The position numbers and the translations under genes were made by a program. A model generated the notes under the pieces. That model was given only the letters and a program-made list of their open reading frames with translations. It had not been told where the DNA came from and searched no databases. From contig CM077149.1 in assembly GCA_039583875.1 (NCBI GenBank), positions 20,969,194 through 21,033,193 on the forward strand: 64,000 nt of DNA. Direction: 5' to 3'. Positions 1-64,000 of the stretch are shown one piece after another; the first letter of the stretch is position 1; the number at the start of each line of letters is the position of its first letter. The DNA is from Platanthera guangdongensis (lineage: Eukaryota; Streptophyta; Magnoliopsida; Asparagales; Orchidaceae).

Positions 1-1006
1 GCTAGTACATCAGCTTCAGAAGATGAGGAAGCTGCTAGAGCTAAGAAAAGGAAATTTCAAGTCTTCAAAAGAAGAAGCCAAACTTATAAGAAAGCTCTAC
101 AAACTATAATACCACAGCCAGCACTACAGCCAACTCCATCAGTAGATTACAGTGCTCTAATGGTTGCTATGCAAATCAAGCTTGATGAGCACAGAAAAGC
201 CATAGAAACCTATGTGGATGAGGGGCATAAATCTTTACAGTTTGATCTAGCCCAAGATATAAAGTCTATAAGGTTTGAAATGAATCTTAATAAAAAGGAG
301 ATGACTGACTGCTTCCACAAGGGAGGGAATGCTGTAGTCTATTTAGCAACTCATCAAGAGAAAATAAAAGCTCAAGTAGATGACATTGCACTGAAGCAAG
401 GGTATGTTCTTGAGAACCAGATCAGAATGAATGACAATTTGACTGCTTCACACAATGCAATTGTCACTGAGATGAAGAACATAGCTACTGCACTGACTAC
501 TTCTAATGCTACTGCTAAGGCAGAATTTGATAAAGCCTTGCAAAAGAGTTTATCTGATGTTACCTCTGCTATTCAAGACTCTCAAAAGTTGATAACTGAA
601 AAGCTCCAAAGGTTGAAACCTTTCTTTAAAGATGGAGTCAACTATTTGGATGCCCAAATCAGATTTCAAAAGGATGATTTAAGAGATCACATGGAAAGAG
701 AAGTCATAAAGGGGGAGAGGGTGTTAGTCAAAGCCAGCTCTGATCATGCCAAGTGGATTTCTAATTCTATCAGAGCTACTCTTAGATATCCTCCTTTATG
801 TGATGATGACAATGTAGCAGAATCTGGGATACATCCTGCATATCTAGGAGGGGAGCAACCTGAAGTGGCTCAAGTCATCTACCCTCCTCCAGATTTTGAT
901 ATGGTTCAAGCTGATATACAATCAATGTATAGCCCACCTGAGGGACAGCAAAATGTCATCATAGAGTAGGTTGTTCAGCCAATATCTCAGGCTATGCAAG
1001 AAGCTT
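1..1006 (+). pseudogene. Copy A third ORF (post-pol ORF), left part
   Basis: The frame is open from base 1, so the protein begins before the window. It continues to a TAG at 967-969, then stays open in the same frame up to the insertion of copy B at 1007, and resumes at 13335 in phase. The product is hydrophilic and looks coiled-coil in its middle (long runs rich in K, E, Q and L). It has no visible signal peptide or membrane segment. A close relative lies at 45407-45718 in copy G: both share a block around YLDxQxRFxKxDLRDHxERE. It lies after pol and before the polypurine tract, the place of the so-called env-like ORF of Sireviruses, but nothing in the sequence supports an envelope function. 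The role is unknown. Confidence 0.8.
1002..1006. repeat. Left target-site duplication of copy B (AGCTT)
   Basis: AGCTT directly precedes the TGTTGG start of the copy B LTR and is repeated at 13330-13334 right after the terminal CA. The exact 5-bp match marks B as a real insertion into copy A's third ORF. Confidence 0.95.
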
Positions 1007-1199
1007 TGTTGGATCCCTAGTTGATTTGGGCTAGGTTCACTGACTTAGGATGTGACCCATCATGTATAGTCTGGGTCAAGTTTGTGTCTTAGAGTCTAGG
1101 ACAGTCCTCTATCTCAACTTCAGATGGACCAGCCTTATTCAAGACCTTCAGGAACTCCAGATCTATCAGATTTGCAGACTAAGTGAAATGAGTTCGACG

Positions 1200-1222
1200 T
1201 TCGTCGAACTCAGCTCGACGAA
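1200..1222. repeat. Perfect hairpin in LTR B (8-bp arms, 7-nt loop)
   Basis: TTCGTCGA at 1200-1207, loop ACTCAGC at 1208-1214, TCGACGAA at 1215-1222. It shows the same geometry as the hairpins in gag (4599-4822) and in the spacer (8280-8420). In the 3' LTR the matching unit has one arm substitution (TCGCCGA). Confidence 0.85.
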
Positions 1223-1343
1223 GGAAGTTGTGCGCTCGACGAATTATTTTCTGAGCTCGACGAACTTGGACCTCAAGTTCACAGCTTCTCAGGTCGACGA
1301 ATGCTAAATCTATACTCGACGATTTTTGTGCTCAGAGAATCTG

Positions 1344-1522
1344 TGTCGACACTTAGGGCTTGTGTCGACACCAGGCGATTTGTGTCGACACCCAGGATTT
1401 CAGTCGACACCAGCTTGTGTCGACACCAGAGGTTTTGTGTCGACACCTAGACCAATCTGTCGACACCATAGGAGTTGTGTTGACACCAAGATCAATCTGT
1501 CGACACCATTTTATGTCGACAC
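1344..1522. repeat. Array of GTGTCGACAC palindromes in LTR B
   Basis: About nine copies of the 10-bp self-complementary GTGTCGACAC or close variants, spaced about 19-22 bp. The same array is at 11879-12058 in the 3' LTR. The word is the one that dominates copy A's LTR. Confidence 0.85.
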
Positions 1523-2793
1523 AGTTTTTCATCAGATGCAGAGTATTTTGTCCAAGTCCAGAACTTTTCTCAGCTCGACGAAGTTTATTCTCAGCTCGAT
1601 GAATTTGGTTCTCTGCTCGACGAATAATGGTTGTCTGATATTGAAGATTGTCTATTCAATGAATGAAGACTGTCAGCTCGACGAACTCAGCGCAGCTCGA
1701 CGAATTCAAGACTCTGTTTGACGAATTCTGTTCTTCGATCGACGATTCCAGACAAGGTATTCTTCCGTTCCCGTCTCATTTCATGGCGCTGATTCCTGGA
1801 CAATTAATGACAGTTCTTCACAGAATACTACCGTTAGGATGCGCAGTTAATTCTGGATTATTTCATGCCGTTTTCCCATGGAAACAGTTGGCGAAATAAT
1901 TAATTGCTGCTTCCTTCCCAGGCCGTCTGTCATTACTGCTCGACATTCAAAAATTGGAATGCTCTCCATGACAGACAGAGATATACAGAAACTAGAAGAA
2001 ATTGAACAAGTACACAACACCAGAACATCTAGAACAACATAGACAGTAATTCAGACAACACAAGAAAAGGATTTCATTCTTGGCCCAGAGAGAAATTGAT
2101 CTAGAAGAAGAAGAACATTACATCAATATCAAGAGTCTTCTTCATCGGCTTTTGCTCAGGAGAACTTCAAAACAATACATTCATATCAGTTGCAAGAAGT
2201 TCCTGAAGAATTTCTCTGGACCTGGAATTCTAGGTCTTTGAAGACCTATCACCCTGAAGCAGTGCTCCAGTTTTCTTCCTGAACCATTCCACATCACAGG
2301 GGGAGCAAAGCTGCTAAACAACATCCATAAGTCTTCTTAGTTGACTTGAGAAAGAGAAGACCTCATCACCCTCTCACTCCACCTCTGTACAGGGTTTTAA
2401 TTCCCTTCAAAATTATTCTGGTTGCAAGTCTCCCACCAAAAGACTTGAGGGTTTGGTTTTTGGGAACCTGATCAAAACCCCATTGGTGCCAGGACACCTG
2501 ATCAACCCCTTCCTGCAGTGGATTCCTACCAGGGTGGTAGAAGAGTGGACTACCCAGATTTGGGGAACCACTATAGAATTCTTGTGTCGTCTGGTTGCTT
2601 TCTTTTCCTTTTTGTTATCTGGCCTTGCTCTGTGATTGTGCTGTGATTAGTCCTTTGCTGCTTTCTGGTTTATTGTATTTTCTGCACACACACATACACA
2701 CAAAAATACAATAGCAGTTGTAAAAGTTTTAAAATCACCATATACTCTATTCACCCCCCCATCTAGAGTATATCAGATCTAACTGCACTTTCA

Positions 2794-2808
2794 ATTGGTA
2801 TCAGAGGG
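2794..2808 (+). promoter_or_regulatory. Primer-binding site of copy B (initiator tRNA-Met)
   Basis: TGGTATCAGAG follows the LTR after two bases (AT). It is complementary to the 3' end of plant initiator tRNA-Met, the usual copia minus-strand primer. Confidence 0.9.
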
Positions 2809-2923
2809 AGGTTGGTTAAACATACCATACCTGATTGGTTGTACAGGCTAACACCTGAACCCAAAGATCCCTTAGTTAGATCTCTTTCTTTTTATTCTGT
2901 TACTAGATTTTGTTCTCACAGAC

Positions 2924-5046
2924 ATGGCCCAAAATAAGGATTATACAAGCACAGACCTCCAGTGTGCAATCTTAACAAGTTTGCCATCTGGAAGGCAAGA
3001 ATCAGATTATATATGAACTCCATTGATGAGGATATTTTCTCTGTCATCTCAACAGGTGTTCCTCTAGCTCCTACAACCTTTGCCAGCACATTAACTAATC
3101 TGAGTGCAGTACCACCTCCAGACAACACTGAAGCCTATAAGAAAGCCAAGATGGCTGATGCAAAGGCTATGAATATTCTGGCCCAAACAATGTCAGATGA
3201 CATATTTCAGAAGGTGGCTGAGTGCACCTCAGCCAAGGCCATTTGGGACTCTCTCAATCAAATGGTAGCAGGCTCAGCTGATGAAAGAAAGGATAGAAGA
3301 TCCAGTCTCATTTCTCTCTATGAGAATTTCAAAAAGGATGAGACAGAATCAGTGGCTGAGATGTACAATAGATTAAGTTCAATTATTAGTGAACTCAAGA
3401 CACTTGACAAGGACATCACCTTAACTGAGGTGAATGATAAGATACTGATGTGTTTCCCCAGTTCATGGGACTCCAGAATCTGGCCAATCAAAGAAGCCAG
3501 AAGCCTCAATGAGATCTCAATAGAATCTCTGCTAGGCAAGCTGAAGTCATATGAGCAGCTTGTCAAATCAAGACAGGCAGCAGAACAGAAGGCAACTACA
3601 CCAGTTAGGAAGGAGCACAGCTTGGCCCTCAAAGCTTCTGAAGACAGTGAAACATCTACCTCCAATGAAGAGTTAATGAGCCTCTTTGCCAAAAGATTCT
3701 ACAAAATGGCAAGAAAGGATTTTAGAAGAAAATCATCCAGGCAGGATGATAAACCCAAATATGACAAGACACCAACTAAGGAGGTTGTGTGTTTTGGTTG
3801 CAGAAAACCAGGGCACTATATTTCAGAATGCCCAGAAAATCAGAAAAAGGACAAGGGCAAGGACAAGGATTCCAGAAGAAAACAAAGCAGCAGACCCTCC
3901 TCCAACAAGTATAAAAGGAAGGACAAAGGATTTGTTGCTGAGTCCTGGAGTGACACAGAAGAAGAAACATCCTCCTCTAGCTCCAGTGAAGAAGAGGAAG
4001 AAGCAAGATCCAAGGAGGTGTGCCTAATGGCAATAGATGCCTCCAGAAGCAACTATGGATCAGAAGAGGATTTTGAAGATGAATGTGCCTCAGACTCAGA
4101 GGCTGATCAGGTGATTTCCAGTTTTGATTTCAACTCTGATTTGTTTAAAGTAGAATTTAAAACTATGTGCATGGATTTAATAAACTCAGAGAAAGAGATA
4201 AAAACCCTGAGTACTAGACTAGAAAATCTAGAATCTGTCAGCACAGAAAACAGAAAACTAACTGACCAATTGACTCTAGCTAATGAATAGATAATCAAAT
4301 TAAAATCTGAATTATGTGAGGCAAAACAACTTGAGCAATCTCTCAATGGGAGAAGCCTCAAGCTGATGGATATCACAAGCACAGTAAATGCCAGATTAAA
4401 TAGGAGGCTGGGCTTGGGTGCTTCATCAGGTTTACCCCCCATAATAAAGAAGAATATACTTTCCACTCCCATAAAGTTTATCGCTGCTAAAGGAAAAGAG
4501 AAACTAACTGAAAAACCCAGATCAGAAAACAAGTCAAATCCCTTAGACTATAGCAACAAAAAATAGAAGAAAGCTGTCAAAAACCAAGTTCAGCAAAATT
4601 CGTCGAACTTAGATCGACGAAATCCTGCAAGATCGTCGAACCCCGATCGACGAACATTGAACACAAACTTCAGAAATAATTATTCGTCTTACTGCGATCG
4701 ACGAACTGTGTATGGTTCGTCGAGCAGAGGTCGACGAACGTGGGATGCAGAAAATGACCATGGTCATTTTCTGAGTGGAAGTCGACGACCTCAACCCCAT
4801 TCGTCGAACTCTGGTCGACGAACTTACAATAATTCGTCGATCCCAGAACGACCAAACATAAATAATTTCTCCTATAGAAATGTTAAAACAGCTAACAAGA
4901 CATTTAATCCAGTAGTTGATTGGATAATTCCACCTAGGAGATATCACCCACTAGGGTATAAGTCTCAACCTGCATTATCAGTCATTTCTAGCTTTTCTTT
5001 TCAACCAAACCAAGGACCCAAGGTAACCTGGGTCAAGAACAATTGA
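2924..5046 (+). pseudogene. gag: Copy B gag (capsid/nucleocapsid), disrupted
   Basis: The start is ATG at 2924 (MAQNKDY), which matches copies C and F. One base is missing near 2951 relative to C, so the rest reads in the next frame from about 2962. The capsid region carries the copia gag pattern (LYMNSIDEDIF, DERKDRRS, EMYNRLSSI). A CCHC zinc knuckle, CFGCRKPGHYISEC, starts at 3790 and is followed by a K/R-rich and an acidic serine-rich stretch. In-frame TAG codons lie at 4288 and 4564. The C-terminal part encodes repeated SSNxxRR peptides from the hairpin repeats at 4599-4822, then a conserved end (WIIPPRRYHP). The frame closes with TGA at 5044-5046. The product would coat the RNA in virus-like particles. 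Confidence 0.85.
4599..4822. repeat. Hairpin repeats inside gag coding sequence (copy B)
   Basis: Four perfect inverted repeats: 4599-4621, 4633-4653, 4716-4738 and 4800-4822. Each is (T)TCGTCGA, a 7-nt loop, then TCGACGA(A). The 21-nt core equals seven codons and is read as SSNxxRR or a close variant, so the DNA palindrome and the peptide repeat coincide. Confidence 0.9.
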
Positions 5047-5065
5047 GATTTATTTCCTAATGCTG
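5023..5065 (+). other. Gag-pol junction with splice-site-like ends (copy B)
   Basis: CCCAAG precedes GTAACC at 5023, a donor-like sequence. A pyrimidine-rich stretch ends in TGCTG at 5065, where copies C and F have TGCAG. Gag (frame of 5020) and pol (frame of 5066) are in different frames, and removing exactly this segment would join them in phase. At 43 nt it is shorter than normal plant introns, so this is only a candidate, and copy B has lost the acceptor AG. Confidence 0.35.
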
Positions 5066-8000
5066 GTACAAGTGAAGAACTGTCCAAGGCTAAGTCAGAC
5101 ATGGTACCTGGACAGTGGCTGCTCCAAGCACATGACTGGCAGCAAAGCAAATCTCACCAACTATCAATCCAAGCTAGGACCAAAGGTGATATTTGGAGAC
5201 TCAAAGAGTGGTCAGTCAGAAGGATATGGAAGAGTAAGCATTGGAGCAGTGACCTTCAAAAAGGTGATATATGTAAGAAGACTCAAACATAATCTTATAT
5301 CCATAAGTCAATTATGTGATGAAGGTTATCAGGTACATTTCAACTCTACCTCCTGTTCTATTATAAATGATAAAAACCAAACTGTTTTAATTGGACTTAG
5401 ACAAGGAAACATATATTTAGTAGATTTCATTTCTGCCACAACTGATATTTGTTTACTCAATATCTCTAGTAACCAAAATGAGTTATGGCACAAAAGGCTA
5501 GGACATGTAAACCTTAAGAACATATCTAGGTTATCTAAAGACAACCTTGTTAGAGGTTTACCTTCTGGTCCCTACAAGAAGGAAAGCCTATGCAGGGCTT
5601 GTCAACTAGGCAAGCAAACTAAAACTAGCTTCAAATCCATTAATAAAAGTGATTCACCTAGGATATTGTAACTGCTTCATGTGGATCTTTTTGGACCCAT
5701 TGCAGTACAAAGCCTAGGAGGGAAGTTTTACACCTTAGTTATTGTTGATGATTTCTCCAGATTCAGTTGGGTAGCCTTCCTGAGAGCTATGTCAGATACA
5801 TTCAAAGTTCTTACAGATTTTCTCAGGACCATACAGATTGAGTTCTCTACTCATGTTGCATTGATCAGAAGTGATCATGACACAGAGTTTGAGACTCTTC
5901 TTATGCATGAGTTCTGTGAGAAGGAAGGTATCGGACAGTGCTTCTCAACTCCTAGAACTCCCCAACAAAATGGGGTTGCTGAAAGGAAAAATAGGACACT
6001 CATTGAAGCTGAAGGTACATTGTTAGCAGATGCCTACATGCCTCTATCCTTTTGGGCAGAAGTTGTAAACACAGCTAACTATGTCCTGAACAGATGTCTT
6101 ATACATAAACTAAAACACAAGACCCCCTATGAATTACTTAAAGAAAAGAAACCTAAAATCACTTACTTTAAAGTTTTTGGTTGCATATGTTACATCCACA
6201 CTAATAACAAAAGATACATCAGAAAATTTGAGGCTAAGGCTGAAGAAGGGATTTTTCTAGGATATTCCCAAGTAAGCAAGGCCTATAGGGTTTTCAATAA
6301 ATCATCCCTTAAAATTGAAGAATCTGTCCATGTGTCTTTTGATGAAGCTAACATGTCTTATAAGGAGAAATACATTTCTACCAATAGTCCTTTGCAGGTT
6401 TCACCAATGTGTGAGTCTATGGATGGACTAAACCTTACCCAAGAGGTTCCAACTCATCCCACTCCACAGGCTGTTGAAGATAGTGAAGAAGAAATTCAAG
6501 AGGAAGTAATTGAACCTCCATCAACAGCCAGCACCATTCCTCAAGAGGAATTATTTGCAGAAGCTGTTGCTCAACCAACTCCACAAACTGATCTTGTCAC
6601 ACTTAGAGATCACCCCAGATCTCAAGTAATTGGGGACATTTCAGTTGGTGTACAGACAAGACATCAGCTCAATCAAGACTTGATGCATGCCTGTTTTCTC
6701 TCTCAAATTGAACCTCTCACCATCCATGAAGCTGAGCAAGATCCCCACTGGATTCTTGCAATGCAAGAGGAACTAAATCAGTTTGAGAGATGTAGAGTTT
6801 GAGATTTGGTTCCAAGACCCCATAACTACCCAGTCATTGGAACCAAATGGGTCTACAGGAACAAATTAGATGCAGAAGGGAACATAGTAAGGAACAAGGC
6901 TAGACTGGTTGCCCAAGGATATAGACAGGAAGAAGGAATAGACTATGACCAAAACTTTGCCCCTGTTGCAAGGTTGGAGGCCATTAGAATATTTCTAGCC
7001 TATGCAGCATACAAAAAGTTCAGGGTATTCCAGATGGATGTCAAGAGTGCCTTTCTGAATGGTGTACTTCAAGAAGAGGTTTATGTAGAATAACCTCCAG
7101 GTTTTATCTCTCTAACTCAACCCTCTTATGTTTACAAGTTGCATAAAGCTCTCTATGGTTTAAAGCAAGCTCCAAGAGCTTGGTATGAGACCCTAGCTAG
7201 CTTTCTTTTAGAGCATAAATTTACAAGAGGAACCATAGATAAAACCCTTTTTACTAGACATCATAAGGACCAAATCTTATTGGTACAAATATATGTGGAT
7301 GACATTATTTTTGGATCTACTGATCCCAAATTGTGCCAGAGGTTTGCTGACCTCATGCACTCCAAATTTGAGATGAGTAGCATGGGTGAGCTTTCCTACT
7401 TCCTTGGTCTCCAAGTGAAGCAGCTCCCTGATGGTATCTTCCTCTCCCAATCAAAGTATGCCAAAGAGCTTATTAAAAAGTTTGGGATGGGTGATGCTTC
7501 AGGAATGAAAACACCTATGGCTACAAATGCTGTTGTGGATTCTGATGCAGTAGGGAAACCTGCAGATCAGAAACATTATTGGGCAATTGTTGGATCCCTA
7601 TTATATTTAACAGCTAGCAGGCCTGACATAATGTTTGTCACATGTCTTTGTGCTAGATTCCAAGTTAATCCTAAAGAATCTCATCTTATTTTTCTAAAAA
7701 GGATTTTGAGATATATAAAGAGTTGTCCTAGTTTAGGACTCTGGTATCCTGCAGAGTCAGAATTTGAGTTAACTGGATACTCAGATGCTGACTATGCTGG
7801 ATGTAGGGTGGACAGGAAAAGTACCTCTGGAACTTGCCAGTTCCTGGGTATGAGACTTGTCTCTTGGTTTTGCAAAAAGCAGACATCTGTGTCTACATCA
7901 ACTGCTGAGGCAGAGTACATAGCTGCTGGCAGCTGCTGCTCACAGATGCTATGGATACAAAACCAACTCCTAGATTATGGTATCAACTTAAATAATTCAA

Positions 8001-8246
8001 CCTTATTTTGTGATAATACTAGTGCTATTGCTATAGCACAGAATCCAGTTCATCATTCTAGGACTAAACATATTGAAATAAGAAATCATTTCATTAGAGA
8101 TAATGTGGAAAAAAAAGAAAATTAACTTGATCCACATTCCTACTGATCTACAGAGAGCAGATATCTTCACCAAGCCCTTGGATGAGAAAACCCATCTGTT
8201 CTTTATAAATCAACTGGGAATGATTGATGGAGAAGAGTTAAATTAA
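5066..8246 (+). pseudogene. pol: Copy B pol (PR-IN-RT-RH), disrupted
   Basis: Domains in copia order: protease (WYLDSGCSKHMTG near the start), integrase zinc finger (WHKRLGH and CRACQLGK), integrase catalytic core (first Asp in HVDLFGP; SDHDTEF with VAERKN for the D-35-E pair), RT with KTPYELL and FGCICY upstream, palm YVDDIIFGS, and RNase H (YSDADYAGC, STAEAEYIAAGS, LFCDNTSA). In-frame stops lie at 5669 (TAT to TAA against copy C), 6800 (TGG to TGA) and 7091 (CAA to TAA). One extra A in the run near 8110-8116 shifts the last 45 codons, which close with TAA at 8244-8246. The product would process gag, copy the RNA and integrate the DNA. This copy is non-functional. Confidence 0.9.
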
Positions 8247-8631
8247 TTTCTGTCTGCATTCGACGAATTTTCTAGAGTTCGTCGAATTAGGGAAAGTTTG
8301 AGAGATTCTCGTCGAACGGAGATCGACGAATTCTCTGTGTGGAAACAATTTTCGTCGACTGGAGATCGACGAACCTTGTTTCAGAAACCATTTCGTCGAA
8401 CTAAGTTCGACGAACTGTTTTCAATTCTTCTGAATGGGTTCGACGAACTACTCTCATAAACCTTATTTCATCGATCTCAGTTCGAAGATTTGTCTCTTTT
8501 TCGTGGAACGGAGCTTGTCGATTCATATTCTGAAAATCTTATATCTAGGTTTTCTTCGACCTCCTTCCCGCGCTTTCAGTTCCTTTGCTCTTGATCGTCG
8601 TTTTCTCTGTAATCTTCTTTGCAGGTCATCA
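8247..8631 (+). promoter_or_regulatory. Copy B pol-ORF3 spacer with hairpins, weak TATA, splice-acceptor-like end
   Basis: The spacer holds several TCGTCGA-N7-TCGACGA inverted repeats between about 8310 and 8415. A weak TATA-like TATATCT is at 8540. The end is TTCTTTGCAG followed by GTC at 8625, seven bases before the ORF3 ATG at 8632. The pyrimidine-rich CAG/G resembles a 3' splice site. Copy C has the same stretch with CTG in place of CAG. This suggests separate expression of ORF3, which is inference. Confidence 0.5.
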
Positions 8632-11330
8632 ATGGCAATTCCTCCAGGAGCACTTGCAGCGATGAAGTTTGACGCAGCATTCTCAATGGACTTTGAGTCT
8701 TTCCAGCATTCCGATCCCATTTTCTGTATATCCTTGAATTACTGGAAGAACTGCATCTCAAAGACTTCATGACACGCAACATCAAGCTACACTCAACCGA
8801 GATCAGAGAATGGGTGTACTCTGCCGCAATTTCTGAAGATGGAAATCTGACAGGAACAATTGGAAACACTGTCGTTTCTCTGACCCCAGCAGTAATCTCT
8901 GAAATATTTGGTCTGATAAATGGAGAAGAAAACTTGGAAATGGACGCTGAGGAATATGCTGATATGCTGAAAGTCATGGGTTTCTCTGGCAACAACCCTA
9001 ATAAGCTTCTGAAGAAACAATTGTCCGTCGCTTATCAGTTTTTGGCTGACATTGTCTGGAAAATTCTAATGGGCAAGCACTCGGCGCACGACTACATCAC
9101 TCGCCATCAATTCCTGATCATGTGCGCAGTGCTCAACAAGCGTCAGGTTGATTGAGGCATGGTATTCTTTGACCTTATCAAGAAAAGGATTAGCAAGAAG
9201 GAAGTCTGCTACGGCAGAATCCTGGGGATTTTCCTCCAGGAAAAGGCCAGTGAATGTTTGGTCTCCCCGACCACATTCATCAACGCCAGCAAGCGCCTCA
9301 CCTGCGCCTTGTTTGGTCGATGGGAGAGGACAATCTCCAAACCCTCCAAGGGTTCCTCCTCCTCCATCAATGCTTCTGAGAGCACCAGGACCGTCAAGGT
9401 CACTCCCCACCCTGACTCCGAAGAGGTCATTCCCCCTACCAAATCTCTTCCCACTCCTCCTGCACCTCAACTGACTCCTCCTCAACATCAATCTCCACTG
9501 CCTGATCTTACACATATACCTACACCTCCAGTTTCCCGCACTGCAACACATAGTCCCTCACCCCCTCAATCCCCTCTTCCACCACACCTCTCCACCATTC
9601 CATCCTACACTATACCCACTGAACCACAACCTGTTCTGCCTCCCTTATCCCCTCCACATATTCTTCCTTCCTCCTCTACTATTCTTTATCCACCTATGGA
9701 TTCTTCCACCATCCCCACCATCATCTCTCTTCTGACTCCTCTTATTAAATCACTCATCACAGAGGCCATTACACCTCTGGTGAATTCCATTGATTCTTTA
9801 TCTGCCCAAATCTCAGCTCTCTCTTCTGCCCCCTCTTCAATCAGGGGCCTGGCTCCAGGTTCTCCTGAACCCAGGCAGTGGGAGATGCTCCATGATGAAG
9901 CTGTTGCAGCAGCTGCAGAAGTGGATACCGTTGATACAGATACAGATACTACAGATATAGTTGATTCAGTGCTTGATAATACAGATACAGTTACAGATAC
10001 AACAATCGATTTTATTCAATTCATGGAAACTGACAGTAGCTTTGATGAGTCAGTAGACTCAATATCAACTACTAGTGATTTCCTTATAAATCCCACAGTT
10101 AATTTATCTGCAATACTTCAGATCTTTGATCCTATATATATGAAGCTTCCTTCAGTAGAGATTGCTAAGCCATATTTGGCTATTGTCCAGTATACTTCTC
10201 CAGCAAATCCAGCAGTTGCCAGGCAACTTTGTGCATCCTTTGCTGCTCCCTCTGCTGTTCCAACTTCTGTGTCTATCCCAGACATCTGCCCTGTCCCAGA
10301 TTTTGTCATGGATGATTCTCCCATGCTTGATCTGGATGAGCTCATTCTGGCAGACATTGAGGAAGAGAACAAGGCAGCAGCTGCAAGTTCTGTCTCTACT
10401 GTTGTTGAACCTTCACCCTCTGAACCTTCTATTCCCCCTCAAGACAAACCTCTTACCATTCCTGATGCCACTCTGAGGAACCTGAATGCTTTGTATGATA
10501 ATCCTCAGAGCTCAAATTCTGATGATGATGATGATGAATCAGATGAGGAGGCTGCTAAGAAGAGAAAGAAGTTGCTCTCTAAGAAAAGGAAGGCTCCTCC
10601 TCCTCCTCCTGCTCCCAAGCCTAATCCCACTGCAGACACTCCATATTATATTATGCATAATGTTGCTCCTTACAAAGGGATGCCTGCATGGATGTGGTTA
10701 TCTAAGAACCAGCAAAAAGAGAGGAAGAGGAGTAGGAGATACTCTCCTCCCCCAGTTCATAGGTACAGAAAGGATCCCCCTCCTCCTCCTCCTCCAGCAG
10801 CAGGTGCCTCTGGCTCAAGCTCTCAAAGATCTGCTCCTATTCAAACCTATCAGAGACAAATAGGGAGATCCTCTGGTAGTAGTCAGCCAAGGCCACCATC
10901 TTCAAGCAGTTAACACCATCAACAACTACAGCAGCAGCCCCAGGAATGTAAGAAACAGGAAGCTGAAAGGCCCTATTCCCCTCCTGAAGATCCAGAAATA
11001 GCCAATACAGCCAGAATGGCAATATTCCAAGAAATCATTGGCTTATGTCTAATCAACAAAGCTAAAGCTGAAGGCAAGGACACAACAGGCTTAACCACTA
11101 TGTCTCAGTACAGAAGAGATGAACTGAAAAGATTTAGGAAAGCAAACAAGCTATTAAATGTTGATGAATACATGAATCTTCACCTAGAAGCAGTTGTCCC
11201 CAGAGCCACTTCACTAAACATTATAGGGGCAGCTGACTTGACTATGACCAAGGCTGAAGCTTCAGATCCCAATAGGGAAATTATTTTCAAGAAGCCAGGA
11301 GAAAAAGCACCAGAAGTCAAGCCAAAATAG
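8632..11330 (+). pseudogene. Copy B third ORF (post-pol ORF), disrupted
   Basis: The start is ATG 8632, chosen because MAxxxxxLAAMKFDA also opens the ORF in copy C at 21908. One base is missing near 8720-8730, and from 8769 one frame runs to TAG at 11328-11330, interrupted by TGA at 9153 and TAA at 10911. The N-terminal about 220 residues are a conserved globular-looking block (IKEWVY-like, LLKKQLSVAYQFLAD, GKHSAHD, GRILGIFLQ, CALFGRW). Next is a long P/S/T-rich linker, an acidic-then-basic patch (DDDDESDEEAAKKRKK), polyproline, and a conserved C-terminus (EAVVPRA, PNREI). No signal peptide or membrane helix is visible. It is homologous to ORF3 of copies C and F but not obviously to that of A and G. 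The function is unknown. Confidence 0.8.
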
Positions 11331-11540
11331 AAGAAATCAGAGAAGTAATGTTGTGTTTTGTTTCATTTCTGCTTCTGTTTCAGTCTATATCTTTCATTAA
11401 AATAAAGCCAGTATGTATATATATATCTGTTGCATATGTTGTAAATTCTCTGCCAGATATATCTCTTTATTTTGCTTTGTTTTTCTGTTTGTTCTTTGCT
11501 TGGAGTTTCTGTTAGTGACCTCACCCAAATAGGGGGAGAT
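11331..11540 (+). promoter_or_regulatory. Copy B 3' noncoding and polypurine tract
   Basis: AT-rich stretch ending in AAATAGGGGGAGAT (11527-11540) directly before the 3' LTR. This is the plus-strand primer tract, in the same form as in copies A and C. Confidence 0.9.
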
Positions 11541-13329
11541 TGTTGGATCCCTAGTTGATTTGGGATAGGTTCACTGACTTAGGATGTGACCCATCATGTA
11601 TAGTCTGGGTCAAGTTTGTGTCTTAGAGTCTAGGACAGTCCTCTATCTCAACTTCAGATGGACCAGCCTTCTTCAAGATCTTCAGGAACTCCAGATCTAT
11701 CAGATTTGCAGACTAAGTGAAATGAGTTCGACGTTCGCCGAACTCAGCTCGACGAAGGAAGTTGTGCGCTCGACGAATTATTTTCTGAGCTCGACGAACT
11801 TGGACCTCAAGTTCACAGATCCTCAGGTCGACGAATGCTCAATCTGTACTCGACGATTTTTGTGCTCAGAGAATCTGTGTCGACACTTAGGGCTTGTGTC
11901 GACACCAGGCGATTTGTGTCGACACCCAGGATTTCAGTCGACACCAGCTTGTGTCGACACCAGAGGTTTTGTGTCGACACCTAGACCAATCTGTCGACAC
12001 CAGAGGAGTTGTGTCGACACCAAGATCAATCTGTCGACACCATTTTGTGTCGACACAGTTTTTCAGCAGATGCAAAGTATTTTGTCCAAGTCCAGAACTT
12101 TTCTCAGCTCGACGAAGTTTATTCTCAGCTCGATGAATTTGGTTCTCTGCTCGACGAATAATGGTTATCTGATATTGAAGATTGTTTATTCAACGAATGA
12201 AGACTGTCAGCTCGACGAACTCAGCGCAGCTCGACGAATTCAAGACTCTGTTCGACGAATTTTGTTCTTCGATCGACGATTCCAGACTAGGTCTTCTTCC
12301 GTTCCCGTCTCATTTCATGGCGCTGATTCCTGGACAATTAATTGCAGTTCTTCATAGAATACTACCGTTAGGATGCGCAGTTAATTCTGGATTATTTCAT
12401 GCCGTTTTCCCATGGAAACAGTTGGGGAAATAATTAATTGCTGCTTCCTTTCCAGGCCGTCTGTCATTACTGCTCGACATTCAAAAATTGGAATGCTCTC
12501 CATGATAGACAGAGATATACAGAAACTATAAGAAATTGAACAAGTACACAACACCAGAACATCTAGAACAGCATAGACAGTAATTCAGACAACACAAGAA
12601 AAGGATTTCATTCTTAGCCCAGAGAGAAATTGATCTAGAAGAAGAAGAAGAACATTACATCAATATCAAGAGTCTTCTTCATCGGCTTTTGCTCAGGAGA
12701 ACTTCAAAACAATACATTCATATCAGTTGCAAGAAGTTCCTGAAGAATTTCTCTGGACCTGGAATTATAGGTCTTTGAAGACCTATCACCCTGAAGCAGT
12801 GCTCCAGTTTTTTTCCTGAACCATTCCACATCACAGGGGGAGCAAAGCTGCTAAACAACATCCACAAGTCTTCTCAGTTGACTTGAGAAAGAGAAGACCT
12901 CATCACCCTCTCACTCCACCTCTGTACAGGGTTTTAATTCCCTTCAAAATTATTCTGGTTGCAAGTCTCCCACCAAAAGACTTGAGGGTTTGGTTTTTGG
13001 GAACCTGATCAAAACCCCATTGGTGCCAGGACACCTGATCAACCCCTTCCTGCAGTGGATTCCTACCAGGGTGGTAGAAGAGTGGACTACCCAGATTTGG
13101 GGAACCACTATAAAATTCTTGTGTCGTCTGTTTGCTTTCTTTTCCTTTTTGTTTTCTGGCCTTGCTCTGTGATTGTGCTGTGATTAGTCCTTTGCTGCTT
13201 TCTGGTTTATTGTATTTGCTGCACACACACATACACACAAAAATACAACAGCAGTTGTAAAAGTTTTAAAATCACCATATACTCTATTCACCCCCCCTCT
13301 AGAGTATATCAGATCTAACTGCACTTTCA
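11541..13329 (+). repeat. 3' LTR of copy B
   Basis: TGTTGGATCC to TTTCA, 1789 bp, collinear with the 5' LTR including the palindrome array. It differs by about 2 percent by eye and by a 3-bp GAA copy-number change near 12640. Confidence 0.95.
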
Positions 13330-13334
13330 AGCTT
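13330..13334. repeat. Right target-site duplication of copy B (AGCTT)
   Basis: Identical to 1002-1006. After it the reading frame of copy A's third ORF resumes in phase. Confidence 0.95.
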
Positions 13335-13774
13335 TAATGAAAGAACAAGAAGCTATATTATCTAAGAAGAGGTTCAGAGAGCAAGCTGAACAAAGACCAG
13401 ATTTTGAGCAGTGGAGCCCCACTTCAAGAAACATTATTTTGACTGCATGGAAGGCTGCCAAAGATAATGTTCAAGATAGAAATAAGTGGTTTTCTGAATT
13501 GGAATGGAGAAAGCATGAGACAAGGCAAGAAGCCATAGTGCAATACAGGAGAAAGGCAAAGATGGGAAAGCTACCTCCTACTGCCCAGGATCCTAGCAAG
13601 TACTTTCCCAAGCCTTATCACTACTTTGAGAGGCAAAAGATTAAAGCTGAAGAGCAAAAGAAAAAGGATCTGAAAGGCAAGAAGCCTGCTGATACTAAAG
13701 TTGCTGAAGCCCCTGTACAAGCCAAAGTACAATCTGGAAAAGGAATAGTGATCAAGGAGGCTGAACAAAAATAG
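13335..13774 (+). pseudogene. Copy A third ORF, right part
   Basis: Continues the ORF of 1-1006 after the copy B insertion. The codon split at 1006 is completed by 13335-13336, so the frame is preserved and the TAG at 13772-13774 ends it. The segment is basic and charged, with a conserved FEQWSPTSRxIILTAWKA block and a KYFPKPYHYFERQKIK block, both found again in copy G at 45825-46070. It ends in a lysine-rich tail. Function unknown. Confidence 0.8.
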
Positions 13775-14064
13775 AATAGAATTTTCTTCAGTTTACAATT
13801 GTAATCTTTTGATTTTAAACACCTTATAAACTTTTGAAAAATGAATATGACAAAGCTGTTAGAACAATGTGTTGTGTGATAAATTTGCTGTATGATAAAT
13901 TTATTTCATAATTGTTCTGAGATAATGTCTATGTATACATGTTTGATTGATACATGTTTATGTTTGCCCTGATATATAATCCTGCTTTACATCATGCTAT
14001 GATTTTATTTTGTATGGTGTATATCATTGACTAAGGGTTATGACTTCTCCAAATAGGGGGAGAT
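13775..14064 (+). promoter_or_regulatory. Copy A 3' noncoding and polypurine tract
   Basis: AT-rich sequence with no ORF, ending in AAATAGGGGGAGAT at 14051-14064, the polypurine tract, directly before the LTR. Confidence 0.85.
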
Positions 14065-14210
14065 TGTTGGGTACATTGGTTTAAATGTACCTGATTTGAA
14101 GAATCCTCACCCTACTCAATGATATACATCAAAATGTATTTGATGTATTTTGAGTTGCCTTGTGCAGGTTAAGTATTTTGCAGGAAAGATGAAAAAGTTT
14201 CTAAGTACAT

Positions 14211-15199
14211 GTGTCGACACCCAGAGAGAAAGTGTCGACACTTAAGAAGACTTGTGTCGACACCCAGGCAAGCAGTGTCGAAACTTGGAGTATTTGTGTC
14301 GACACCAAGGATGCAGAGTCGACACCAGACAGAAAGTGTCGACACAAGGAGCTGTGTCGACACTCAATGAAGAAAAGTCCAGTGAAGCAGTGTCGACACT
14401 TAGCAGTTGTGTCGACACCCAGTGAAACTGTGTCTACATCAGAAAGTGTCGACACTTGGAGGCTGTGTGACACTCAGCAAAAGTCAGCAGAGTCTAAGTA
14501 TAAGTGTCGACAGAAGAAAGAATGTGTCGACACTCAGCAGAAGACTCAACACTTGAAGAAAGTGTCGACACAAGAAAGAATGTGTCGACACTCAGCTGAA
14601 GACTCAACACTTGAAGAAAGTGTCGACACAAGAAAGAATGTGTCGACACTCAGCAGAAGACTCAACACTTGAATAAAGTGTCGACACAAGGAGCTGTGTC
14701 GACACTTAGCAAAGTTCAACAATATTCTAAGTACAAGTGTCGACACAAAGGAGAAGTGTCGACACTCAGCCAAAAGTGTCAACAGAAGAAGAATGTGCCG
14801 ACACAAGGAGCAGTGTCGACACTCAACAAGTATCAACACAGAAGGCATGTGTCGACACCAAGAAGATGTGTCGACACTGAACAAGTTCAACACATGAAGA
14901 TGTGTCGATACTTACAAGAATTCAACGAAGTGCTGAAGAACAAAGTGTTGTGTCGACACTCAATATCAGTGTCGACACATGAAGAAGAAGCTGTGTCGAG
15001 AAGTGCATTCTACAACACAAGGAGTTGTGTCGACACACAATATCAGTATCGACACATGATGAAGAAGCTGTGTCGAGAAGTCAATTCTACAACACAAGGA
15101 GTTGTGTCGACACCTTGTAGGCTAGTGTCGACACTTAGTCAACTTGTGTCGACACTTAGTCTATAAGTGTCGACACTTAAAGACAGACAGTCTCGACAC
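14211..15199. repeat. One-kilobase array of GTGTCGACAC palindromes
   Basis: About 30 copies of the self-complementary 10-mer GTGTCGACAC plus variants, typically 20-30 bp apart with A/G-rich spacers. Some longer units repeat almost exactly (14555-14680). It lies directly upstream of the TATA box. It is not a CRISPR array: the repeats are too short and the spacers are alike. Confidence 0.9.
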
Positions 15200-15333
15200 T
15201 TTCAGACAGTTACAGATTTTTCAAGAACTGACTGGATGACTTGACAGCTGCCATTCCAGCCGGTCTACTACACCTGTCAGAGTTGTCAGAAATCAGTTAT
15301 GAACCGGATCAGCCGGTTACCATGAAGAAGGCC

Positions 15334-15341
15334 TATAAATA
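15334..15341 (+). promoter_or_regulatory. TATA box of copy A LTR
   Basis: GCCTATAAATAGGC, a strong plant TATA box about 135 bp downstream of the palindrome array. Transcription would start near 15365-15375. Confidence 0.75.
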
Positions 15342-15734
15342 GGCTTATACTGTCTACAGAAACAGACGATCAACACATCAACTAATACAAAGAAGATCTA
15401 GCTATTCATTGAAGAATCTAGTGAAGTTCTAAGAAGTTGGAGAGAGAGAGCTCCATCCAAGAAGACAGCCGTTGGAACCAGGCTGAGAAGAAGGGTTCAG
15501 ATTTTGTTCTGAATCTTAAGTAGCAGAGATCAAGGATCAACTGCAGAGGAGATCAATCTTATTATGTTTTACATTCAAGAAGCTTTGAAGAAAGCCAATT
15601 CAGTTTGATCTCAACTGAGTTCTTCCAAGAACTCATCAAGAAACTCACAACACTTCTCTCTTTTCTCTGAGTTGTAGAGTTTACATTTTTGTATTCATAT
15701 TATCTTGTAGGATCCTTAGAGATCTGAGTTTGTA

Positions 15735-15965
15735 AGCCTGTAATTATAAAGGCTGAGTGTAGGGCCTGAGTGCCTGAGTGTAGGAGATTTGAATCTCTGA
15801 GTGTAGGCCTGTTGTGGCTGAGTGTAGGCCTTGGTGGCTGAGTGTAGGCTTTGTGAAGAAGATGAGTGTAGGCTTTGTGAAGAAGCTGAGTTGTAGGGCC
15901 TTAGGCCTGAGCTGTAGGAACCTGATTGAGGTTCTGAGTGTAAGATCTGAGGATCTGAGATAGTG
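15735..15965. repeat. GCTGAGTGTAGG-type repeats in the LTR A transcript region
   Basis: Several copies of GGCTGAGTGTAGG and relatives. A similar module (TTATAAAGGCTGAGGTAGG) recurs in the LTRs of E (38100-38260) and G (40365-40460). Confidence 0.7.
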
Positions 15966-16452
15966 GAGGAGTTTGGCCGAATCTAGTACACTGCTAGATA
16001 GGCGAAGGGGGAAAGTGGATGTACCCAAATCTTGGGGAACCACTATAAATTTGTGTGTTCACTCTGTGCTGGATTGATTGCTGTGATTGCTGGTTAATAG
16101 CTGTGTTATAATTCTGTGATAAACTCTTAATTCTGCCTAAAAAGTTCAAAAGATTTAAGTCACCTATTCACCCCCCTCTAGGTGAGTAGGTATAATATCT
16201 TTCAGTTGCACAAGCTAACACCTGAACCCAAAGATTCCTAGTTAGATCTGTTTTCTTTTGAGTTTAGTATTAGATTTTGTTTTCACAAATCATGGCCCAA
16301 AACAAAGATTATGCTAGCACCAGACCTCCAGTGTGCAATCTATCCAAGTTTGCACTTTGGAAAGCAAGGATCATATTATACATGAATTCTATTGACGAGG
16401 ATATTTTTAACTCTGTTTTGACAGTTTGTCCAAGACCTCCAGAGAACTCAAG

Positions 16453-16530
16453 TACAAATGCTGTTCCACCTCCATCAGGAACAGATGCTGATACAAATGC
16501 TGTTCCACCTCCATCAGGAACAGATGCTGA
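16453..16530. repeat. 39-bp tandem duplication in copy C gag
   Basis: Two adjacent exact copies, 16453-16491 and 16492-16530, adding 13 codons in frame (NAVPPPSGTDADT twice). It sits where B and F have extra capsid sequence. Confidence 0.9.
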
Positions 16531-17860
16531 AATCTGGGATAAACTCTCTGAAATAGTCTCAGGCTCAGCTGATGAGAGAAAGGACAGGAGATCCCACCTC
16601 ATATCTCAATATGAGAATTTCAAGAAGGGAGAAGCTGAGTCAGTTGGAGACATGTACAACAGGCTCAGTCTAATAGTCAGTGAACTCAGGACCTTGGATA
16701 AAGAGATCTCACTAACTGAACTCAATGACAAAATTCTAATGTACTTCCCTAGCACTTGGGATTCAAGAATCTGGCCAATCAAGGATGCCAGATGTTTGAA
16801 TGAGATCACCACTGAAGCTCTATTGGGTAAGCTCAAATCTTATGAGCTACTCATCAAGAATAGAGAAGAAGAACAGAAGGCTGCCTCACCAGCTACAAGA
16901 AAAGAGAAAACAATAGCCTTCAAGACAACTGAAGATCTGCCTGAAGACAAAGTCACAGGCAATGATGAACTGCTCAGTCTGTTGGCCAAAAGATTTTACA
17001 AGATGGCCAGAAAGGACTTCAGAAGGAGATCATACAAGGAGCATGATAAGCCAAGGTATGATAAGTCAATTAATAATAAGGAAATTGTCTGCTTTGGTTG
17101 CAGGAAACCAGGGCATATTGTTCCTGACTGTCCAGAAAACAAAAACAAGGACAGAAGGGACAAGAAAGAAAGAATAAAGGAGAAAGACTCTAAGAGGAAT
17201 GGCAATGGCACACCCTCCTCAAGCAAAAACAAACACACAAGAAAGGGGTTTGTTGCTGAATCCTGTAGTGAGACTGAAGAGCAGTCAGAAGCCTCTTCCA
17301 GCTCCAGTGATGATGAAGATGATGTAGAAGAGAAAGAGTTCTGCATGATGACAATCAATGCCTCACAACATAACTCAGATGAAGAAAAGTCAGAGTCAGA
17401 TTCATAGACTCAACCTGAAGAAGATCAGGTAATTAGTTCATTTGATTTTAATTCAGAGGACTTTAAATCTGAATTTAAAGCATTATGCTTAGACCTCCTA
17501 AAATCTGAGAAAGAAATTATCTCTCTCAGAAATCATTTATCTGAACATAATACCTTAAAGTTAGAAAACCTCAAACTCTCTCAGGAGTTGGAGTGCTGTA
17601 GGGAGCAGATAGCTTCACTGAAAGGTGAGCTATCTGAGGCCAAGAAGCTTGAAGAATCCCTTAATGGGAGAAACATCAAGCTGATGGACATCACAAGCAC
17701 AGTGAACTCCAGATTTAATAGTACACTGGGCTTGGGTGCTTCATCCAGCCAAACTATAGTTCTAACAACTCCAATCAAATTCATTTCTGATAAAGGAAAA
17801 GGAGTTGTAGAGGTAGCTAAGAAAAATTCTGATCTGCCCAAGAAAACTAAGTCCCAGCAG

Positions 17861-18035
17861 AAATCGTCGAACGAAGATCGACGATCGCCGAACGCAGATC
17901 GACGATCTCAGGCAAAATCGTCGAACTCAGGTCGACGATCTCAAGTTCCTGAACTCTGCCATAGTTGACCGTCGAACGGAGCTCGACGATCTGACCAAAG
18001 ATCGTCGAACGCAGCTCCACGATCGTCGAACAGAG
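17861..18035. repeat. Hairpin repeats inside gag coding sequence (copy C)
   Basis: Units of ATCGTCGA, 7-nt loop, TCGACGAT, for example with loops ACGAAGA and ACTCAGG, several imperfect. Same position and same encoded SSNxxRR motif as in copy B, but here the outer base pair is A-T rather than T-A. Confidence 0.85.
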
Positions 18036-18220
18036 GTCAGAGCTCTGGAAATTCTTTCAAGGGCAAATCAAAATCCAATCCTAAGGGTCCTTCATCCCAA
18101 ATCTTTAATCCTTATACTGAATGGATTATACCTCCAAGGATATATCATCCTGAAGGTTATAAGAGTCAACCTGGGATGTCTTTTATTTCAGAGTTTAAAG
18201 GTTATCAACCTAGGCCCAAG

Positions 18221-18260
18221 GTAAACTGGGTCAGAAACAAATGAATTATCTTATGTGCAG
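18221..18260 (+). other. Candidate mini-intron at the gag-pol junction (copy C)
   Basis: CCCAAG is followed by GTAAAC (donor-like), and TTATGTGCAG by GTG (acceptor-like), 40 nt apart. The upstream codon boundary is 18220 in the gag frame and the downstream one is 18261 in the pol frame, so removal would fuse gag to pol in phase and skip the gag TGA. This is shorter than usual plant introns, and a longer intron using only the acceptor is possible. Confidence 0.4.
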
Positions 18261-21200
18261 GTGAAGACCTATCGAACATCTTACCAGCAATGGTACTTGG
18301 ATAGTGGGTGCTCTAAGTATATAACAGGGAACAAGGACAACCTCACATCCTTTAGAGCCAAGCTTGGACCCAAAGTTAACTTTGGTGATTCAAACTTTGG
18401 ACAAACTAAAGGATATGGTGCAGTCCAGATTGGATCAGTAACATTCAAGAAGGTAGCTTATGTGGAAGGACTGAAGCACAACTTAATAAGCATCAGTCAG
18501 CTATGTGATGAAGGCTACCAGGTGACCTTCAGCAAAGCATTATGCAAAATCAAGTCAGAGGACAACACAACTGTGTTGACAAGTAAAAGGAAAGGTAACA
18601 TCTATCTAGTAGATTTTCTTTCAACAGATGTAGATATTTTCCTGTTCAATTCTGTTTGTAGACCAAATATTTTATGGCATAAGAGACTAGGACACCTAAA
18701 CCTTAGAACTATTGCTAGGCTATCCAAGGACAACCTTGTTAGAGGACTACCTTCTGGCCCCTACAACAAGGAAGGACTCTACAGGGCTTTTCAATTAGGC
18801 AAGCAAACTAAAAATAGTTTTAAGTCACTTAATAAGAGTGATTCACCTAGGATATTGTATCTGTTACACATGGATCTTTTTGGACCCATCACAGTACAAA
18901 GCCTAGGAGGGAAATCTTACACTTTGGTAGTTGTAGATGACTTCTCTAGATTCACTTGGGTGTTCTTTCTAAGGAAGAAGTCTGATAACTTTAAGTGTCT
19001 GACAGAGTTTCTCAAATGTATACAGATTGAGTTCAATACTCACATTGCCCTGATCGGAAGTGATCATGGGATAGAGTTTGATTCTCTTCTTATGCAAGAG
19101 TTCTGTCAGAGAGAAGGGATCAGACATACTTTCTCAGCTCCTAGAACTCCTCAACAAAATGGGGTAGCTGAAAGGAAAAATAGAACCCTTATTGAATCTG
19201 CCACTACATTGTTGTCAGATGCTCACCTTTCTCTATCCTTTTGGGCAGAGGCAGTGAACACCACCAACTATGTGCTGAATAGAAGTTTGATACATAAACT
19301 AAAGGGAAAGACTCCCTATGAATTACTCAAACGGAAGAAACCTAAAGTTGGTTATTTTAGAGTTTTTGGTTGTGTTTGCTACATACATAATAATGACATG
19401 AAATATTTAGCAAAATTTCAAGCTAAAGCTGATGAAGGAGTGTTTCTGGGATACTCCATGATCAGCAAGGCTTATAGGGTTTATAATAAATCATCTCTAA
19501 AAATTGAGGAATCTGTTCATATATCATTTGATGAATCTAACATGTCTTTCAAGGAGAAGATCTCTTCTACCATAGAACCTTTACATGAACATTCTATTGT
19601 TGAAGACTTGAACACGTTACAGGTCACTCAAAAGGATGAAAGCAGTGAAGATGAAGAAAGTATTCAACATATTGAAGAACAACCTGAAGAGCCAGTTGTT
19701 GTACCACAAGAGGAAACAACAACACAGGTTGGTGAACAATCAACACCCCCTGTTGATTTAGTAACATCAAGAGACCATCCAATTTCCCAAATAATTGGAG
19801 ACATCTCAGCTGGTGTGCAAACCAAAAATCAGGTCAACCAAAACCTGTTGCACACCTGCTTCCTATCTCAAATTGAACCTCAGTCCATTCAAGATGCAGA
19901 GCAAGATCCACACTGGATCATTGCAATGCAAGAAGAGTTGCATCAATTTGAAAGGAACAAAGTGTGAGAACTAGTGCCAAAGCCTAAGGATCACTCCATT
20001 GTTGGAACAAAGTGGGTGTTCAGAAACAAACTGGACGATCAAGGAGTAATTGTAAGGAACAAGGCAAGGCTAGTTGCTCAGGGATATTCTCAAGAAGAAG
20101 GAATAGACTATGACCAGACTTTTGCACAAGTTGCAAGATTGGAAGCCATCAGAATATTTTTAGCTTATGCAGCACATAAAGGCTTCAAGGTATATCAGAT
20201 GGATGTCAAAAGTGCATTTCTAAATGGAGACATCAAAGAAGAAGTATATGTCAGACAACCTCCAGGTTTTATCTCTCCAACTTATCCTGATTATGTTTTT
20301 AGATTGAACAAAGCATTATATGGTCTCAAGCAAGCTCCAAGAGCATGGCATGAGACCCTAGCATGCTTCCTTTTGGAAAATGGATTTATAAGGGGTAGGG
20401 TAGACCAAACTCTTTTCATTAGAACCCATAAGTCCCATACCATACTAGTACAGAATTATGTAGATGATATTATTTTTGGTTCTACTGACTTAAAATTGTG
20501 CAGAAGGTTTTCCAACCTAATGCATTCTAAATTTGAAATGAGTAGCATGGGTGAGCTATCCTTCTTCCTAGGATTGCAAGTCAAACAGTATGCTGAAGGC
20601 ATCTTTATTTCTCAAACCAAGTATGCAAATGAATTGGTTAAGAAATTTGGCATGTCTGAAGCATCTTGTATGAAAATACCTATGCCTACTAATGCTGTAT
20701 TGGATGCTGATGAACATGGGAAACCTGTTGATCAGACAACATATAGAGCAATGATTGGCTCTCTACTGTACCTTACAGCCAGTAGACTAGATAAAATGTT
20801 TGCTACATGTATATGCGCTAGGTTCCAAGTAAGCCCTAGAGAGTCACACCTAACATTACTAAAGAGGATTCTCAAGTATGTTAAAAGTTGTCTAAATCTT
20901 AGTCTCTGGTATCCAAAAGATTCAGCATTTGATTTAACTGGATTTTTTGATGCTGACTATGCTGGATGCAGAATTGACAGGAAAAGCACCAGTGGAACTT
21001 GTCAGTTCCTTGGTGACAGACTTGTCTCTTGGTTTTGTAAGAAACAAACTTTTGTGTAAACTTCAACTGCTGAAGCTGAATATATGGCTGCAGGCAGTTG
21101 TTGTTCACAAATCTTGTGGATTCAAAACCAACTCCTAGACTATGGCTACAACTTAGAGAAGTCTAAAATCTTTTGTGATAACACCAGTGCTATTTCTATA

Positions 21201-21410
21201 GCTCAAAATCCAGTCCTCCATATTAGGACAAAACACATAGAGATTAGGCATCACTTCTTAAGGGATAATGTTGAAAAGAATAAAATTGAACTGCAATATA
21301 TCCCAACTGATTTACAAAGGGGAGATATTTTCACCAAGCCCTTGGATGAAAAGAAACACACCTTCTTCCTAAATCAGTTAGGAATGTTAGATGGAGCAAG
21401 TCTTAAATAA
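18261..21410 (+). pseudogene. pol: Copy C pol (PR-IN-RT-RH), two in-frame stops
   Basis: One frame of 1049 codons. It is counted from 18261 because no convincing ATG is near. Protease WYLDSGCSK has its Asp at codon 14. The integrase catalytic triad is Asp205 (HMDLFGP), Asp268 (SDHGIEF) and Glu304 (VAERKN), an exact D-35-E. The RT palm is YVDDIIFGS at codon 733, preceded by N where relatives have I. RNase H has DADYAGC, STAEAEYMAAGS and FCDNTSA. Stops: TGA at 19965 (TGG to TGA, codon 569) and TAA at 21057 (codon 933). Apart from these the frame is intact, making it the best-preserved Sirevirus-like pol here. Confidence 0.9.
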
Positions 21411-21907
21411 TATCCAAGATTTTACAAGTTTAAAAATTGACCAACACTAGGCAACCATCTTGATTTTTCTTAGTGTCTAGAGGATTTCTGGTCTCTGAAC
21501 TACGCTCGACGATTTTCCCCCAGATTGTCGAATGGAGATCGACGATTTCTGAAATCGTCGACCTGAGTTCAGCGTTTCTCAGATAGTATGTAGTATCTCT
21601 TCCGGTCAGCGATCGTCGAACGGCGCTCGTCGATTTTGTTCTCTGAACTATCGTCGAACGGAGCTCGACGCTCTCTAATATCGTCGAACGGAGATCGACG
21701 ATATTGAAGACTCTTCAAATTTCTTTAGAAGCCCCGATCGTCGAACTGAGTTCAACGATCTTTCCATTTCTGCGTCGAACCCTAATATAAAATTCATTTT
21801 TCGCCGTCGTTCTCCTTTTGCGCTTTCGATTTCTCTGCAAACACTTTCTTTCCCTCCAAACATTTCTGCACTTGGTCGTTTTGTTTGTTGATTCTTTGCT
21901 GGTAACT
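21411..21907 (+). promoter_or_regulatory. Copy C pol-ORF3 spacer with hairpins and TATA box
   Basis: Contains TCGTCGA-N7-TCGACGA hairpins between 21500 and 21760. The best (21677-21705) has perfect 11-bp arms AATATCGTCGA / TCGACGATATT. TATAAAAT lies at 21786-21793, 122 bp before the ORF3 ATG. A pyrimidine-rich TTCTTTGCTG/G at about 21891-21901 is the counterpart of the acceptor-like site in copy B. An internal promoter or a splice site for ORF3 is inferred. Confidence 0.5.
21786..21793 (+). promoter_or_regulatory. TATA-like box before ORF3 of copy C
   Basis: TATAAAAT, 122 bp upstream of ATG 21908. The spacing is almost the same as in copy G (TATAAATA at 43422, ATG 43546). Confidence 0.45.
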
Positions 21908-23139
21908 ATGGCCGTTTCTGTTGCTGTTCTCGCCGCCATGAAATTTGATGCCGGCTTTGACATTGACATGGAATCCTTCAGCATGACAGATCAGGTTTTC
22001 CAGGACATCTTAGAGTTGTTCAAAGAGCAGAAGCTTGCTACAATCATGACAACCAGGATTAAACTTGTTGCTGATGAAATTAAAGAATGGGTTTACACTG
22101 CCCACAATCAGGATCAAAACACCATTGTTGGATCAATCTCTGGCACACAGGTACCCTTGACCCCAGCAATCCTGACAGAGGTTTTTGAGTTAAGTACTGG
22201 TGGAGATTCTGCTGATTTATCTGGAGAATAATATGCTGACTTGCTTGCAAGAATGGGTCATTCTGAGGCTAACCCTAGCAAGCTGTTGAAAAAGAATCTG
22301 TCTGTGGAATATAGATTCCTGGCTGATGTAGTTGGAAAGCTCCTATTGGCTAAGCACTCTGCCCATGATACTATTTCCAGGTATCAGCTCTGCTTAATGG
22401 GAGCCATAGTGGACAGGAAGAACTTAAACAGGGGAGAGGTCTTCTTTGACCTAATTAAGAAGAAAATTAACAAGAGTTTTGTAAATTTTGGAAGGATCTT
22501 AGGCATTTTTCTGCAGAATAGATGCCCTGCATTGCTAGTATCCTCTGGGATATACATAAATGCTTCCAAGAGAATGTCCTGTGCCCTGTTTGGCAAATGG
22601 GACAGGCAGATCATCAAGCCCAGCAGGCCCTCTTCCAGCACACCTTCAGGCACCAGGACTGCTATAGTCACTTCCCCTCAGGTCTCTGCCCCTGCAGATG
22701 ACCTGCCTGCTGTTGCTTCTCCTCCTCCTCCTCCTCCAATTCCATCTCTTCAAATTCCATCCACCATTCAAACTCCATCCACCATCATCATCTCCAGCCC
22801 CTCTCCAACATCTATACCATCTCTAATCCCTACTCTACCAACAACAGAAGAACAATTCCATCCATTATACTCCTACCCTCAACCAGATATTGCCACTTCA
22901 TCACCCTCCATTCCCTCATTCAATCTCATTGATGATTCCTTCATGGATGACTCACCATCCTCACCTCCTGAGCTACCCTCATCTTCAACCTCTTATCAAG
23001 ACCTTCTGCAAGAAATCATTGATCAACCTACCTTCACACCATCTATTTCCATCCCACTGTCCTCCATCACCACTTTACCCACACCTCAACCATCCCTTCC
23101 CCAATACTCTAGCTCTCCACTACCATCATCAACAGCTAC
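21908..23139 (+). pseudogene. Copy C third ORF, left part
   Basis: ATG 21908 (MAVSVAVLAAMKFDAGF) follows the spacer. TAA at 22229-22231 replaces a Glu codon (EEYAD in copy B) and the frame continues to the insertion of copy D at 23140. The N-terminal conserved block matches copy B and F ORF3: EIKEWVYT, PLTPAILTE, LLKKNLSVEYRFLAD, AKHSAHD, GRILGIFLQ and CALFGKWD. A P/S/T-rich linker follows. The TSD copy GCTAC (23135-23139) ends this part. Function unknown; no membrane or secretion signal seen. Confidence 0.8.
23135..23139. repeat. Left target-site duplication of copy D (GCTAC)
   Basis: GCTAC precedes TGTTGGAG of the LTR and is repeated at 31506-31510. Confidence 0.95.
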
Positions 23140-23329
23140 TGTTGGAGTTACCATGGTGATCTAGAAGTGGTCAAACATATAATCTCACTGCCAACGCGAT
23201 ATGAGCCTGCAGGGTCGCACATAAGAGATGTGGAGAAGTTGGATGATTGACTGTGTTGGTAAAGGTTACCAATCACCGACCCGAATGGGGTTTTTGGGCA
23301 AAGTGTTGCCTTGAAGTCTTGGTAAGGAT

Positions 23330-23725
23330 CGTCGACCGAGAATCGACGAGTGTCGTCGACCCCGGATCAACGATCGACGAGAATCGACGAGTGTCGTCGA
23401 CCCCGGCTCGACGATCGACGAGAATCGACGAGTGTCGTCGAACCTGGCTCGACGATCGACGAGAATCGACGAGTGTCGTCAACCCCGGCTCCACGATCGA
23501 CGAGAATCGAGGAGTGTCGTCGACCCCGGCTCGACGATCGACGAGAATCGACGAGTGTCGTCGACCTCGGCTCAACGATCGACGAGAATCGACGAGTGTC
23601 GTCGACCCCGGCTCGACGATCGACGAGAATCGACGAGTGTCGTCGACCGCGGCTCGACGATCGACGAGAATCGTCAAGAGTCGTCGATAGCGGCTCGACG
23701 ATCGACGAGAATCGTCGAGTACTGT
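23330..23725. repeat. 41-bp tandem array with hairpins in LTR D
   Basis: About nine units of 41 bp. Each contains TCGTCGA, a 7-nt loop (CCCCGGC in the best units, e.g. 23394-23414), and TCGACGA. Same arms and loop length as in the Sirevirus-like copies. The 3' LTR has the same number of units (30471-30862). Confidence 0.9.
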
Positions 23726-23833
23726 ACTCCGATTCTCGCCGATTCTCGCCGACTGATACTCGCCGAAACTGGGACCCTATTTTACTGGGTGGTCTGCGGA
23801 TAGCGATATTCCTAAGTCTATTTATGCCTTCGG

Positions 23834-23841
23834 TATAAAAG
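23834..23841 (+). promoter_or_regulatory. TATA box of copy D 5' LTR
   Basis: TATAAAAG about 110 bp after the array. The 3' LTR has it at 30973-30980. Confidence 0.75.
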
Positions 23842-24366
23842 GGACACTTGGGGTTTTCGGGAATTATGCTTCTGGCAGCTGATCGAACCAAATCCCGCGA
23901 CGGAAGCGTTCCGCCTTTCCGTTCATTCCGCCGATCCCGAATCCCGCCGCCGACGGAAGTGTTCCGCCGCCGCCGTGCTCGCTCCGTTGACCTCCTCCTC
24001 TCCGGCGATCGTCGCTGGTTTTGCTCTTCCTGGCGCGGACCTAGCAGTCCGTGGAATAGCAAGGTGCGGTCATCATCCTTCCCGATTATCCGTGTGACGG
24101 AAAACTCGGTGTTCTCCCGCTCGTGTGGATTTCTACAGAGACGTGGATATTATTCCACGTAGAACTCGCCACTAGCAAGAAGACGAAGTTTGGAGCATCT
24201 CCGTTGAGTTGTGACTCAACGGCATTGAGGTAATTTTGCATAGTTGTATGTTAACTTCTTGATTCAACTACTATTGCCCGATCCCATCTCTTTTGGGTTT
24301 TCTTGATGTTTTTATTCTTCCGCTGCGTGCACAAGTGTTGTGCCATCCTCATAGAGAAACCCAACA

Positions 24367-24380
24367 GTGGTATCAGAGCC
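24367..24380 (+). promoter_or_regulatory. Primer-binding site of copy D (initiator tRNA-Met)
   Basis: GTGGTATCAGAGCC directly after the LTR, complementary to the initiator tRNA-Met 3' end. Confidence 0.9.
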
Positions 24381-25349
24381 AGGTTTCGGCCATGATTGTT
24401 GTATTGGAAGTTTTGTTATTCTAGTGCGTGTAAACCTAGGGATTTAGAAGTGTTCTAAATGTCTAGATTTAGTCTTGGTACCCCGCCAAGAACGTCTGGG
24501 ATTTCGTGGAAATTTCTAATTGTTAGAAATTGTAGTCTCCTTAGCAGTAACCATCCCTCGATTTTGTTTTGGATTTTGAATCCAACATAGAGAGATGAGC
24601 TTGTCTACTGCTTTAAGTTGAGTTGTCTTTGCCTTTGTCCAATGCATGTAAATCTGAGGATTTGGAAGTTTCCGGATGTTCAGATTTATCCCTTCCTTCT
24701 ATCAAATGTTGATGGTGTCAGGTTGTGCACATAAGGGATGCATGTGGTTTTAGAAATATTGTATTTCCTTGGATGTGCACATTGATCAAATGTTGATCAT
24801 GGTTAACTGTTAACCTATAATGAAAATCCCTTCATCAAATATTAAGTGTTCGAATGCCTTCCGATGGATGACACTCTTCCTGCCTCGATCGATGAAGTGT
24901 GGGCTTGCCAAAGCAAGGTGCATTAATCTATCTTGGTAAGGATGCGAACGGATAATTGTGATATCCCACTGTCAACATCGGGTCCAGCTTAACTAGGTGA
25001 CCTCAAAGGTTGAGTGCCTAGAGGCATAGGGTTGGCATGCACCATATGATGGATGCGAGTAAGGAGTTATTCACCAACCATACAAGAATTGCATGAGGAT
25101 GCAATTGGCAAGCGTTGCCTACCTAAATAACCGCATCGTGAGAGGAAAGCCAAAGCTGACTCATTGTGTTGGTGAAATACGGATCTTGTCCACTAAGAGA
25201 GTAGCTCGCATGAACTCTCCGAATTGTTAGTGAGGGCTATCATTTCGAATAAAATAGTGAGAGTGTTTTTAATTGAAGTCCAAATTAAAATAAATTGTAT
25301 ATGAAATTTTGGTACTGATTTTATTCTGCATAAATTCTTGTAGAATTCC
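24381..25349 (+). other. Untranslated leader of copy D
   Basis: About 970 bp between primer site and gag ATG without a significant ORF. It would hold packaging signals; none can be pinpointed by eye. Confidence 0.7.
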
Positions 25350-28300
25350 ATGGCAAGTGTTTCACACTCCACGTTGTCTCTGAGAGCCATCCTTGAGAAG
25401 GATAAGCTCAGTGGGACAAATTACATGGACTGGTATAGGAACCTGAGAATTATTCTCAGGCAAGAGCGAAAGCTCTATGTCTTGGAAGAAGAAGCCCCCG
25501 AGGTGCCGACCGGGAACTCTTCCCATGCTGAGAAGGATACTTATAAGAAGTATACTGATGATGCTTTAGATGCCGAATGCCTTATGCTTGCCACTATGAA
25601 CTCAGAGCTTCAGAAGCAATATGAGAACATGGGGTTCAAGGAGATTGACGAGCATCTCAAGAAAATGTTTCAAGGGCAGGCTCGTCAAGAGAGGTTCGAC
25701 GTCACAAAAGCGTTGTTTCAGTGCAAGATGGGAGTTCGAGACTCAGTAGGGACTCACATACTCAAGATGATTGGGTATATAGAGAACCTTGAAAGGCTGG
25801 GTTTTCCTCTTGGTCAAGAGTTGGCCACAGATCTGATCCTGCAATCGTTGCCGGACAGTTATGAGCAGTTCGTCTTGAACTACAACATGAATGAAATAGA
25901 CAAGACACTGCCCGAACTCCTAGGCATGTTGAGAACTGCCGAAATCAATATGAAGAAGGCCAAGCCTGCCAGCCCCATACTGATGGTGCATAAAGGCAAG
26001 GGCAAGGCCAAGGGCTCTAAGAAAATGAAGGTGGGACCTAAGTCATACCTTGAGCCCAAGTCTTCAGCACTGATGAAAAAGAAAAGCACGGTGAAGGAAG
26101 GGAAATGCCACCACTGTGGCAAGGCTGGTCATTGGAGGAGGAACTGTCCTTCGTACATTGAAGGTCTGCAGAAATTGAAGGGAGGTATGACTTCCGCTTC
26201 AAATGTCTACGTTATAGAGATAAACCTTTCTGCTCCTTCATCTTGGGTATTGGATACCGGATGTGGTTCTCACATTTGTACAAATGTGCAGGAACTGGGA
26301 AGGAGAAGATTGCTGAGTAAAGGGGAGGTGGACCTCCGCGTCGGCAATGGAGCAAGAGTTGCTGCTGTAGCCGTAGGGGTTTACCGTCTTTCTTTGCCCA
26401 GTGGGCTTGTAATATAACTAGATAATTGTTATTTTGTTCCGGCCATAACTAGAAACATTATATCTATTTCATGTTTGGACATGATTGGATTTTCTTTTAT
26501 AATTAAGAACAACTGTTGTTCTATATTTAAGAATGATGTTTGTTATGTTGTAGCCCAATTGTTTAATGGTCTTTATGTTTTGAACTTGGACCATCTGATC
26601 TGTAATGTAGAAAATAATAAAAGACTAAGAACAAATGACTCGAACCCTACATTTCTCTGGCATTGTCGTTTGGGCCATATCAACGAGAAGCGTATATCCA
26701 AACTCCATAGAGATGGACTTTTGGACTCATTTGATTATGAATCATTTGAGCGATGTGAATCTTGTTTGTTAGGCAAAATGACTAAAGCTCCTTTCACTGG
26801 TTATACTGAGAGGGCTGAGGATCTCTTGGGTGTTGTATATAGTGATGTATGCGGACCCATGAGTTCCATGGCTAGAGGTGGGTATTTCTACTTTGTTACA
26901 TTTACTGATGATTTCAGTAGATACAGATATGTGTATCTTATGAAGTGCAAATCCGAGACCTTTGAAAAGTTCAAAGAGTTCAAGAATGAAGTAGAAAACC
27001 AGTTGGGTAAAAGGGTTAAAGCACTCCGATCTGATCGAGGTGGCGAATACCTGAGTCATGAGTTCCGTGATCATCTGAAAGAGTGTGGTATTGTATCACA
27101 GCTCACTCCACCTAGAACACCACAACATAATGGTGTGTCTGAGAGGAGAAATCATACTCTGTTAGACATGGTACGTTCGATGATGAGTCATGCAGACTTG
27201 CCAGTTTCCTTTTGGGGTTTTGCTTTAGAGACTGCTACAATGACATTGAATCGCGCTCCAACGAAAACGGTTCTGAAGACACCATATGAGATATGGACTG
27301 GGAAGCGTCCTAGTATGTCGTTCATTAAAATTTGGGGCTGTGAGGCATACGTGAGACGTCAAATGCCTGACAAGCTGGAACCCAAATCGGATAAATGTTA
27401 TCTGGTGGGATATCCTAAGGAAACGAAAGGGTATTACTTTTACCTACCGTCTGAGGGCAAAGTGTTTGTCGCAAGCACTGGTGTCTTCTTGGAGAAAGAG
27501 TTCTTATCAAGAAAGACTAAAAAGGTAGAGCTTGAAGAAGTTCAAGAACCACATGTAGTGAATGAACCGGAATTGGATTCTGAGACAGGACTACAAGATG
27601 TTGTAGCTAGAGAACCCGCTCAGGGAACACAAGTCCTACGTAGATCTGGTAGACCGAGGTTTGAGCCTGAGAGATATGGATTTCTCGTGTCTCAAATAGG
27701 TAATGTGTTGCTTATGGATCATGATGATGAACCAGCAACCTACCAAGAGGCTATGAATGGACCGGACTCCGACAAATGGCTTGAGGCTATGAAATCCGAA
27801 ATGGACTCCATGCATGCAAACCAAGTTTGGAACTTGGTGGAACCACCTGAAGGGGTACGACCCATAGGGTGCAAGTGGGTCTTCAAGAAGAAGACCGACA
27901 TGGATGGGAATGTACAGACATTCAAAGGGCGACTGGTGGCTAAGGGTTTCAAGCAAATTCATGGTATTGACTATGATGAGACTTTTTCCCCTGTTGCCAT
28001 GGTAAAGTCCATAAGGATATTGCTTGCTATTGCTGCGTATTATGACTACGAGATCTGGCAGATGGATGTCAAAACGGCTTTCCTTAATGGAAACCTCCTT
28101 GAGGAAGTGTATATGACACAACCCGAGTGTTTTGTATCCCCAGATGAAGCCACTAAAATATGCAAGCTGAATAAGTCCATCTATGGACTTAAACAGGCCT
28201 CTCGAAGTTGGAATCTTCGTTTTGATGAGAAAATCAAAGAGTTTGGTTTCATCAAGAATGAAGATGAGCCTTGTGTTTACAAGCGAATCAGTGGGAGAAT

Positions 28301-29309
28301 TGTTGTCTTCCTGATATTGTATGTAGATGACATACTGTTGATTGGGAATGACATTCCTACCCTGAAAGTTGTTAAGAACAACCTAGGGAACTGCTTTTCA
28401 ATGAAGGATTTGGGTGAAGCGACTTATATACTTGGTATTAAGATCTATAGAGATAGATCGAAGAAGTTGCTGGGTTTGACCCAGAGTACGTACATCGAAA
28501 AGGTGTTGAAGCGGTTCAACATGCTTGAGTCCAAGAAAGGATTTTTGCCCATGTCTCATGGTGTGAATCTCTATAAGGACCAGTGTCCGAAGTCTTATGA
28601 AGATAAGGACCGCATGAAGTTGATTCCATATGCTTCGGTAATTGGATCAATCATGTACGCGATGTTATGTACTCGACCCGACATCTCCTTTGCTTTGAGC
28701 ATGACTAGCAGGTATCAGTCAGATCCCGGTGAGTGTCACTGGATTGCAGTCAAGAATGTCCTGAAGTACTTGAGAAGGACTAAGGATGTGTTGTTGGTGT
28801 ATGGTGGAGAGGAAGAGCTCGTTGTAAGTGGTTACACGGATGCTAGCTTCCAAACTGATAGAGACGACTCCAAGTCTCAGTCAGGTTTTGTGTTTTGCCT
28901 GAATGGAGGAGCTGTGAGCTGGAAGAGTTCCAAGCAAGATACAGTTGCTGATTCTACAACAGAGGCCGAGTATATCGCCGTAGCTAATGCGGCAAAGGAG
29001 GCTGTATGGATTAGGAAATTCATCGGCGAGCTTGATGTAGTTCCTAGCATTGTTGGTCCTGTAGTTCTCTACTGTGATAACAATGGTGCAATTGCACAAT
29101 CTAAGGAACCTAGATCCCATCAGCTCTCCAAGCATATACTTCGGCGGTTTCATCTTATTCGTGAGATTGTCGAATGAGGAGATGTGAACATTTGCAGAGT
29201 GCCGACTGAGGAGAATATTACGGATCCACTGACAAAGCCTCTCGCACAGAGAAAGCATGATGGTCATACTAGATCGATGGGTATACGATACCTAAATGAT
29301 CAACTCTAG
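25350..29309 (+). pseudogene. gag-pol: Copy D gag-pol polyprotein, two in-frame stops
   Basis: One 1319-codon frame from ATG 25350 to TAG 29307-29309. Gag includes DWYRNLRIILRQ and a CCHC knuckle, CHHCGKAGHWRRNC, from codon 253. Protease has DTG at 302. The integrase zinc finger starts at His438. The catalytic triad is Asp499, Asp562 (SDRGGEY) and Glu598 (SERRN), with exact 35-residue spacing. The RT palm YVDDILL starts at 991, and RNase H has YTDASF, TEAEYIA and CDNNGA. It is broken only by TAA at 26415 (codon 356) and TGA at 29175 (codon 1276, where relatives read ERGDV, so CGA to TGA). Both are explicable as cytosine deamination. Polyprotein for particle, reverse transcription and integration. 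Confidence 0.93.
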
Positions 29310-30278
29310 TGAGAATCTTGTGGATTGCATGTAAACATGTATTTTGTTGGCTATTTGTTCATATGATGGACAATGTACCTAGTTTTTCTCTTACATTTAA
29401 TGACAAGTTCTTTTATTATGAGCTTTTTCTATATGATAGTTAAATGTTAACATAATAGATACCCTTAGAATGTTCGCTTCTATGGGACATCAAGTACGTG
29501 ACTTGAATGTGAGAGCCTATGATTTTTTTGAAGCTTCATTCTTAAAAGGTCCCTGGTCGAGTATCATCATAGAAGCTAAGGGTGATGATGGTACATGAAG
29601 GCTAGCACGTGCGTTGACTGATGACCGGTTCTCACAGGTCATGATATTGTGATATCAAGTCATCATGTGGGTACTTGTTAGTGAACAAGTTGTACTGGAC
29701 AGACCCAACCTGAGACTACTCTGTGGATTGTCATCCAATCGTGTCACGGGTAGGTCTCAATTGACAATGATGTTGCGGTCCTTTAACCTGAAGTCACAGC
29801 ATTCATCAAGTGAGGAAGAGCGTGCTTTGATGCCATCTAAAGTCTTCCTTGAGAAAGGTTGATGATAAGGGTGGTTGTTGGGCATGTTACGAATCATTTG
29901 GGTGTTTGTGTGTGAGCAAATATGGGATTTGTCCTCCTGTATGACAGGAGTTGCATCCATGGGCCCCTTGATGGAACTGGACTGAGAAATGCATGGCCAT
30001 GCTTGGTTGAGTCAATATGTGATATTGGACTCACCATTCTCTGGAAGTCCGTCCTGGATCAAGAAATTTGGATTGAGCTATTACGAGGGTGACACGGTCC
30101 ATGCCTCTAGTTCTTTCCAGATGTAAGGGACAAAGGGACAAAGTCAACGCTGATACATTGGTCATAAAGGCTTATGAGTTATAAACTCTTATTGCTTGGG
30201 GAGCAATGATGCATTGCTAGATGCCGCTCATTGTTTGTAAGGTTTTTGATTTGATACTTTCAAGATCAAGTGGGAGTC
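29310..30278 (+). other. Copy D 3' noncoding region and polypurine tract
   Basis: About 970 bp without coding signal. It ends in AAGATCAAGTGGGAGTC (30262-30278), the purine-rich primer tract before the 3' LTR. Confidence 0.8.
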
Positions 30279-31505
30279 TGTTGGAGTTACCATGGTGATC
30301 TAGAAGTGGTCCAACATATAATCTCACTGCCAACGCGATATGAGCCTGCAGGGTCGCACATAAGAGATGTGGAGAAGTTGGATGATTGACTGTGTTGGTA
30401 AAGGTTACCAATCACCGACCCGAATGGGCTTTTTGGGCAAAGTGTTGCCTTGAAGTCTTGGTAAGGATCGTCGACCGAGAATCGACGAGTGTCGTCGACC
30501 CCGGCTCAACGATCGACGAGAATCGACGAGTGTCGTCGACCCCGGCTCGACGATCGACGAGAATCGACGAGTGTCGTCGACCCGGGCTCGACGATCGACG
30601 AGAATCGACGAGTGTCGTCGACCCCGGCTCAACGATCGATGAGAATCGACGAGTGTCGTCGACCCCGGCTCGGCGATCGACGAGAATCGACGAGTGTCGT
30701 CGACCCCGGCTCAACGATCGATGAGAATCGACGAGTGTCGTCGACCCCGGCTCGACGATCGACGAGAATCAACGAGTGTCGTCGACCGCGGCTCGACGAT
30801 CGACGAGAATCGTCGAGAGTCGTCGATAGCGGCTCGACGATCGACAAGAATCATCGAGTATTGTACTCCGATTCTCACCGATTCTCGCCGACTGATACTC
30901 GCCGAAACTGGGACCCTATTTTACTGGGTGGTCTGCGGATAGAGATATTCCTAAGTCTATTTATGCCTTCGGTATAAAAGGGACACTTAGGGTTTTCGGG
31001 AATTATGCTTCTGGCAGCTGATCGAACCAAATCCCGCGACGGAAGCGTTTCGCCTTTCCGTTCGTTCCGCCGATCCCGAATCCCGCCGCCGACGGAAGTG
31101 TTCCGCCGCCGCCGTGCTCGCTCCGTTGACCTCCTCCTCTCCGGCGATCGTCGCTGGTGTTGCTCTTCCTGGCGCGAACCTAGCAGTCCGTGGAATAGCA
31201 AGGTGCGGTCATCATCCTTCCCGATTATCCGTGTGACGGAAAACTCAGCGTTCTCCCACTCGTGTGGATTTCTACAGAGACGTGGATATTATTCCACGTA
31301 GAACTCACCACTAGTAAGAAGACGAAGTTTGGAGCATCTCCGTTGAGTTGTGACTCAACGCCATTGAGGTAATTTTGCATAGTTGTATGTTAACTTCTTG
31401 ATTCAACTATTATGGCCCGATCCCATCTCTTTTGGGTTTTCTTGATGTTTTTATTCTTTTGCTGCGTGCACAAGTGTTGTGCCATCCTCATAGAGAAACC
31501 CAACA
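30279..31505 (+). repeat. 3' LTR of copy D
   Basis: 1227 bp, same length as the 5' LTR, with about 34 differences by eye. Contains the 41-bp array and the TATA box at 30973. Confidence 0.95.
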
Positions 31506-31510
31506 GCTAC
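31506..31510. repeat. Right target-site duplication of copy D (GCTAC)
   Basis: Matches 23135-23139. Copy C ORF3 resumes after it in phase. Confidence 0.95.
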
Positions 31511-33356
31511 ACCTCCATCCTCTACCTCTGCTCCAGTCACTATTGATCAAGTGGATCTTCCAGCCCTTGCTGACAGGATTTATGAATTGCTAGCCCCCAG
31601 GCTATCTCTTCTCTTGGAGACCTCCTTGGCTCCATTACTCTAGTCAGTGGCAGCTCTTTCTGCCAGGCTCTCCTTCTTATTCCCTCAGGCAGCCCCTTCA
31701 GCAGTGTGCCTTGATCCAGCTTTGTCTGAATCTAGGCAGGGGGAGATGCCCTATGAAGTGAGCCTGCCTGCTGTGTCTGCTATTTCTTCAGCTTTTGTTG
31801 TTGTTGCTGCTGCTGTTCTTCAAGATCCAGTTCCACCTCCTGTTGTAATCTTTTCAATAGACCTCAGGTATCTGCTGTCAGCATTTGATTCAGCCTACCT
31901 TAGTTGTCTTCCAGAGACAGTTGCACTCTAGCCCCCAGAGGATTTGTCCAAGGCCCTTGTGCCCTTCTCTTGTTGTGACCCCAGCATCATAACTTCCTTT
32001 GTTAACTCAGTTTATGCTACTGCTACTCCTGCTGAAAGCAGGGTTGCTATTTCTGATGTTGCTGTCCCTCCTGCTGAAGATAGTGCTGTCAGTGCTGCTG
32101 CTACTGCTGTCAGTGCTGCTGCTATTGCTGTTCCAGTTTATGCTGATATCCTTATGACAGAGGCACATGATTTTGAGCCCTCTGTGTTTTCTGATGATAT
32201 TCCTGCTGCTGATATTGTTGTTTCTGAAAGTGAAACTGTTGATGCCCCAACTGCTGTTATTACTGCTCCCGAACCTTCAGTATCTGCTGCTGTTACTACT
32301 GCTTCAACCTCTGCTTCTGTTTCAACTTCAATTGCTACTAGTTCTGTATCTACTGCTGCTCCAACCTCTGTTGCCTCTTCTGCTTCAACCCAGCTCAAGA
32401 AAGATTTGATGAAAAAGATTGATGCTCTTTATGATGATCAAAGTTCTGAAAGTGATGAGTTCAGGACAGATTCTGATGATTCTTCTACTACCATTGCCAG
32501 GAAGAGAAAGACAAGGAGCAAAGCCATGAAGAGAGTACCTCCAGCCAAGGTCAAGGACAACAATGACATACCATATTATATTCTTCATGATTGCCCCATA
32601 ACTGAGCACTGGATGCAGTACTCAAAGAATCAACTCAAAGCAATGAAGAAGAAAAGGAAATATGAAAAAGGATCTTCCCAATTTCAACATCCTCATCCTC
32701 CTCCACCACCTCCTCCTGATGCAGGTGCAGGTGGAAGTTCAGCTGCTCAGCCCTCTGCTAGAATCCATTCCCCCTATCAGCCACATGCCAGATCCTATCA
32801 TAGGGGAAGCCAGTCCAGGGGCTCTAAATCCAGAAGACGAAATTATAGAGGCAATCAAAGAGAATTCCAGGTTTATTCTAAAGGATATTCAAGGCAACAT
32901 CCCTACTCCAGGGAAGGACAAATCTCATCTGACACAACCTCTGGTCCTTTTCCCTATAAACTAAAGGAAGTAGTTTCATCCAGGCCTCCTCAGGACAATC
33001 CATCAAATAGATATGAGCCACCAGTGCCATTTGAAGATCCTGAAAATAATCCAACTGCTTGGACTGCAAGGATGAAAGAGCTTGCTGCACTGAACCAGAT
33101 TAAGAAAGCTAAAGAGCAAGGAAGAGACTCCTCCAACATCACTACATTATCTGAACAGAGAAAGAAAGAGTTGGAAAGATATGGTTCAAGCAAATTCTTT
33201 GATTCTGATAGATACATGGAGCTGCACCCTGAAGCTGTAGTTCCAAGGCCCAGACAGCAAACCTCTTTAGGTGCAGCAGATGATACAAGATCAAAGAAGG
33301 AAGCTTTCAACCCCAATAGAGAAATCAAACTCATTAAGAGCAAAGAGAAGAAATGA
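31511..33356 (+). pseudogene. Copy C third ORF, right part
   Basis: Resumes the ORF of 21908-23139 in phase. In-frame TAGs lie near 31641 and at 31929. From 31944 it is open to TGA at 33354-33356. Content: alanine/valine/threonine-rich low-complexity linker, acidic patch (DDQSSESDEF) next to a basic patch (RKRKTRSK), a conserved IPYYILHD block, polyproline, then an R/S/Y-rich stretch. The conserved C-terminus (ELAALNQIKKAKEQG, HPEAVVPRP, NPNREIKL) matches copy B at 11040-11310. The whole ORF would be about 1025 codons. Function unknown. Confidence 0.8.
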
Positions 33357-33523
33357 TTATGTAAGGTGACAATCACTCTGATTTCTAATTATTATCTGGG
33401 ATGATATATATCTGTGGTTCTGCAATGTCCAGCTTTTTGCTTTTCTGTATTGTTGCTTGTATACTGTTATTTTAATTTTTCCAAATTCTGTAAATAGTAA
33501 TCCTAACCCAAATAGGGGGAGAT
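33357..33523 (+). promoter_or_regulatory. Copy C 3' noncoding and polypurine tract
   Basis: AT-rich, ending in CAAATAGGGGGAGAT (33509-33523), the plus-strand primer. Confidence 0.9.
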
Positions 33524-35044
33524 TGTTGGAACACCCTATTACTAATTTGGGTCAGGATCACTATGTCTCTAGGAAACCAGTTTTTGACCTCCTGTATAGA
33601 TCTAAAGGTCAATTAGAATTGAGTCTAAGGGTTAGAAGTCTAAGTTTGAAAGCTGCTCTCAAGACCAAGAATCTTTTAGTTTGAGACTATGTCATATCGT
33701 CGAGCTCAGCACGACGATTCGTCGAACTCCGATCGACGATCGTCTAACTCAACTTCGACAGATCGTCGAACTCCATTCGACGATCGTTGAGCTCAACTTC
33801 AACAAATCGTCGAACTCCATTCGACAATCTGCGAGCTCAGTTCGACGATCTTGACTCAGCATTGTATCTCTATCTCTGAGCTCAGTTCGACGATCTTTGA
33901 GCTCAGATCGACGATTTTTATTGTTGTCTAAATCCATATCGCTGAGCTCAGTTCGACGATAGCAGAGCTCAGTTCGACGTTTTCTGATGACTTCAAGGAT
34001 TTTTCAAGATTCAAATTCAGAACAGTTAAGGAGTTATTTAGCAATTAATTCAGAAGATTTTCTAGCCGTTTTCATTTATTTCTGGACCAAGTTTCAAGGG
34101 ATTATCAAGGAATGTTTCTTTGGACTTTCCTCCAGAAGACATTTGCAATTAAGGATGCAATTAATGCAGGCCAACGGCTATTCTTGACAGAGGATGTTTT
34201 TCTATTCAGTACCAGAGAATAAAAGACAAGATTTTTGAATCTCTCTCAAACATCAATAATCCTCAGAACACAGACAAGAAGAACAAGAACAATATATTCT
34301 CTGTCTCAAAGAATTCTCTGAAGAACACACATCCAAGGAGATCAAATTTTCTGAAATCTTCTGATCTCTCTTGTCTCAAGTGTTCAAGGCCAACATCTTT
34401 CAAGACTCCAGACACCTAACATTTCAGCTGTTGCTGAAATCATCTTTTGCTGGAGATCAACTTCTGAAGGCCTATCACCCTATAGCAAAGCTTCTTTTCC
34501 TGAACATCTCACGGACTCAGGGGGAGCTTTGACACCATCAAATCCACATAGTCTTCTCAGCTGCTTTGAGAAAGAGAAGACTTCCATCACTCTCTCACCC
34601 CTATCTCTGTAAAGGGTTTCTCAAACTCCCTTCAAAAGTTTGAGCTTGGTTTTTGAGCACCTTGTCAAAAGCTCATTGGTGGCAAGACACCTGATCAAAA
34701 AATCTGATTTGGTTTTTGAGCACCTTATCAAAAGCTCATTGGTGCCCAGGACACCTGATCAACTCATCCTACAGTGGATTCCTACCTAGGGTGGTAGAAG
34801 AGTGGATGTACCCAAGTTTAGGGGAACCACTATAACTCCTTGTGTCATCTGGATTGCTTGTCTTTATCTTTTGTTTCTGGCTGTGATTGGTCTGTGATTG
34901 TTTTGTGATTAGTTTAGTTCTGTGATTAGATTTAATAATTGCTTCCCTGTTCACTCAGATTACAACAATTGTTGTAAAAGTTTTCAAGCACCATATACTC
35001 TATTCACCCCCCTCTAGAGTATATCAGATCTAGCTGCACTTTCA
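33524..35044 (+). repeat. 3' LTR of copy C
   Basis: TGTTGGAACA to GCACTTTCA, 1521 bp. Starts with a cluster of TCGTCGA-N7-TCGACGA hairpins, some decayed (33692-33980). Ends with the CACCCCCCTCTAGAGTATATC block shared with B. Its last 30 bp are nearly identical to LTR B. Confidence 0.9.
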
Positions 35045-35470
35045 GATAGGAAAAGCACTACTGACACCTGTCAGTTTTTAGGAGGAAGACTACTGTCTTA
35101 GAGAAGCAAAAAGCAAACAAGTGTTGTTATATCAACTGTAGAGTCATAGTACATCTCAGCAGGTAGCTGTTGTGCTCAGTTGCTGTGGATTCAGCAGCAG
35201 CTCTAGGATTATGACATCAAGGTAAGTAGAACACCTCTTTATTATGATTCTACTAGTGATATTTTTATTGCTAGGAATCTTGTTTCACACAACAGGACTA
35301 AGCACATAGAAATTAGATATCATTTTATTAGGGAGCATGTGTAAAAGGAAGATATCAGTCTTGAGTTTGTCCCCACAGACAAGCAAGTGGTTGACATCTT
35401 CACTAAGCCACTAGATGAAGTAAAATTCAACACCTTCAAGTTTGAGTTGGGTATGTTGAACATAGTCTAG
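35045..35470 (+). pseudogene. pol: Copy E RNase H fragment
   Basis: Frame of 35045: DRKST, CQFLGGRLLS, KKQTSV, YISAGSCC, NLVSHNRTKHIEIRYHFIREHV, FTKPLDE and a final TAG at 35468-35470. This is the C-terminal end of a copia RNase H, with several TAG or TAA codons inside. The N-terminal part of E lies outside the window, because copy C was inserted at the DRKST motif. The end of the gene resembles copy G, including a stop at the same codon before YISAGS. Confidence 0.85.
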
Positions 35471-36232
35471 CTTTAGTTACTCCCTAGAGCTATAGTTTTG
35501 GTGCAGGATGTGTTCTTCTTGCAGAAGATGCAGACCTTAATTGATAAGATTACCAAAGTGACCATCAAGAAAATGATGATAAATGTGGCTCCTATTTAGG
35601 GGGAGTAAGTCCAGCAGCTGTAGAAGCAGAATTTGCCTGATATAAAGAGGAAGCTAGTAGCTGTACCAAGGGTATCAACTGTAATCAGATAGGGGGAGAA
35701 GTACGTCAAAACAAGCCAGCTCTTCCCTACTATTCTTCAGAAGTCAAAAGGGGGGAGAGAAAGTAGGAATTAATTTAGTGGCATATCAAATGGCTTCAAA
35801 GATTAATCAAGTGTAGCATCATCAAGTTTGGCATCAGAGCTTGATCAAGTTGTATCAAATTCAGGGGGAGAAAGAAATGCTTCTCTGATTAAGTGGTATC
35901 AAATTCAGGGGGAGAAAGAAATGCTACTATGATCAAATCGTATCAGATTCGGGGAGAGAAAGGAGAAAGAAATGCTACTCTGATCAAGTGGTATCAGATT
36001 CAGGGGGAGAAATAAATGCTCCCACGCAGTATTATTCAAGTGGTATCACATAACTAGTAATAAAAATGGGGGAGCAGGTGATGCTCACCAAACAGGCAGG
36101 AAATGTGGTAACCTTCCTAGATCTATTCTGTTATAATAGTACATTTTATTATTCCATATGTTGTGTGTGTCAATGACTAAGAAATGTGAATAATTTAAAT
36201 AAGGGTTTTGACCTCTTCAAATAAGTGGAGAT
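35471..36232 (+). other. Copy E 3' noncoding with repeated polypurine tracts
   Basis: No ORF of note and no third ORF. It contains at least seven GGGGGAGA-type tracts. From 35838 to 36020 a unit (tggtatcaaattcagggg plus GAGAAAGAAATGC) is repeated about four times. It ends in AAATAAGTGGAGAT, a decayed form of the AAATAGGGGGAGAT tract, before the LTR. Confidence 0.8.
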
Positions 36233-38541
36233 TGTTGGGTCCATTGATCCACATGTCTTATATTTGTAAGAAGTCAAACAAATTAATGACACACACATTA
36301 TTTGTATTTGATGTGTGTTTGAGTTTATGCATGCAGGTCAGTCTCTAGTACACTGATTGGACAGGTGGACACCAAGCATGCTCACTCAATGCCAACAGCC
36401 TTGAGAAAGAAAGCTAGACAGAAAATATTACTAAGTCCACATGCGTTGAGTGGAGAAAGCTCACTCAACGCCAGCAGCTTTGAGAAAGAAAGATGGATAG
36501 ACAAATATTACTAAGTCCACAAGCATTGAGTGGAGCAAGCTCACTCAATGCCAGAAGTCAAGGAAAGATGTTGGCAAGCAAGAAATTCAACTAAGTCCAC
36601 AGACATTGAGTGAAGCCAGTTCACTCAATGCCATGAGCCAAATATTGTTGAATCAGGTGTGGACAGTCAAAGCCTATACATCAACAAGCATAAAATTTAG
36701 CCAAGTCCAGAGGCGTTGAGTGATGTCAACTCACTCAACATCATACTGCTTAAGTCATTAAGTAAAGTTTATTCTATTAAAGCCACAATGTTTCTGCCAA
36801 AGAAAAATATTCTATGTCTAGAAGCGTTGAGTGAAGCCAGTTCACTCAACACCATATTGATTCTATCAAAGCCAAAGGAGATAGACAGGAAAATCTGTAC
36901 AAATACAAAAGCGTTGAATGAAGCCAGTTCACTCAACGCCAAATGATAGAAAGCATTGAGACAAGCTTCAGTAGTCAACGCCAGAAGGAAGGACGGGATT
37001 TGGCTAAGTATAAAAGAGTTGAGTGAGACCAACACACTCAATGCCGTCAGATAGAAAAAAATTAGCCAAGTATAAAAGCATTGAGTGAGGTCAGCTCACT
37101 CAACGCCATGACATAGAATGAAAATTGGCTAAGTCTAAAAGCGTTGAGTGAGGCCAACTCACTTAACGCCGTGAGACAGAAGAAAAATTTGCTAAGACTA
37201 AAAGAGTTGAGTGAGGCCAGCACACTCAACGCCTTCAGGCAGAGGAAGATTAAGCGAAGGCAAAAAGTGTTGAGTGAAGCATACTCACTAAATGCTCTCA
37301 ATGTCAAGAACACAGAAAGGGCTGAAAATTAAGTTAAGGCATAATGCATTGAGTGCAGCTTACTCACTCAACGCTCTCAATGCCTAGATGAACTGAAGAA
37401 ATGACTAAGTCTAGAATCATTGAATGATGGCCATTCACTCAACGCTCTTAACGCCTGAAGCAATTTTGTGAATTTTGCTAAGTCCCGAATGGCTAGCTTC
37501 ATCATGAGTCAACAAAATTCAACAAAGTCAATGTAGTTCAAATTCATTGTGGGAAAGATGGAGTAAGCCATTGATGGTGTCGGCGGCCAGCATTTGTCAT
37601 ATTCTGCCAATTGAAGGTGGTAGATTGGCAATTAAGGCTGGGCCCATAGCACAAAGAGCCGTTGATCGACGATCAATAAAAGGCAAAGATTGGTTGAGTC
37701 GACAAGAAGCAATTAGGGTTTTCTGATTTCACATTATGACTGGACATCATCTTCTTCCTCGCCATTGCGCCGAGCCTGAAGGTCCTATTCAGTTTAGTCA
37801 ACCTGTAATCAAAAAGTGATAGTTGCTGCGATATTCATCTACGACATCAGGGTCAGGACTGATTCCTGAAAGAGAAGAGGCAGAGATTTCTGCAAGCTAC
37901 TTCCAGAACAAGCCGTGATTCATCTGAAGATATCTGCCAACTTGTTGCTGTGAAGAAGTGGTTAGGGGAGACTCAGTTTCTTCCCAGGAAGACAGACACA
38001 AAGATATTTCTCTACTGTCTGATTGTTTCAAATCACTATTTTTTGTAGGATCCAATCTTGGATCTGAGTGTAATATTCATTAGCTAATCTGAGTTTAGGC
38101 CTTTGTTATAAAGGCTGAGGTAATATCTGTTGTTGATCTGATTGTAGGATTATTATGTGAATTTGAGTGGTAGGCCTTTGTTATAAAGGCTGAGGTAGGA
38201 TCCAATTGAGATCTGAGTGGTAGGGCATATTGCCTGAGCGGTAAGTCTTGAAGAAGACTGAGTGGTCCTGCAGGATCGTGTTGTAAGCTCCTTGGTGCCG
38301 AGATTAAGGGGAAGAGCCTTATCTAACACAATGTTAGAAGGGCGTAGAGGGATAGTGGACGTACCCAAGCTCAGGGGAACCAATATAAAATATTTGTGTT
38401 ATCTGGTTGATATTCTTGAAAGCTAAAACTAACAAATCACCAAGAACAACAAATTAAGTTATAGGTCTAGGTAATTTAAAAAGAGACCTTAAACCTATTC
38501 ACCCCGCCCCATCCTCTAGGTATTAGCTGACCTTGAAAACA
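36233..38541 (+). repeat. 3' LTR of copy E
   Basis: Begins TGTTGGGTCC. The right end is set at CA 38541 from the usual position after the CACCCC...CTCTAGGT block and is uncertain by some bases. Contains a hairpin array (36370-37455), then TATAAAGGCTGAGGTA repeats (38105-38215). Confidence 0.75.
36370..37455. repeat. Array of GCGTTGAGTGA hairpins in LTR E
   Basis: About 14 units, 60-80 bp apart. Each has arms GCGTTGAGTGA and TCACTCAACGC, or variants, around a 7-nt loop such as AGCCAGT, GGTCAGC or GGCCAAC. For example 37081-37103 has TTGAGTGA, GGTCAGC, TCACTCAA. Confidence 0.9.
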
Positions 38542-38936
38542 AAATCTTTTATTCAAAACTATAGAAAGTCTTCTTCAAGAATGATCCGCTTGGGCTGTAA
38601 AGTTGCTGCAGATATGGCTTGCCTTACTGCTTTTTCTTTCTTAGGGAAGAATCTATGAACTTGTTGTTGCAATAACCCTAGTTGATTGCAACCAGGGTTA
38701 GCCCATGGCTGCTTCTTCTTTCGCAGATAGTTTCTCTGAACTTGTTGTTGCATGTGAGAATGGAAATAACTACCTTCTTGAACACTTAGATCAGAAGTTT
38801 GAACTTGTTCTTCAGGCTCTATAACAATGTCGAGAGGAATAAGATGAAGTTCCGCTTTTCCAAAAGTTAGTCTTATATTTTCTGATCTGTCGCTTTTTAT
38901 CTTCCGCCATCCAACGGTTCTTTGAGCAGTGGGACC
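38542..38936 (-). pseudogene. Unidentified ORF remnant between two LTRs
   Basis: A 395-bp stretch lies between the end of LTR E and the start of LTR G. On the minus strand it is open from 38936 down to TAG near 38559, encoding about 125 residues rich in Q, K and R (for example VGWRKIK, LIPLDIVIEPEEQ, HSHMQQQVQRNYLRKKK). The N-terminus is cut by LTR G. I do not recognise the family. It could be an older transposon or gene into which both elements were inserted. Confidence 0.4.
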
Positions 38937-39229
38937 TGTTGGGTATATTGGAAACAATGTAATTGATTTGAAGAAGAACTTTCAACTCAATGATATATAC
39001 AAGTATGTATTTGATGTATATTTCAGTTCATGCGTGCAGGTTGCCTAGGTTATTTTGATTGTACTGGTGGTCCAAGTTATATTGACAGGTGCACTCAAAG
39101 AAGTTGACTAGAAAGTGAAGAAAACTGTCTAAGTACAAAAGCGTCGAGTGAAGTCAGCATTGTGATGAGTGAAGTCAACACAGTAAACATCTTGAAACTT
39201 TTAGTGTAGAAAAATGGCTAAGTACAAAA

Positions 39230-39770
39230 GTGTCAACATACTTCATCTGTGTCGACACCTTTGCAGAAGTAGTGTCGAGACAAGTCAGCTATCTCGACAC
39301 TTTGGATAGTAGTGTCGAGACAATACAATAGTCTTGACAAAATGAAGACTGATGTGTCGACATATTCAAGTGTCGACACCTACAGACTGAAAATTATACT
39401 AAGTAAAATAGTGTCGATATAATTCAACAGTCTCGACACAATAAAGGATTAAAGCAAGTATAAAAGTGTCGATACGGTAGATTAGAGTGTCGAGATAATT
39501 TAACTGTCTCGACAAAGTGAAGAAATAAAGCAAGCATAGAAGTGTTGACACCCGCCAGACAGTTGCGTCGAGATAATTCAACTGTCTCAACAAAGTGCAG
39601 ATTTTAAGATGTCTACACATATGACATTAGTGTCGAGACAAGTCAATTGTCTCGACACTTTCAAGTTAAGATGAAAATACTTCTAAGTAAAATTATGCCG
39701 AGACTGCTAAGATGTCTCGACACCTTCTAAGAACAAGTTTCGAGACACTTTGGACATCTCGACACTTATG
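39230..39770. repeat. Array of TGTCGAGACA hairpins in LTR G
   Basis: Inverted repeats with arms GTGTCGAGACA / TGTCTCGACAC and a 7-nt loop. The best is 39630-39658 (loop AGTCAAT). Another, near 39270-39300, has loop AGTCAGC. Several are decayed. Confidence 0.85.
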
Positions 39771-39933
39771 TTTCTAAAGATGTGCAGAGTCAACACAGAA
39801 GTGTCAAGATAAGTCAGAAATGTCACATCGGCTACAGTAATGTGATATCTCAACAGAAACAGTTTAAGGGAGAATTTAAAGTATGATGTTACATGCTGAC
39901 ATCATCAACCGGACACCAGCCATCCACGAAGGC

Positions 39934-39941
39934 TATAAATA
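39934..39941 (+). promoter_or_regulatory. TATA box of copy G LTR
   Basis: GGCTATAAATAGAGG about 165 bp after the hairpin array, the same order as in LTR A. Confidence 0.7.
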
Positions 39942-40599
39942 GAGGGGTTGTCTATAGAGAAAATAAATCAGACAAATCATTCTATTCTCTCATTCTAATT
40001 TTTCTAAGTCAGAGGAGGGCGACAATCCCAAGAAGAAGTAAGAAGACGAAAGTCTTCAAGAAAATCTCTATATCCTTTCATCAAGTTGATCTGAAGATTA
40101 AGGTGGATCTGATCTACAATTTATTCAAGGAAATCAAATCGATCATCAAGAAGGTTACAGATCCATAGAAGTAACTTTCCAGCCAGTCAGTTTATCAAGA
40201 CGTAATCCATTGTTGTTGAATTGAAGAATCTATATTATCAGATAAGTCATATTACAGAATTCCTATTTTCTGAAGATTACTTTTTTATTTACCTCTTAAT
40301 TTTGTAAGATCTCCTTGAGATCTGAGTGGGTAGGAGATCTAATCTCTGTGTTGTAAGCCTAATTTATAAAGGCTGAGGTAGGGTTCTTGAGGGACCAGAG
40401 GTAGGTGATTTGAGTGGATCACTGAGGTGTAAGCCTATGTTATAAAGGCTGAGGTAGGGTTCTTGAAGGACCTAAGGCAGTAGATTGGGAGAATCTCTGA
40501 GGTAGGACTAGTTGATATGAGTGTAGGTTGATTCACATAAGTCTAACCCTGAGTAACCTATTGGATGAGCTATAGGGAAATTTGGAAAACTGCTGGAAG

Positions 40600-41378
40600 C
40601 ACTTATAAAGAGCAAGAAGCTTGTCAAAGAATAAGCTATAGAAATTGCATCACTAAAAGGTCTTGAGTATTATCATAAGATGTATACTCAGAAAATTGGT
40701 CTTCAAAGTTCTAAGTTGTCAAAGATGACTAAGATCATTGATGAACAAATTATATTGCTAAAGCAAAAGGATGAAACAATTCAGGAGTCGGAACTCAAAC
40801 TCCTAAATGAGAAAAGATTAGTACAACAATTTTCTAAACCTAAAACTATGCTGACTATTATAGATACCTTCTCAGGAACACCTGGAAGTGGTCTTGGGTA
40901 TGCTAAACCCAAGAGAAAAAGAGGCAAAAAGCTGACAGGACAAAAGGGTCCAGTCATTCCATAACCTGTGTTTCAAACTAAGGGAAAATAAACCCAAAAG
41001 TCCGAACTAGTTAGAATAAGTTCATATGTGAATAGGAAAGCTATTCCTAATGTGCCTGCTCTAAGGAGAACTGCTGTAATTGAGAGACAAAACAATCATT
41101 TTTCTCCCAGTCAAACTATAGCTGTCAAGTTTGCTGATTCCTGTCCTAAGAAATGTCAGCAGAAAGTTCCTTCTATTCATCCAAAGAGGAGGTACAACAG
41201 ATACGAATGCTGGTGTTGTGGAAATGTAGGACACTTTGTCTTGGACTATTGGTTCAATTACACTAGGTCTCATGTTCAGAAAATATATCAAGTTAAGAAG
41301 TTTACAGGTGGTCTCAATGGAGCCACAGCTAACAGGCACCTAGAACCCAAGACAATTTGGGTTCCTATGGAAAAATAA
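40600..41378 (+). pseudogene. gag: Copy G gag, C-terminal remnant
   Basis: In the frame of 40680: a charged coiled-coil-like stretch (KIIDEQIILLKQKDETIQESELKLL), a TAA at 40962, and further stops. A damaged zinc knuckle, CWCCGNVGHFVLDY, has its last Cys replaced by Tyr. The end (EPKTIWVPMEK) is followed by TAA at 41376-41378. It corresponds to the gag part downstream of the capsid in other copies; the capsid is missing. Confidence 0.7.
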
Positions 41379-41393
41379 ATTCTTATTTTGTAG

Positions 41394-41503
41394 GTATGTC
41401 CAAGCACCAGGGAAAGGTCAATCTGGTACTTGGACAGTGGATGTTCCAGACACATGACTGAAATAAGAAGCAATTTGAGGGAGTATATTCCTGAAAAAAT
41501 GGA
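41394..41503 (+). pseudogene. Copy G protease fragment
   Basis: Reads WYLDSGCSRHMTE from 41430, the start of the copia protease with its DSG active site, then stops. It follows TTATTTTGTAG/GTATG at 41393, an acceptor-like sequence matching the gag-pol junction in copies C and F. The rest of protease and all of integrase are deleted before RT begins near 41562. Confidence 0.75.
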
Positions 41504-41561
41504 CTGAAGGTGATCTTTGGTGGACCTGGTGCAGATATTCTCATCTAATAGCCTTTGTCAG

Positions 41562-42944
41562 GAAGAGTTTAATTGGATGAGAATGGTGTTATAGTCAAAA
41601 ATATGGTTAGATTGGTTGCAAAGGGCTATAGATAAGAAGAGGGCATAGAATTTGATCAAACCTTTGCACCAATGGATATATTGGAAGCAATTAGACTCTT
41701 CCTGGCATATGCATCCTACAAAGGATTCAGTGTTTACCAAATAGATGTTAAGTCAGCCTTCTTTAATGGTAACCTCAAAGAAAGGGTCTATGTTAAGGAA
41801 CCCTCAAGTTTCGTTGATCCTTCTAAACCTAATCATGTTTATTTGTTATTAAGATATCTCTATAGATTAAAACAATCTCCAAGGGCATGGTATGAGACTC
41901 TGTCTAAGTTCCTTTTGTAGAATAAATTCTCAAGAGGGAAAATAGATAAAACACTATTTCTAAGGGAAGTCAAAGGCAAGACCATCTTAATACAAATATA
42001 TGTTGATGACATAATATTTGATTCTACTGATGAGTCACTTTGAACTAGAATTTCCAAACTTATGCAAGGTAAGTTTGAGATGAGTAGCTTGAGTGAACTC
42101 AAGTTTTTCTTGGGTCTTCAAGTAAAGCAAACTATAGATGGACTTTTCATTTATCAGTATAAGTTCGCCAAGGAGTTAATCAAGAAGTTTGAAATGGAAA
42201 CAACCACTTCTATGAGAACTCCTATGAGGTCCAATATGTATTTAGACAAGGATGGTGCTATCAATCCAGTTGATATCACCTTATATAGGGGCATAGTTGG
42301 ATCATAGCTCTATCTAACAGTCAGTAGACCAGACATAATGTAAGCTATTTGTTTCTGTACAAGGTATCAAGCTTGCCCTAAGGAATCTCACTATACAACA
42401 GTCAAAAGAATATTGAGATATCTAAAGGCCACACCTAATCTTGGTCTATGGTATCCAAAGAATAGTGATTTTGAACTAAAAGGTTTTTCAGATGCAGATT
42501 ATGCAGGTTGTAAAGAAGACAGAAAAAGCACTTCAAGTTCATGTCAATTCCTTCGAAGAAGGCTGGTGTCATGGAGCAACAAAAAGCAAACAAGTGTAGC
42601 AATATTCAAAGCTGAATCTTAGTACATTTCAGCGGGAAGTTATTGTTCATAATTCCTTTAGATTCATCATCATTTACAAGATTATAAATTACAGCTAAGT
42701 AAAATTCTTTTATTTTGTGTTTCTACTAGTGCTATCTCAATTGCAAACAATCTTGTATCACATAGTAGAATAAAACATATTGAAATTAGATATCACTTCG
42801 TTAGGGAGCATGTAAAAAAATGAAGATATTAGTTTAGAATTTGTTCCAACAATTAAACAAATTGCTGATATTTTTACAAAGCCTCTAGATGAATAGAAGT
42901 TTAATTTCTATAAGTTTGAACTTGGAATGTTGAATCTTGAGTAA
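41562..42944 (+). pseudogene. pol: Copy G reverse transcriptase and RNase H remnant
   Basis: One frame (that of 41672) with many stops. Motifs: LVAKGYR, FDQTFAP, EAIRLFLAYASYKGF, YQIDVKSAFFNG, LKQSPRAWYETL, palm [22 protein letters not shown], then RNase H DADYAGC, KQTSVA and KHIEIRYHFVREHV. In-frame stops include 41918, 42305 and 42620. An old, dead copy, more decayed than B, C or D. Confidence 0.85.
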
Positions 42945-43545
42945 CTTATGCACATATACAAAAACAATGACATAAAATAAGAATACAACATAAATGTTAG
43001 TAATTAAGTTTAATTACCTAAATATCAAGAATAGACCTTAAAAATGTCAAGTATCTATATTTTAGAAAACAAAATTTTGAGTAAGTCAAAAGTTGTGTCG
43101 AGACACCAGAGAATGTGTCAAGACATCTAAGAAAGTGTCGAGATAATAGAAAATGTGTCGGCACTATATATATGGTAATGTATCGAGACACAATAAAGTG
43201 TGTCAACACTACATTCTGCAAATTATCGAGACACTAAACTAAGTGTCGTGACATAAGGGTGTCGAGATCCTAAGGCATATGTCGAGAGACATAATCCTTG
43301 TGTCGACTTGTGTCGACACATCTTGACAGACAACTTTTCCATGTGTCGACACTAGGAATTTACCTAAAATTTAGAATAGTCTAAATACAGCGCGCCCTTT
43401 CGTCTTTAGGGAAGATTTGACTATAAATATGGTGTGAGAGTAGAGGTCGACTACACTTTCTTTTTTTATTGAACTTTTGATTCCTGAGTGTCGAGACCTA
43501 GAACCCAGATCAGTCAACACTCATCAACAATTTCTCTCCACTCCA
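42945..43545 (+). promoter_or_regulatory. Copy G pol-ORF3 spacer with TGTCGAGAC repeats and TATA box
   Basis: Between 43095 and 43350 there are about a dozen GTGTCGAGAC / TGTCGACAC words, the same words that fill LTRs A and G. A TATA box (43422-43429) and then the ORF3 ATG (43546) follow. The layout mimics the promoter part of the LTR. Confidence 0.55.
43422..43429 (+). promoter_or_regulatory. TATA box before ORF3 of copy G
   Basis: GACTATAAATATGG, 124 bp before ATG 43546 and 70 bp after the repeat cluster. A strong match to the plant TATA consensus. Confidence 0.55.
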
Positions 43546-46190
43546 ATGGCTCCTATGAATGATGACAACATCTTTGAAGGATATGAACTTGTTCGCCATG
43601 GATTCAACTCGGCTGAAGAAGAAATTAGGAACATCATTGATCTAATCACCAAAGCAGGATTGGAATATCGGCTTTCAGAACCATCAAAAATCTGGAAAAG
43701 AGAAGTTGCAGAATTCTTATCTAACACTAAACTGGATTCAAACTCTTAAAATATTAAGTCTAAAGTAAATGGAAAAGGTTAAAATCACAATTAAAAGGTT
43801 GGCAATGATATTTCACTTACAAAGAATTGATCAAGAAGATGAATTAGATTCTACCACGAGTGCAGATTCTTTGAAGTGGTGTAGATTAGTCCTATCCACT
43901 AAAATTGGAAGCACCCTAAACAGGAAGGTTATGAATTCATAAGGAAAATTCCTGTCTGAAATAATTAGGAAGGTACTAATGTGTAAAATAGGAGCACATG
44001 ACAGGATATCTGCTCAGATGTTTGAGCTAATGACAAGATAAATCTTCAAAGTAAAGACAGACTGGAGCAAAGTGGTCTTTCACAAAATAGCAGAGAGCAT
44101 CAAAAAGCCCAATCTGGGCAAAATTCTAAGTCTATACTTGGTTCATGCAATTCCTGACAGCCTCAACCTCAACCTCAAGATTGGATATATGATCAATCAC
44201 ATGAGGAGAATGGACATGAGGATATTGGATAGGTGGGATAGAGTCATATTCAAGGAAACACTTGTAGTCGAGAAGAAGGAGGAGAATATGAAGAAATTTG
44301 TTGTGGTTGTGGAAGAACATTCTTCCACTGAATTCGAAGAACAAGAAAGTTCAAGCTCTGAGAAACATGATGATATAGTAGCTGAAAAATCTCCATGGCC
44401 CTCACCTGGAACTGGTGATCTGCTGCAGGGGGACACGATATAAGAGATGGATCAACTTAAGGGGGTGAACCTCAATGTTCTGCCAGAATTAGATATGGAT
44501 ACTGTAAATACCGTAGTAATAAAGGTAGTATAAGAGCTAGACATAGCTTAGAAATAAGTAGAAGTTCCTGACCAAGAAATGCCTGATAGAGAGATTGAGG
44601 ATACAATCTCCAAGGAAACTGAAGAAGAAATTATTCCGAATATAGATCTAGAAATCTAGGGGGAGATAACTGCTATTCCAGAGGAGCCTGTTCCTAATGC
44701 TAAAGTTCAGTAAGAAGAGGCTAACCTATAAAACACCAACCTTAGTGAAGAAGATGCAAGGGTTAAGGGGGAGTTAGTAGATATGACCCCAAGTACTGAA
44801 GGAGCTAAAGAGAAAAAATTGTTTGAAGTAGTTAGTTCATCAGAATCTGAGGAGGAAGAAGGCTCTCAAATATAGAAAAGGAAATTAACTGGACTCAAAA
44901 AGAGGAGTAAAAGCTAAAATAAAACCATTCAGTTTGGCACAACTCCTGCTCCTGCAGTGGATATAAGTTCACTTCTAGTTAAAAAATAGATAATGTTGGA
45001 TCAACAAAGAAATCAACTTGAGAAGTATGTAGATTAGAGCAATAAAGAGTTGCAGTTCCAGCTGGATCAAAAAATCAAATCTATTAGATTTGAAGAAAAT
45101 CTGTTGAAGAAAGAAATGATTTTTTTCTTTCAAAGAGGAGCTAATGTTGTTATATACATTGCTAAATAGCAGTAAGAGACAAAACAAACTGAGAATGAAA
45201 TAGCTGTTAAACAAGGCTATGTCCTTGAGAATAAAAATAGAATGAATGAAAACATGATTGAATTGAATAATGCTTCACTGGTCAAGCTGGCTGAACAAAC
45301 TACTGCTTTAGAGACCAAGATGACATCTACCTCCAAGGATATTGAAACTTAGCTAACAACTCACTTAGCCTCTTTGATTAAGGATATCTTTGTTTCTAAC
45401 ATATAATTGGATGGACATTTACTAAAAATAAATAATACTTTAACCTCGACGATTAATTATTTGGATGGTCAAGTAAGATTTCACAAAAATGATTTAAGGG
45501 ATCATATAGAAAGAGAATTCATGAAGGGGGAGAGAGTGATGATAAACCCAAGCTCTGAGCATGCTATCCGAACATCAAATAGAATCAGAGAAACTCTAGG
45601 CCATCCTCCCATATGGTATGATGAAGATCAAACTGCTGAGTCTGATTGCCAACAAGCTCATTTTGAGGCCATTCAAACTGCTGTCCAATCCACGTACAGT
45701 CATCCAGCACTAATTTAGAATATAGTACTTTAGGAGGTGGAAATGACTGATTATGCATTATTAAAAGAGAAGGAAGCTCAATTTTCAAAGAAAAGATTTG
45801 GGGAGCAAGCTAAAGCTAAGCATGATTTTGAGCAGTGGAGTCCAACTTCTAGATCAATTATACTCACAGCATGGAAAGCGGTCAATAATAATGTAACTTA
45901 TAGGTGAAATGGTATTCAGAGCAAGTGTGGGCCAAGCACACAAAGCAGCAAGAGACCATCCAAAAATTCAGAAAAGATCTAAAGGTAGGGAAGATTCCAG
46001 GTGATTCAATGGAGACCAACAAGTTTTTCCCCAATCCGTATCATTATCATGAAAGGCAAAGGATCAAGCAAGAAGTGATTTTTAAAGCCAAGAATGACAA
46101 TGGAAAGGAGAAGGTGGCTAATGAAAAGATGTCAGAAGTCAAAGCTAAAAGATAATTAGGAAAGGGCATTATCATCAAGGAGCCAGAATA
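43546..46190 (+). pseudogene. Copy G third ORF, multiply broken
   Basis: ATG 43546 (MAPMNDDNIFEGYELVRHGF) opens 68 codons. The rest needs several frame changes. Recognisable parts: 44072-44443, an acidic region near 44820-44900, a coiled-coil stretch around 45000-45400, and 45407-45718, which matches copy A (YLDGQVRFHKNDLRDHIERE). The block FEQWSPTSRSIILTAWKA is near 45825, and a C-terminal lysine-rich tail ends near 46190. It shows what the N-terminal half of this ORF3 type looks like, which is outside the window in copy A. No membrane segment seen. Confidence 0.65.
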
Positions 46191-46301
46191 ACCTTAGGAT
46201 ATTATTTATTTTTCTAAGAATTATGTAATTTTGTTTTTAGAACTTGTGAAAAGTAAAAGTGTAACATTTATTCAAATTGTAATGAAAAAGTTGGTTGTTG
46301 T
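46191..46301 (+). other. Remnant of copy G 3' noncoding, cut short
   Basis: AT-rich, corresponding to the start of the 3' noncoding region of copy A. It stops before any polypurine tract or 3' LTR. The next base begins GC-rich foreign sequence. Confidence 0.5.
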
Positions 46302-47042
46302 TGAAGCCAGTAAAATCCTAACATCAGAATTCGGACAGAAACTGCCTAAGGTTACCGGCTCAGAAGCTAGGTAAGACGGCAGAGAAGACTAGCACAAAGA
46401 AACAGGTCAAACAGAACCCCAGATGTTGCGGCAGGAAGGACCCACCACGTACCCGGATGCTCGAAAGGAGCAGCCCCTTCTCAGCCAAGGATGGTCGAAC
46501 TGCGTATGAGAGAAGCTAGCTTGCAATCTCGCACGGTCGCGACTTGATCTCTAAGGAAAAGGAATCCAAAGATTTAGCGAGTATCCTGAAACTGAAGCGC
46601 GCGAGTATCCTGCCAAGGATTTTTTCTCTCCACTCTCGTACCCCTGAGGTCCTATTTATAGGCAAATGCAAGGGGAGAGGGAGGGGGGTCATATTTATGC
46701 CCCACCCCCTGGAGACCAGGTGACGTCCAGGGGAACTCGCAAGGATTGGTTGAGTATCTTGCCTAGTCGCCTACCTGGTGAGTATGCGAGGGGAGCTCGC
46801 CTATGCTCGCACAGGCCTTCTGCGATCTTGAATGCTGACTTTGACTTCTGCCCTGACTTGTTGACCTTGACCTCTGCTGACTTGGCTGTGGTAGGACCAA
46901 CTCTCGACGAATACGGGTTGTACACAATCCCCGCTCTTTCGGAGCGACATCGGAGCTCGGAAAGAAACATCCAACACTTATTCGGCGAGCTATACTGCCG
47001 AGTATCTGGGTTGCTCACAGCTTTGGGCTACCGGCCGATCTC

Positions 47043-47050
47043 TATAAATA
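47043..47050 (+). promoter_or_regulatory. TATA box upstream of the GC-rich block gene remnant
   Basis: TCTATAAATAGGGG, 54 bp before ATG 47097. Confidence 0.5.
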
Positions 47051-47096
47051 GGGGGGGGGGCTAGTTCTTTAGTCGGTTCGTCATAACTCGCGCATA

Positions 47097-47511
47097 ATGT
47101 CGAACGCCGAGAAGATTCTTCGTGACAGTCTTGCTGCGTTGACGAGCGTCATTGGAGTCGCTAAACCAAAGCGACCGTGCAAAGAGGATGCCGCCGCCAA
47201 CTTACCTCCCCTCAAGAGAAAAAAAGGTAAAGAAGTCCAAGAATAAACCCGCCTCTGGCGATGATATCTCGTGGCCGCCACTTTCTCGCCCTGCACCCCC
47301 CACCAATAACCCCGTGCTATCTACCAGCACGCAGCAGTTGCTTAGTGACTTGGGACTCGACGAAATTCCCAATGTCGCCGTTTCTGATGCGAGTCTCCTC
47401 GACTCGCTTAACATCCCTGAGCTCGCCACTTCCATGGCCCCGAAACTCGCCTCCACTTTGGCATCTCAGCCGGTGGAAGTCGTCGACCTGCGAGGTTGTC
47501 TTTTTGCCTAG
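47097..47511 (+). pseudogene. First coding segment of unidentified gene in GC-rich block
   Basis: ATG 47097 (MSNAEKILRDSLAAL) follows a TATA box. The frame meets TAA at 47229 just after a run of seven A. Reading one frame over from that run gives a continuous K-rich then proline-rich sequence (KKSKNKPASGDD, SRPAPPTNN, LGLDEIPN, LNIPELATS) to TAG at 47509-47511, so a one-base indel in the A run is likely. No known domain recognised. It could be the N-terminus of a gag-like protein of an LTR element. Confidence 0.4.
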
Positions 47512-47689
47512 ATGATTTCCCATTCTAAGGGTTGTCTCTATTGCTTCCTAACCGGACCGTGATACTCATAGATTCTCCTACGGGGGGTTTGGGTGCGGCT
47601 TTGAATGTCGCCCCATTGAGCTCCATGTCGCTCGTCGCCCTTCCCGCCGGGAGGCAAGTAAAGACCGCGCACATAGTGCAGATAAATGT

Positions 47690-48739
47690 CGGTTCCAAAA
47701 AGACGGTCGGGCCTCGCTTCTCTCTTCGAGCAAGGAACCATCGTCGAAGAATCCTCCGCCGAGGAAGACATTGGCGAGCAAGGGTCTCCCGGCGAGTTCT
47801 GAGTTGCCTGTGAGAAGTTCTGCCCCTCCCGCCGCGAGTTCTGCGCTGCCTCCGGCGAGGTCTTCTCTGCCTGAGGCGAGCTCCTCTTTACCCCCGCCGC
47901 CGCCGCTTACCAACATCGCCACCATCCAGTCGGTGACCGTATCCTTGCCACCGCCATCGCCTCTGATCACGCCTTCTCAAGTTACCACGACGCGACTTCC
48001 TCCGCCTCCTCCGCTGAAGAATCCTCCGCCACCAGCGAGTTCGTCGCTCCCTCCACCTTCTTCATCACATCCCGCGGGTGTTAAGCCGGTAAAGCAGCGG
48101 CCGAGCTACTTCCCGCCAAGGAACGTGGACCTTGGACAAGAGGGGTGCGGGCGAGGCAAGGCAGCTGAGCTCGCTGGTGGGCCATCGCCAAGCCGACGAG
48201 ATGAGCCTGCGCGCGGATCCCCTTCTCGCTGATCTAGATCTCCTCGTCGATCCAGGTCCCCTCGGAGCGGTATGTATCGTTATTGATGTGCGCATGGTGG
48301 CTATGTATCTACGTCTAATTCCGGCGACTTTTGTTTGATGTCAGATCGGCCGGCGACTCCAGGGGCGGCCTTCATCGACACCATTGGTCTGCCGGGCATG
48401 GAATATCGCCGTGCAGCTGCTCGCGCTTACTTGGAGCTGGAGAGCAAGTTTGATCAGCTGGCGATCTGCGAGCCTCATCACCGAATATAATCGTTGGAAG
48501 TGCGGATGGCGAAAATGGAAGAGCTCAAGAGTACGCTGGAGAGCAATGAATCCCGCTTCCACATGGTAAGGGAGAATGATCGTCAGCTGGCGATTAACAA
48601 TCATCGCCTCCAGCTCGTTCTTGAAGAGATCGCCGGCATGCGAGCGAGTATGGGCTCTATTGGCAGGTTGTCGAGGATGGAGGACCAGCTGCAGCTTGGT
48701 GATGACGCGATAGCGGTGGCGACGGAGCATTTCCGGTGA
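47690..48739 (+). pseudogene. Second coding segment with candidate intron, coiled-coil end
   Basis: In the frame of 47771: a serine/proline-rich chain with repeated SSxLPP-like words, then an RS-rich end (SRSPRRSRSPR) interrupted by TGA at 48230. A GT-AG segment at 48270-48344 (GTATGT ... TTTGATGTCAG, 75 nt) would join it in phase 1 to RPATPGAAFIDTIGLPGMEYRR and a coiled-coil (KMEELKSTLESNESRF, NNHRLQLVLEEIAG), ending at TGA 48737-48739. One TAA near 48488 breaks the second part. The family is unrecognised. It resembles gag-type or plant-specific transposon ORFs only in general character. Confidence 0.4.
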
Positions 48740-49177
48740 GCACGCGAGATGGGTTGGGCTGGGCGACATCCACATCCTCCAGAGAGGCCTAGGCCATAGA
48801 AGTTTCTTCTTTGTATTCAGGACTCGCCAAACGCGGTTTCAATGGACTATTATTGATTGTCATATGCGATTTTGAATCTCGCATTTTTATCGTATAGGTT
48901 TCTTGTGTTGCTTTGTGTGATATCTTGTCTTGTCTGCGCCGCGTTTACATTGCATGTTGCGATAATGCTTTATGTGTTCTGCTCGTCCTACGTAGTGGAG
49001 CTGGCTTACTTGTTAATGCGCGACTTGGTTTAATACTCGCCGTAAGGAGGATATACCCCCCCTCTCCCGACACCTATAAATAGAGGGGGTAGGTAGGACA
49101 TAAGTGCGCTGTTGCGCTTTTGATTCTCTAGCTCGCGACTATCTGTTCCTGCTCGCGTGCTGCGACCTTGCCCTTAG
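48740..49177 (+). other. 3' flank of the GC-rich block gene
   Basis: No ORF. Contains a T-rich 3' UTR-like stretch and a second TATA-like site with CCTATAAATAGAGGGGG at 49073-49088. Confidence 0.3.
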
Positions 49178-49446
49178 ATTACCTTAGGAATAAAGTCTTG
49201 TCTATCTTCCCCCCTTGAGAATTTATTCTCAATTGGGAAGCTAGACAGGGTCTCATATCATGCCCTGGGGGCTTGCTTCAACTAATATAGAGCTTTCCTA
49301 AGCCTATAAACATAATCAGGAGTGTTAGGATTAACAAAACCTGATGGATATTCAACATAGACTTCTTCCCTTAAGTCACATTCAGGAAGTCTGACTCCAT
49401 ATCCATCTGGTGGACTTTGAATCCTTTGTGTGCAGCATATGCAAGG
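49178..49446 (-). pseudogene. Copia RT fragment J
   Basis: On the minus strand from 49446 downwards it reads [15 protein letters not shown], then with small frame changes EEVYV, FVNPNTPDYVYRLRKALY, LKQAPRA and NKFSRGKIDKTLFLR. This is the RT fingers/palm of a Sirevirus-like copia. The last motif is identical in copy G. It is cut at 49446 by the LTR of copy H, and on the other side by the GC-rich block. Confidence 0.7.
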
Positions 49447-49525
49447 TGTAAGAAATGAAAAAGAGCTAACTAAACTGTAAACTTTATTGCTCCAAAAAGA
49501 TAATTATTACTTAGTTATGCTCCAT

Positions 49526-49533
49526 TATTTATA
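49526..49533 (-). promoter_or_regulatory. TATA box of copy H LTR
   Basis: TCTATAAATAATGG on the minus strand. Confidence 0.55.
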
Positions 49534-49689
49534 GAAATCGGGGGAGATGAGAGTATTACAACAAATGATGTGGGACTAAATCAAATCCGCATGGCTTATA
49601 CTGTTTGACAACGTCAAACACACACTATATAGAAGAATAATAAAAACACCCAACAACACCAAGTGAAACCGTCAGTCCGCGAGGGAAGA

Positions 49690-50115
49690 CAGTTGGGCAA
49701 GCCGCCAGACCGTAACTGTGGGTTACCATCAGGCTGTAGTTGCGGCTAATCATCAAAGCAATGATGTGGGTTGCCACCTGATCGCATCTATGGGTAATCA
49801 TCAGACCTCTACTGTGGCAAACCTCCAGACCGCAACTGTGGGTTGACATCAGGCTGTAGTTGCGACTTATCATCAGATCGTTGTTGCGGTAAGCCTCCAA
49901 ACCACTAGAGAGGATTGCCACCAGACCGTAGTTGTGGTTAACCACCTGTCCGCTGCTGGGGCTTCAACCAAACTAATATGGATTCGTACAGACCGTTGAG
50001 GCTAACCTCCAGATCGCCATAACTGTTGTCCACCTTACCACAAGCTGAGGTTTATCACCAGTCCGCCAACCAGACCGCTAGGTTGCTGGATCAATCAGAT
50101 AGCTGCGGTTAGACT
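49690..50115. repeat. Degenerate 30-bp tandem repeat in LTR H
   Basis: Successive variants of a unit around CATCAGGCTGTAGTTGCGG and CCAGACCGCAACTGTGGGTT fill the U3 part. Confidence 0.7.
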
Positions 50116-50146
50116 CCAGTCCGCTCAGTCTCTTCAATCTTCAACA

Positions 50147-51964
50147 CTCACCCTCAAGATGGAGCATATATATCGACCATGCCCAGCTTGGTGGAAACCT
50201 CCTCAGAAGGAGTAACCGACTTGGTGAAGAAATCAGCTAGTTCTCTCTCTGAGGTAACAATTGGAGTGCAAATCTGATTTTTCAAAATCTCCTCTCTAAT
50301 GAAATGACAATCAACCTCAATATGCATCATCCTCTCATGAAAGACAGGATTTATTGAAATATATATGCCTGCCTTGTTGTCAGAGAATATTGGTAGAGGT
50401 TGATCATAACTCCCTCTAAAATCAAGCATAAGTGTATGTAACCACTTCAGCTCACAAGTAGTTAGTGCCATGCTCCTATACTCAACTTCCGTGCTTGAAT
50501 TGGAAATAAAAGCTTGATTCTTGCTCTTTTAGCTGACCAAATTTTCACCAATAATAGTACAGAACCCAGGTGTGGACTTTCTATCTTCCTTATCATCTGC
50601 ATAGCTCGCATTAGAATATGCCTCAACCTTCAAGTGACCCCACTTCTGAAACATAAGTCCTTTTCCTGGAGCACCTTTCACATATTCTAGAATCTTTATA
50701 GCCGACTGCAGATGACACAGCTTTGGTGCTTGCATAAACTGACTCACTTTTCCTACTGCATAGCAAATATCTGGTCTTGTGACTGTCAGATAATGAGTTT
50801 CCCCACAAGCCGTCTGTACCTGATGACATCCTTAAGAAGAGGTGAGTACTTAGTCCAACACTTTTCATCTCCAACTGATATCGAAGAACGAGCAGGTTTA
50901 GCCCTAAGGAGACCTGTCTCTTTTAAGAGATCCATTGCATACTTCCTTTATGAAAGAACAACAGATCGTGGCTTCCTAGATATTTCAATGCCCAAGAAAT
51001 ATTTCAGAAACCACATAACTTTAGTGATAAAATGATTAAGAAGATACTTCTTTGTCATATCCATACCTTCTTTATCATCTCCCGTGAGAAGAATATCATC
51101 AACACAAACATCAAGAACAACAAGACCGACTGATGTCTTGCGAATGAATAATGAGTGATCCACTACACTTCGAGAAAATACAATCAGCGAAATGACCTCA
51201 TTGAACTTGTCAAACCAGGCCCTGGGACTTTGCTTAAGAACATAGATTACCTTTAGCAGTTTACAGACCTGAGACTCCCCCCGAGCAACATACCTAGGAG
51301 GTTGCTCCATATAGATAGTTTCTTGTAAATCTCCATAAAGATAGGCATTCTTTACATCTATCTGAGACATTGCCTTGTCTCGGTTGATGGAAACTGAAAA
51401 GAGCACACGAATTGTAGTAATTCTTGCCACCAGAGTGAAGTTATCAAATAAATCCACACCATAAGTCTGTGTAAAACCTTTGGCAACAAGCCTGGCCTTG
51501 TAACAATCAATTGATCCATCAGGTAGAAATTTAATAACAACGACCCAGCGACAACCAACAATATCAGCACCTGGAGGAGTAGGAACAAGAGTCGAAGTAC
51601 CCCGTTTAGTAAGAGTATGCATCTATTCATCCGTAACAACCTTCCAATGAGGGATTATAAGAGCATCTTGATAGGAGGAAAGAATATAGTATCCTAGAGG
51701 GCCAGAGCAAAGATCCTAGATGAAGGAGAGAGCTTAGCATTAGATACCACAGCTTGAAGAGGATGTTGGGTGCCGGAGCGAACACCTTTTGAAGAGCAAC
51801 CAGAAGATCCAAATCAGACCTGTCTATAGTATCAGGCCCATCCAAAGAAGAGATTACTGGCCTGGGAGCTTGTTACAATGGCTTAGGAGAAGGAGAGACA
51901 TTAGAGGAGTCAGAAGGAGAAGAACTAGTATCGAGAGAAAGAGAAGACACAACAGGAACAGTCG
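50147..51964 (-). pseudogene. pol: Copy H pol fragment (RT-RNase H)
   Basis: Minus-strand copia. From high to low coordinates: an S/P-rich integrase-RT linker (about 51960-51800), RT with GCRWVV, KARLVAKGFTQTYGVD, QIDVKNAYLYGDL, LKQSPRAWFDKF and palm VDDILLTGDD (51622-50948), a frameshifted connection, then RNase H (DDKEDRKSTPGF, TCELKWLH, DNKAG, HIEVDCHFIREE) ending near 50154 before the LTR. Several stops and shifts. Integrase, protease, gag and 5' LTR are absent, cut at 51964 by gypsy K. The sequence is not close to the Sirevirus-like copies. Confidence 0.8.
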
Positions 51965-53035
51965 TGGAAAGTTATGCAGGCTCACACGTTTACACCGGTT
52001 GTTAACGGACAAACACAACTTTTCTCTTAATGGTTCAATTTATGTTCGAACAAAAACTTCAACGCAGCACACACGTTACACAATTTTATCAATTAAATGC
52101 CAATGTACGGGTAGCCAAACTGTTTAGGATCAAACAAAGCCTATAGGGCAATATTCTTTCCGGCTAAAAGGACCAACACTGTCTAATCGAGCGGTGGTTG
52201 TACCAGAAGAGATCTACCAAAAATTATGATTCGAAAAAGGTTGATCTCTCCCAACAAAAAAAACGAGGTTCACCAAGCCTCTCAAACTTAAGTGAAACAA
52301 GTATGAACAACAAAATCAATCGAAGAAAAGCACAAAAATTTCAATGTTTCAAATATCACGCTAAAGTATATCCACCACAATGAAGATCTAGAGGGAGATC
52401 ACACAAAAGTAGAAATGTTTCGTTACCCAATCGGAATGGACGATTCTGATTCACTAATATGGATTGCTCTTCAACGGCTCCACGGGAGTCATGCCGGATG
52501 GAGAGGAAACTCATCCGCCTTCTTCGCGTCATGCCAGAGTTGGTTGACCAAGGGGGGGATCTATGTTCCTTAGCCGATTTCTTCAAGGAGGGGGACCGAC
52601 TGGATCTATCCAAGTATGAAAGGAAGGGTGGCGATTTAGGTGTTGGCCGAAACTCTAAGAGGCTTGGGGTGGTCGGCGGCTTGGAGGAAAAGATGAAAGG
52701 AGTTGGTGGCCGACTTCCTTCAAAGGGGAGGAAAGAGGTGGGGCGGCAACTATAGGAAAAGGAGGAGGGGGATGAAGGGTGGCCGACTGTTTTGAGAGGG
52801 AGAGGAGGGAGGCTAGCCAAAATTTGAAAGAGGAGGTGGGAATTCTTTGGAGGAATTTAGGGTCCAATCTTCTTTCATGAATTCTAATCAAATGAACAAT
52901 AGTATGGCCTTATATAGGCTTACAAAATGGTTCGGCTATATGCAGACCAAAATAAAAATACAACACATGAAATTAAACATAACCTGAGAAAAATAGATGC
53001 TCTTAAATAAATGCAAATTAATATTAATAGGTTGT
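51965..53035 (-). repeat. Copy K 3' noncoding and LTR (gypsy, minus strand)
   Basis: Follows the stop of the chromodomain ORF. A TATA box is at 52909-52916 (minus). The transcript-start region CCCTAAATTCCTCC and GGCTAGCC matches the plus-strand LTR L at 63960-64000, so both are the same gypsy family. The left edge TGGAAAGTTATGC is placed at 51965 where copy H coding stops. The exact LTR start is not resolved. The minus-strand ORF at 52356-52820 is P/S/R-rich U5/leader sequence, probably not a gene. Confidence 0.6.
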
Positions 53036-53038
53036 CTA

Positions 53039-54781
53039 GTGCTGAGGGCGGTGATTGTAACGTCGCTCCACATGGTCACCACGGCGCCGCAAGTCTTTGA
53101 ATGGAGACGGAGAAAGATCTTCCGTAAGCATGCTGTCGCCTTCTTTATCAAGTTGGGTGTTGCCGTCTCCATCAATCCTCCCCCGCTCGAAAGTACTCAT
53201 CTCCGATGAGTTGGTCTGAAGGCACCTGTGCAGAAGAGCATCATCCAAAAGAGCAACCTCCGATTCAAGAAGCCAAGAGTCACCGAAGTCCGGACGATCA
53301 TGCCATCGAATCAAGTAGCGATGAACATTGCCAATTAGAGAGGAAAACAATTCATCTTTGAGGATCCTGTCAGGCAAAAGGTGGTCCTGGGAACCTGTGA
53401 AAAGCATTTGGCAATAAATGAGTAAAATTTTCTTCATCAATAGTCAACATCTCTCCATTGGAGACCGATGGAGAGAGCGATCCAAAAACAAGCTCACCCC
53501 CCAACCCATTAGAAAATGCAGTGGAACCAAACAGACAGTTAAATAATTCAAGTGGTGGAGATACATATGAAGTTAAATTAGAAATATTAAACATAGGGGA
53601 AATACCCCAAATTAGTGGTAACTCCAAAAGATATGTGTTTTCTCCTAATTTCTTTAAAATTTGAAAAGGTCCAGCTCACTGATTCACCAACTTTTTTATA
53701 GTTCCCGAAGTCATCCATTCAGGGATGAGATGCACCAAGAATAAATCGTCAATCTTAAATTCAGACTCTCTTTTATGGATGTTAGCATGAGCTTGATATG
53801 ATGGATATTGTGTGGTTAGCGCTTCATTAATGTGTTTATGCAAATTATGAACATGAGAGGAAAAATCCTGTGCAAATTGACTTGACTTATAAGATGGCAG
53901 TAATGGAATCACGTCAAGTGGCACTAGTGCTTTATATCCGTGCACGATCTCATCTGGTGATAAACCCGTGGACCTATTTTTTGAGTTGTTGTACGCTAAC
54001 TGAGCATGAGGAAGGATTAGGTCCCACGTACCCTTGTGGTCACACACAAGACAATGGAGTAAACTACCCAAACTTCGGTTTACCACTTCCGTTTGACCAT
54101 CTGTCTGTGGATGGTAAGTCAAAGAAAACAATAGTTTGGTCCCCATAATCCTCCACAGGGTCTTCCAAATATAACTAGTAAATTTTACATCTCTATCGGT
54201 CATTATAGTTTTTGAAACGCCCTGATACCCAACAACTTCCTTAAAGAATAATTTTGCTACATGTGACACATCGTTAGTCTTATTACATGGGATAAAATAG
54301 GCCATTTTAGAAAATTGATCTACTACCACTAGAATGGAAACATGACGTCTAAACGTGACAGGTAGGCCTAAAATAAAATCCATACTAATATCTTCCCAGG
54401 GAATGGCAGGAATCAGAAGAGGGGTATAAGTACCGCATTCGTTTTACTACCCTTTGCTAATTGACACACGCAACAACTTCCCACAATTTTATTAACCCTA
54501 GATTTAAGGCCTGGCCAGTGGAACTTATCTTCTAATAACATAATGGTCTTATCGCTCTCAAAATGTCCACCTATACCACCACAATGTAATACCCATACAG
54601 TGAAATGATGAAGGGAAGAACGATGAATACAATGCTTCAAATGTTCAAATAAATAACCGTCCCGAATATAATATGCTGAAATGGTAGTGGGAGAGTTTGT
54701 TTGAGTGGAATAATAGATTTCCTTGAAATCCGGGCAATTAACGTACTCATCCTTTATCCTATCAAACCCAATCACTTTCAC
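53039..54781 (-). pseudogene. Copy K gypsy integrase with GPY/F module and chromodomain
   Basis: Minus strand, N to C: H2C2 zinc-binding domain (HFTVWVLHCGG, CCVCQLAKG), catalytic core starting MDFILGLP with VVVDQFSKMAYF, TDRDVKFTS and YHPQTDGQTEVVNR (D-D-E). A GPY/F-like module follows (GPFQILKKLGENTYLLELP near 53650), then a chromodomain-like segment (RYLIRWHDRPDFGDSWLLESEV near 53320) and a C-terminal GDHVERRYNHRP. Breaks: a frameshift near 54400, a TGA at 53673, and a frame change near 53430. The chromodomain places it with chromoviruses, whose integrase is thought to target modified chromatin. Confidence 0.85.
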
Positions 54782-55170
54782 CTATAGCATAAACAATAGT
54801 AAGGAGACATGACTAAGAGCATCCGCCACACGATTTAAAGTTCCCTTAAGATGTTTAATTATGAAGGTGTACTCCTGAAGATAGGAGAGCCACTTAGCAT
54901 GCTTAGGGCTAACTTTATTTTGGCAATTGATAAACCTCAACGCCTCTTGGTCGGATAGGATAACAAATTCCTTCGAAATTAAATAATGTCGCCAATGCTG
55001 TAGGCACTGAATAACGGCATAAAACTCTCTATCATAATTAGAATAATTTAATTTTGGTCCCGCAGGTTTCTCACTAAAGTATCAAACAGGATGAACCTCC
55101 TGACTCAAAACACAACCAATACCGACTCCAGTTGCATCACAGGATAATTCAAAAACCTTATTAAAATCTG
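54782..55170 (-). pseudogene. Copy K gypsy RNase H fragment
   Basis: Minus strand from 55170: [19 protein letters not shown], then a TGA where relatives have Ala (PVAYFSEK), LNYSNYDREFYAVIQCLQHWRHYL, SDQEALRFI, KHAKWLSYLQEYTF and IKHLKGTLNRVADALS. Typical Ty3/gypsy RNase H leading into integrase. The upstream RT and gag would lie beyond the insertion of copy F, outside the window. Confidence 0.8.
55166..55170. repeat. Putative left TSD of copy F (ATCTG)
   Basis: Five bases before the TGTTGGAACC start of LTR F, inside gypsy K RNase H. The right copy is not in the window. Confidence 0.5.
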
Positions 55171-56682
55171 TGTTGGAACCCCACCTATGTTTAGGGTTGA
55201 TTTGAGCTAGGTTGACTATTAGGATTGTTAGATGACCCAATATGTAGAGTCTAGGGTCATAGGTTTTTATCAGGGTCAAGGTAAGTCAACAACCTAGATT
55301 GATTGGTTCTCACCTTCAGAAGACTTAGAGACAGAAGACCTCCAGAGAAAAGTAGTTTTTTAAGAGAAAGCAAGTCATTCGAAGATTAGCTGAACAGAGC
55401 TCAATGATCATCAATCTCAGATCGACGAACTCAGGTTTATTCTCTGAGTTGTGTTCGACGAAAGTCTAGTAGAGATCGACAAACTTTGATGTCACCTCAG
55501 TCGTTTCATCTCGACGAAAGACTATCTCTGTTCGGCAAACTTGGAGCTCAGTTTGGCAAGTTGATTTTCTGGTTAACGATCTTGGAGCTCAGCTCGACGA
55601 AGGAGAGGTTTCAAGTCGACGAACTTGGATCTCAGGTCGACGAGTTTTGCTGAGTTCGACTAATTTATCCCAGTTTCAATTCGATGAATTTGGATCTCAG
55701 TTCGACGAGAATTTACTGAGTTCGACAAATTTTCTCTCAGGTTCAGTTCGACTATTTCTCTATTTAATTTCAGTTCGACTAAGGCAGAAGATTTTCAAAT
55801 TATATTACAATATGCCTGTAATGCTCTGATAATTAATGTATAATATTCTTATGAATATAGTCGTTCCATGGTAGTATTAATTATGATTTTCGCAGAGTTA
55901 TTACCTGGCTTATTTTATTAGGACTGTTGAGGAAATTCATTAAAGACAAATTCTAGCCGTTCAACTCCCAGAATTTTTGCAGTCAGTAAAGGAAAGGAAT
56001 TCAAAATTCAAAGGATGAAATCTGCATGGAATATATAAGGATTATTTTCAAAAGATTGAAGTAATTTTTAGATAGCTGTGACAGAAAGAATTTACAAAGA
56101 ACTGAAAGAAGAATAACTCTCATACAACTCAAGTTCTTCATCAGTTTTTGCTTCAGGGCTTTCAAGAGACAATCAATCAACATCTGTCTAAAATTTTCCC
56201 AAAGATTAACAAGCCATCTGAAGGCCTATACCCTGAGCAAAGCTTCCATTCTAATGAACTATTCTACATCTCAGGGGGAGCTTTGACAACAACAGCAATC
56301 CATTATTCCTCTCAGAACATTGAGAAAGATAAAACAAAATCAAATTTCTTTTTACTCCACTGTAAAAGGTTTTCTAACTCCCTTCAAATGTTATCCCTTT
56401 CGTTGTTAAGTCTCCTAATCAAAAGACTTAGTTTATTTTTTGGGCACCCGATCAAAAGCTCAAAGGGTTGCTACATCTCCCTTGAAAATAGGTCTTGTGG
56501 TGACAGGGCACCTGAGCCAAAATATGTGGTGGTAGGGCAGCTGATCAAAAACATGTAGTTGATTCCTATTAGGGTGGTAGTAGAGTGGATGTACCCAGGT
56601 TTTTGGGGAACCACTATAAATTTCCTTGTGTTGTCTGGTTTGCCTTTACTTCTTTATTTTGTTGTGCTGTGATGTATATATT

Positions 56683-56749
<67 letters not shown>

Positions 56750-56866
56750 CCATTTTAATTTGCTATAAAAATAACTCAAAGTTTTTAAAACACTCTATTC
56801 ACCCCCCTATAGAGGAAAGATAAGATCTATCCCATTGGTATCATAACATATCTGATATCCCTTTCA
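55171..56866 (+). repeat. 5' LTR of copy F
   Basis: TGTTGGAACC to CCCTTTCA, about 1.7 kb. Decayed TCGACGA-type repeats lie at 55380-55790. A (TA)n microsatellite is at 56686-56746. The CACCCCCCTATAGAGG block lies before the end. Confidence 0.85.
56686..56746. repeat. (TA)n microsatellite, about 30 copies
   Basis: Uninterrupted TA dinucleotides inside LTR F. The ORF over it (repeated YI) is artefactual. Confidence 0.95.
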
Positions 56867-56880
56867 ATTTGTATCAGAGG
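56867..56880 (+). promoter_or_regulatory. Decayed primer-binding site of copy F
   Basis: ATTTGTATCAGAGG, one change (TTG for TGG) from the initiator-Met site of copy B. The sequence CATTGGTATCATAAC 33 bp earlier is a second, partial match. Confidence 0.7.
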
Positions 56881-56961
56881 CAGGTTAATTGGTTGTACAG
56901 TCTAACACCTGAATCAAAAGATCTTTGATAATTCCCATTAACTCTAGTGTCTTTTTATATC

Positions 56962-59027
56962 ATGGCACAAAATAAAGTGTACTCAAGCACCAGACATCCA
57001 ATGTGCAATCTTAATAAGTTTGCACTTTGGAAGGCAAGGATTAGGCTGTATATGAATTCAATTGATGAAGATATCTATAATTCTATCTTAACAGGTCCCC
57101 ATACACCAACTACAACAACAAGCACAAGTGTAGTTCTACCACCTGAGTGGACTGATGCTCAGAAGAAGCTGAAAATTACAGATGCCAAAGCCATGAACAT
57201 TTTGGCACAAACAATGTTTGATGATATATTCAAGAAAGTTGTTGAATGTTCTTCAGCCAAGGATATCTGGGATTCCTTAAATGCTATGGTTGGTGGTTCA
57301 ACAGATGAAAGAAAGGATAGAAGGTCCCACTTGATTTCTCAATATGAGAATTTCAAGAAGGTTGAATCTGATTCAGTTACTGAAATGTACAACAAACTCA
57401 GCCACATCATCAATGAGCTGAAGACTCTAGACAAGGACATCCCATTAACAGAGATCAATGGCAAGATCCGTATATGCTTCCCTAGCACATGAGACTCTAG
57501 GATCTGGCCAATCAAGGAGGCCAGATGCCTAAATGAGATTTCTACTGAGTCATTATTAGGCAAGCTCAAGTCTTATGAGCAGCTTATCAAAACCAGGGAG
57601 GCAGTTAAACAAAAGACATCTATGTTAGGAAGGAAGGAGCAAAACATTACCTTCAAGGGATTCGTGGAATCAGAGGCACAACCAGACAATGAAGACCTAC
57701 TGAGTCTTCTGGCAAAAAGATTCTACAAAATGGCTAAGAAGGACTTCAGGAGAAGGTCAACCAAAAATGAAGACAAGCCAAGGTATGACAAGACTCCTAT
57801 TAAGGAAATTTTTTGTTATGGATGCACGAAGCCATGACACATTAAGCCAGAATGTCCAGAGGCTCAAAAGAAGGACAAGAGAAAGGAGGATGAATCTAAG
57901 AAGAACTCTAGCAAACCCTCCTCCAACAAATTTAAGAAGAAGAATGAGAAAGGATTTATGGCTGATACTTGGAGTGACTCAGAAGAAGAAATTTCATCCA
58001 GTTCTATTGAGGATAAAGAAGAGGCAAAAGCCAGAGTGATCTGCTTGATGACAATCAATGGCTCTTGCAGCAACTCAGAAACTATTGATTCAAAAGTAGA
58101 AAACTCAAGATCTGAATCAGAAGAGGACCAGGTAATAACATCTTTTGATTTTAATTCTGACCATATTAAAATTGAATTCAAACTTCTATGCAATGACTTA
58201 ATTAAATCAGAGAAGGAAATCAAACTTCTTAGAGAAAAAAAAAATTGAATATGACAATCTGTTTTCTGAAAATATCAAACTGAAAGATGAATTAGACTTA
58301 GCTTATGAACAAATTATTTCATTAAAAACTAAATTAAATGAGACTAAAGAATTTGAAGAATCCCTTAATGGGAGAAGCATCAAATTGATGGACATCACAA
58401 GCACAGTGAATGCCAGACTTAATGACAAACTGGGCTTATGAGCTTCATCAAGTCAGCCTCCTCTTCTTAAGAAAAATATTTTTTCCACCCCCATTAAATT
58501 TGTTTCTGCTCAAGAAAAAGGAAAATAAGTTTTACAACTTACAAATAAAGATACTGAAATCTTGGCAAACAATAAATCAAAGAAAAAGAAAAATCTTAAT
58601 AAAAATAATGTTCAACATTTTTCGTCAAACCAAGATCGACGAAATGTATGCAGTTCGTCGAACTCAGATTGACGAACTATGAACACAAAATTTAGATATA
58701 ACTATTCTTCTAACAACGATCGATGAAATAAATATGGTTCGTCAAACCGCGATCAATGAAATTGGGGTGGAGAAAATGAATACTTTAATTCTTTGAGTAG
58801 AGTTCGACAAACTAATCACTATTCGTCGAACGCAGATCAACAAACTTACTGCAATTCGTCGAACCCAGTTTTCTATAATAGAAACTTAAATTCATTTTAG
58901 AATTTCAAGAAACCTAAAACCTTTAATAATCCATTTACTCAATGGATAATTCCACCTAGAAGATTTAGACAACCTAGAATTTTCTTTCATTTTCAGTTAT
59001 AAATTTGAGAGGAATCAAGGACCCAAG
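56962..59027 (+). pseudogene. gag: Copy F gag, multiply disrupted
   Basis: ATG 56962 (MAQNKVYSS). The capsid is intact in outline (LYMNSIDEDIYNS, DAKAMNILAQTMFDD, TDERKDRRS, EMYNKLS). TGA at 57490 replaces Trp. The CCHC region (CYGCTKP-stop-HIKPEC, 57814-57857) has TGA for its Gly. An extra A in the run near 58236-58245 shifts the frame. Further TGA (58439) and TAA codons follow. The C-terminal SSNxxRR-type hairpin region (58620-58860) is present but worn. The conserved end (WIIPPRR, GPKVTWVKN) leads to the gag-pol junction. Confidence 0.8.
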
Positions 59028-59066
59028 GTTACCTGGGTCAAGAACATCTAATCTATTTTCATGCAG
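59028..59066 (+). other. Candidate mini-intron at the gag-pol junction (copy F)
   Basis: CCCAAG/GTTACC and CTATTTTCATGCAG/GTG, 39 nt apart. Here gag and pol are in the same frame, separated by TAA inside this segment. Removal again joins codon boundaries exactly (59027 to 59067). Confidence 0.35.
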
Positions 59067-59723
59067 GTGATGAACTATGCTACAACAGAGCAATAATGGT
59101 ACTTGGATAGTGGGTGTTCAAAACATATGACAGGCAGTAAACGAAATCTAACTTATTACAAGTCAAAGCTTTTACCAAAGGTGAACTTTGGAGACTCCAA
59201 CTGTGGCCAAAAAAAGGATATAGGAATGTCAAAGTTGGAGCTGTCGCCTTCAAGAAGGTTGAATTTAAGTGGTCTCAAGTATAACCTGATATCCATAAGC
59301 CAATTTTGTGATGAATGTTATCAGATATCATTTAATCAATCTTGTTGTACTATTACTTCTAACAAAAACAAAATTGTTTTTAAATGAATTAGAAAAGGTA
59401 ATATTTATGTAGTAAATTTTAAGTCTGCCATTTCAGAAATTTGTTTATTTAATCAGATTAGTAATACTAATGACTTATGACATAAAAGACTAGGACATGT
59501 AAATTTAAGAAATATTGCTAAACTATCTATGGACAACCTTGTTAAAGGATGTCCTTCTGGCCCATACAAGAAAGAAAGTCTCTGGAGGGCTTGTCAATTA
59601 TGCAAGCAAACTAAAAATAGTTTTAAATCAATTAATAAGAGTGATTTGCCCAGAATTTTGTATTTTCTACACATGGATCTTTTTGGAGCCATTATTGTAC
59701 AATGTTTGGGAGGGAAATCTTAC

Positions 59724-59732
59724 ACTCTAGTT
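59724..59732. repeat. TSD ACTCTAGTT of the 746-bp insertion
   Basis: Identical to 60479-60487. Pol sequence is collinear with copies B and C once one copy and the insert are disregarded. Confidence 0.85.
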
Positions 59733-60478
59733 TTTTATTTGATGTATTAGTTAATGTATGTTTCTGCTAGAGAGAAGGAGATTTTTGGAATTTCAGCTGC
59801 TTCGTGTGTGAGATTATAGTGATTAAGGTTTTTTTCCTTGACTGTTGATTCCGTTGGAGCCACCTAGAAGGAGAGATTAGGAAGTGTTAGTTTACTAAAC
59901 CCATGAACAGTGGAAGTGACTTGTTTGCTTTGATATTTCGTGAAGCCACTTGTGTGTGAGAGAGTGAAATTTAGGTTGTTAGGTTTGTGGCAAGTCTAGA
60001 GTGAGTAATTTCGTGGAACCACTTTTGTGTTAGAGTGAGCAAAGTTTCTCCTTGGTGCCCGTATGCGATAACGGTTGACCTCAGAGCGGGAGATCAAATG
60101 TGATGAGGAAATACTCGCGTGATCGCCGTCGATTTCAAATACGGAAAGACGGTTCTTTTCGTGGGTAACTTGTTTCTAACTCTTCCTTTGTGAGTGTCTA
60201 CATTTTCTCTTAGGTTAACTAGAATCATTGTTGGAATTTACCAGAGTTTTGTCAGTGAATGCTACGTCGAAACTCCAAATAGAAACGTATTTGGAGTTCA
60301 CGATTTCCATTTTGCTACAACAAGGGGAACATAACGAAAGTTACGAACTTCCTTTCCGAATTTAGAATTGAACAAGTAGTTCCAGAAAATTCATTTTTTA
60401 AACAAATAATTTTTTTTGTGTTTTCCAAAACTCAAAGTTGTTTAATTTCAAAGTCTACGCAATGCTCACTCGAATTAA
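59733..60478. mobile_element. 746-bp insertion in copy F integrase with 9-bp TSD
   Basis: Foreign sequence flanked by ACTCTAGTT at 59724-59732 and 60479-60487. The integrase reading resumes directly after it. There is no long ORF. The ends show no clear terminal inverted repeat. The left end is T-rich (TTTTTTATTTG), which on the minus strand reads as CAAATAAAAAA, like a polyadenylation signal plus short tail. Candidates are a retroposed transcript or SINE-like copy on the minus strand, or a non-autonomous MULE, whose TSDs are about 9 bp. Confidence 0.65.
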
Positions 60479-62981
60479 ACTCTAGTTATTGTAGATGACT
60501 TCTTTAGATTCACTTGGATGTTCTTTCTAAGAAACAGGTCAGATAACTTTAAAGTTCTTACAGACTTTCTTAGGAGCATAAAGATTGAGTACTCTACTCC
60601 AGTTGTATTGAACAGAAGTGATCATGGTACTGAGTTTGAATCTTTTCTTATGCAAGAATTTTGTGAGATGGAAGGTATCATGCATTACTTCTCTGCTCCT
60701 AGAACTCCTCAACAAAATTGGATAGCAGAACAAATAGAACCCTTATTGAAGTCGCAGGGACATTGCTTGCAGATGCTTACTTGCCCCTATCCTTTTAGGC
60801 AGAGGCTGTAAGCACAACAAATTATGTTCTGAATAGAAGTTTAATACATAAACTTAAGTATAATACTCCTTATGAATTGCTTAAAGGGAAGCAACCTAAA
60901 ATAAATTATTTTAGAGTATTTGGTTGTAGATGTAATATTTACAATAATGACAACAAACATCTTAGAAAGTTTGAAGGCAATGCTATAGAGGGAATTTTTC
61001 TTGGATATTCCCAAGTTAGCAAGATTTATAGGGTATTTAACAAATCAACTTTAAAAATGGAAGGGTTAGTACATGTAAATTTTGATGAAGCTAATATGTG
61101 TTACAAGGAGAAGGATTCTTCTACCAGAGATGCATTGCAGATACCCTTTTTGTGTGAGAAATTGGATGACTTAAACCTCACCCAATAGGTTACATTGCAT
61201 CCCCCTCTCAGACTGATGAAGAGAGTGAAGAAGAAATTGTTGGAACAGTTGAACCAACAACATCAAACATAATTCCACAAGAGGAATTAATTCCCCAAGC
61301 TATTGATGAACTAACTCCTCCTACTGATTTTGTCACACTTAGACATCATCCTATATCTCAAGTGATTGTAGACATATCAGTTGGTGTGAAAATAAGGAAT
61401 CAAATCAACCAAGATTTGATGCATGCTTGCTTCATATCTCAGATTGAACCTCAATCCATAAAAGATGCAGTGCAATATCCCCACTGGATTATTGCAATGC
61501 AAGAGGTGCTCAATCAATTTTAGAGATACAGAGTTTGGGATTTAGTTCCAAGACCCAAAGACTACCCAGTAATTGTAACTAAATGAGTCTATAGGAATAA
61601 GTTGGATGCTCAAGGATCAATTGTAAGGAACAAAGCAAGATTGGTAGCTCAAGGCTATTCACAAGAGGAAGGAATTGATTATGACCATACCTTTATTCAT
61701 GTTGCAAGGCTAGATGCTATCAGAATATTTCTTACACATGCAGCATACAAGAAAATCAAAGTCTACCAAATGGATGTCCAAAATGCTTTTCTTAATGCTG
61801 AACTCAAAGAGGAAGTCTATATAGCGCAACCACTAGGTTTTATCTCTCCAACTCATCCCTCTTTTGTATTTAAGTTGCATAAAGCTCTCTATGGTTTAAA
61901 GCAAGCTCCAAGAGCTTGGTATGAGACCCTAGCTAGCTTTCTTTTAGAAAATAAGTTCATTAGGTGCATTGTAGATAGGACTTTGTTTACTATGCATCAT
62001 AAAAACAAAATTTTGATAGTACAAATATATGTAGATGACATTATTTTTGGCTCTACTGATTCCAAACTATGCAAAAGGTTTTTTGACTTGATGTATTCCA
62101 AGTTTAAAATGAGTAGCATGGGTAAGCTTTCCTACTTCCTTGGTCTTCAAGTGAAGCAATCCCCTGATGGAATTTTCATCTCCCAATCTAAATATGCTAA
62201 GGAGCTAATTAAGAGATTTGGGATATCTTATGGCTGAGCTATGAAAACACCCATGACATCCAATGCTGTGATTGACTCTAAAGAACAGGGAAAGCCAGTT
62301 GATCAGAATACATATAGGGCTATTGCTGGGCCCTTGTTATATCTCACAGCTAGTAGGCTAGATATAATATTTGCTAGATGTCTTTGTGGTAAGTTCCAGA
62401 TGAACTCTAAAGAATCTCATCTAATTTTACTAAAAACGATTTTGAGATATTTAAAGGGTTGTCCAAATCTAGGACTCTGGTATCCAACTGAGTCAGAATT
62501 TGAATTAACTGGATTCTCAGATGCTGACTTTACTGGAAGTAGAGTTGATAGAAAGAGCGTATCAGGAACATGCCAGTTCCTTAGTGATAGGCTTGTGTCT
62601 TGGTTTTGTAATAAACAAACATTTGTGTCAACTTCAACTGCTAAAGCTGAATATATAGCAGCTGGTAGTTGTTGTTCATAAATTTTGTGGATTCAAAAGC
62701 AACTCCTGGATTTGGGTCTCAATCTAAATAATTAAACAATATTTTGTGATAGTACCAGTACAATTTCCATTGCACAAAATCCAGTGAATCATAGTAGGAC
62801 CAAGCATATAGAAATTAGACATCATTTCATTAGAGATTATGTGGACAAAAATAAAATTAACCTTGTCTTTATCTCTACTGATTTATAAAGAGCATACTTC
62901 TCCACTAAGCCTTTAGATGAGAAGAAACATTTGCTTTTCCTAAATCAACTAGGCATGATAAATGGGGAAGGCTTAATTTAA

Positions 62982-63368
62982 TTTTTTGTTCTGAGTTCAA
63001 CGATTAGGACAAAGTTTGTCGAACGGAGATTGACGATCTGTGAAGTCTTCATGAAGAGTTCGTCGAACTGATATCGACGAATTTTTCTTTGTGAGACTAT
63101 TCGTCGAATGGAGATCGACGATTTTGTTTTAGAAAATATTTCATCGAACGGAGATCGACGATATGTTTTCTCTCCTTCCAACTTAGATCGACGATCCTAT
63201 TTTATATTTTGAGAATTTCATCGAACAGAGTTCGAAGTTTGTGTTTCTCGTTGGACAGAGTTCGACTTTTCGTCTTCTGAAATCTTATATCTAAGTATTC
63301 ATCGAACTCAATCCCATGCTTTCTTATTCCCTCGCACTTGATCTTCATCTTGTTTTTCAAGGAAAACA
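62982..63368 (+). promoter_or_regulatory. Copy F pol-ORF3 spacer with hairpins
   Basis: TCGTCGAA...TCGACGA hairpins, partly decayed, lie between 63000 and 63195 (for example with loops CTGATA-like and ACGGAGA). TTATATCTAAG near 63283 matches TTATATCTAGG in copy B before ORF3. Confidence 0.5.
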
Positions 63369-63605
63369 ATGACGATTTTGGATGCGGTGCTCTCCAACAT
63401 GAAGTTTGATGCCGGATTTGATATAGACATAGATTCATTCGCTCACTCCGATCAAATCTTTCCTGATATTCTGAAATTATTTGAGGAGTAGTAGTTAAGG
63501 AAGTTTATGACGATTCACATCAAGCTTCCAATGATAGAAATTAAAGAATGGGTTTATACATCCTCCTCACTAGATGCAATAACCTTCATCGACATAATAT
63601 CTAGA
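63369..63605 (+). pseudogene. Copy F third ORF, N-terminal fragment
   Basis: ATG 63369 (MTILDAVLSNMKFDAGFDIDIDSF) matches the ORF3 start of B and C. Two consecutive TAG codons (63489-63494) interrupt it. EIKEWVYTSSS is still recognisable, after which similarity stops near 63605 at the gypsy junction. The frame runs on without a stop into gypsy L to 63758. Confidence 0.75.
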
Positions 63606-63758
63606 GAACATGATGGAGACGATGGCCTCAAACATGTGGAAGATGATGACGACTTTCTCGCGGAGGATCCTTCTCCGTCTCTAATAAAAGACTTGCATCG
63701 CCATGGTGATCGTGTGGAGTGTCGCTATAATCTCCGTCCACGGCGCAAGACCACCTAA
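63606..63758 (+). pseudogene. Gypsy L integrase C-terminal tail
   Basis: About 50 residues resembling the C-terminus of gypsy K: DGDD, then FLAEDPSPSLIKDLHRHGDRVECRYNLRP, against LTEDLSPSPFKDLRRRGDHVERRYNHRP in K. TAA at 63756-63758. The rest of that element's pol is missing, so L is a 5'-truncated copy joined to copy F. Confidence 0.7.
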
Positions 63759-64000
63759 TATTATTTCGTTGAATAATTTTAGCATTATTTGAATTTAATA
63801 TGTTATTTATTTTGAGCAATTTATCATTCCATTTTGGGTTTGAAACATTAGAGTTTATTTTTAATATTGGGCTGCATGTAGCCAAAGTATGTTGTAAGCC
63901 TATATATAGGCATGTAATGTTTTCATTTGTAGTTAGTTGAATGAATGAGAAATTGAGAAACCCTAATTCCTCCTCCTCCTCTTAAGGTTCGGCCAGCCCT
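63759..64000 (+). repeat. Gypsy L 3' noncoding and start of LTR
   Basis: Collinear with the K LTR: GCTGCATGTAGCC, GTAAGCCTATATATAGG (TATA box 63901-63908) and CCCTAATTCCTCC, ending GGCCAGCC at the window edge. Confidence 0.65.

Follow-up and report, generated by a model that had tools for sequence, protein, structure and literature searches.

The short inverted repeats that recur in the retrotransposons of this Platanthera guangdongensis locus raised the question of what is being kept in them: a hairpin with a particular loop, or a DNA site with a particular spacing. A preliminary description of the window (the whole 64-kb stretch of DNA analysed) had proposed one architecture, with arms that differ between families, a loop that is always 7 nt, and selection on a folded structure or on a dimeric protein site. 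The hairpins were real, and the idea of a single architecture with a loop of exactly 7 nt was right only in part. All counts came from the 64-kb window and from the single copies of the elements therein; the arrays are listed in Table 1.

Table 1. Positions of the repeated-motif arrays in the window
Array	Positions	Strand	Composition
B 5' LTR	1194..1745	+	TCGTCGA/TCGACGA sites with a single full N7 unit (1200-1222); GTGTCGACAC palindrome block at 1343-1521; then TCGACGA sites
B 3' LTR	11728..12279	+	same make-up as B 5' LTR array
B gag frame	4599..4854	+	S-S-N-x-[DG]-R-R repeats, 5' of gag/pol frame change
B pol-env linker	8258..8521	+	CpG o/e 1.97
A LTR	14211..15209	+	GTGTCGACAC palindromes; TCGA cores most often 18-22 bp apart
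C gag frame	17863..18043	+	DRRS variant
C pol-env linker	21492..21758	+	
C 3' LTR	33696..33981	+	several units keep right half-site only
D 5' LTR	23329..23766	+	41-bp tandem unit; TCGACGA/TCGTCGA half-sites, four per unit, with one pair spaced at N7
D 3' LTR	30468..30905	+	same as D 5' LTR array
E LTR	36443..37445	+	29-bp units, GCGTTGAGTG-N9-CACTCAACGC
G LTR	39230..39765	+	29-bp units, GTGTCGAGA-N11-TCTCGACAC
I LTR	55379..55781	+	TCGACGA right half-sites; left halves mostly non-complementary
I decayed gag frame	58621..58876	+	33/51/33/51/33/33 spacing as in B
I 3' of pol	62997..63268	+	

Judged by sequence features, elements B, C, and I were classified as Sirevirus-like copia elements, G, E, and A as carrying part of the Sirevirus features, and D as a probable distant copia element outside Sirevirus. 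RT-RH identity was 76% for B with C and for B with I, 61% for B with G, and 32-35% for D with B, C, and I. The Sirevirus PPT AGGGGGAG, with AT/TG after it at the 3' LTR, was present at 11532 (B), 14056 (A), and 33515 (C); it did not appear in I, E, or G, in which 3' junctions were missing or not found. Further PPT-like copies lay 5' of the E LTR (35599-36068). The poly-C signal TTCACCCC occurred near the LTR end at 2750, 13287, 16167, 35003, 38498, and 56798 (B twice, A, C, E, and I); none was found near the LTR end of G, and D showed neither AGGGGGAG-AT-TG nor the poly-C signal. The B LTRs were 97.7% identical, and the post-pol ORF of B (584 aa, 9159-10913) had no Pfam match, an env-like ORF being optional in Sirevirus; C held sequence related to this ORF. 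The gag of I was decayed, with a frame change ahead of its array. Rfam and tRNA scans of the whole window gave no matches, and NCBIfam gave only sub-cutoff transposase matches in two pol ORFs and none in two other ORFs. No relative of the B RT was found in the viral contigs scanned, among which the exact pattern occurred in seven contigs, at one site each. A search for further gag C-termini returned only the query itself.

Loop lengths were compared in a census of perfect closed stems (arms of at least 7 and loops of 0 to 25, with the (TA)n tract at 56675-56746 masked). Over the whole window, loops of 7 and of 3 each had 31 stems, followed by loop 13 (27) and loop 24 (25). The two D LTRs supplied 13 of the 31 loop-7 stems, and after their removal the counts were 21 for loop 9, 19 each for loops 10 and 12, 18 for loop 7, and 17 for loop 5. 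There was no excess at 7 outside the D LTRs, because loop 7 stood below loops 9, 10, and 12 there; 13 of its 18 stems were TCGTCGA/TCGACGA. With 7-base arms and (TA)n unmasked, all loop lengths from 0 to 30 exceeded the maximum of 30 dinucleotide shuffles, loop 7 having 44 stems against a shuffle mean of 5.5 and maximum of 9. The GTGTCGACAC arrays (A and the B LTR) had variable loops of 5 to 19 nt.

Inspection of individual units gave a similarly divided result. Seven-nucleotide loops were recovered at 1200-1222 (8-bp arms), 4599-4822 (four perfect units), 8309-8329, 8351-8373, 21677-21705 (11-bp arms), and 23394-23414 (7-bp arms), and the N7 assignment failed at three places. In the third unit of 8310-8415 (8393), pairing continued inward, so that the loop was under 7; the perfect stem at 37081-37103 in E was 9 bp with a 5-nt loop, the 11-bp version carrying an A-C mismatch; and that at 39630-39658 in G was 13 bp with a 5-nt loop. 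In E and G the stems belong to units with a fixed length of 29 bp, for which 7 is one parse beside 5, 9, and 11. A universal heptaloop was rejected by the loop counts outside the D LTRs.

In B, C, I, and D, the fixed spacing TCGTCGA-N7-TCGACGA is real. For 53 exact TCGTCGA sites (D included), the next exact TCGACGA lay at gap 7 in 28 cases, the runner-up being gap 14 with 4. When up to two mismatches were allowed outside the D LTRs (gaps 0-21), gap 7 had 39 pairs, gap 14 had 28 (a count that takes in TCGACGA directly repeated every 21 bp), gap 12 had 11, and the others had at most 7. Gap 7 was not the top gap in the D 5' LTR, where gap 3 had 16, gap 17 had 12, and gap 7 had 11. The 7-bp arms of B, C, D, and I were identical, and the arm diversity claimed between families was overstated to that extent; the consensus arms of E and G did differ. 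Helical phasing of the cores at 10.5 bp was not clear (unique spacings, P 0.24), and was dropped as unsupported by the core spacings.

Letters were conserved beyond what pairing needs. Spacer C2 and G6 were kept in 17/17 and 17/17 gag units, 13/16 and 15/16 linker units, 14/17 and 15/17 LTR units, and 9/10 and 9/10 units of the D 5' LTR. The TCGACGA unit may be read as two inverted ~G-N-TCGACGA-W copies about 3 bp apart, the "7-nt loop" then being the spacer plus flanking half-site bases. On balance, we think it somewhat likely that these are Sirevirus-type repeated-motif arrays acting as DNA, each a cluster of dyad sites to which a sequence-specific, probably dimeric, protein would bind, with transcription or escape from silencing as the outcome.

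It is unlikely, in our estimate, that the selected object is instead RNA stem-loops in the element transcript (for packaging, translation, or dicing into siRNAs). Paired arm changes, which such stems would leave, were confirmed between E and G, whose consensus arms differ at four aligned positions, each altered on both arms. In an alignment of 21 units (13 E and 8 G, the source of the E/G counts, with weak or cross-family rows omitted), 5 pairs had double changes (30 cells), and covariation was 0.363 vs 0.181 (sd 0.023) in shuffles and no more than 0.078 when slid. RNA folding of 14 array segments gave z <= -3.96 in 5 (one in the C LTR array; lowest z -5.8), and the segments from the D array (z 0.09) and the I LTR (z 0.12) folded no better than shuffles. 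Palindromes of maize Sireviruses are described as small-RNA hotspots in the parts of the reports drawn on here (PMC10760457, PMC5311732). Against RNA stems, G-T mismatches did not exceed A-C mismatches in the TCGACGA group (18 vs 30 in 80 units, leaving out 8 "other" units of 88 with G-T 2 and A-C 4), in the 13 E units (7 vs 8), or in the 8 G units (4 vs 7). No double changes occurred in the 8 inner pairs of 33 TCGACGA-group units, and only the outermost pair flipped; these were hand-picked motif-like N7 units from gag, linker, and LTR, a selection that favours pairing, with D unrepresented and most of the one-sided LTR units passed over, as were some weaker ones in gag and linker. In the C and I LTR arrays, right half-sites were retained though the partner was often no longer complementary, and LTR, gag, and linker siblings held the same letters, where pairing alone would permit any. 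The lack of a G·U excess and of double changes in the core, together with the keeping of partnerless half-sites, argues for sequence-specific DNA recognition over RNA folding. RNA stem selection was set aside on the negative wobble test, the folding results being mixed; between the two objects of selection first suggested, the protein site fits better and the folded RNA was not supported.

The arrays also lie in coding and spacer DNA, as had been claimed, namely in the gag frame and in the pol-env linker. Unit spacing in gag was identical in B and I (33/51/33/51/33/33), and C shares 33/51/33; the units therefore changed in place. TCG and CGA codons made up 11/17 Ser and 13/17 Arg in the B gag array vs 0/69 and 0/29 in gag ahead of it, 10/18 and 9/11 vs 0/60 and 0/27 in C, and 8/17 and 5/9 (repeat frame) vs 0/43 and 0/18 in I. 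Such orthologous arrays in the gag frame (S-S-N-x-D-R-R), with Ser and Arg codons absent from upstream gag, appear to be new. The base next to the half-site (up to one mismatch) was A in 32/42 cases in B and T in 36/40 in C. This bias was coordinated, LTR, gag, and linker agreeing in its direction (Fisher p 1e-4 to 3e-4 each, tests that overstate independence because units share ancestry), and its extension across the three regions also appears new. The I linker departed from the A/T pattern, with T in 5/6 right arms.

These data bear on a further explanation, which we consider quite improbable: that an accidental palindrome was spread and homogenised by neutral tandem duplication, slippage, and conversion. 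The LTR arrays are tandem, their copies plainly co-amplified, and the D 41-bp unit has 92% matches over 9.5 copies, as such a process would give. The gag and linker units are, however, dispersed and mostly match their own element's variant, gag spacing is orthologous in B, I, and partly C, CpG-dense arms persist amid nearly CpG-free gag and pol, and half-site and spacing recur in the distant element D. The view that selection goes beyond plain tandem duplication was borne out by the dispersal, the gag spacing, and the CpG-dense arms.

CpG was concentrated in the arrays. The observed/expected ratio was 1.31 in the B 5' LTR array vs 0.25 in the remainder of the LTR, 1.88 in the B gag array vs 0.01 ahead of it, and 1.29 vs 0.18 in the I LTR; overall, B, C, I, and D arrays had about 1.3-2.2, and B, C, and I gag/pol had 0.01-0.06. 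CpG-dense arrays in elements with almost CpG-free gag and pol appear to be undescribed. The E array had no such contrast (0.40 vs 0.44). Elements A, D, and I had a TATA-like box about 70-250 bp 3' of the array, and so did both arrays of G; none was found 3' of the array in B or C. The sole candidate 3' of the E array was TATAAAGG (7/8), more than 650 bp off; TATAAAA stood within that array and close to the end of the LTR. LTR arrays 5' of a TATA box, where recognisable, would serve as an enhancer-like block, and the gag-end and linker arrays, 5' of pol and env, may recruit the same factor within the element.

To our knowledge, one plant dimer site with N7 spacing is the auxin response factor (ARF) IR7 site, TGTCNN-N7-NNGACA, and it is very improbable that the arrays are such sites. 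ARF dimers canonically bind IR7/8, the geometry of which matches, but TGTC is an invariable core in the cited part of the source (PMC10690724), vs the half-site CGTCGA here. No TGTCNN inverted pairs at 7 or 8 bp were present in six arrays, and ARF IR7 was discarded on that ground.

The suggested link to Sirevirus LTR palindromes held: the closest known feature is the palindromic "repeated motif" (RM) box, described in the cited sections as Sirevirus-specific and known from LTRs and 5' of env (Bousios et al. 2010, PMC2829016). As there, the arrays are short, high-copy, dyad-symmetric, and CpG-bearing, and lie in LTRs and the pre-env linker, both places sharing one consensus within an element; B and C arrays showed dyad symmetry, at least 8 copies, and presence in LTR and linker. 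RM-box spacers are 0 to ~4 nt (from the consensus column, underlining not visible) vs 7 here, or 3 counting the flanking C/G (PMC2829016). Unlike the RM boxes as covered in those sections, the arrays also occur inside gag and in the non-Sirevirus copia element D, whose LTR array is filled by the B/C/I half-site (PMC2829016); this sharing, which upholds the reported occurrence in another copia clade and breaks the confinement to Sireviruses, appears new. A CGG-CCG core is present in 12/13 published RM-box elements, the exception being Tnd-1 (PMC2829016), and was not found here, the cores being TCGACGA, TGTCGACA, TGTCGAGACA, and GTTGAGTGA. Maize Sirevirus palindromes likewise cluster in the LTR cis-regulatory region (Bousios et al. 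2016, as related in parts of PMC10760457 and PMC5311732); their motif, CACCGGACNNNGTCCGGTG, is unlike those of the arrays here. Literature searches on TCGACGA with promoter gave no relevant title among the matches listed, and those on copia LTR palindromes, convergent LTR motifs, and orchid Sireviruses gave nothing on these arrays among the matches listed.

Another comparison is with the target motifs of VANC, the study of which is reportedly that of Hosaka et al. in 2017. In a VANC-like anti-silencing system, a protein encoded by the element binds the motif and removes methylation. In the portions of the source used, VANC targets of VANDAL transposons are short motif arrays that differ among related elements and evolve together, as here, and they can turn up in the unrelated element AT9TSD1, as the half-site does in D (PMC5735166). 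Unlike the present elements, in which no VANC-like protein came to light, VANDALs are DNA transposons, and "palindrome" is absent from the main text (PMC5735166). By this analogy, one joint reading, which we put forward tentatively and hold to be doubtful, is that the arrays are targets of a trans-acting factor (element-encoded or captured from the host) that, like VANC on VANDAL transposons, would mark the entire element from within. Target specificity would then have shifted between B and C, with a coordinated one-base change at most of the dispersed sites, made even at the expense of gag residues (Thr/Asn replaced by Ser after Arg-Arg). D, from another copia clade, would ride on the same factor, and, with nearly all gag/pol CpGs lost, the arrays may be the element's main CpG-methylation-sensitive switch.

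When Sirevirus palindromes were described in 2010, no common binding factor could be named in the sections cited (PMC2829016), and none was found in the parts of the later literature consulted. The gag copies offer a clean test: coding DNA in which codon choice yields to a nucleotide motif, one that varies from element to element together with the non-coding copies, is difficult to account for unless the sequence is specifically recognised. Arrays common to the distant element D point to a factor acting in trans, and the half-site that D has in common with B, C, and I is a narrow bait for finding it. The pattern fits protein-read DNA sites better than it fits an RNA fold built around a particular loop of seven bases.

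The window consisted of copia retrotransposons nested in one another. Elements B, C and I carried Sirevirus marks (for I, the poly-C signal only); the distant copia element D had none of the marks scored in these three, and its RT-RH shared 32–35% identity with theirs. LTRs and fragments of elements A, E and G, partly Sirevirus-like, were also present. The two LTRs were 97.7% identical in B, which was flanked on both sides by AGCTT, and 97.2% identical in D, which was flanked by GCTAC. D appeared to be inserted in C, within its env-like part; I started before 56961 and ended after 63343. A Platanthera zijinensis protein matched 92% of the D gag length (94% identity), while B gag matched P. zijinensis proteins over part of its length (62–72% identity); these matches make it probable that the host is an orchid from Platanthera or a closely allied genus.

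The first B LTR was composite, with a GTGTCGACAC block resembling that of the A LTR between TCGACGA blocks. The A LTR, with a PPT in front, led directly into the C leader and gag, and its type of RM (the palindromic repeated motif of Sireviruses) was unlike that of C's own 3' LTR; the 5' LTR of C therefore seems to be missing. The pol of I was interrupted by about 740 bp containing 24 CpG, unlike the surrounding I sequence. Upstream of the E LTR, seven AGGGGGAG-like PPT copies matched the multiple PPT that are a feature of Sireviruses.

Positions of LTRs, repeat units, TATA-like boxes and other features in the window
Feature	Position	Basis
B LTR, first	1006-2794	
B LTR, second	11540-13330	
A LTR into C leader and gag	14068-16300	
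TATA-like box, A LTR	15334	scan downstream of array
D LTR, 5'	23139-24367	
TATA-like box, D LTR	23834	scan downstream of array
D LTR, second	30278-31506	
C LTR units	33696-33981	
PPT copies upstream of E LTR	35599-36068	
E units	36443-37445	
G units	39230-39765	
TATA-like boxes, G	39934 and 43422	scan downstream of array
TATA-like box, I LTR	56032	scan downstream of array
(TA)n run	56675-56746	
Interruption of I pol	59735-60479	

Palindrome arrays occurred at three kinds of position. Wherever a TATA-like box was found, it lay downstream of the LTR array; the same scan found none downstream of the B and C LTR arrays, and for E it gave only weaker TATAAAGG matches more than 650 bp from the array. 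A second set followed pol in B, C and I; those of B and C preceded env. A third set lay inside the gag frame, directly 5' of the gag/pol frame change, and its units translated as Ser-Ser-Asn-x-Asp/Gly/Ala-Arg-Arg. The gag-array spacing 33/51/33/51/33/33 was common to B and I, and 33/51/33 was also present in C. Among 12 related gags compared, P0001, P0004 (Platanthera) and P0010 had similar C-terminal peptide repeats; none were seen by eye in the more distant P0008, P0009, P0012 and P0016, and the other five were apparently partial or chimaeric proteins without the C-terminal repeat region.

Before the array, TCG encoded 0/69 Ser and CGA 0/29 Arg in B gag, vs. 11/17 and 13/17 within it. The corresponding values were 0/60 and 0/27 vs. 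10/18 and 9/11 in C, and 0/43 and 0/18 vs. 8/17 and 5/9 in the decayed I gag (p 2e-3 or smaller in every comparison). Outside the arrays, CpG was nearly absent from gag and pol in B (2962-8240), C (16331-21275) and I (57001-62900), with an o/e of 0.01–0.06, normal GpC and no general CHG depletion; the B gag ORF (1326 bp) contained 0 CpG. The B internal region (8745 bp) contained 85 CpG, 51 of them within two arrays spanning 551 bp and the remainder mostly just downstream, at 8545-9544. The two arrays held 57 of 75 CpG in the internal stretch of C up to D, and 38 of 76 in I, where the interruption held 24. CpG o/e was ordinary in the D interior (0.54), and D and H, another copia element, ranged over 0.37–0.59. 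The E array showed no CpG contrast (0.40 vs. 0.44).

The preliminary description proposed one hairpin architecture with an exactly 7-nt loop. An inverted-repeat check found the named perfect stems mostly as described; the fixed loop held for one motif (TCGTCGA/TCGACGA) and failed over all motifs outside the D LTRs, where loop 7 (18) was not the commonest (loop 9, 21; loops 10 and 12, 19 each). After exact TCGTCGA, the next TCGACGA followed at a gap of exactly 7 in 28/53 cases. With up to 2 mismatches, outside the D LTRs and over gaps 0 to 21, gap 7 had 39 units and gap 14 had 28, some of them direct repeats (21 bp) of the right half-site; gap 12 had 11, and every other gap had at most 7. In the D 5' LTR, gaps 3 (16) and 17 (12) both exceeded gap 7 (11). 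E and G units had a fixed 29-bp length; a heptaloop is one possible reading of them, and their inner pairs varied between units. In a naive count of inverted repeats, the (TA)n run inflated the numbers for loops of even length. The discovery does not lie in the heptaloop as such.

Spacer position 2 was C in 17/17 gag, 13/16 linker, 14/17 LTR and 9/10 D 5' LTR units, and position 6 was G in 17/17, 15/16, 15/17 and 9/10, respectively; therefore, the dyad extends into the spacer, past one usually unpaired position. The simplest description of the unit is two inverted G-N-TCGACGA-W half-sites with about 3 bp between them. In LTR units of C and I, TCGACGA was retained on the right while the left half-site often became TCnnnGA, so that many units had no full stem. 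The bases directly before the right arm were often YCARY in E and G units (TCAGC, CCAGT, TCAAC) and CTCAG in C LTR units. Despite differing arms, this similarity suggests that the three arrays share ancestry.

Selection on RNA pairing would predict compensatory arm changes, which were found within the window only in part. E and G units showed double changes at five pairs (30 cells), with a covariation of 0.363 vs. 0.181 shuffled and at most 0.078 slid, which supports pairing, although in essence two families are being compared once. However, 33 aligned TCGACGA units, picked for motif likeness with up to 4 mismatches so that one double change was still admissible, showed zero double changes across 8 inner pairs; their outermost pair flipped (A-U 13, U-A 13). 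G-T mismatches were also fewer than A-C, both in the TCGACGA group (18 vs. 30, 80 units) and in E and G (11 vs. 15, 21 units). Since any wobble signal would be diluted by decay after insertion, RNA pairing as the selected object is weakened rather than refuted. RNA folding gave a mixed picture: z-scores of 14 array segments ranged from -5.83 to +0.12, with five at -3.96 or lower.

With both arms pooled and no more than 1 mismatch per site, the base flanking TCGACGA on its outer side was A in 32/42 B and 25/34 I sites, and T in 36/40 C sites. The A:T ratios in B vs. C were 12:3 vs. 1:14 in the LTR, 9:1 vs. 1:11 in gag and 11:2 vs. 1:11 in the linker; the p values of 1e-4 to 3e-4 per region overstate this split because the sites are related by descent. 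The I linker was an exception, with T beside 5/6 right arms. In gag, the A/T change turns the residue following Arg-Arg from Thr/Asn to Ser.

The consulted part of the Sirevirus RM description (Bousios 2010, PMC2829016) reports RM boxes of 13 Sireviruses in LTRs and 5' of env, with short spacers and forming CpG islands, and states that other copia elements lack them; here, in contrast, the spacing was wider and fixed, and the boxes also occurred in D. No mention of a gag-internal array was found in that part; a literature search on Sirevirus gag repeated motifs listed only this description and a general review. PMC10760457 and PMC5311732 describe LTR palindromes of maize Sireviruses, the subject of a 2016 study, as small-RNA hotspots. 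The closest functional analogy, from the consulted part of PMC5735166, is the target motifs of VANC, a VANDAL transposon protein. The arrays are RM boxes, a known kind of feature; what appears new is that their spacing is wider and fixed, that copies lie within gag, that the sites are coordinated across the element and that a distant copia element shares them.
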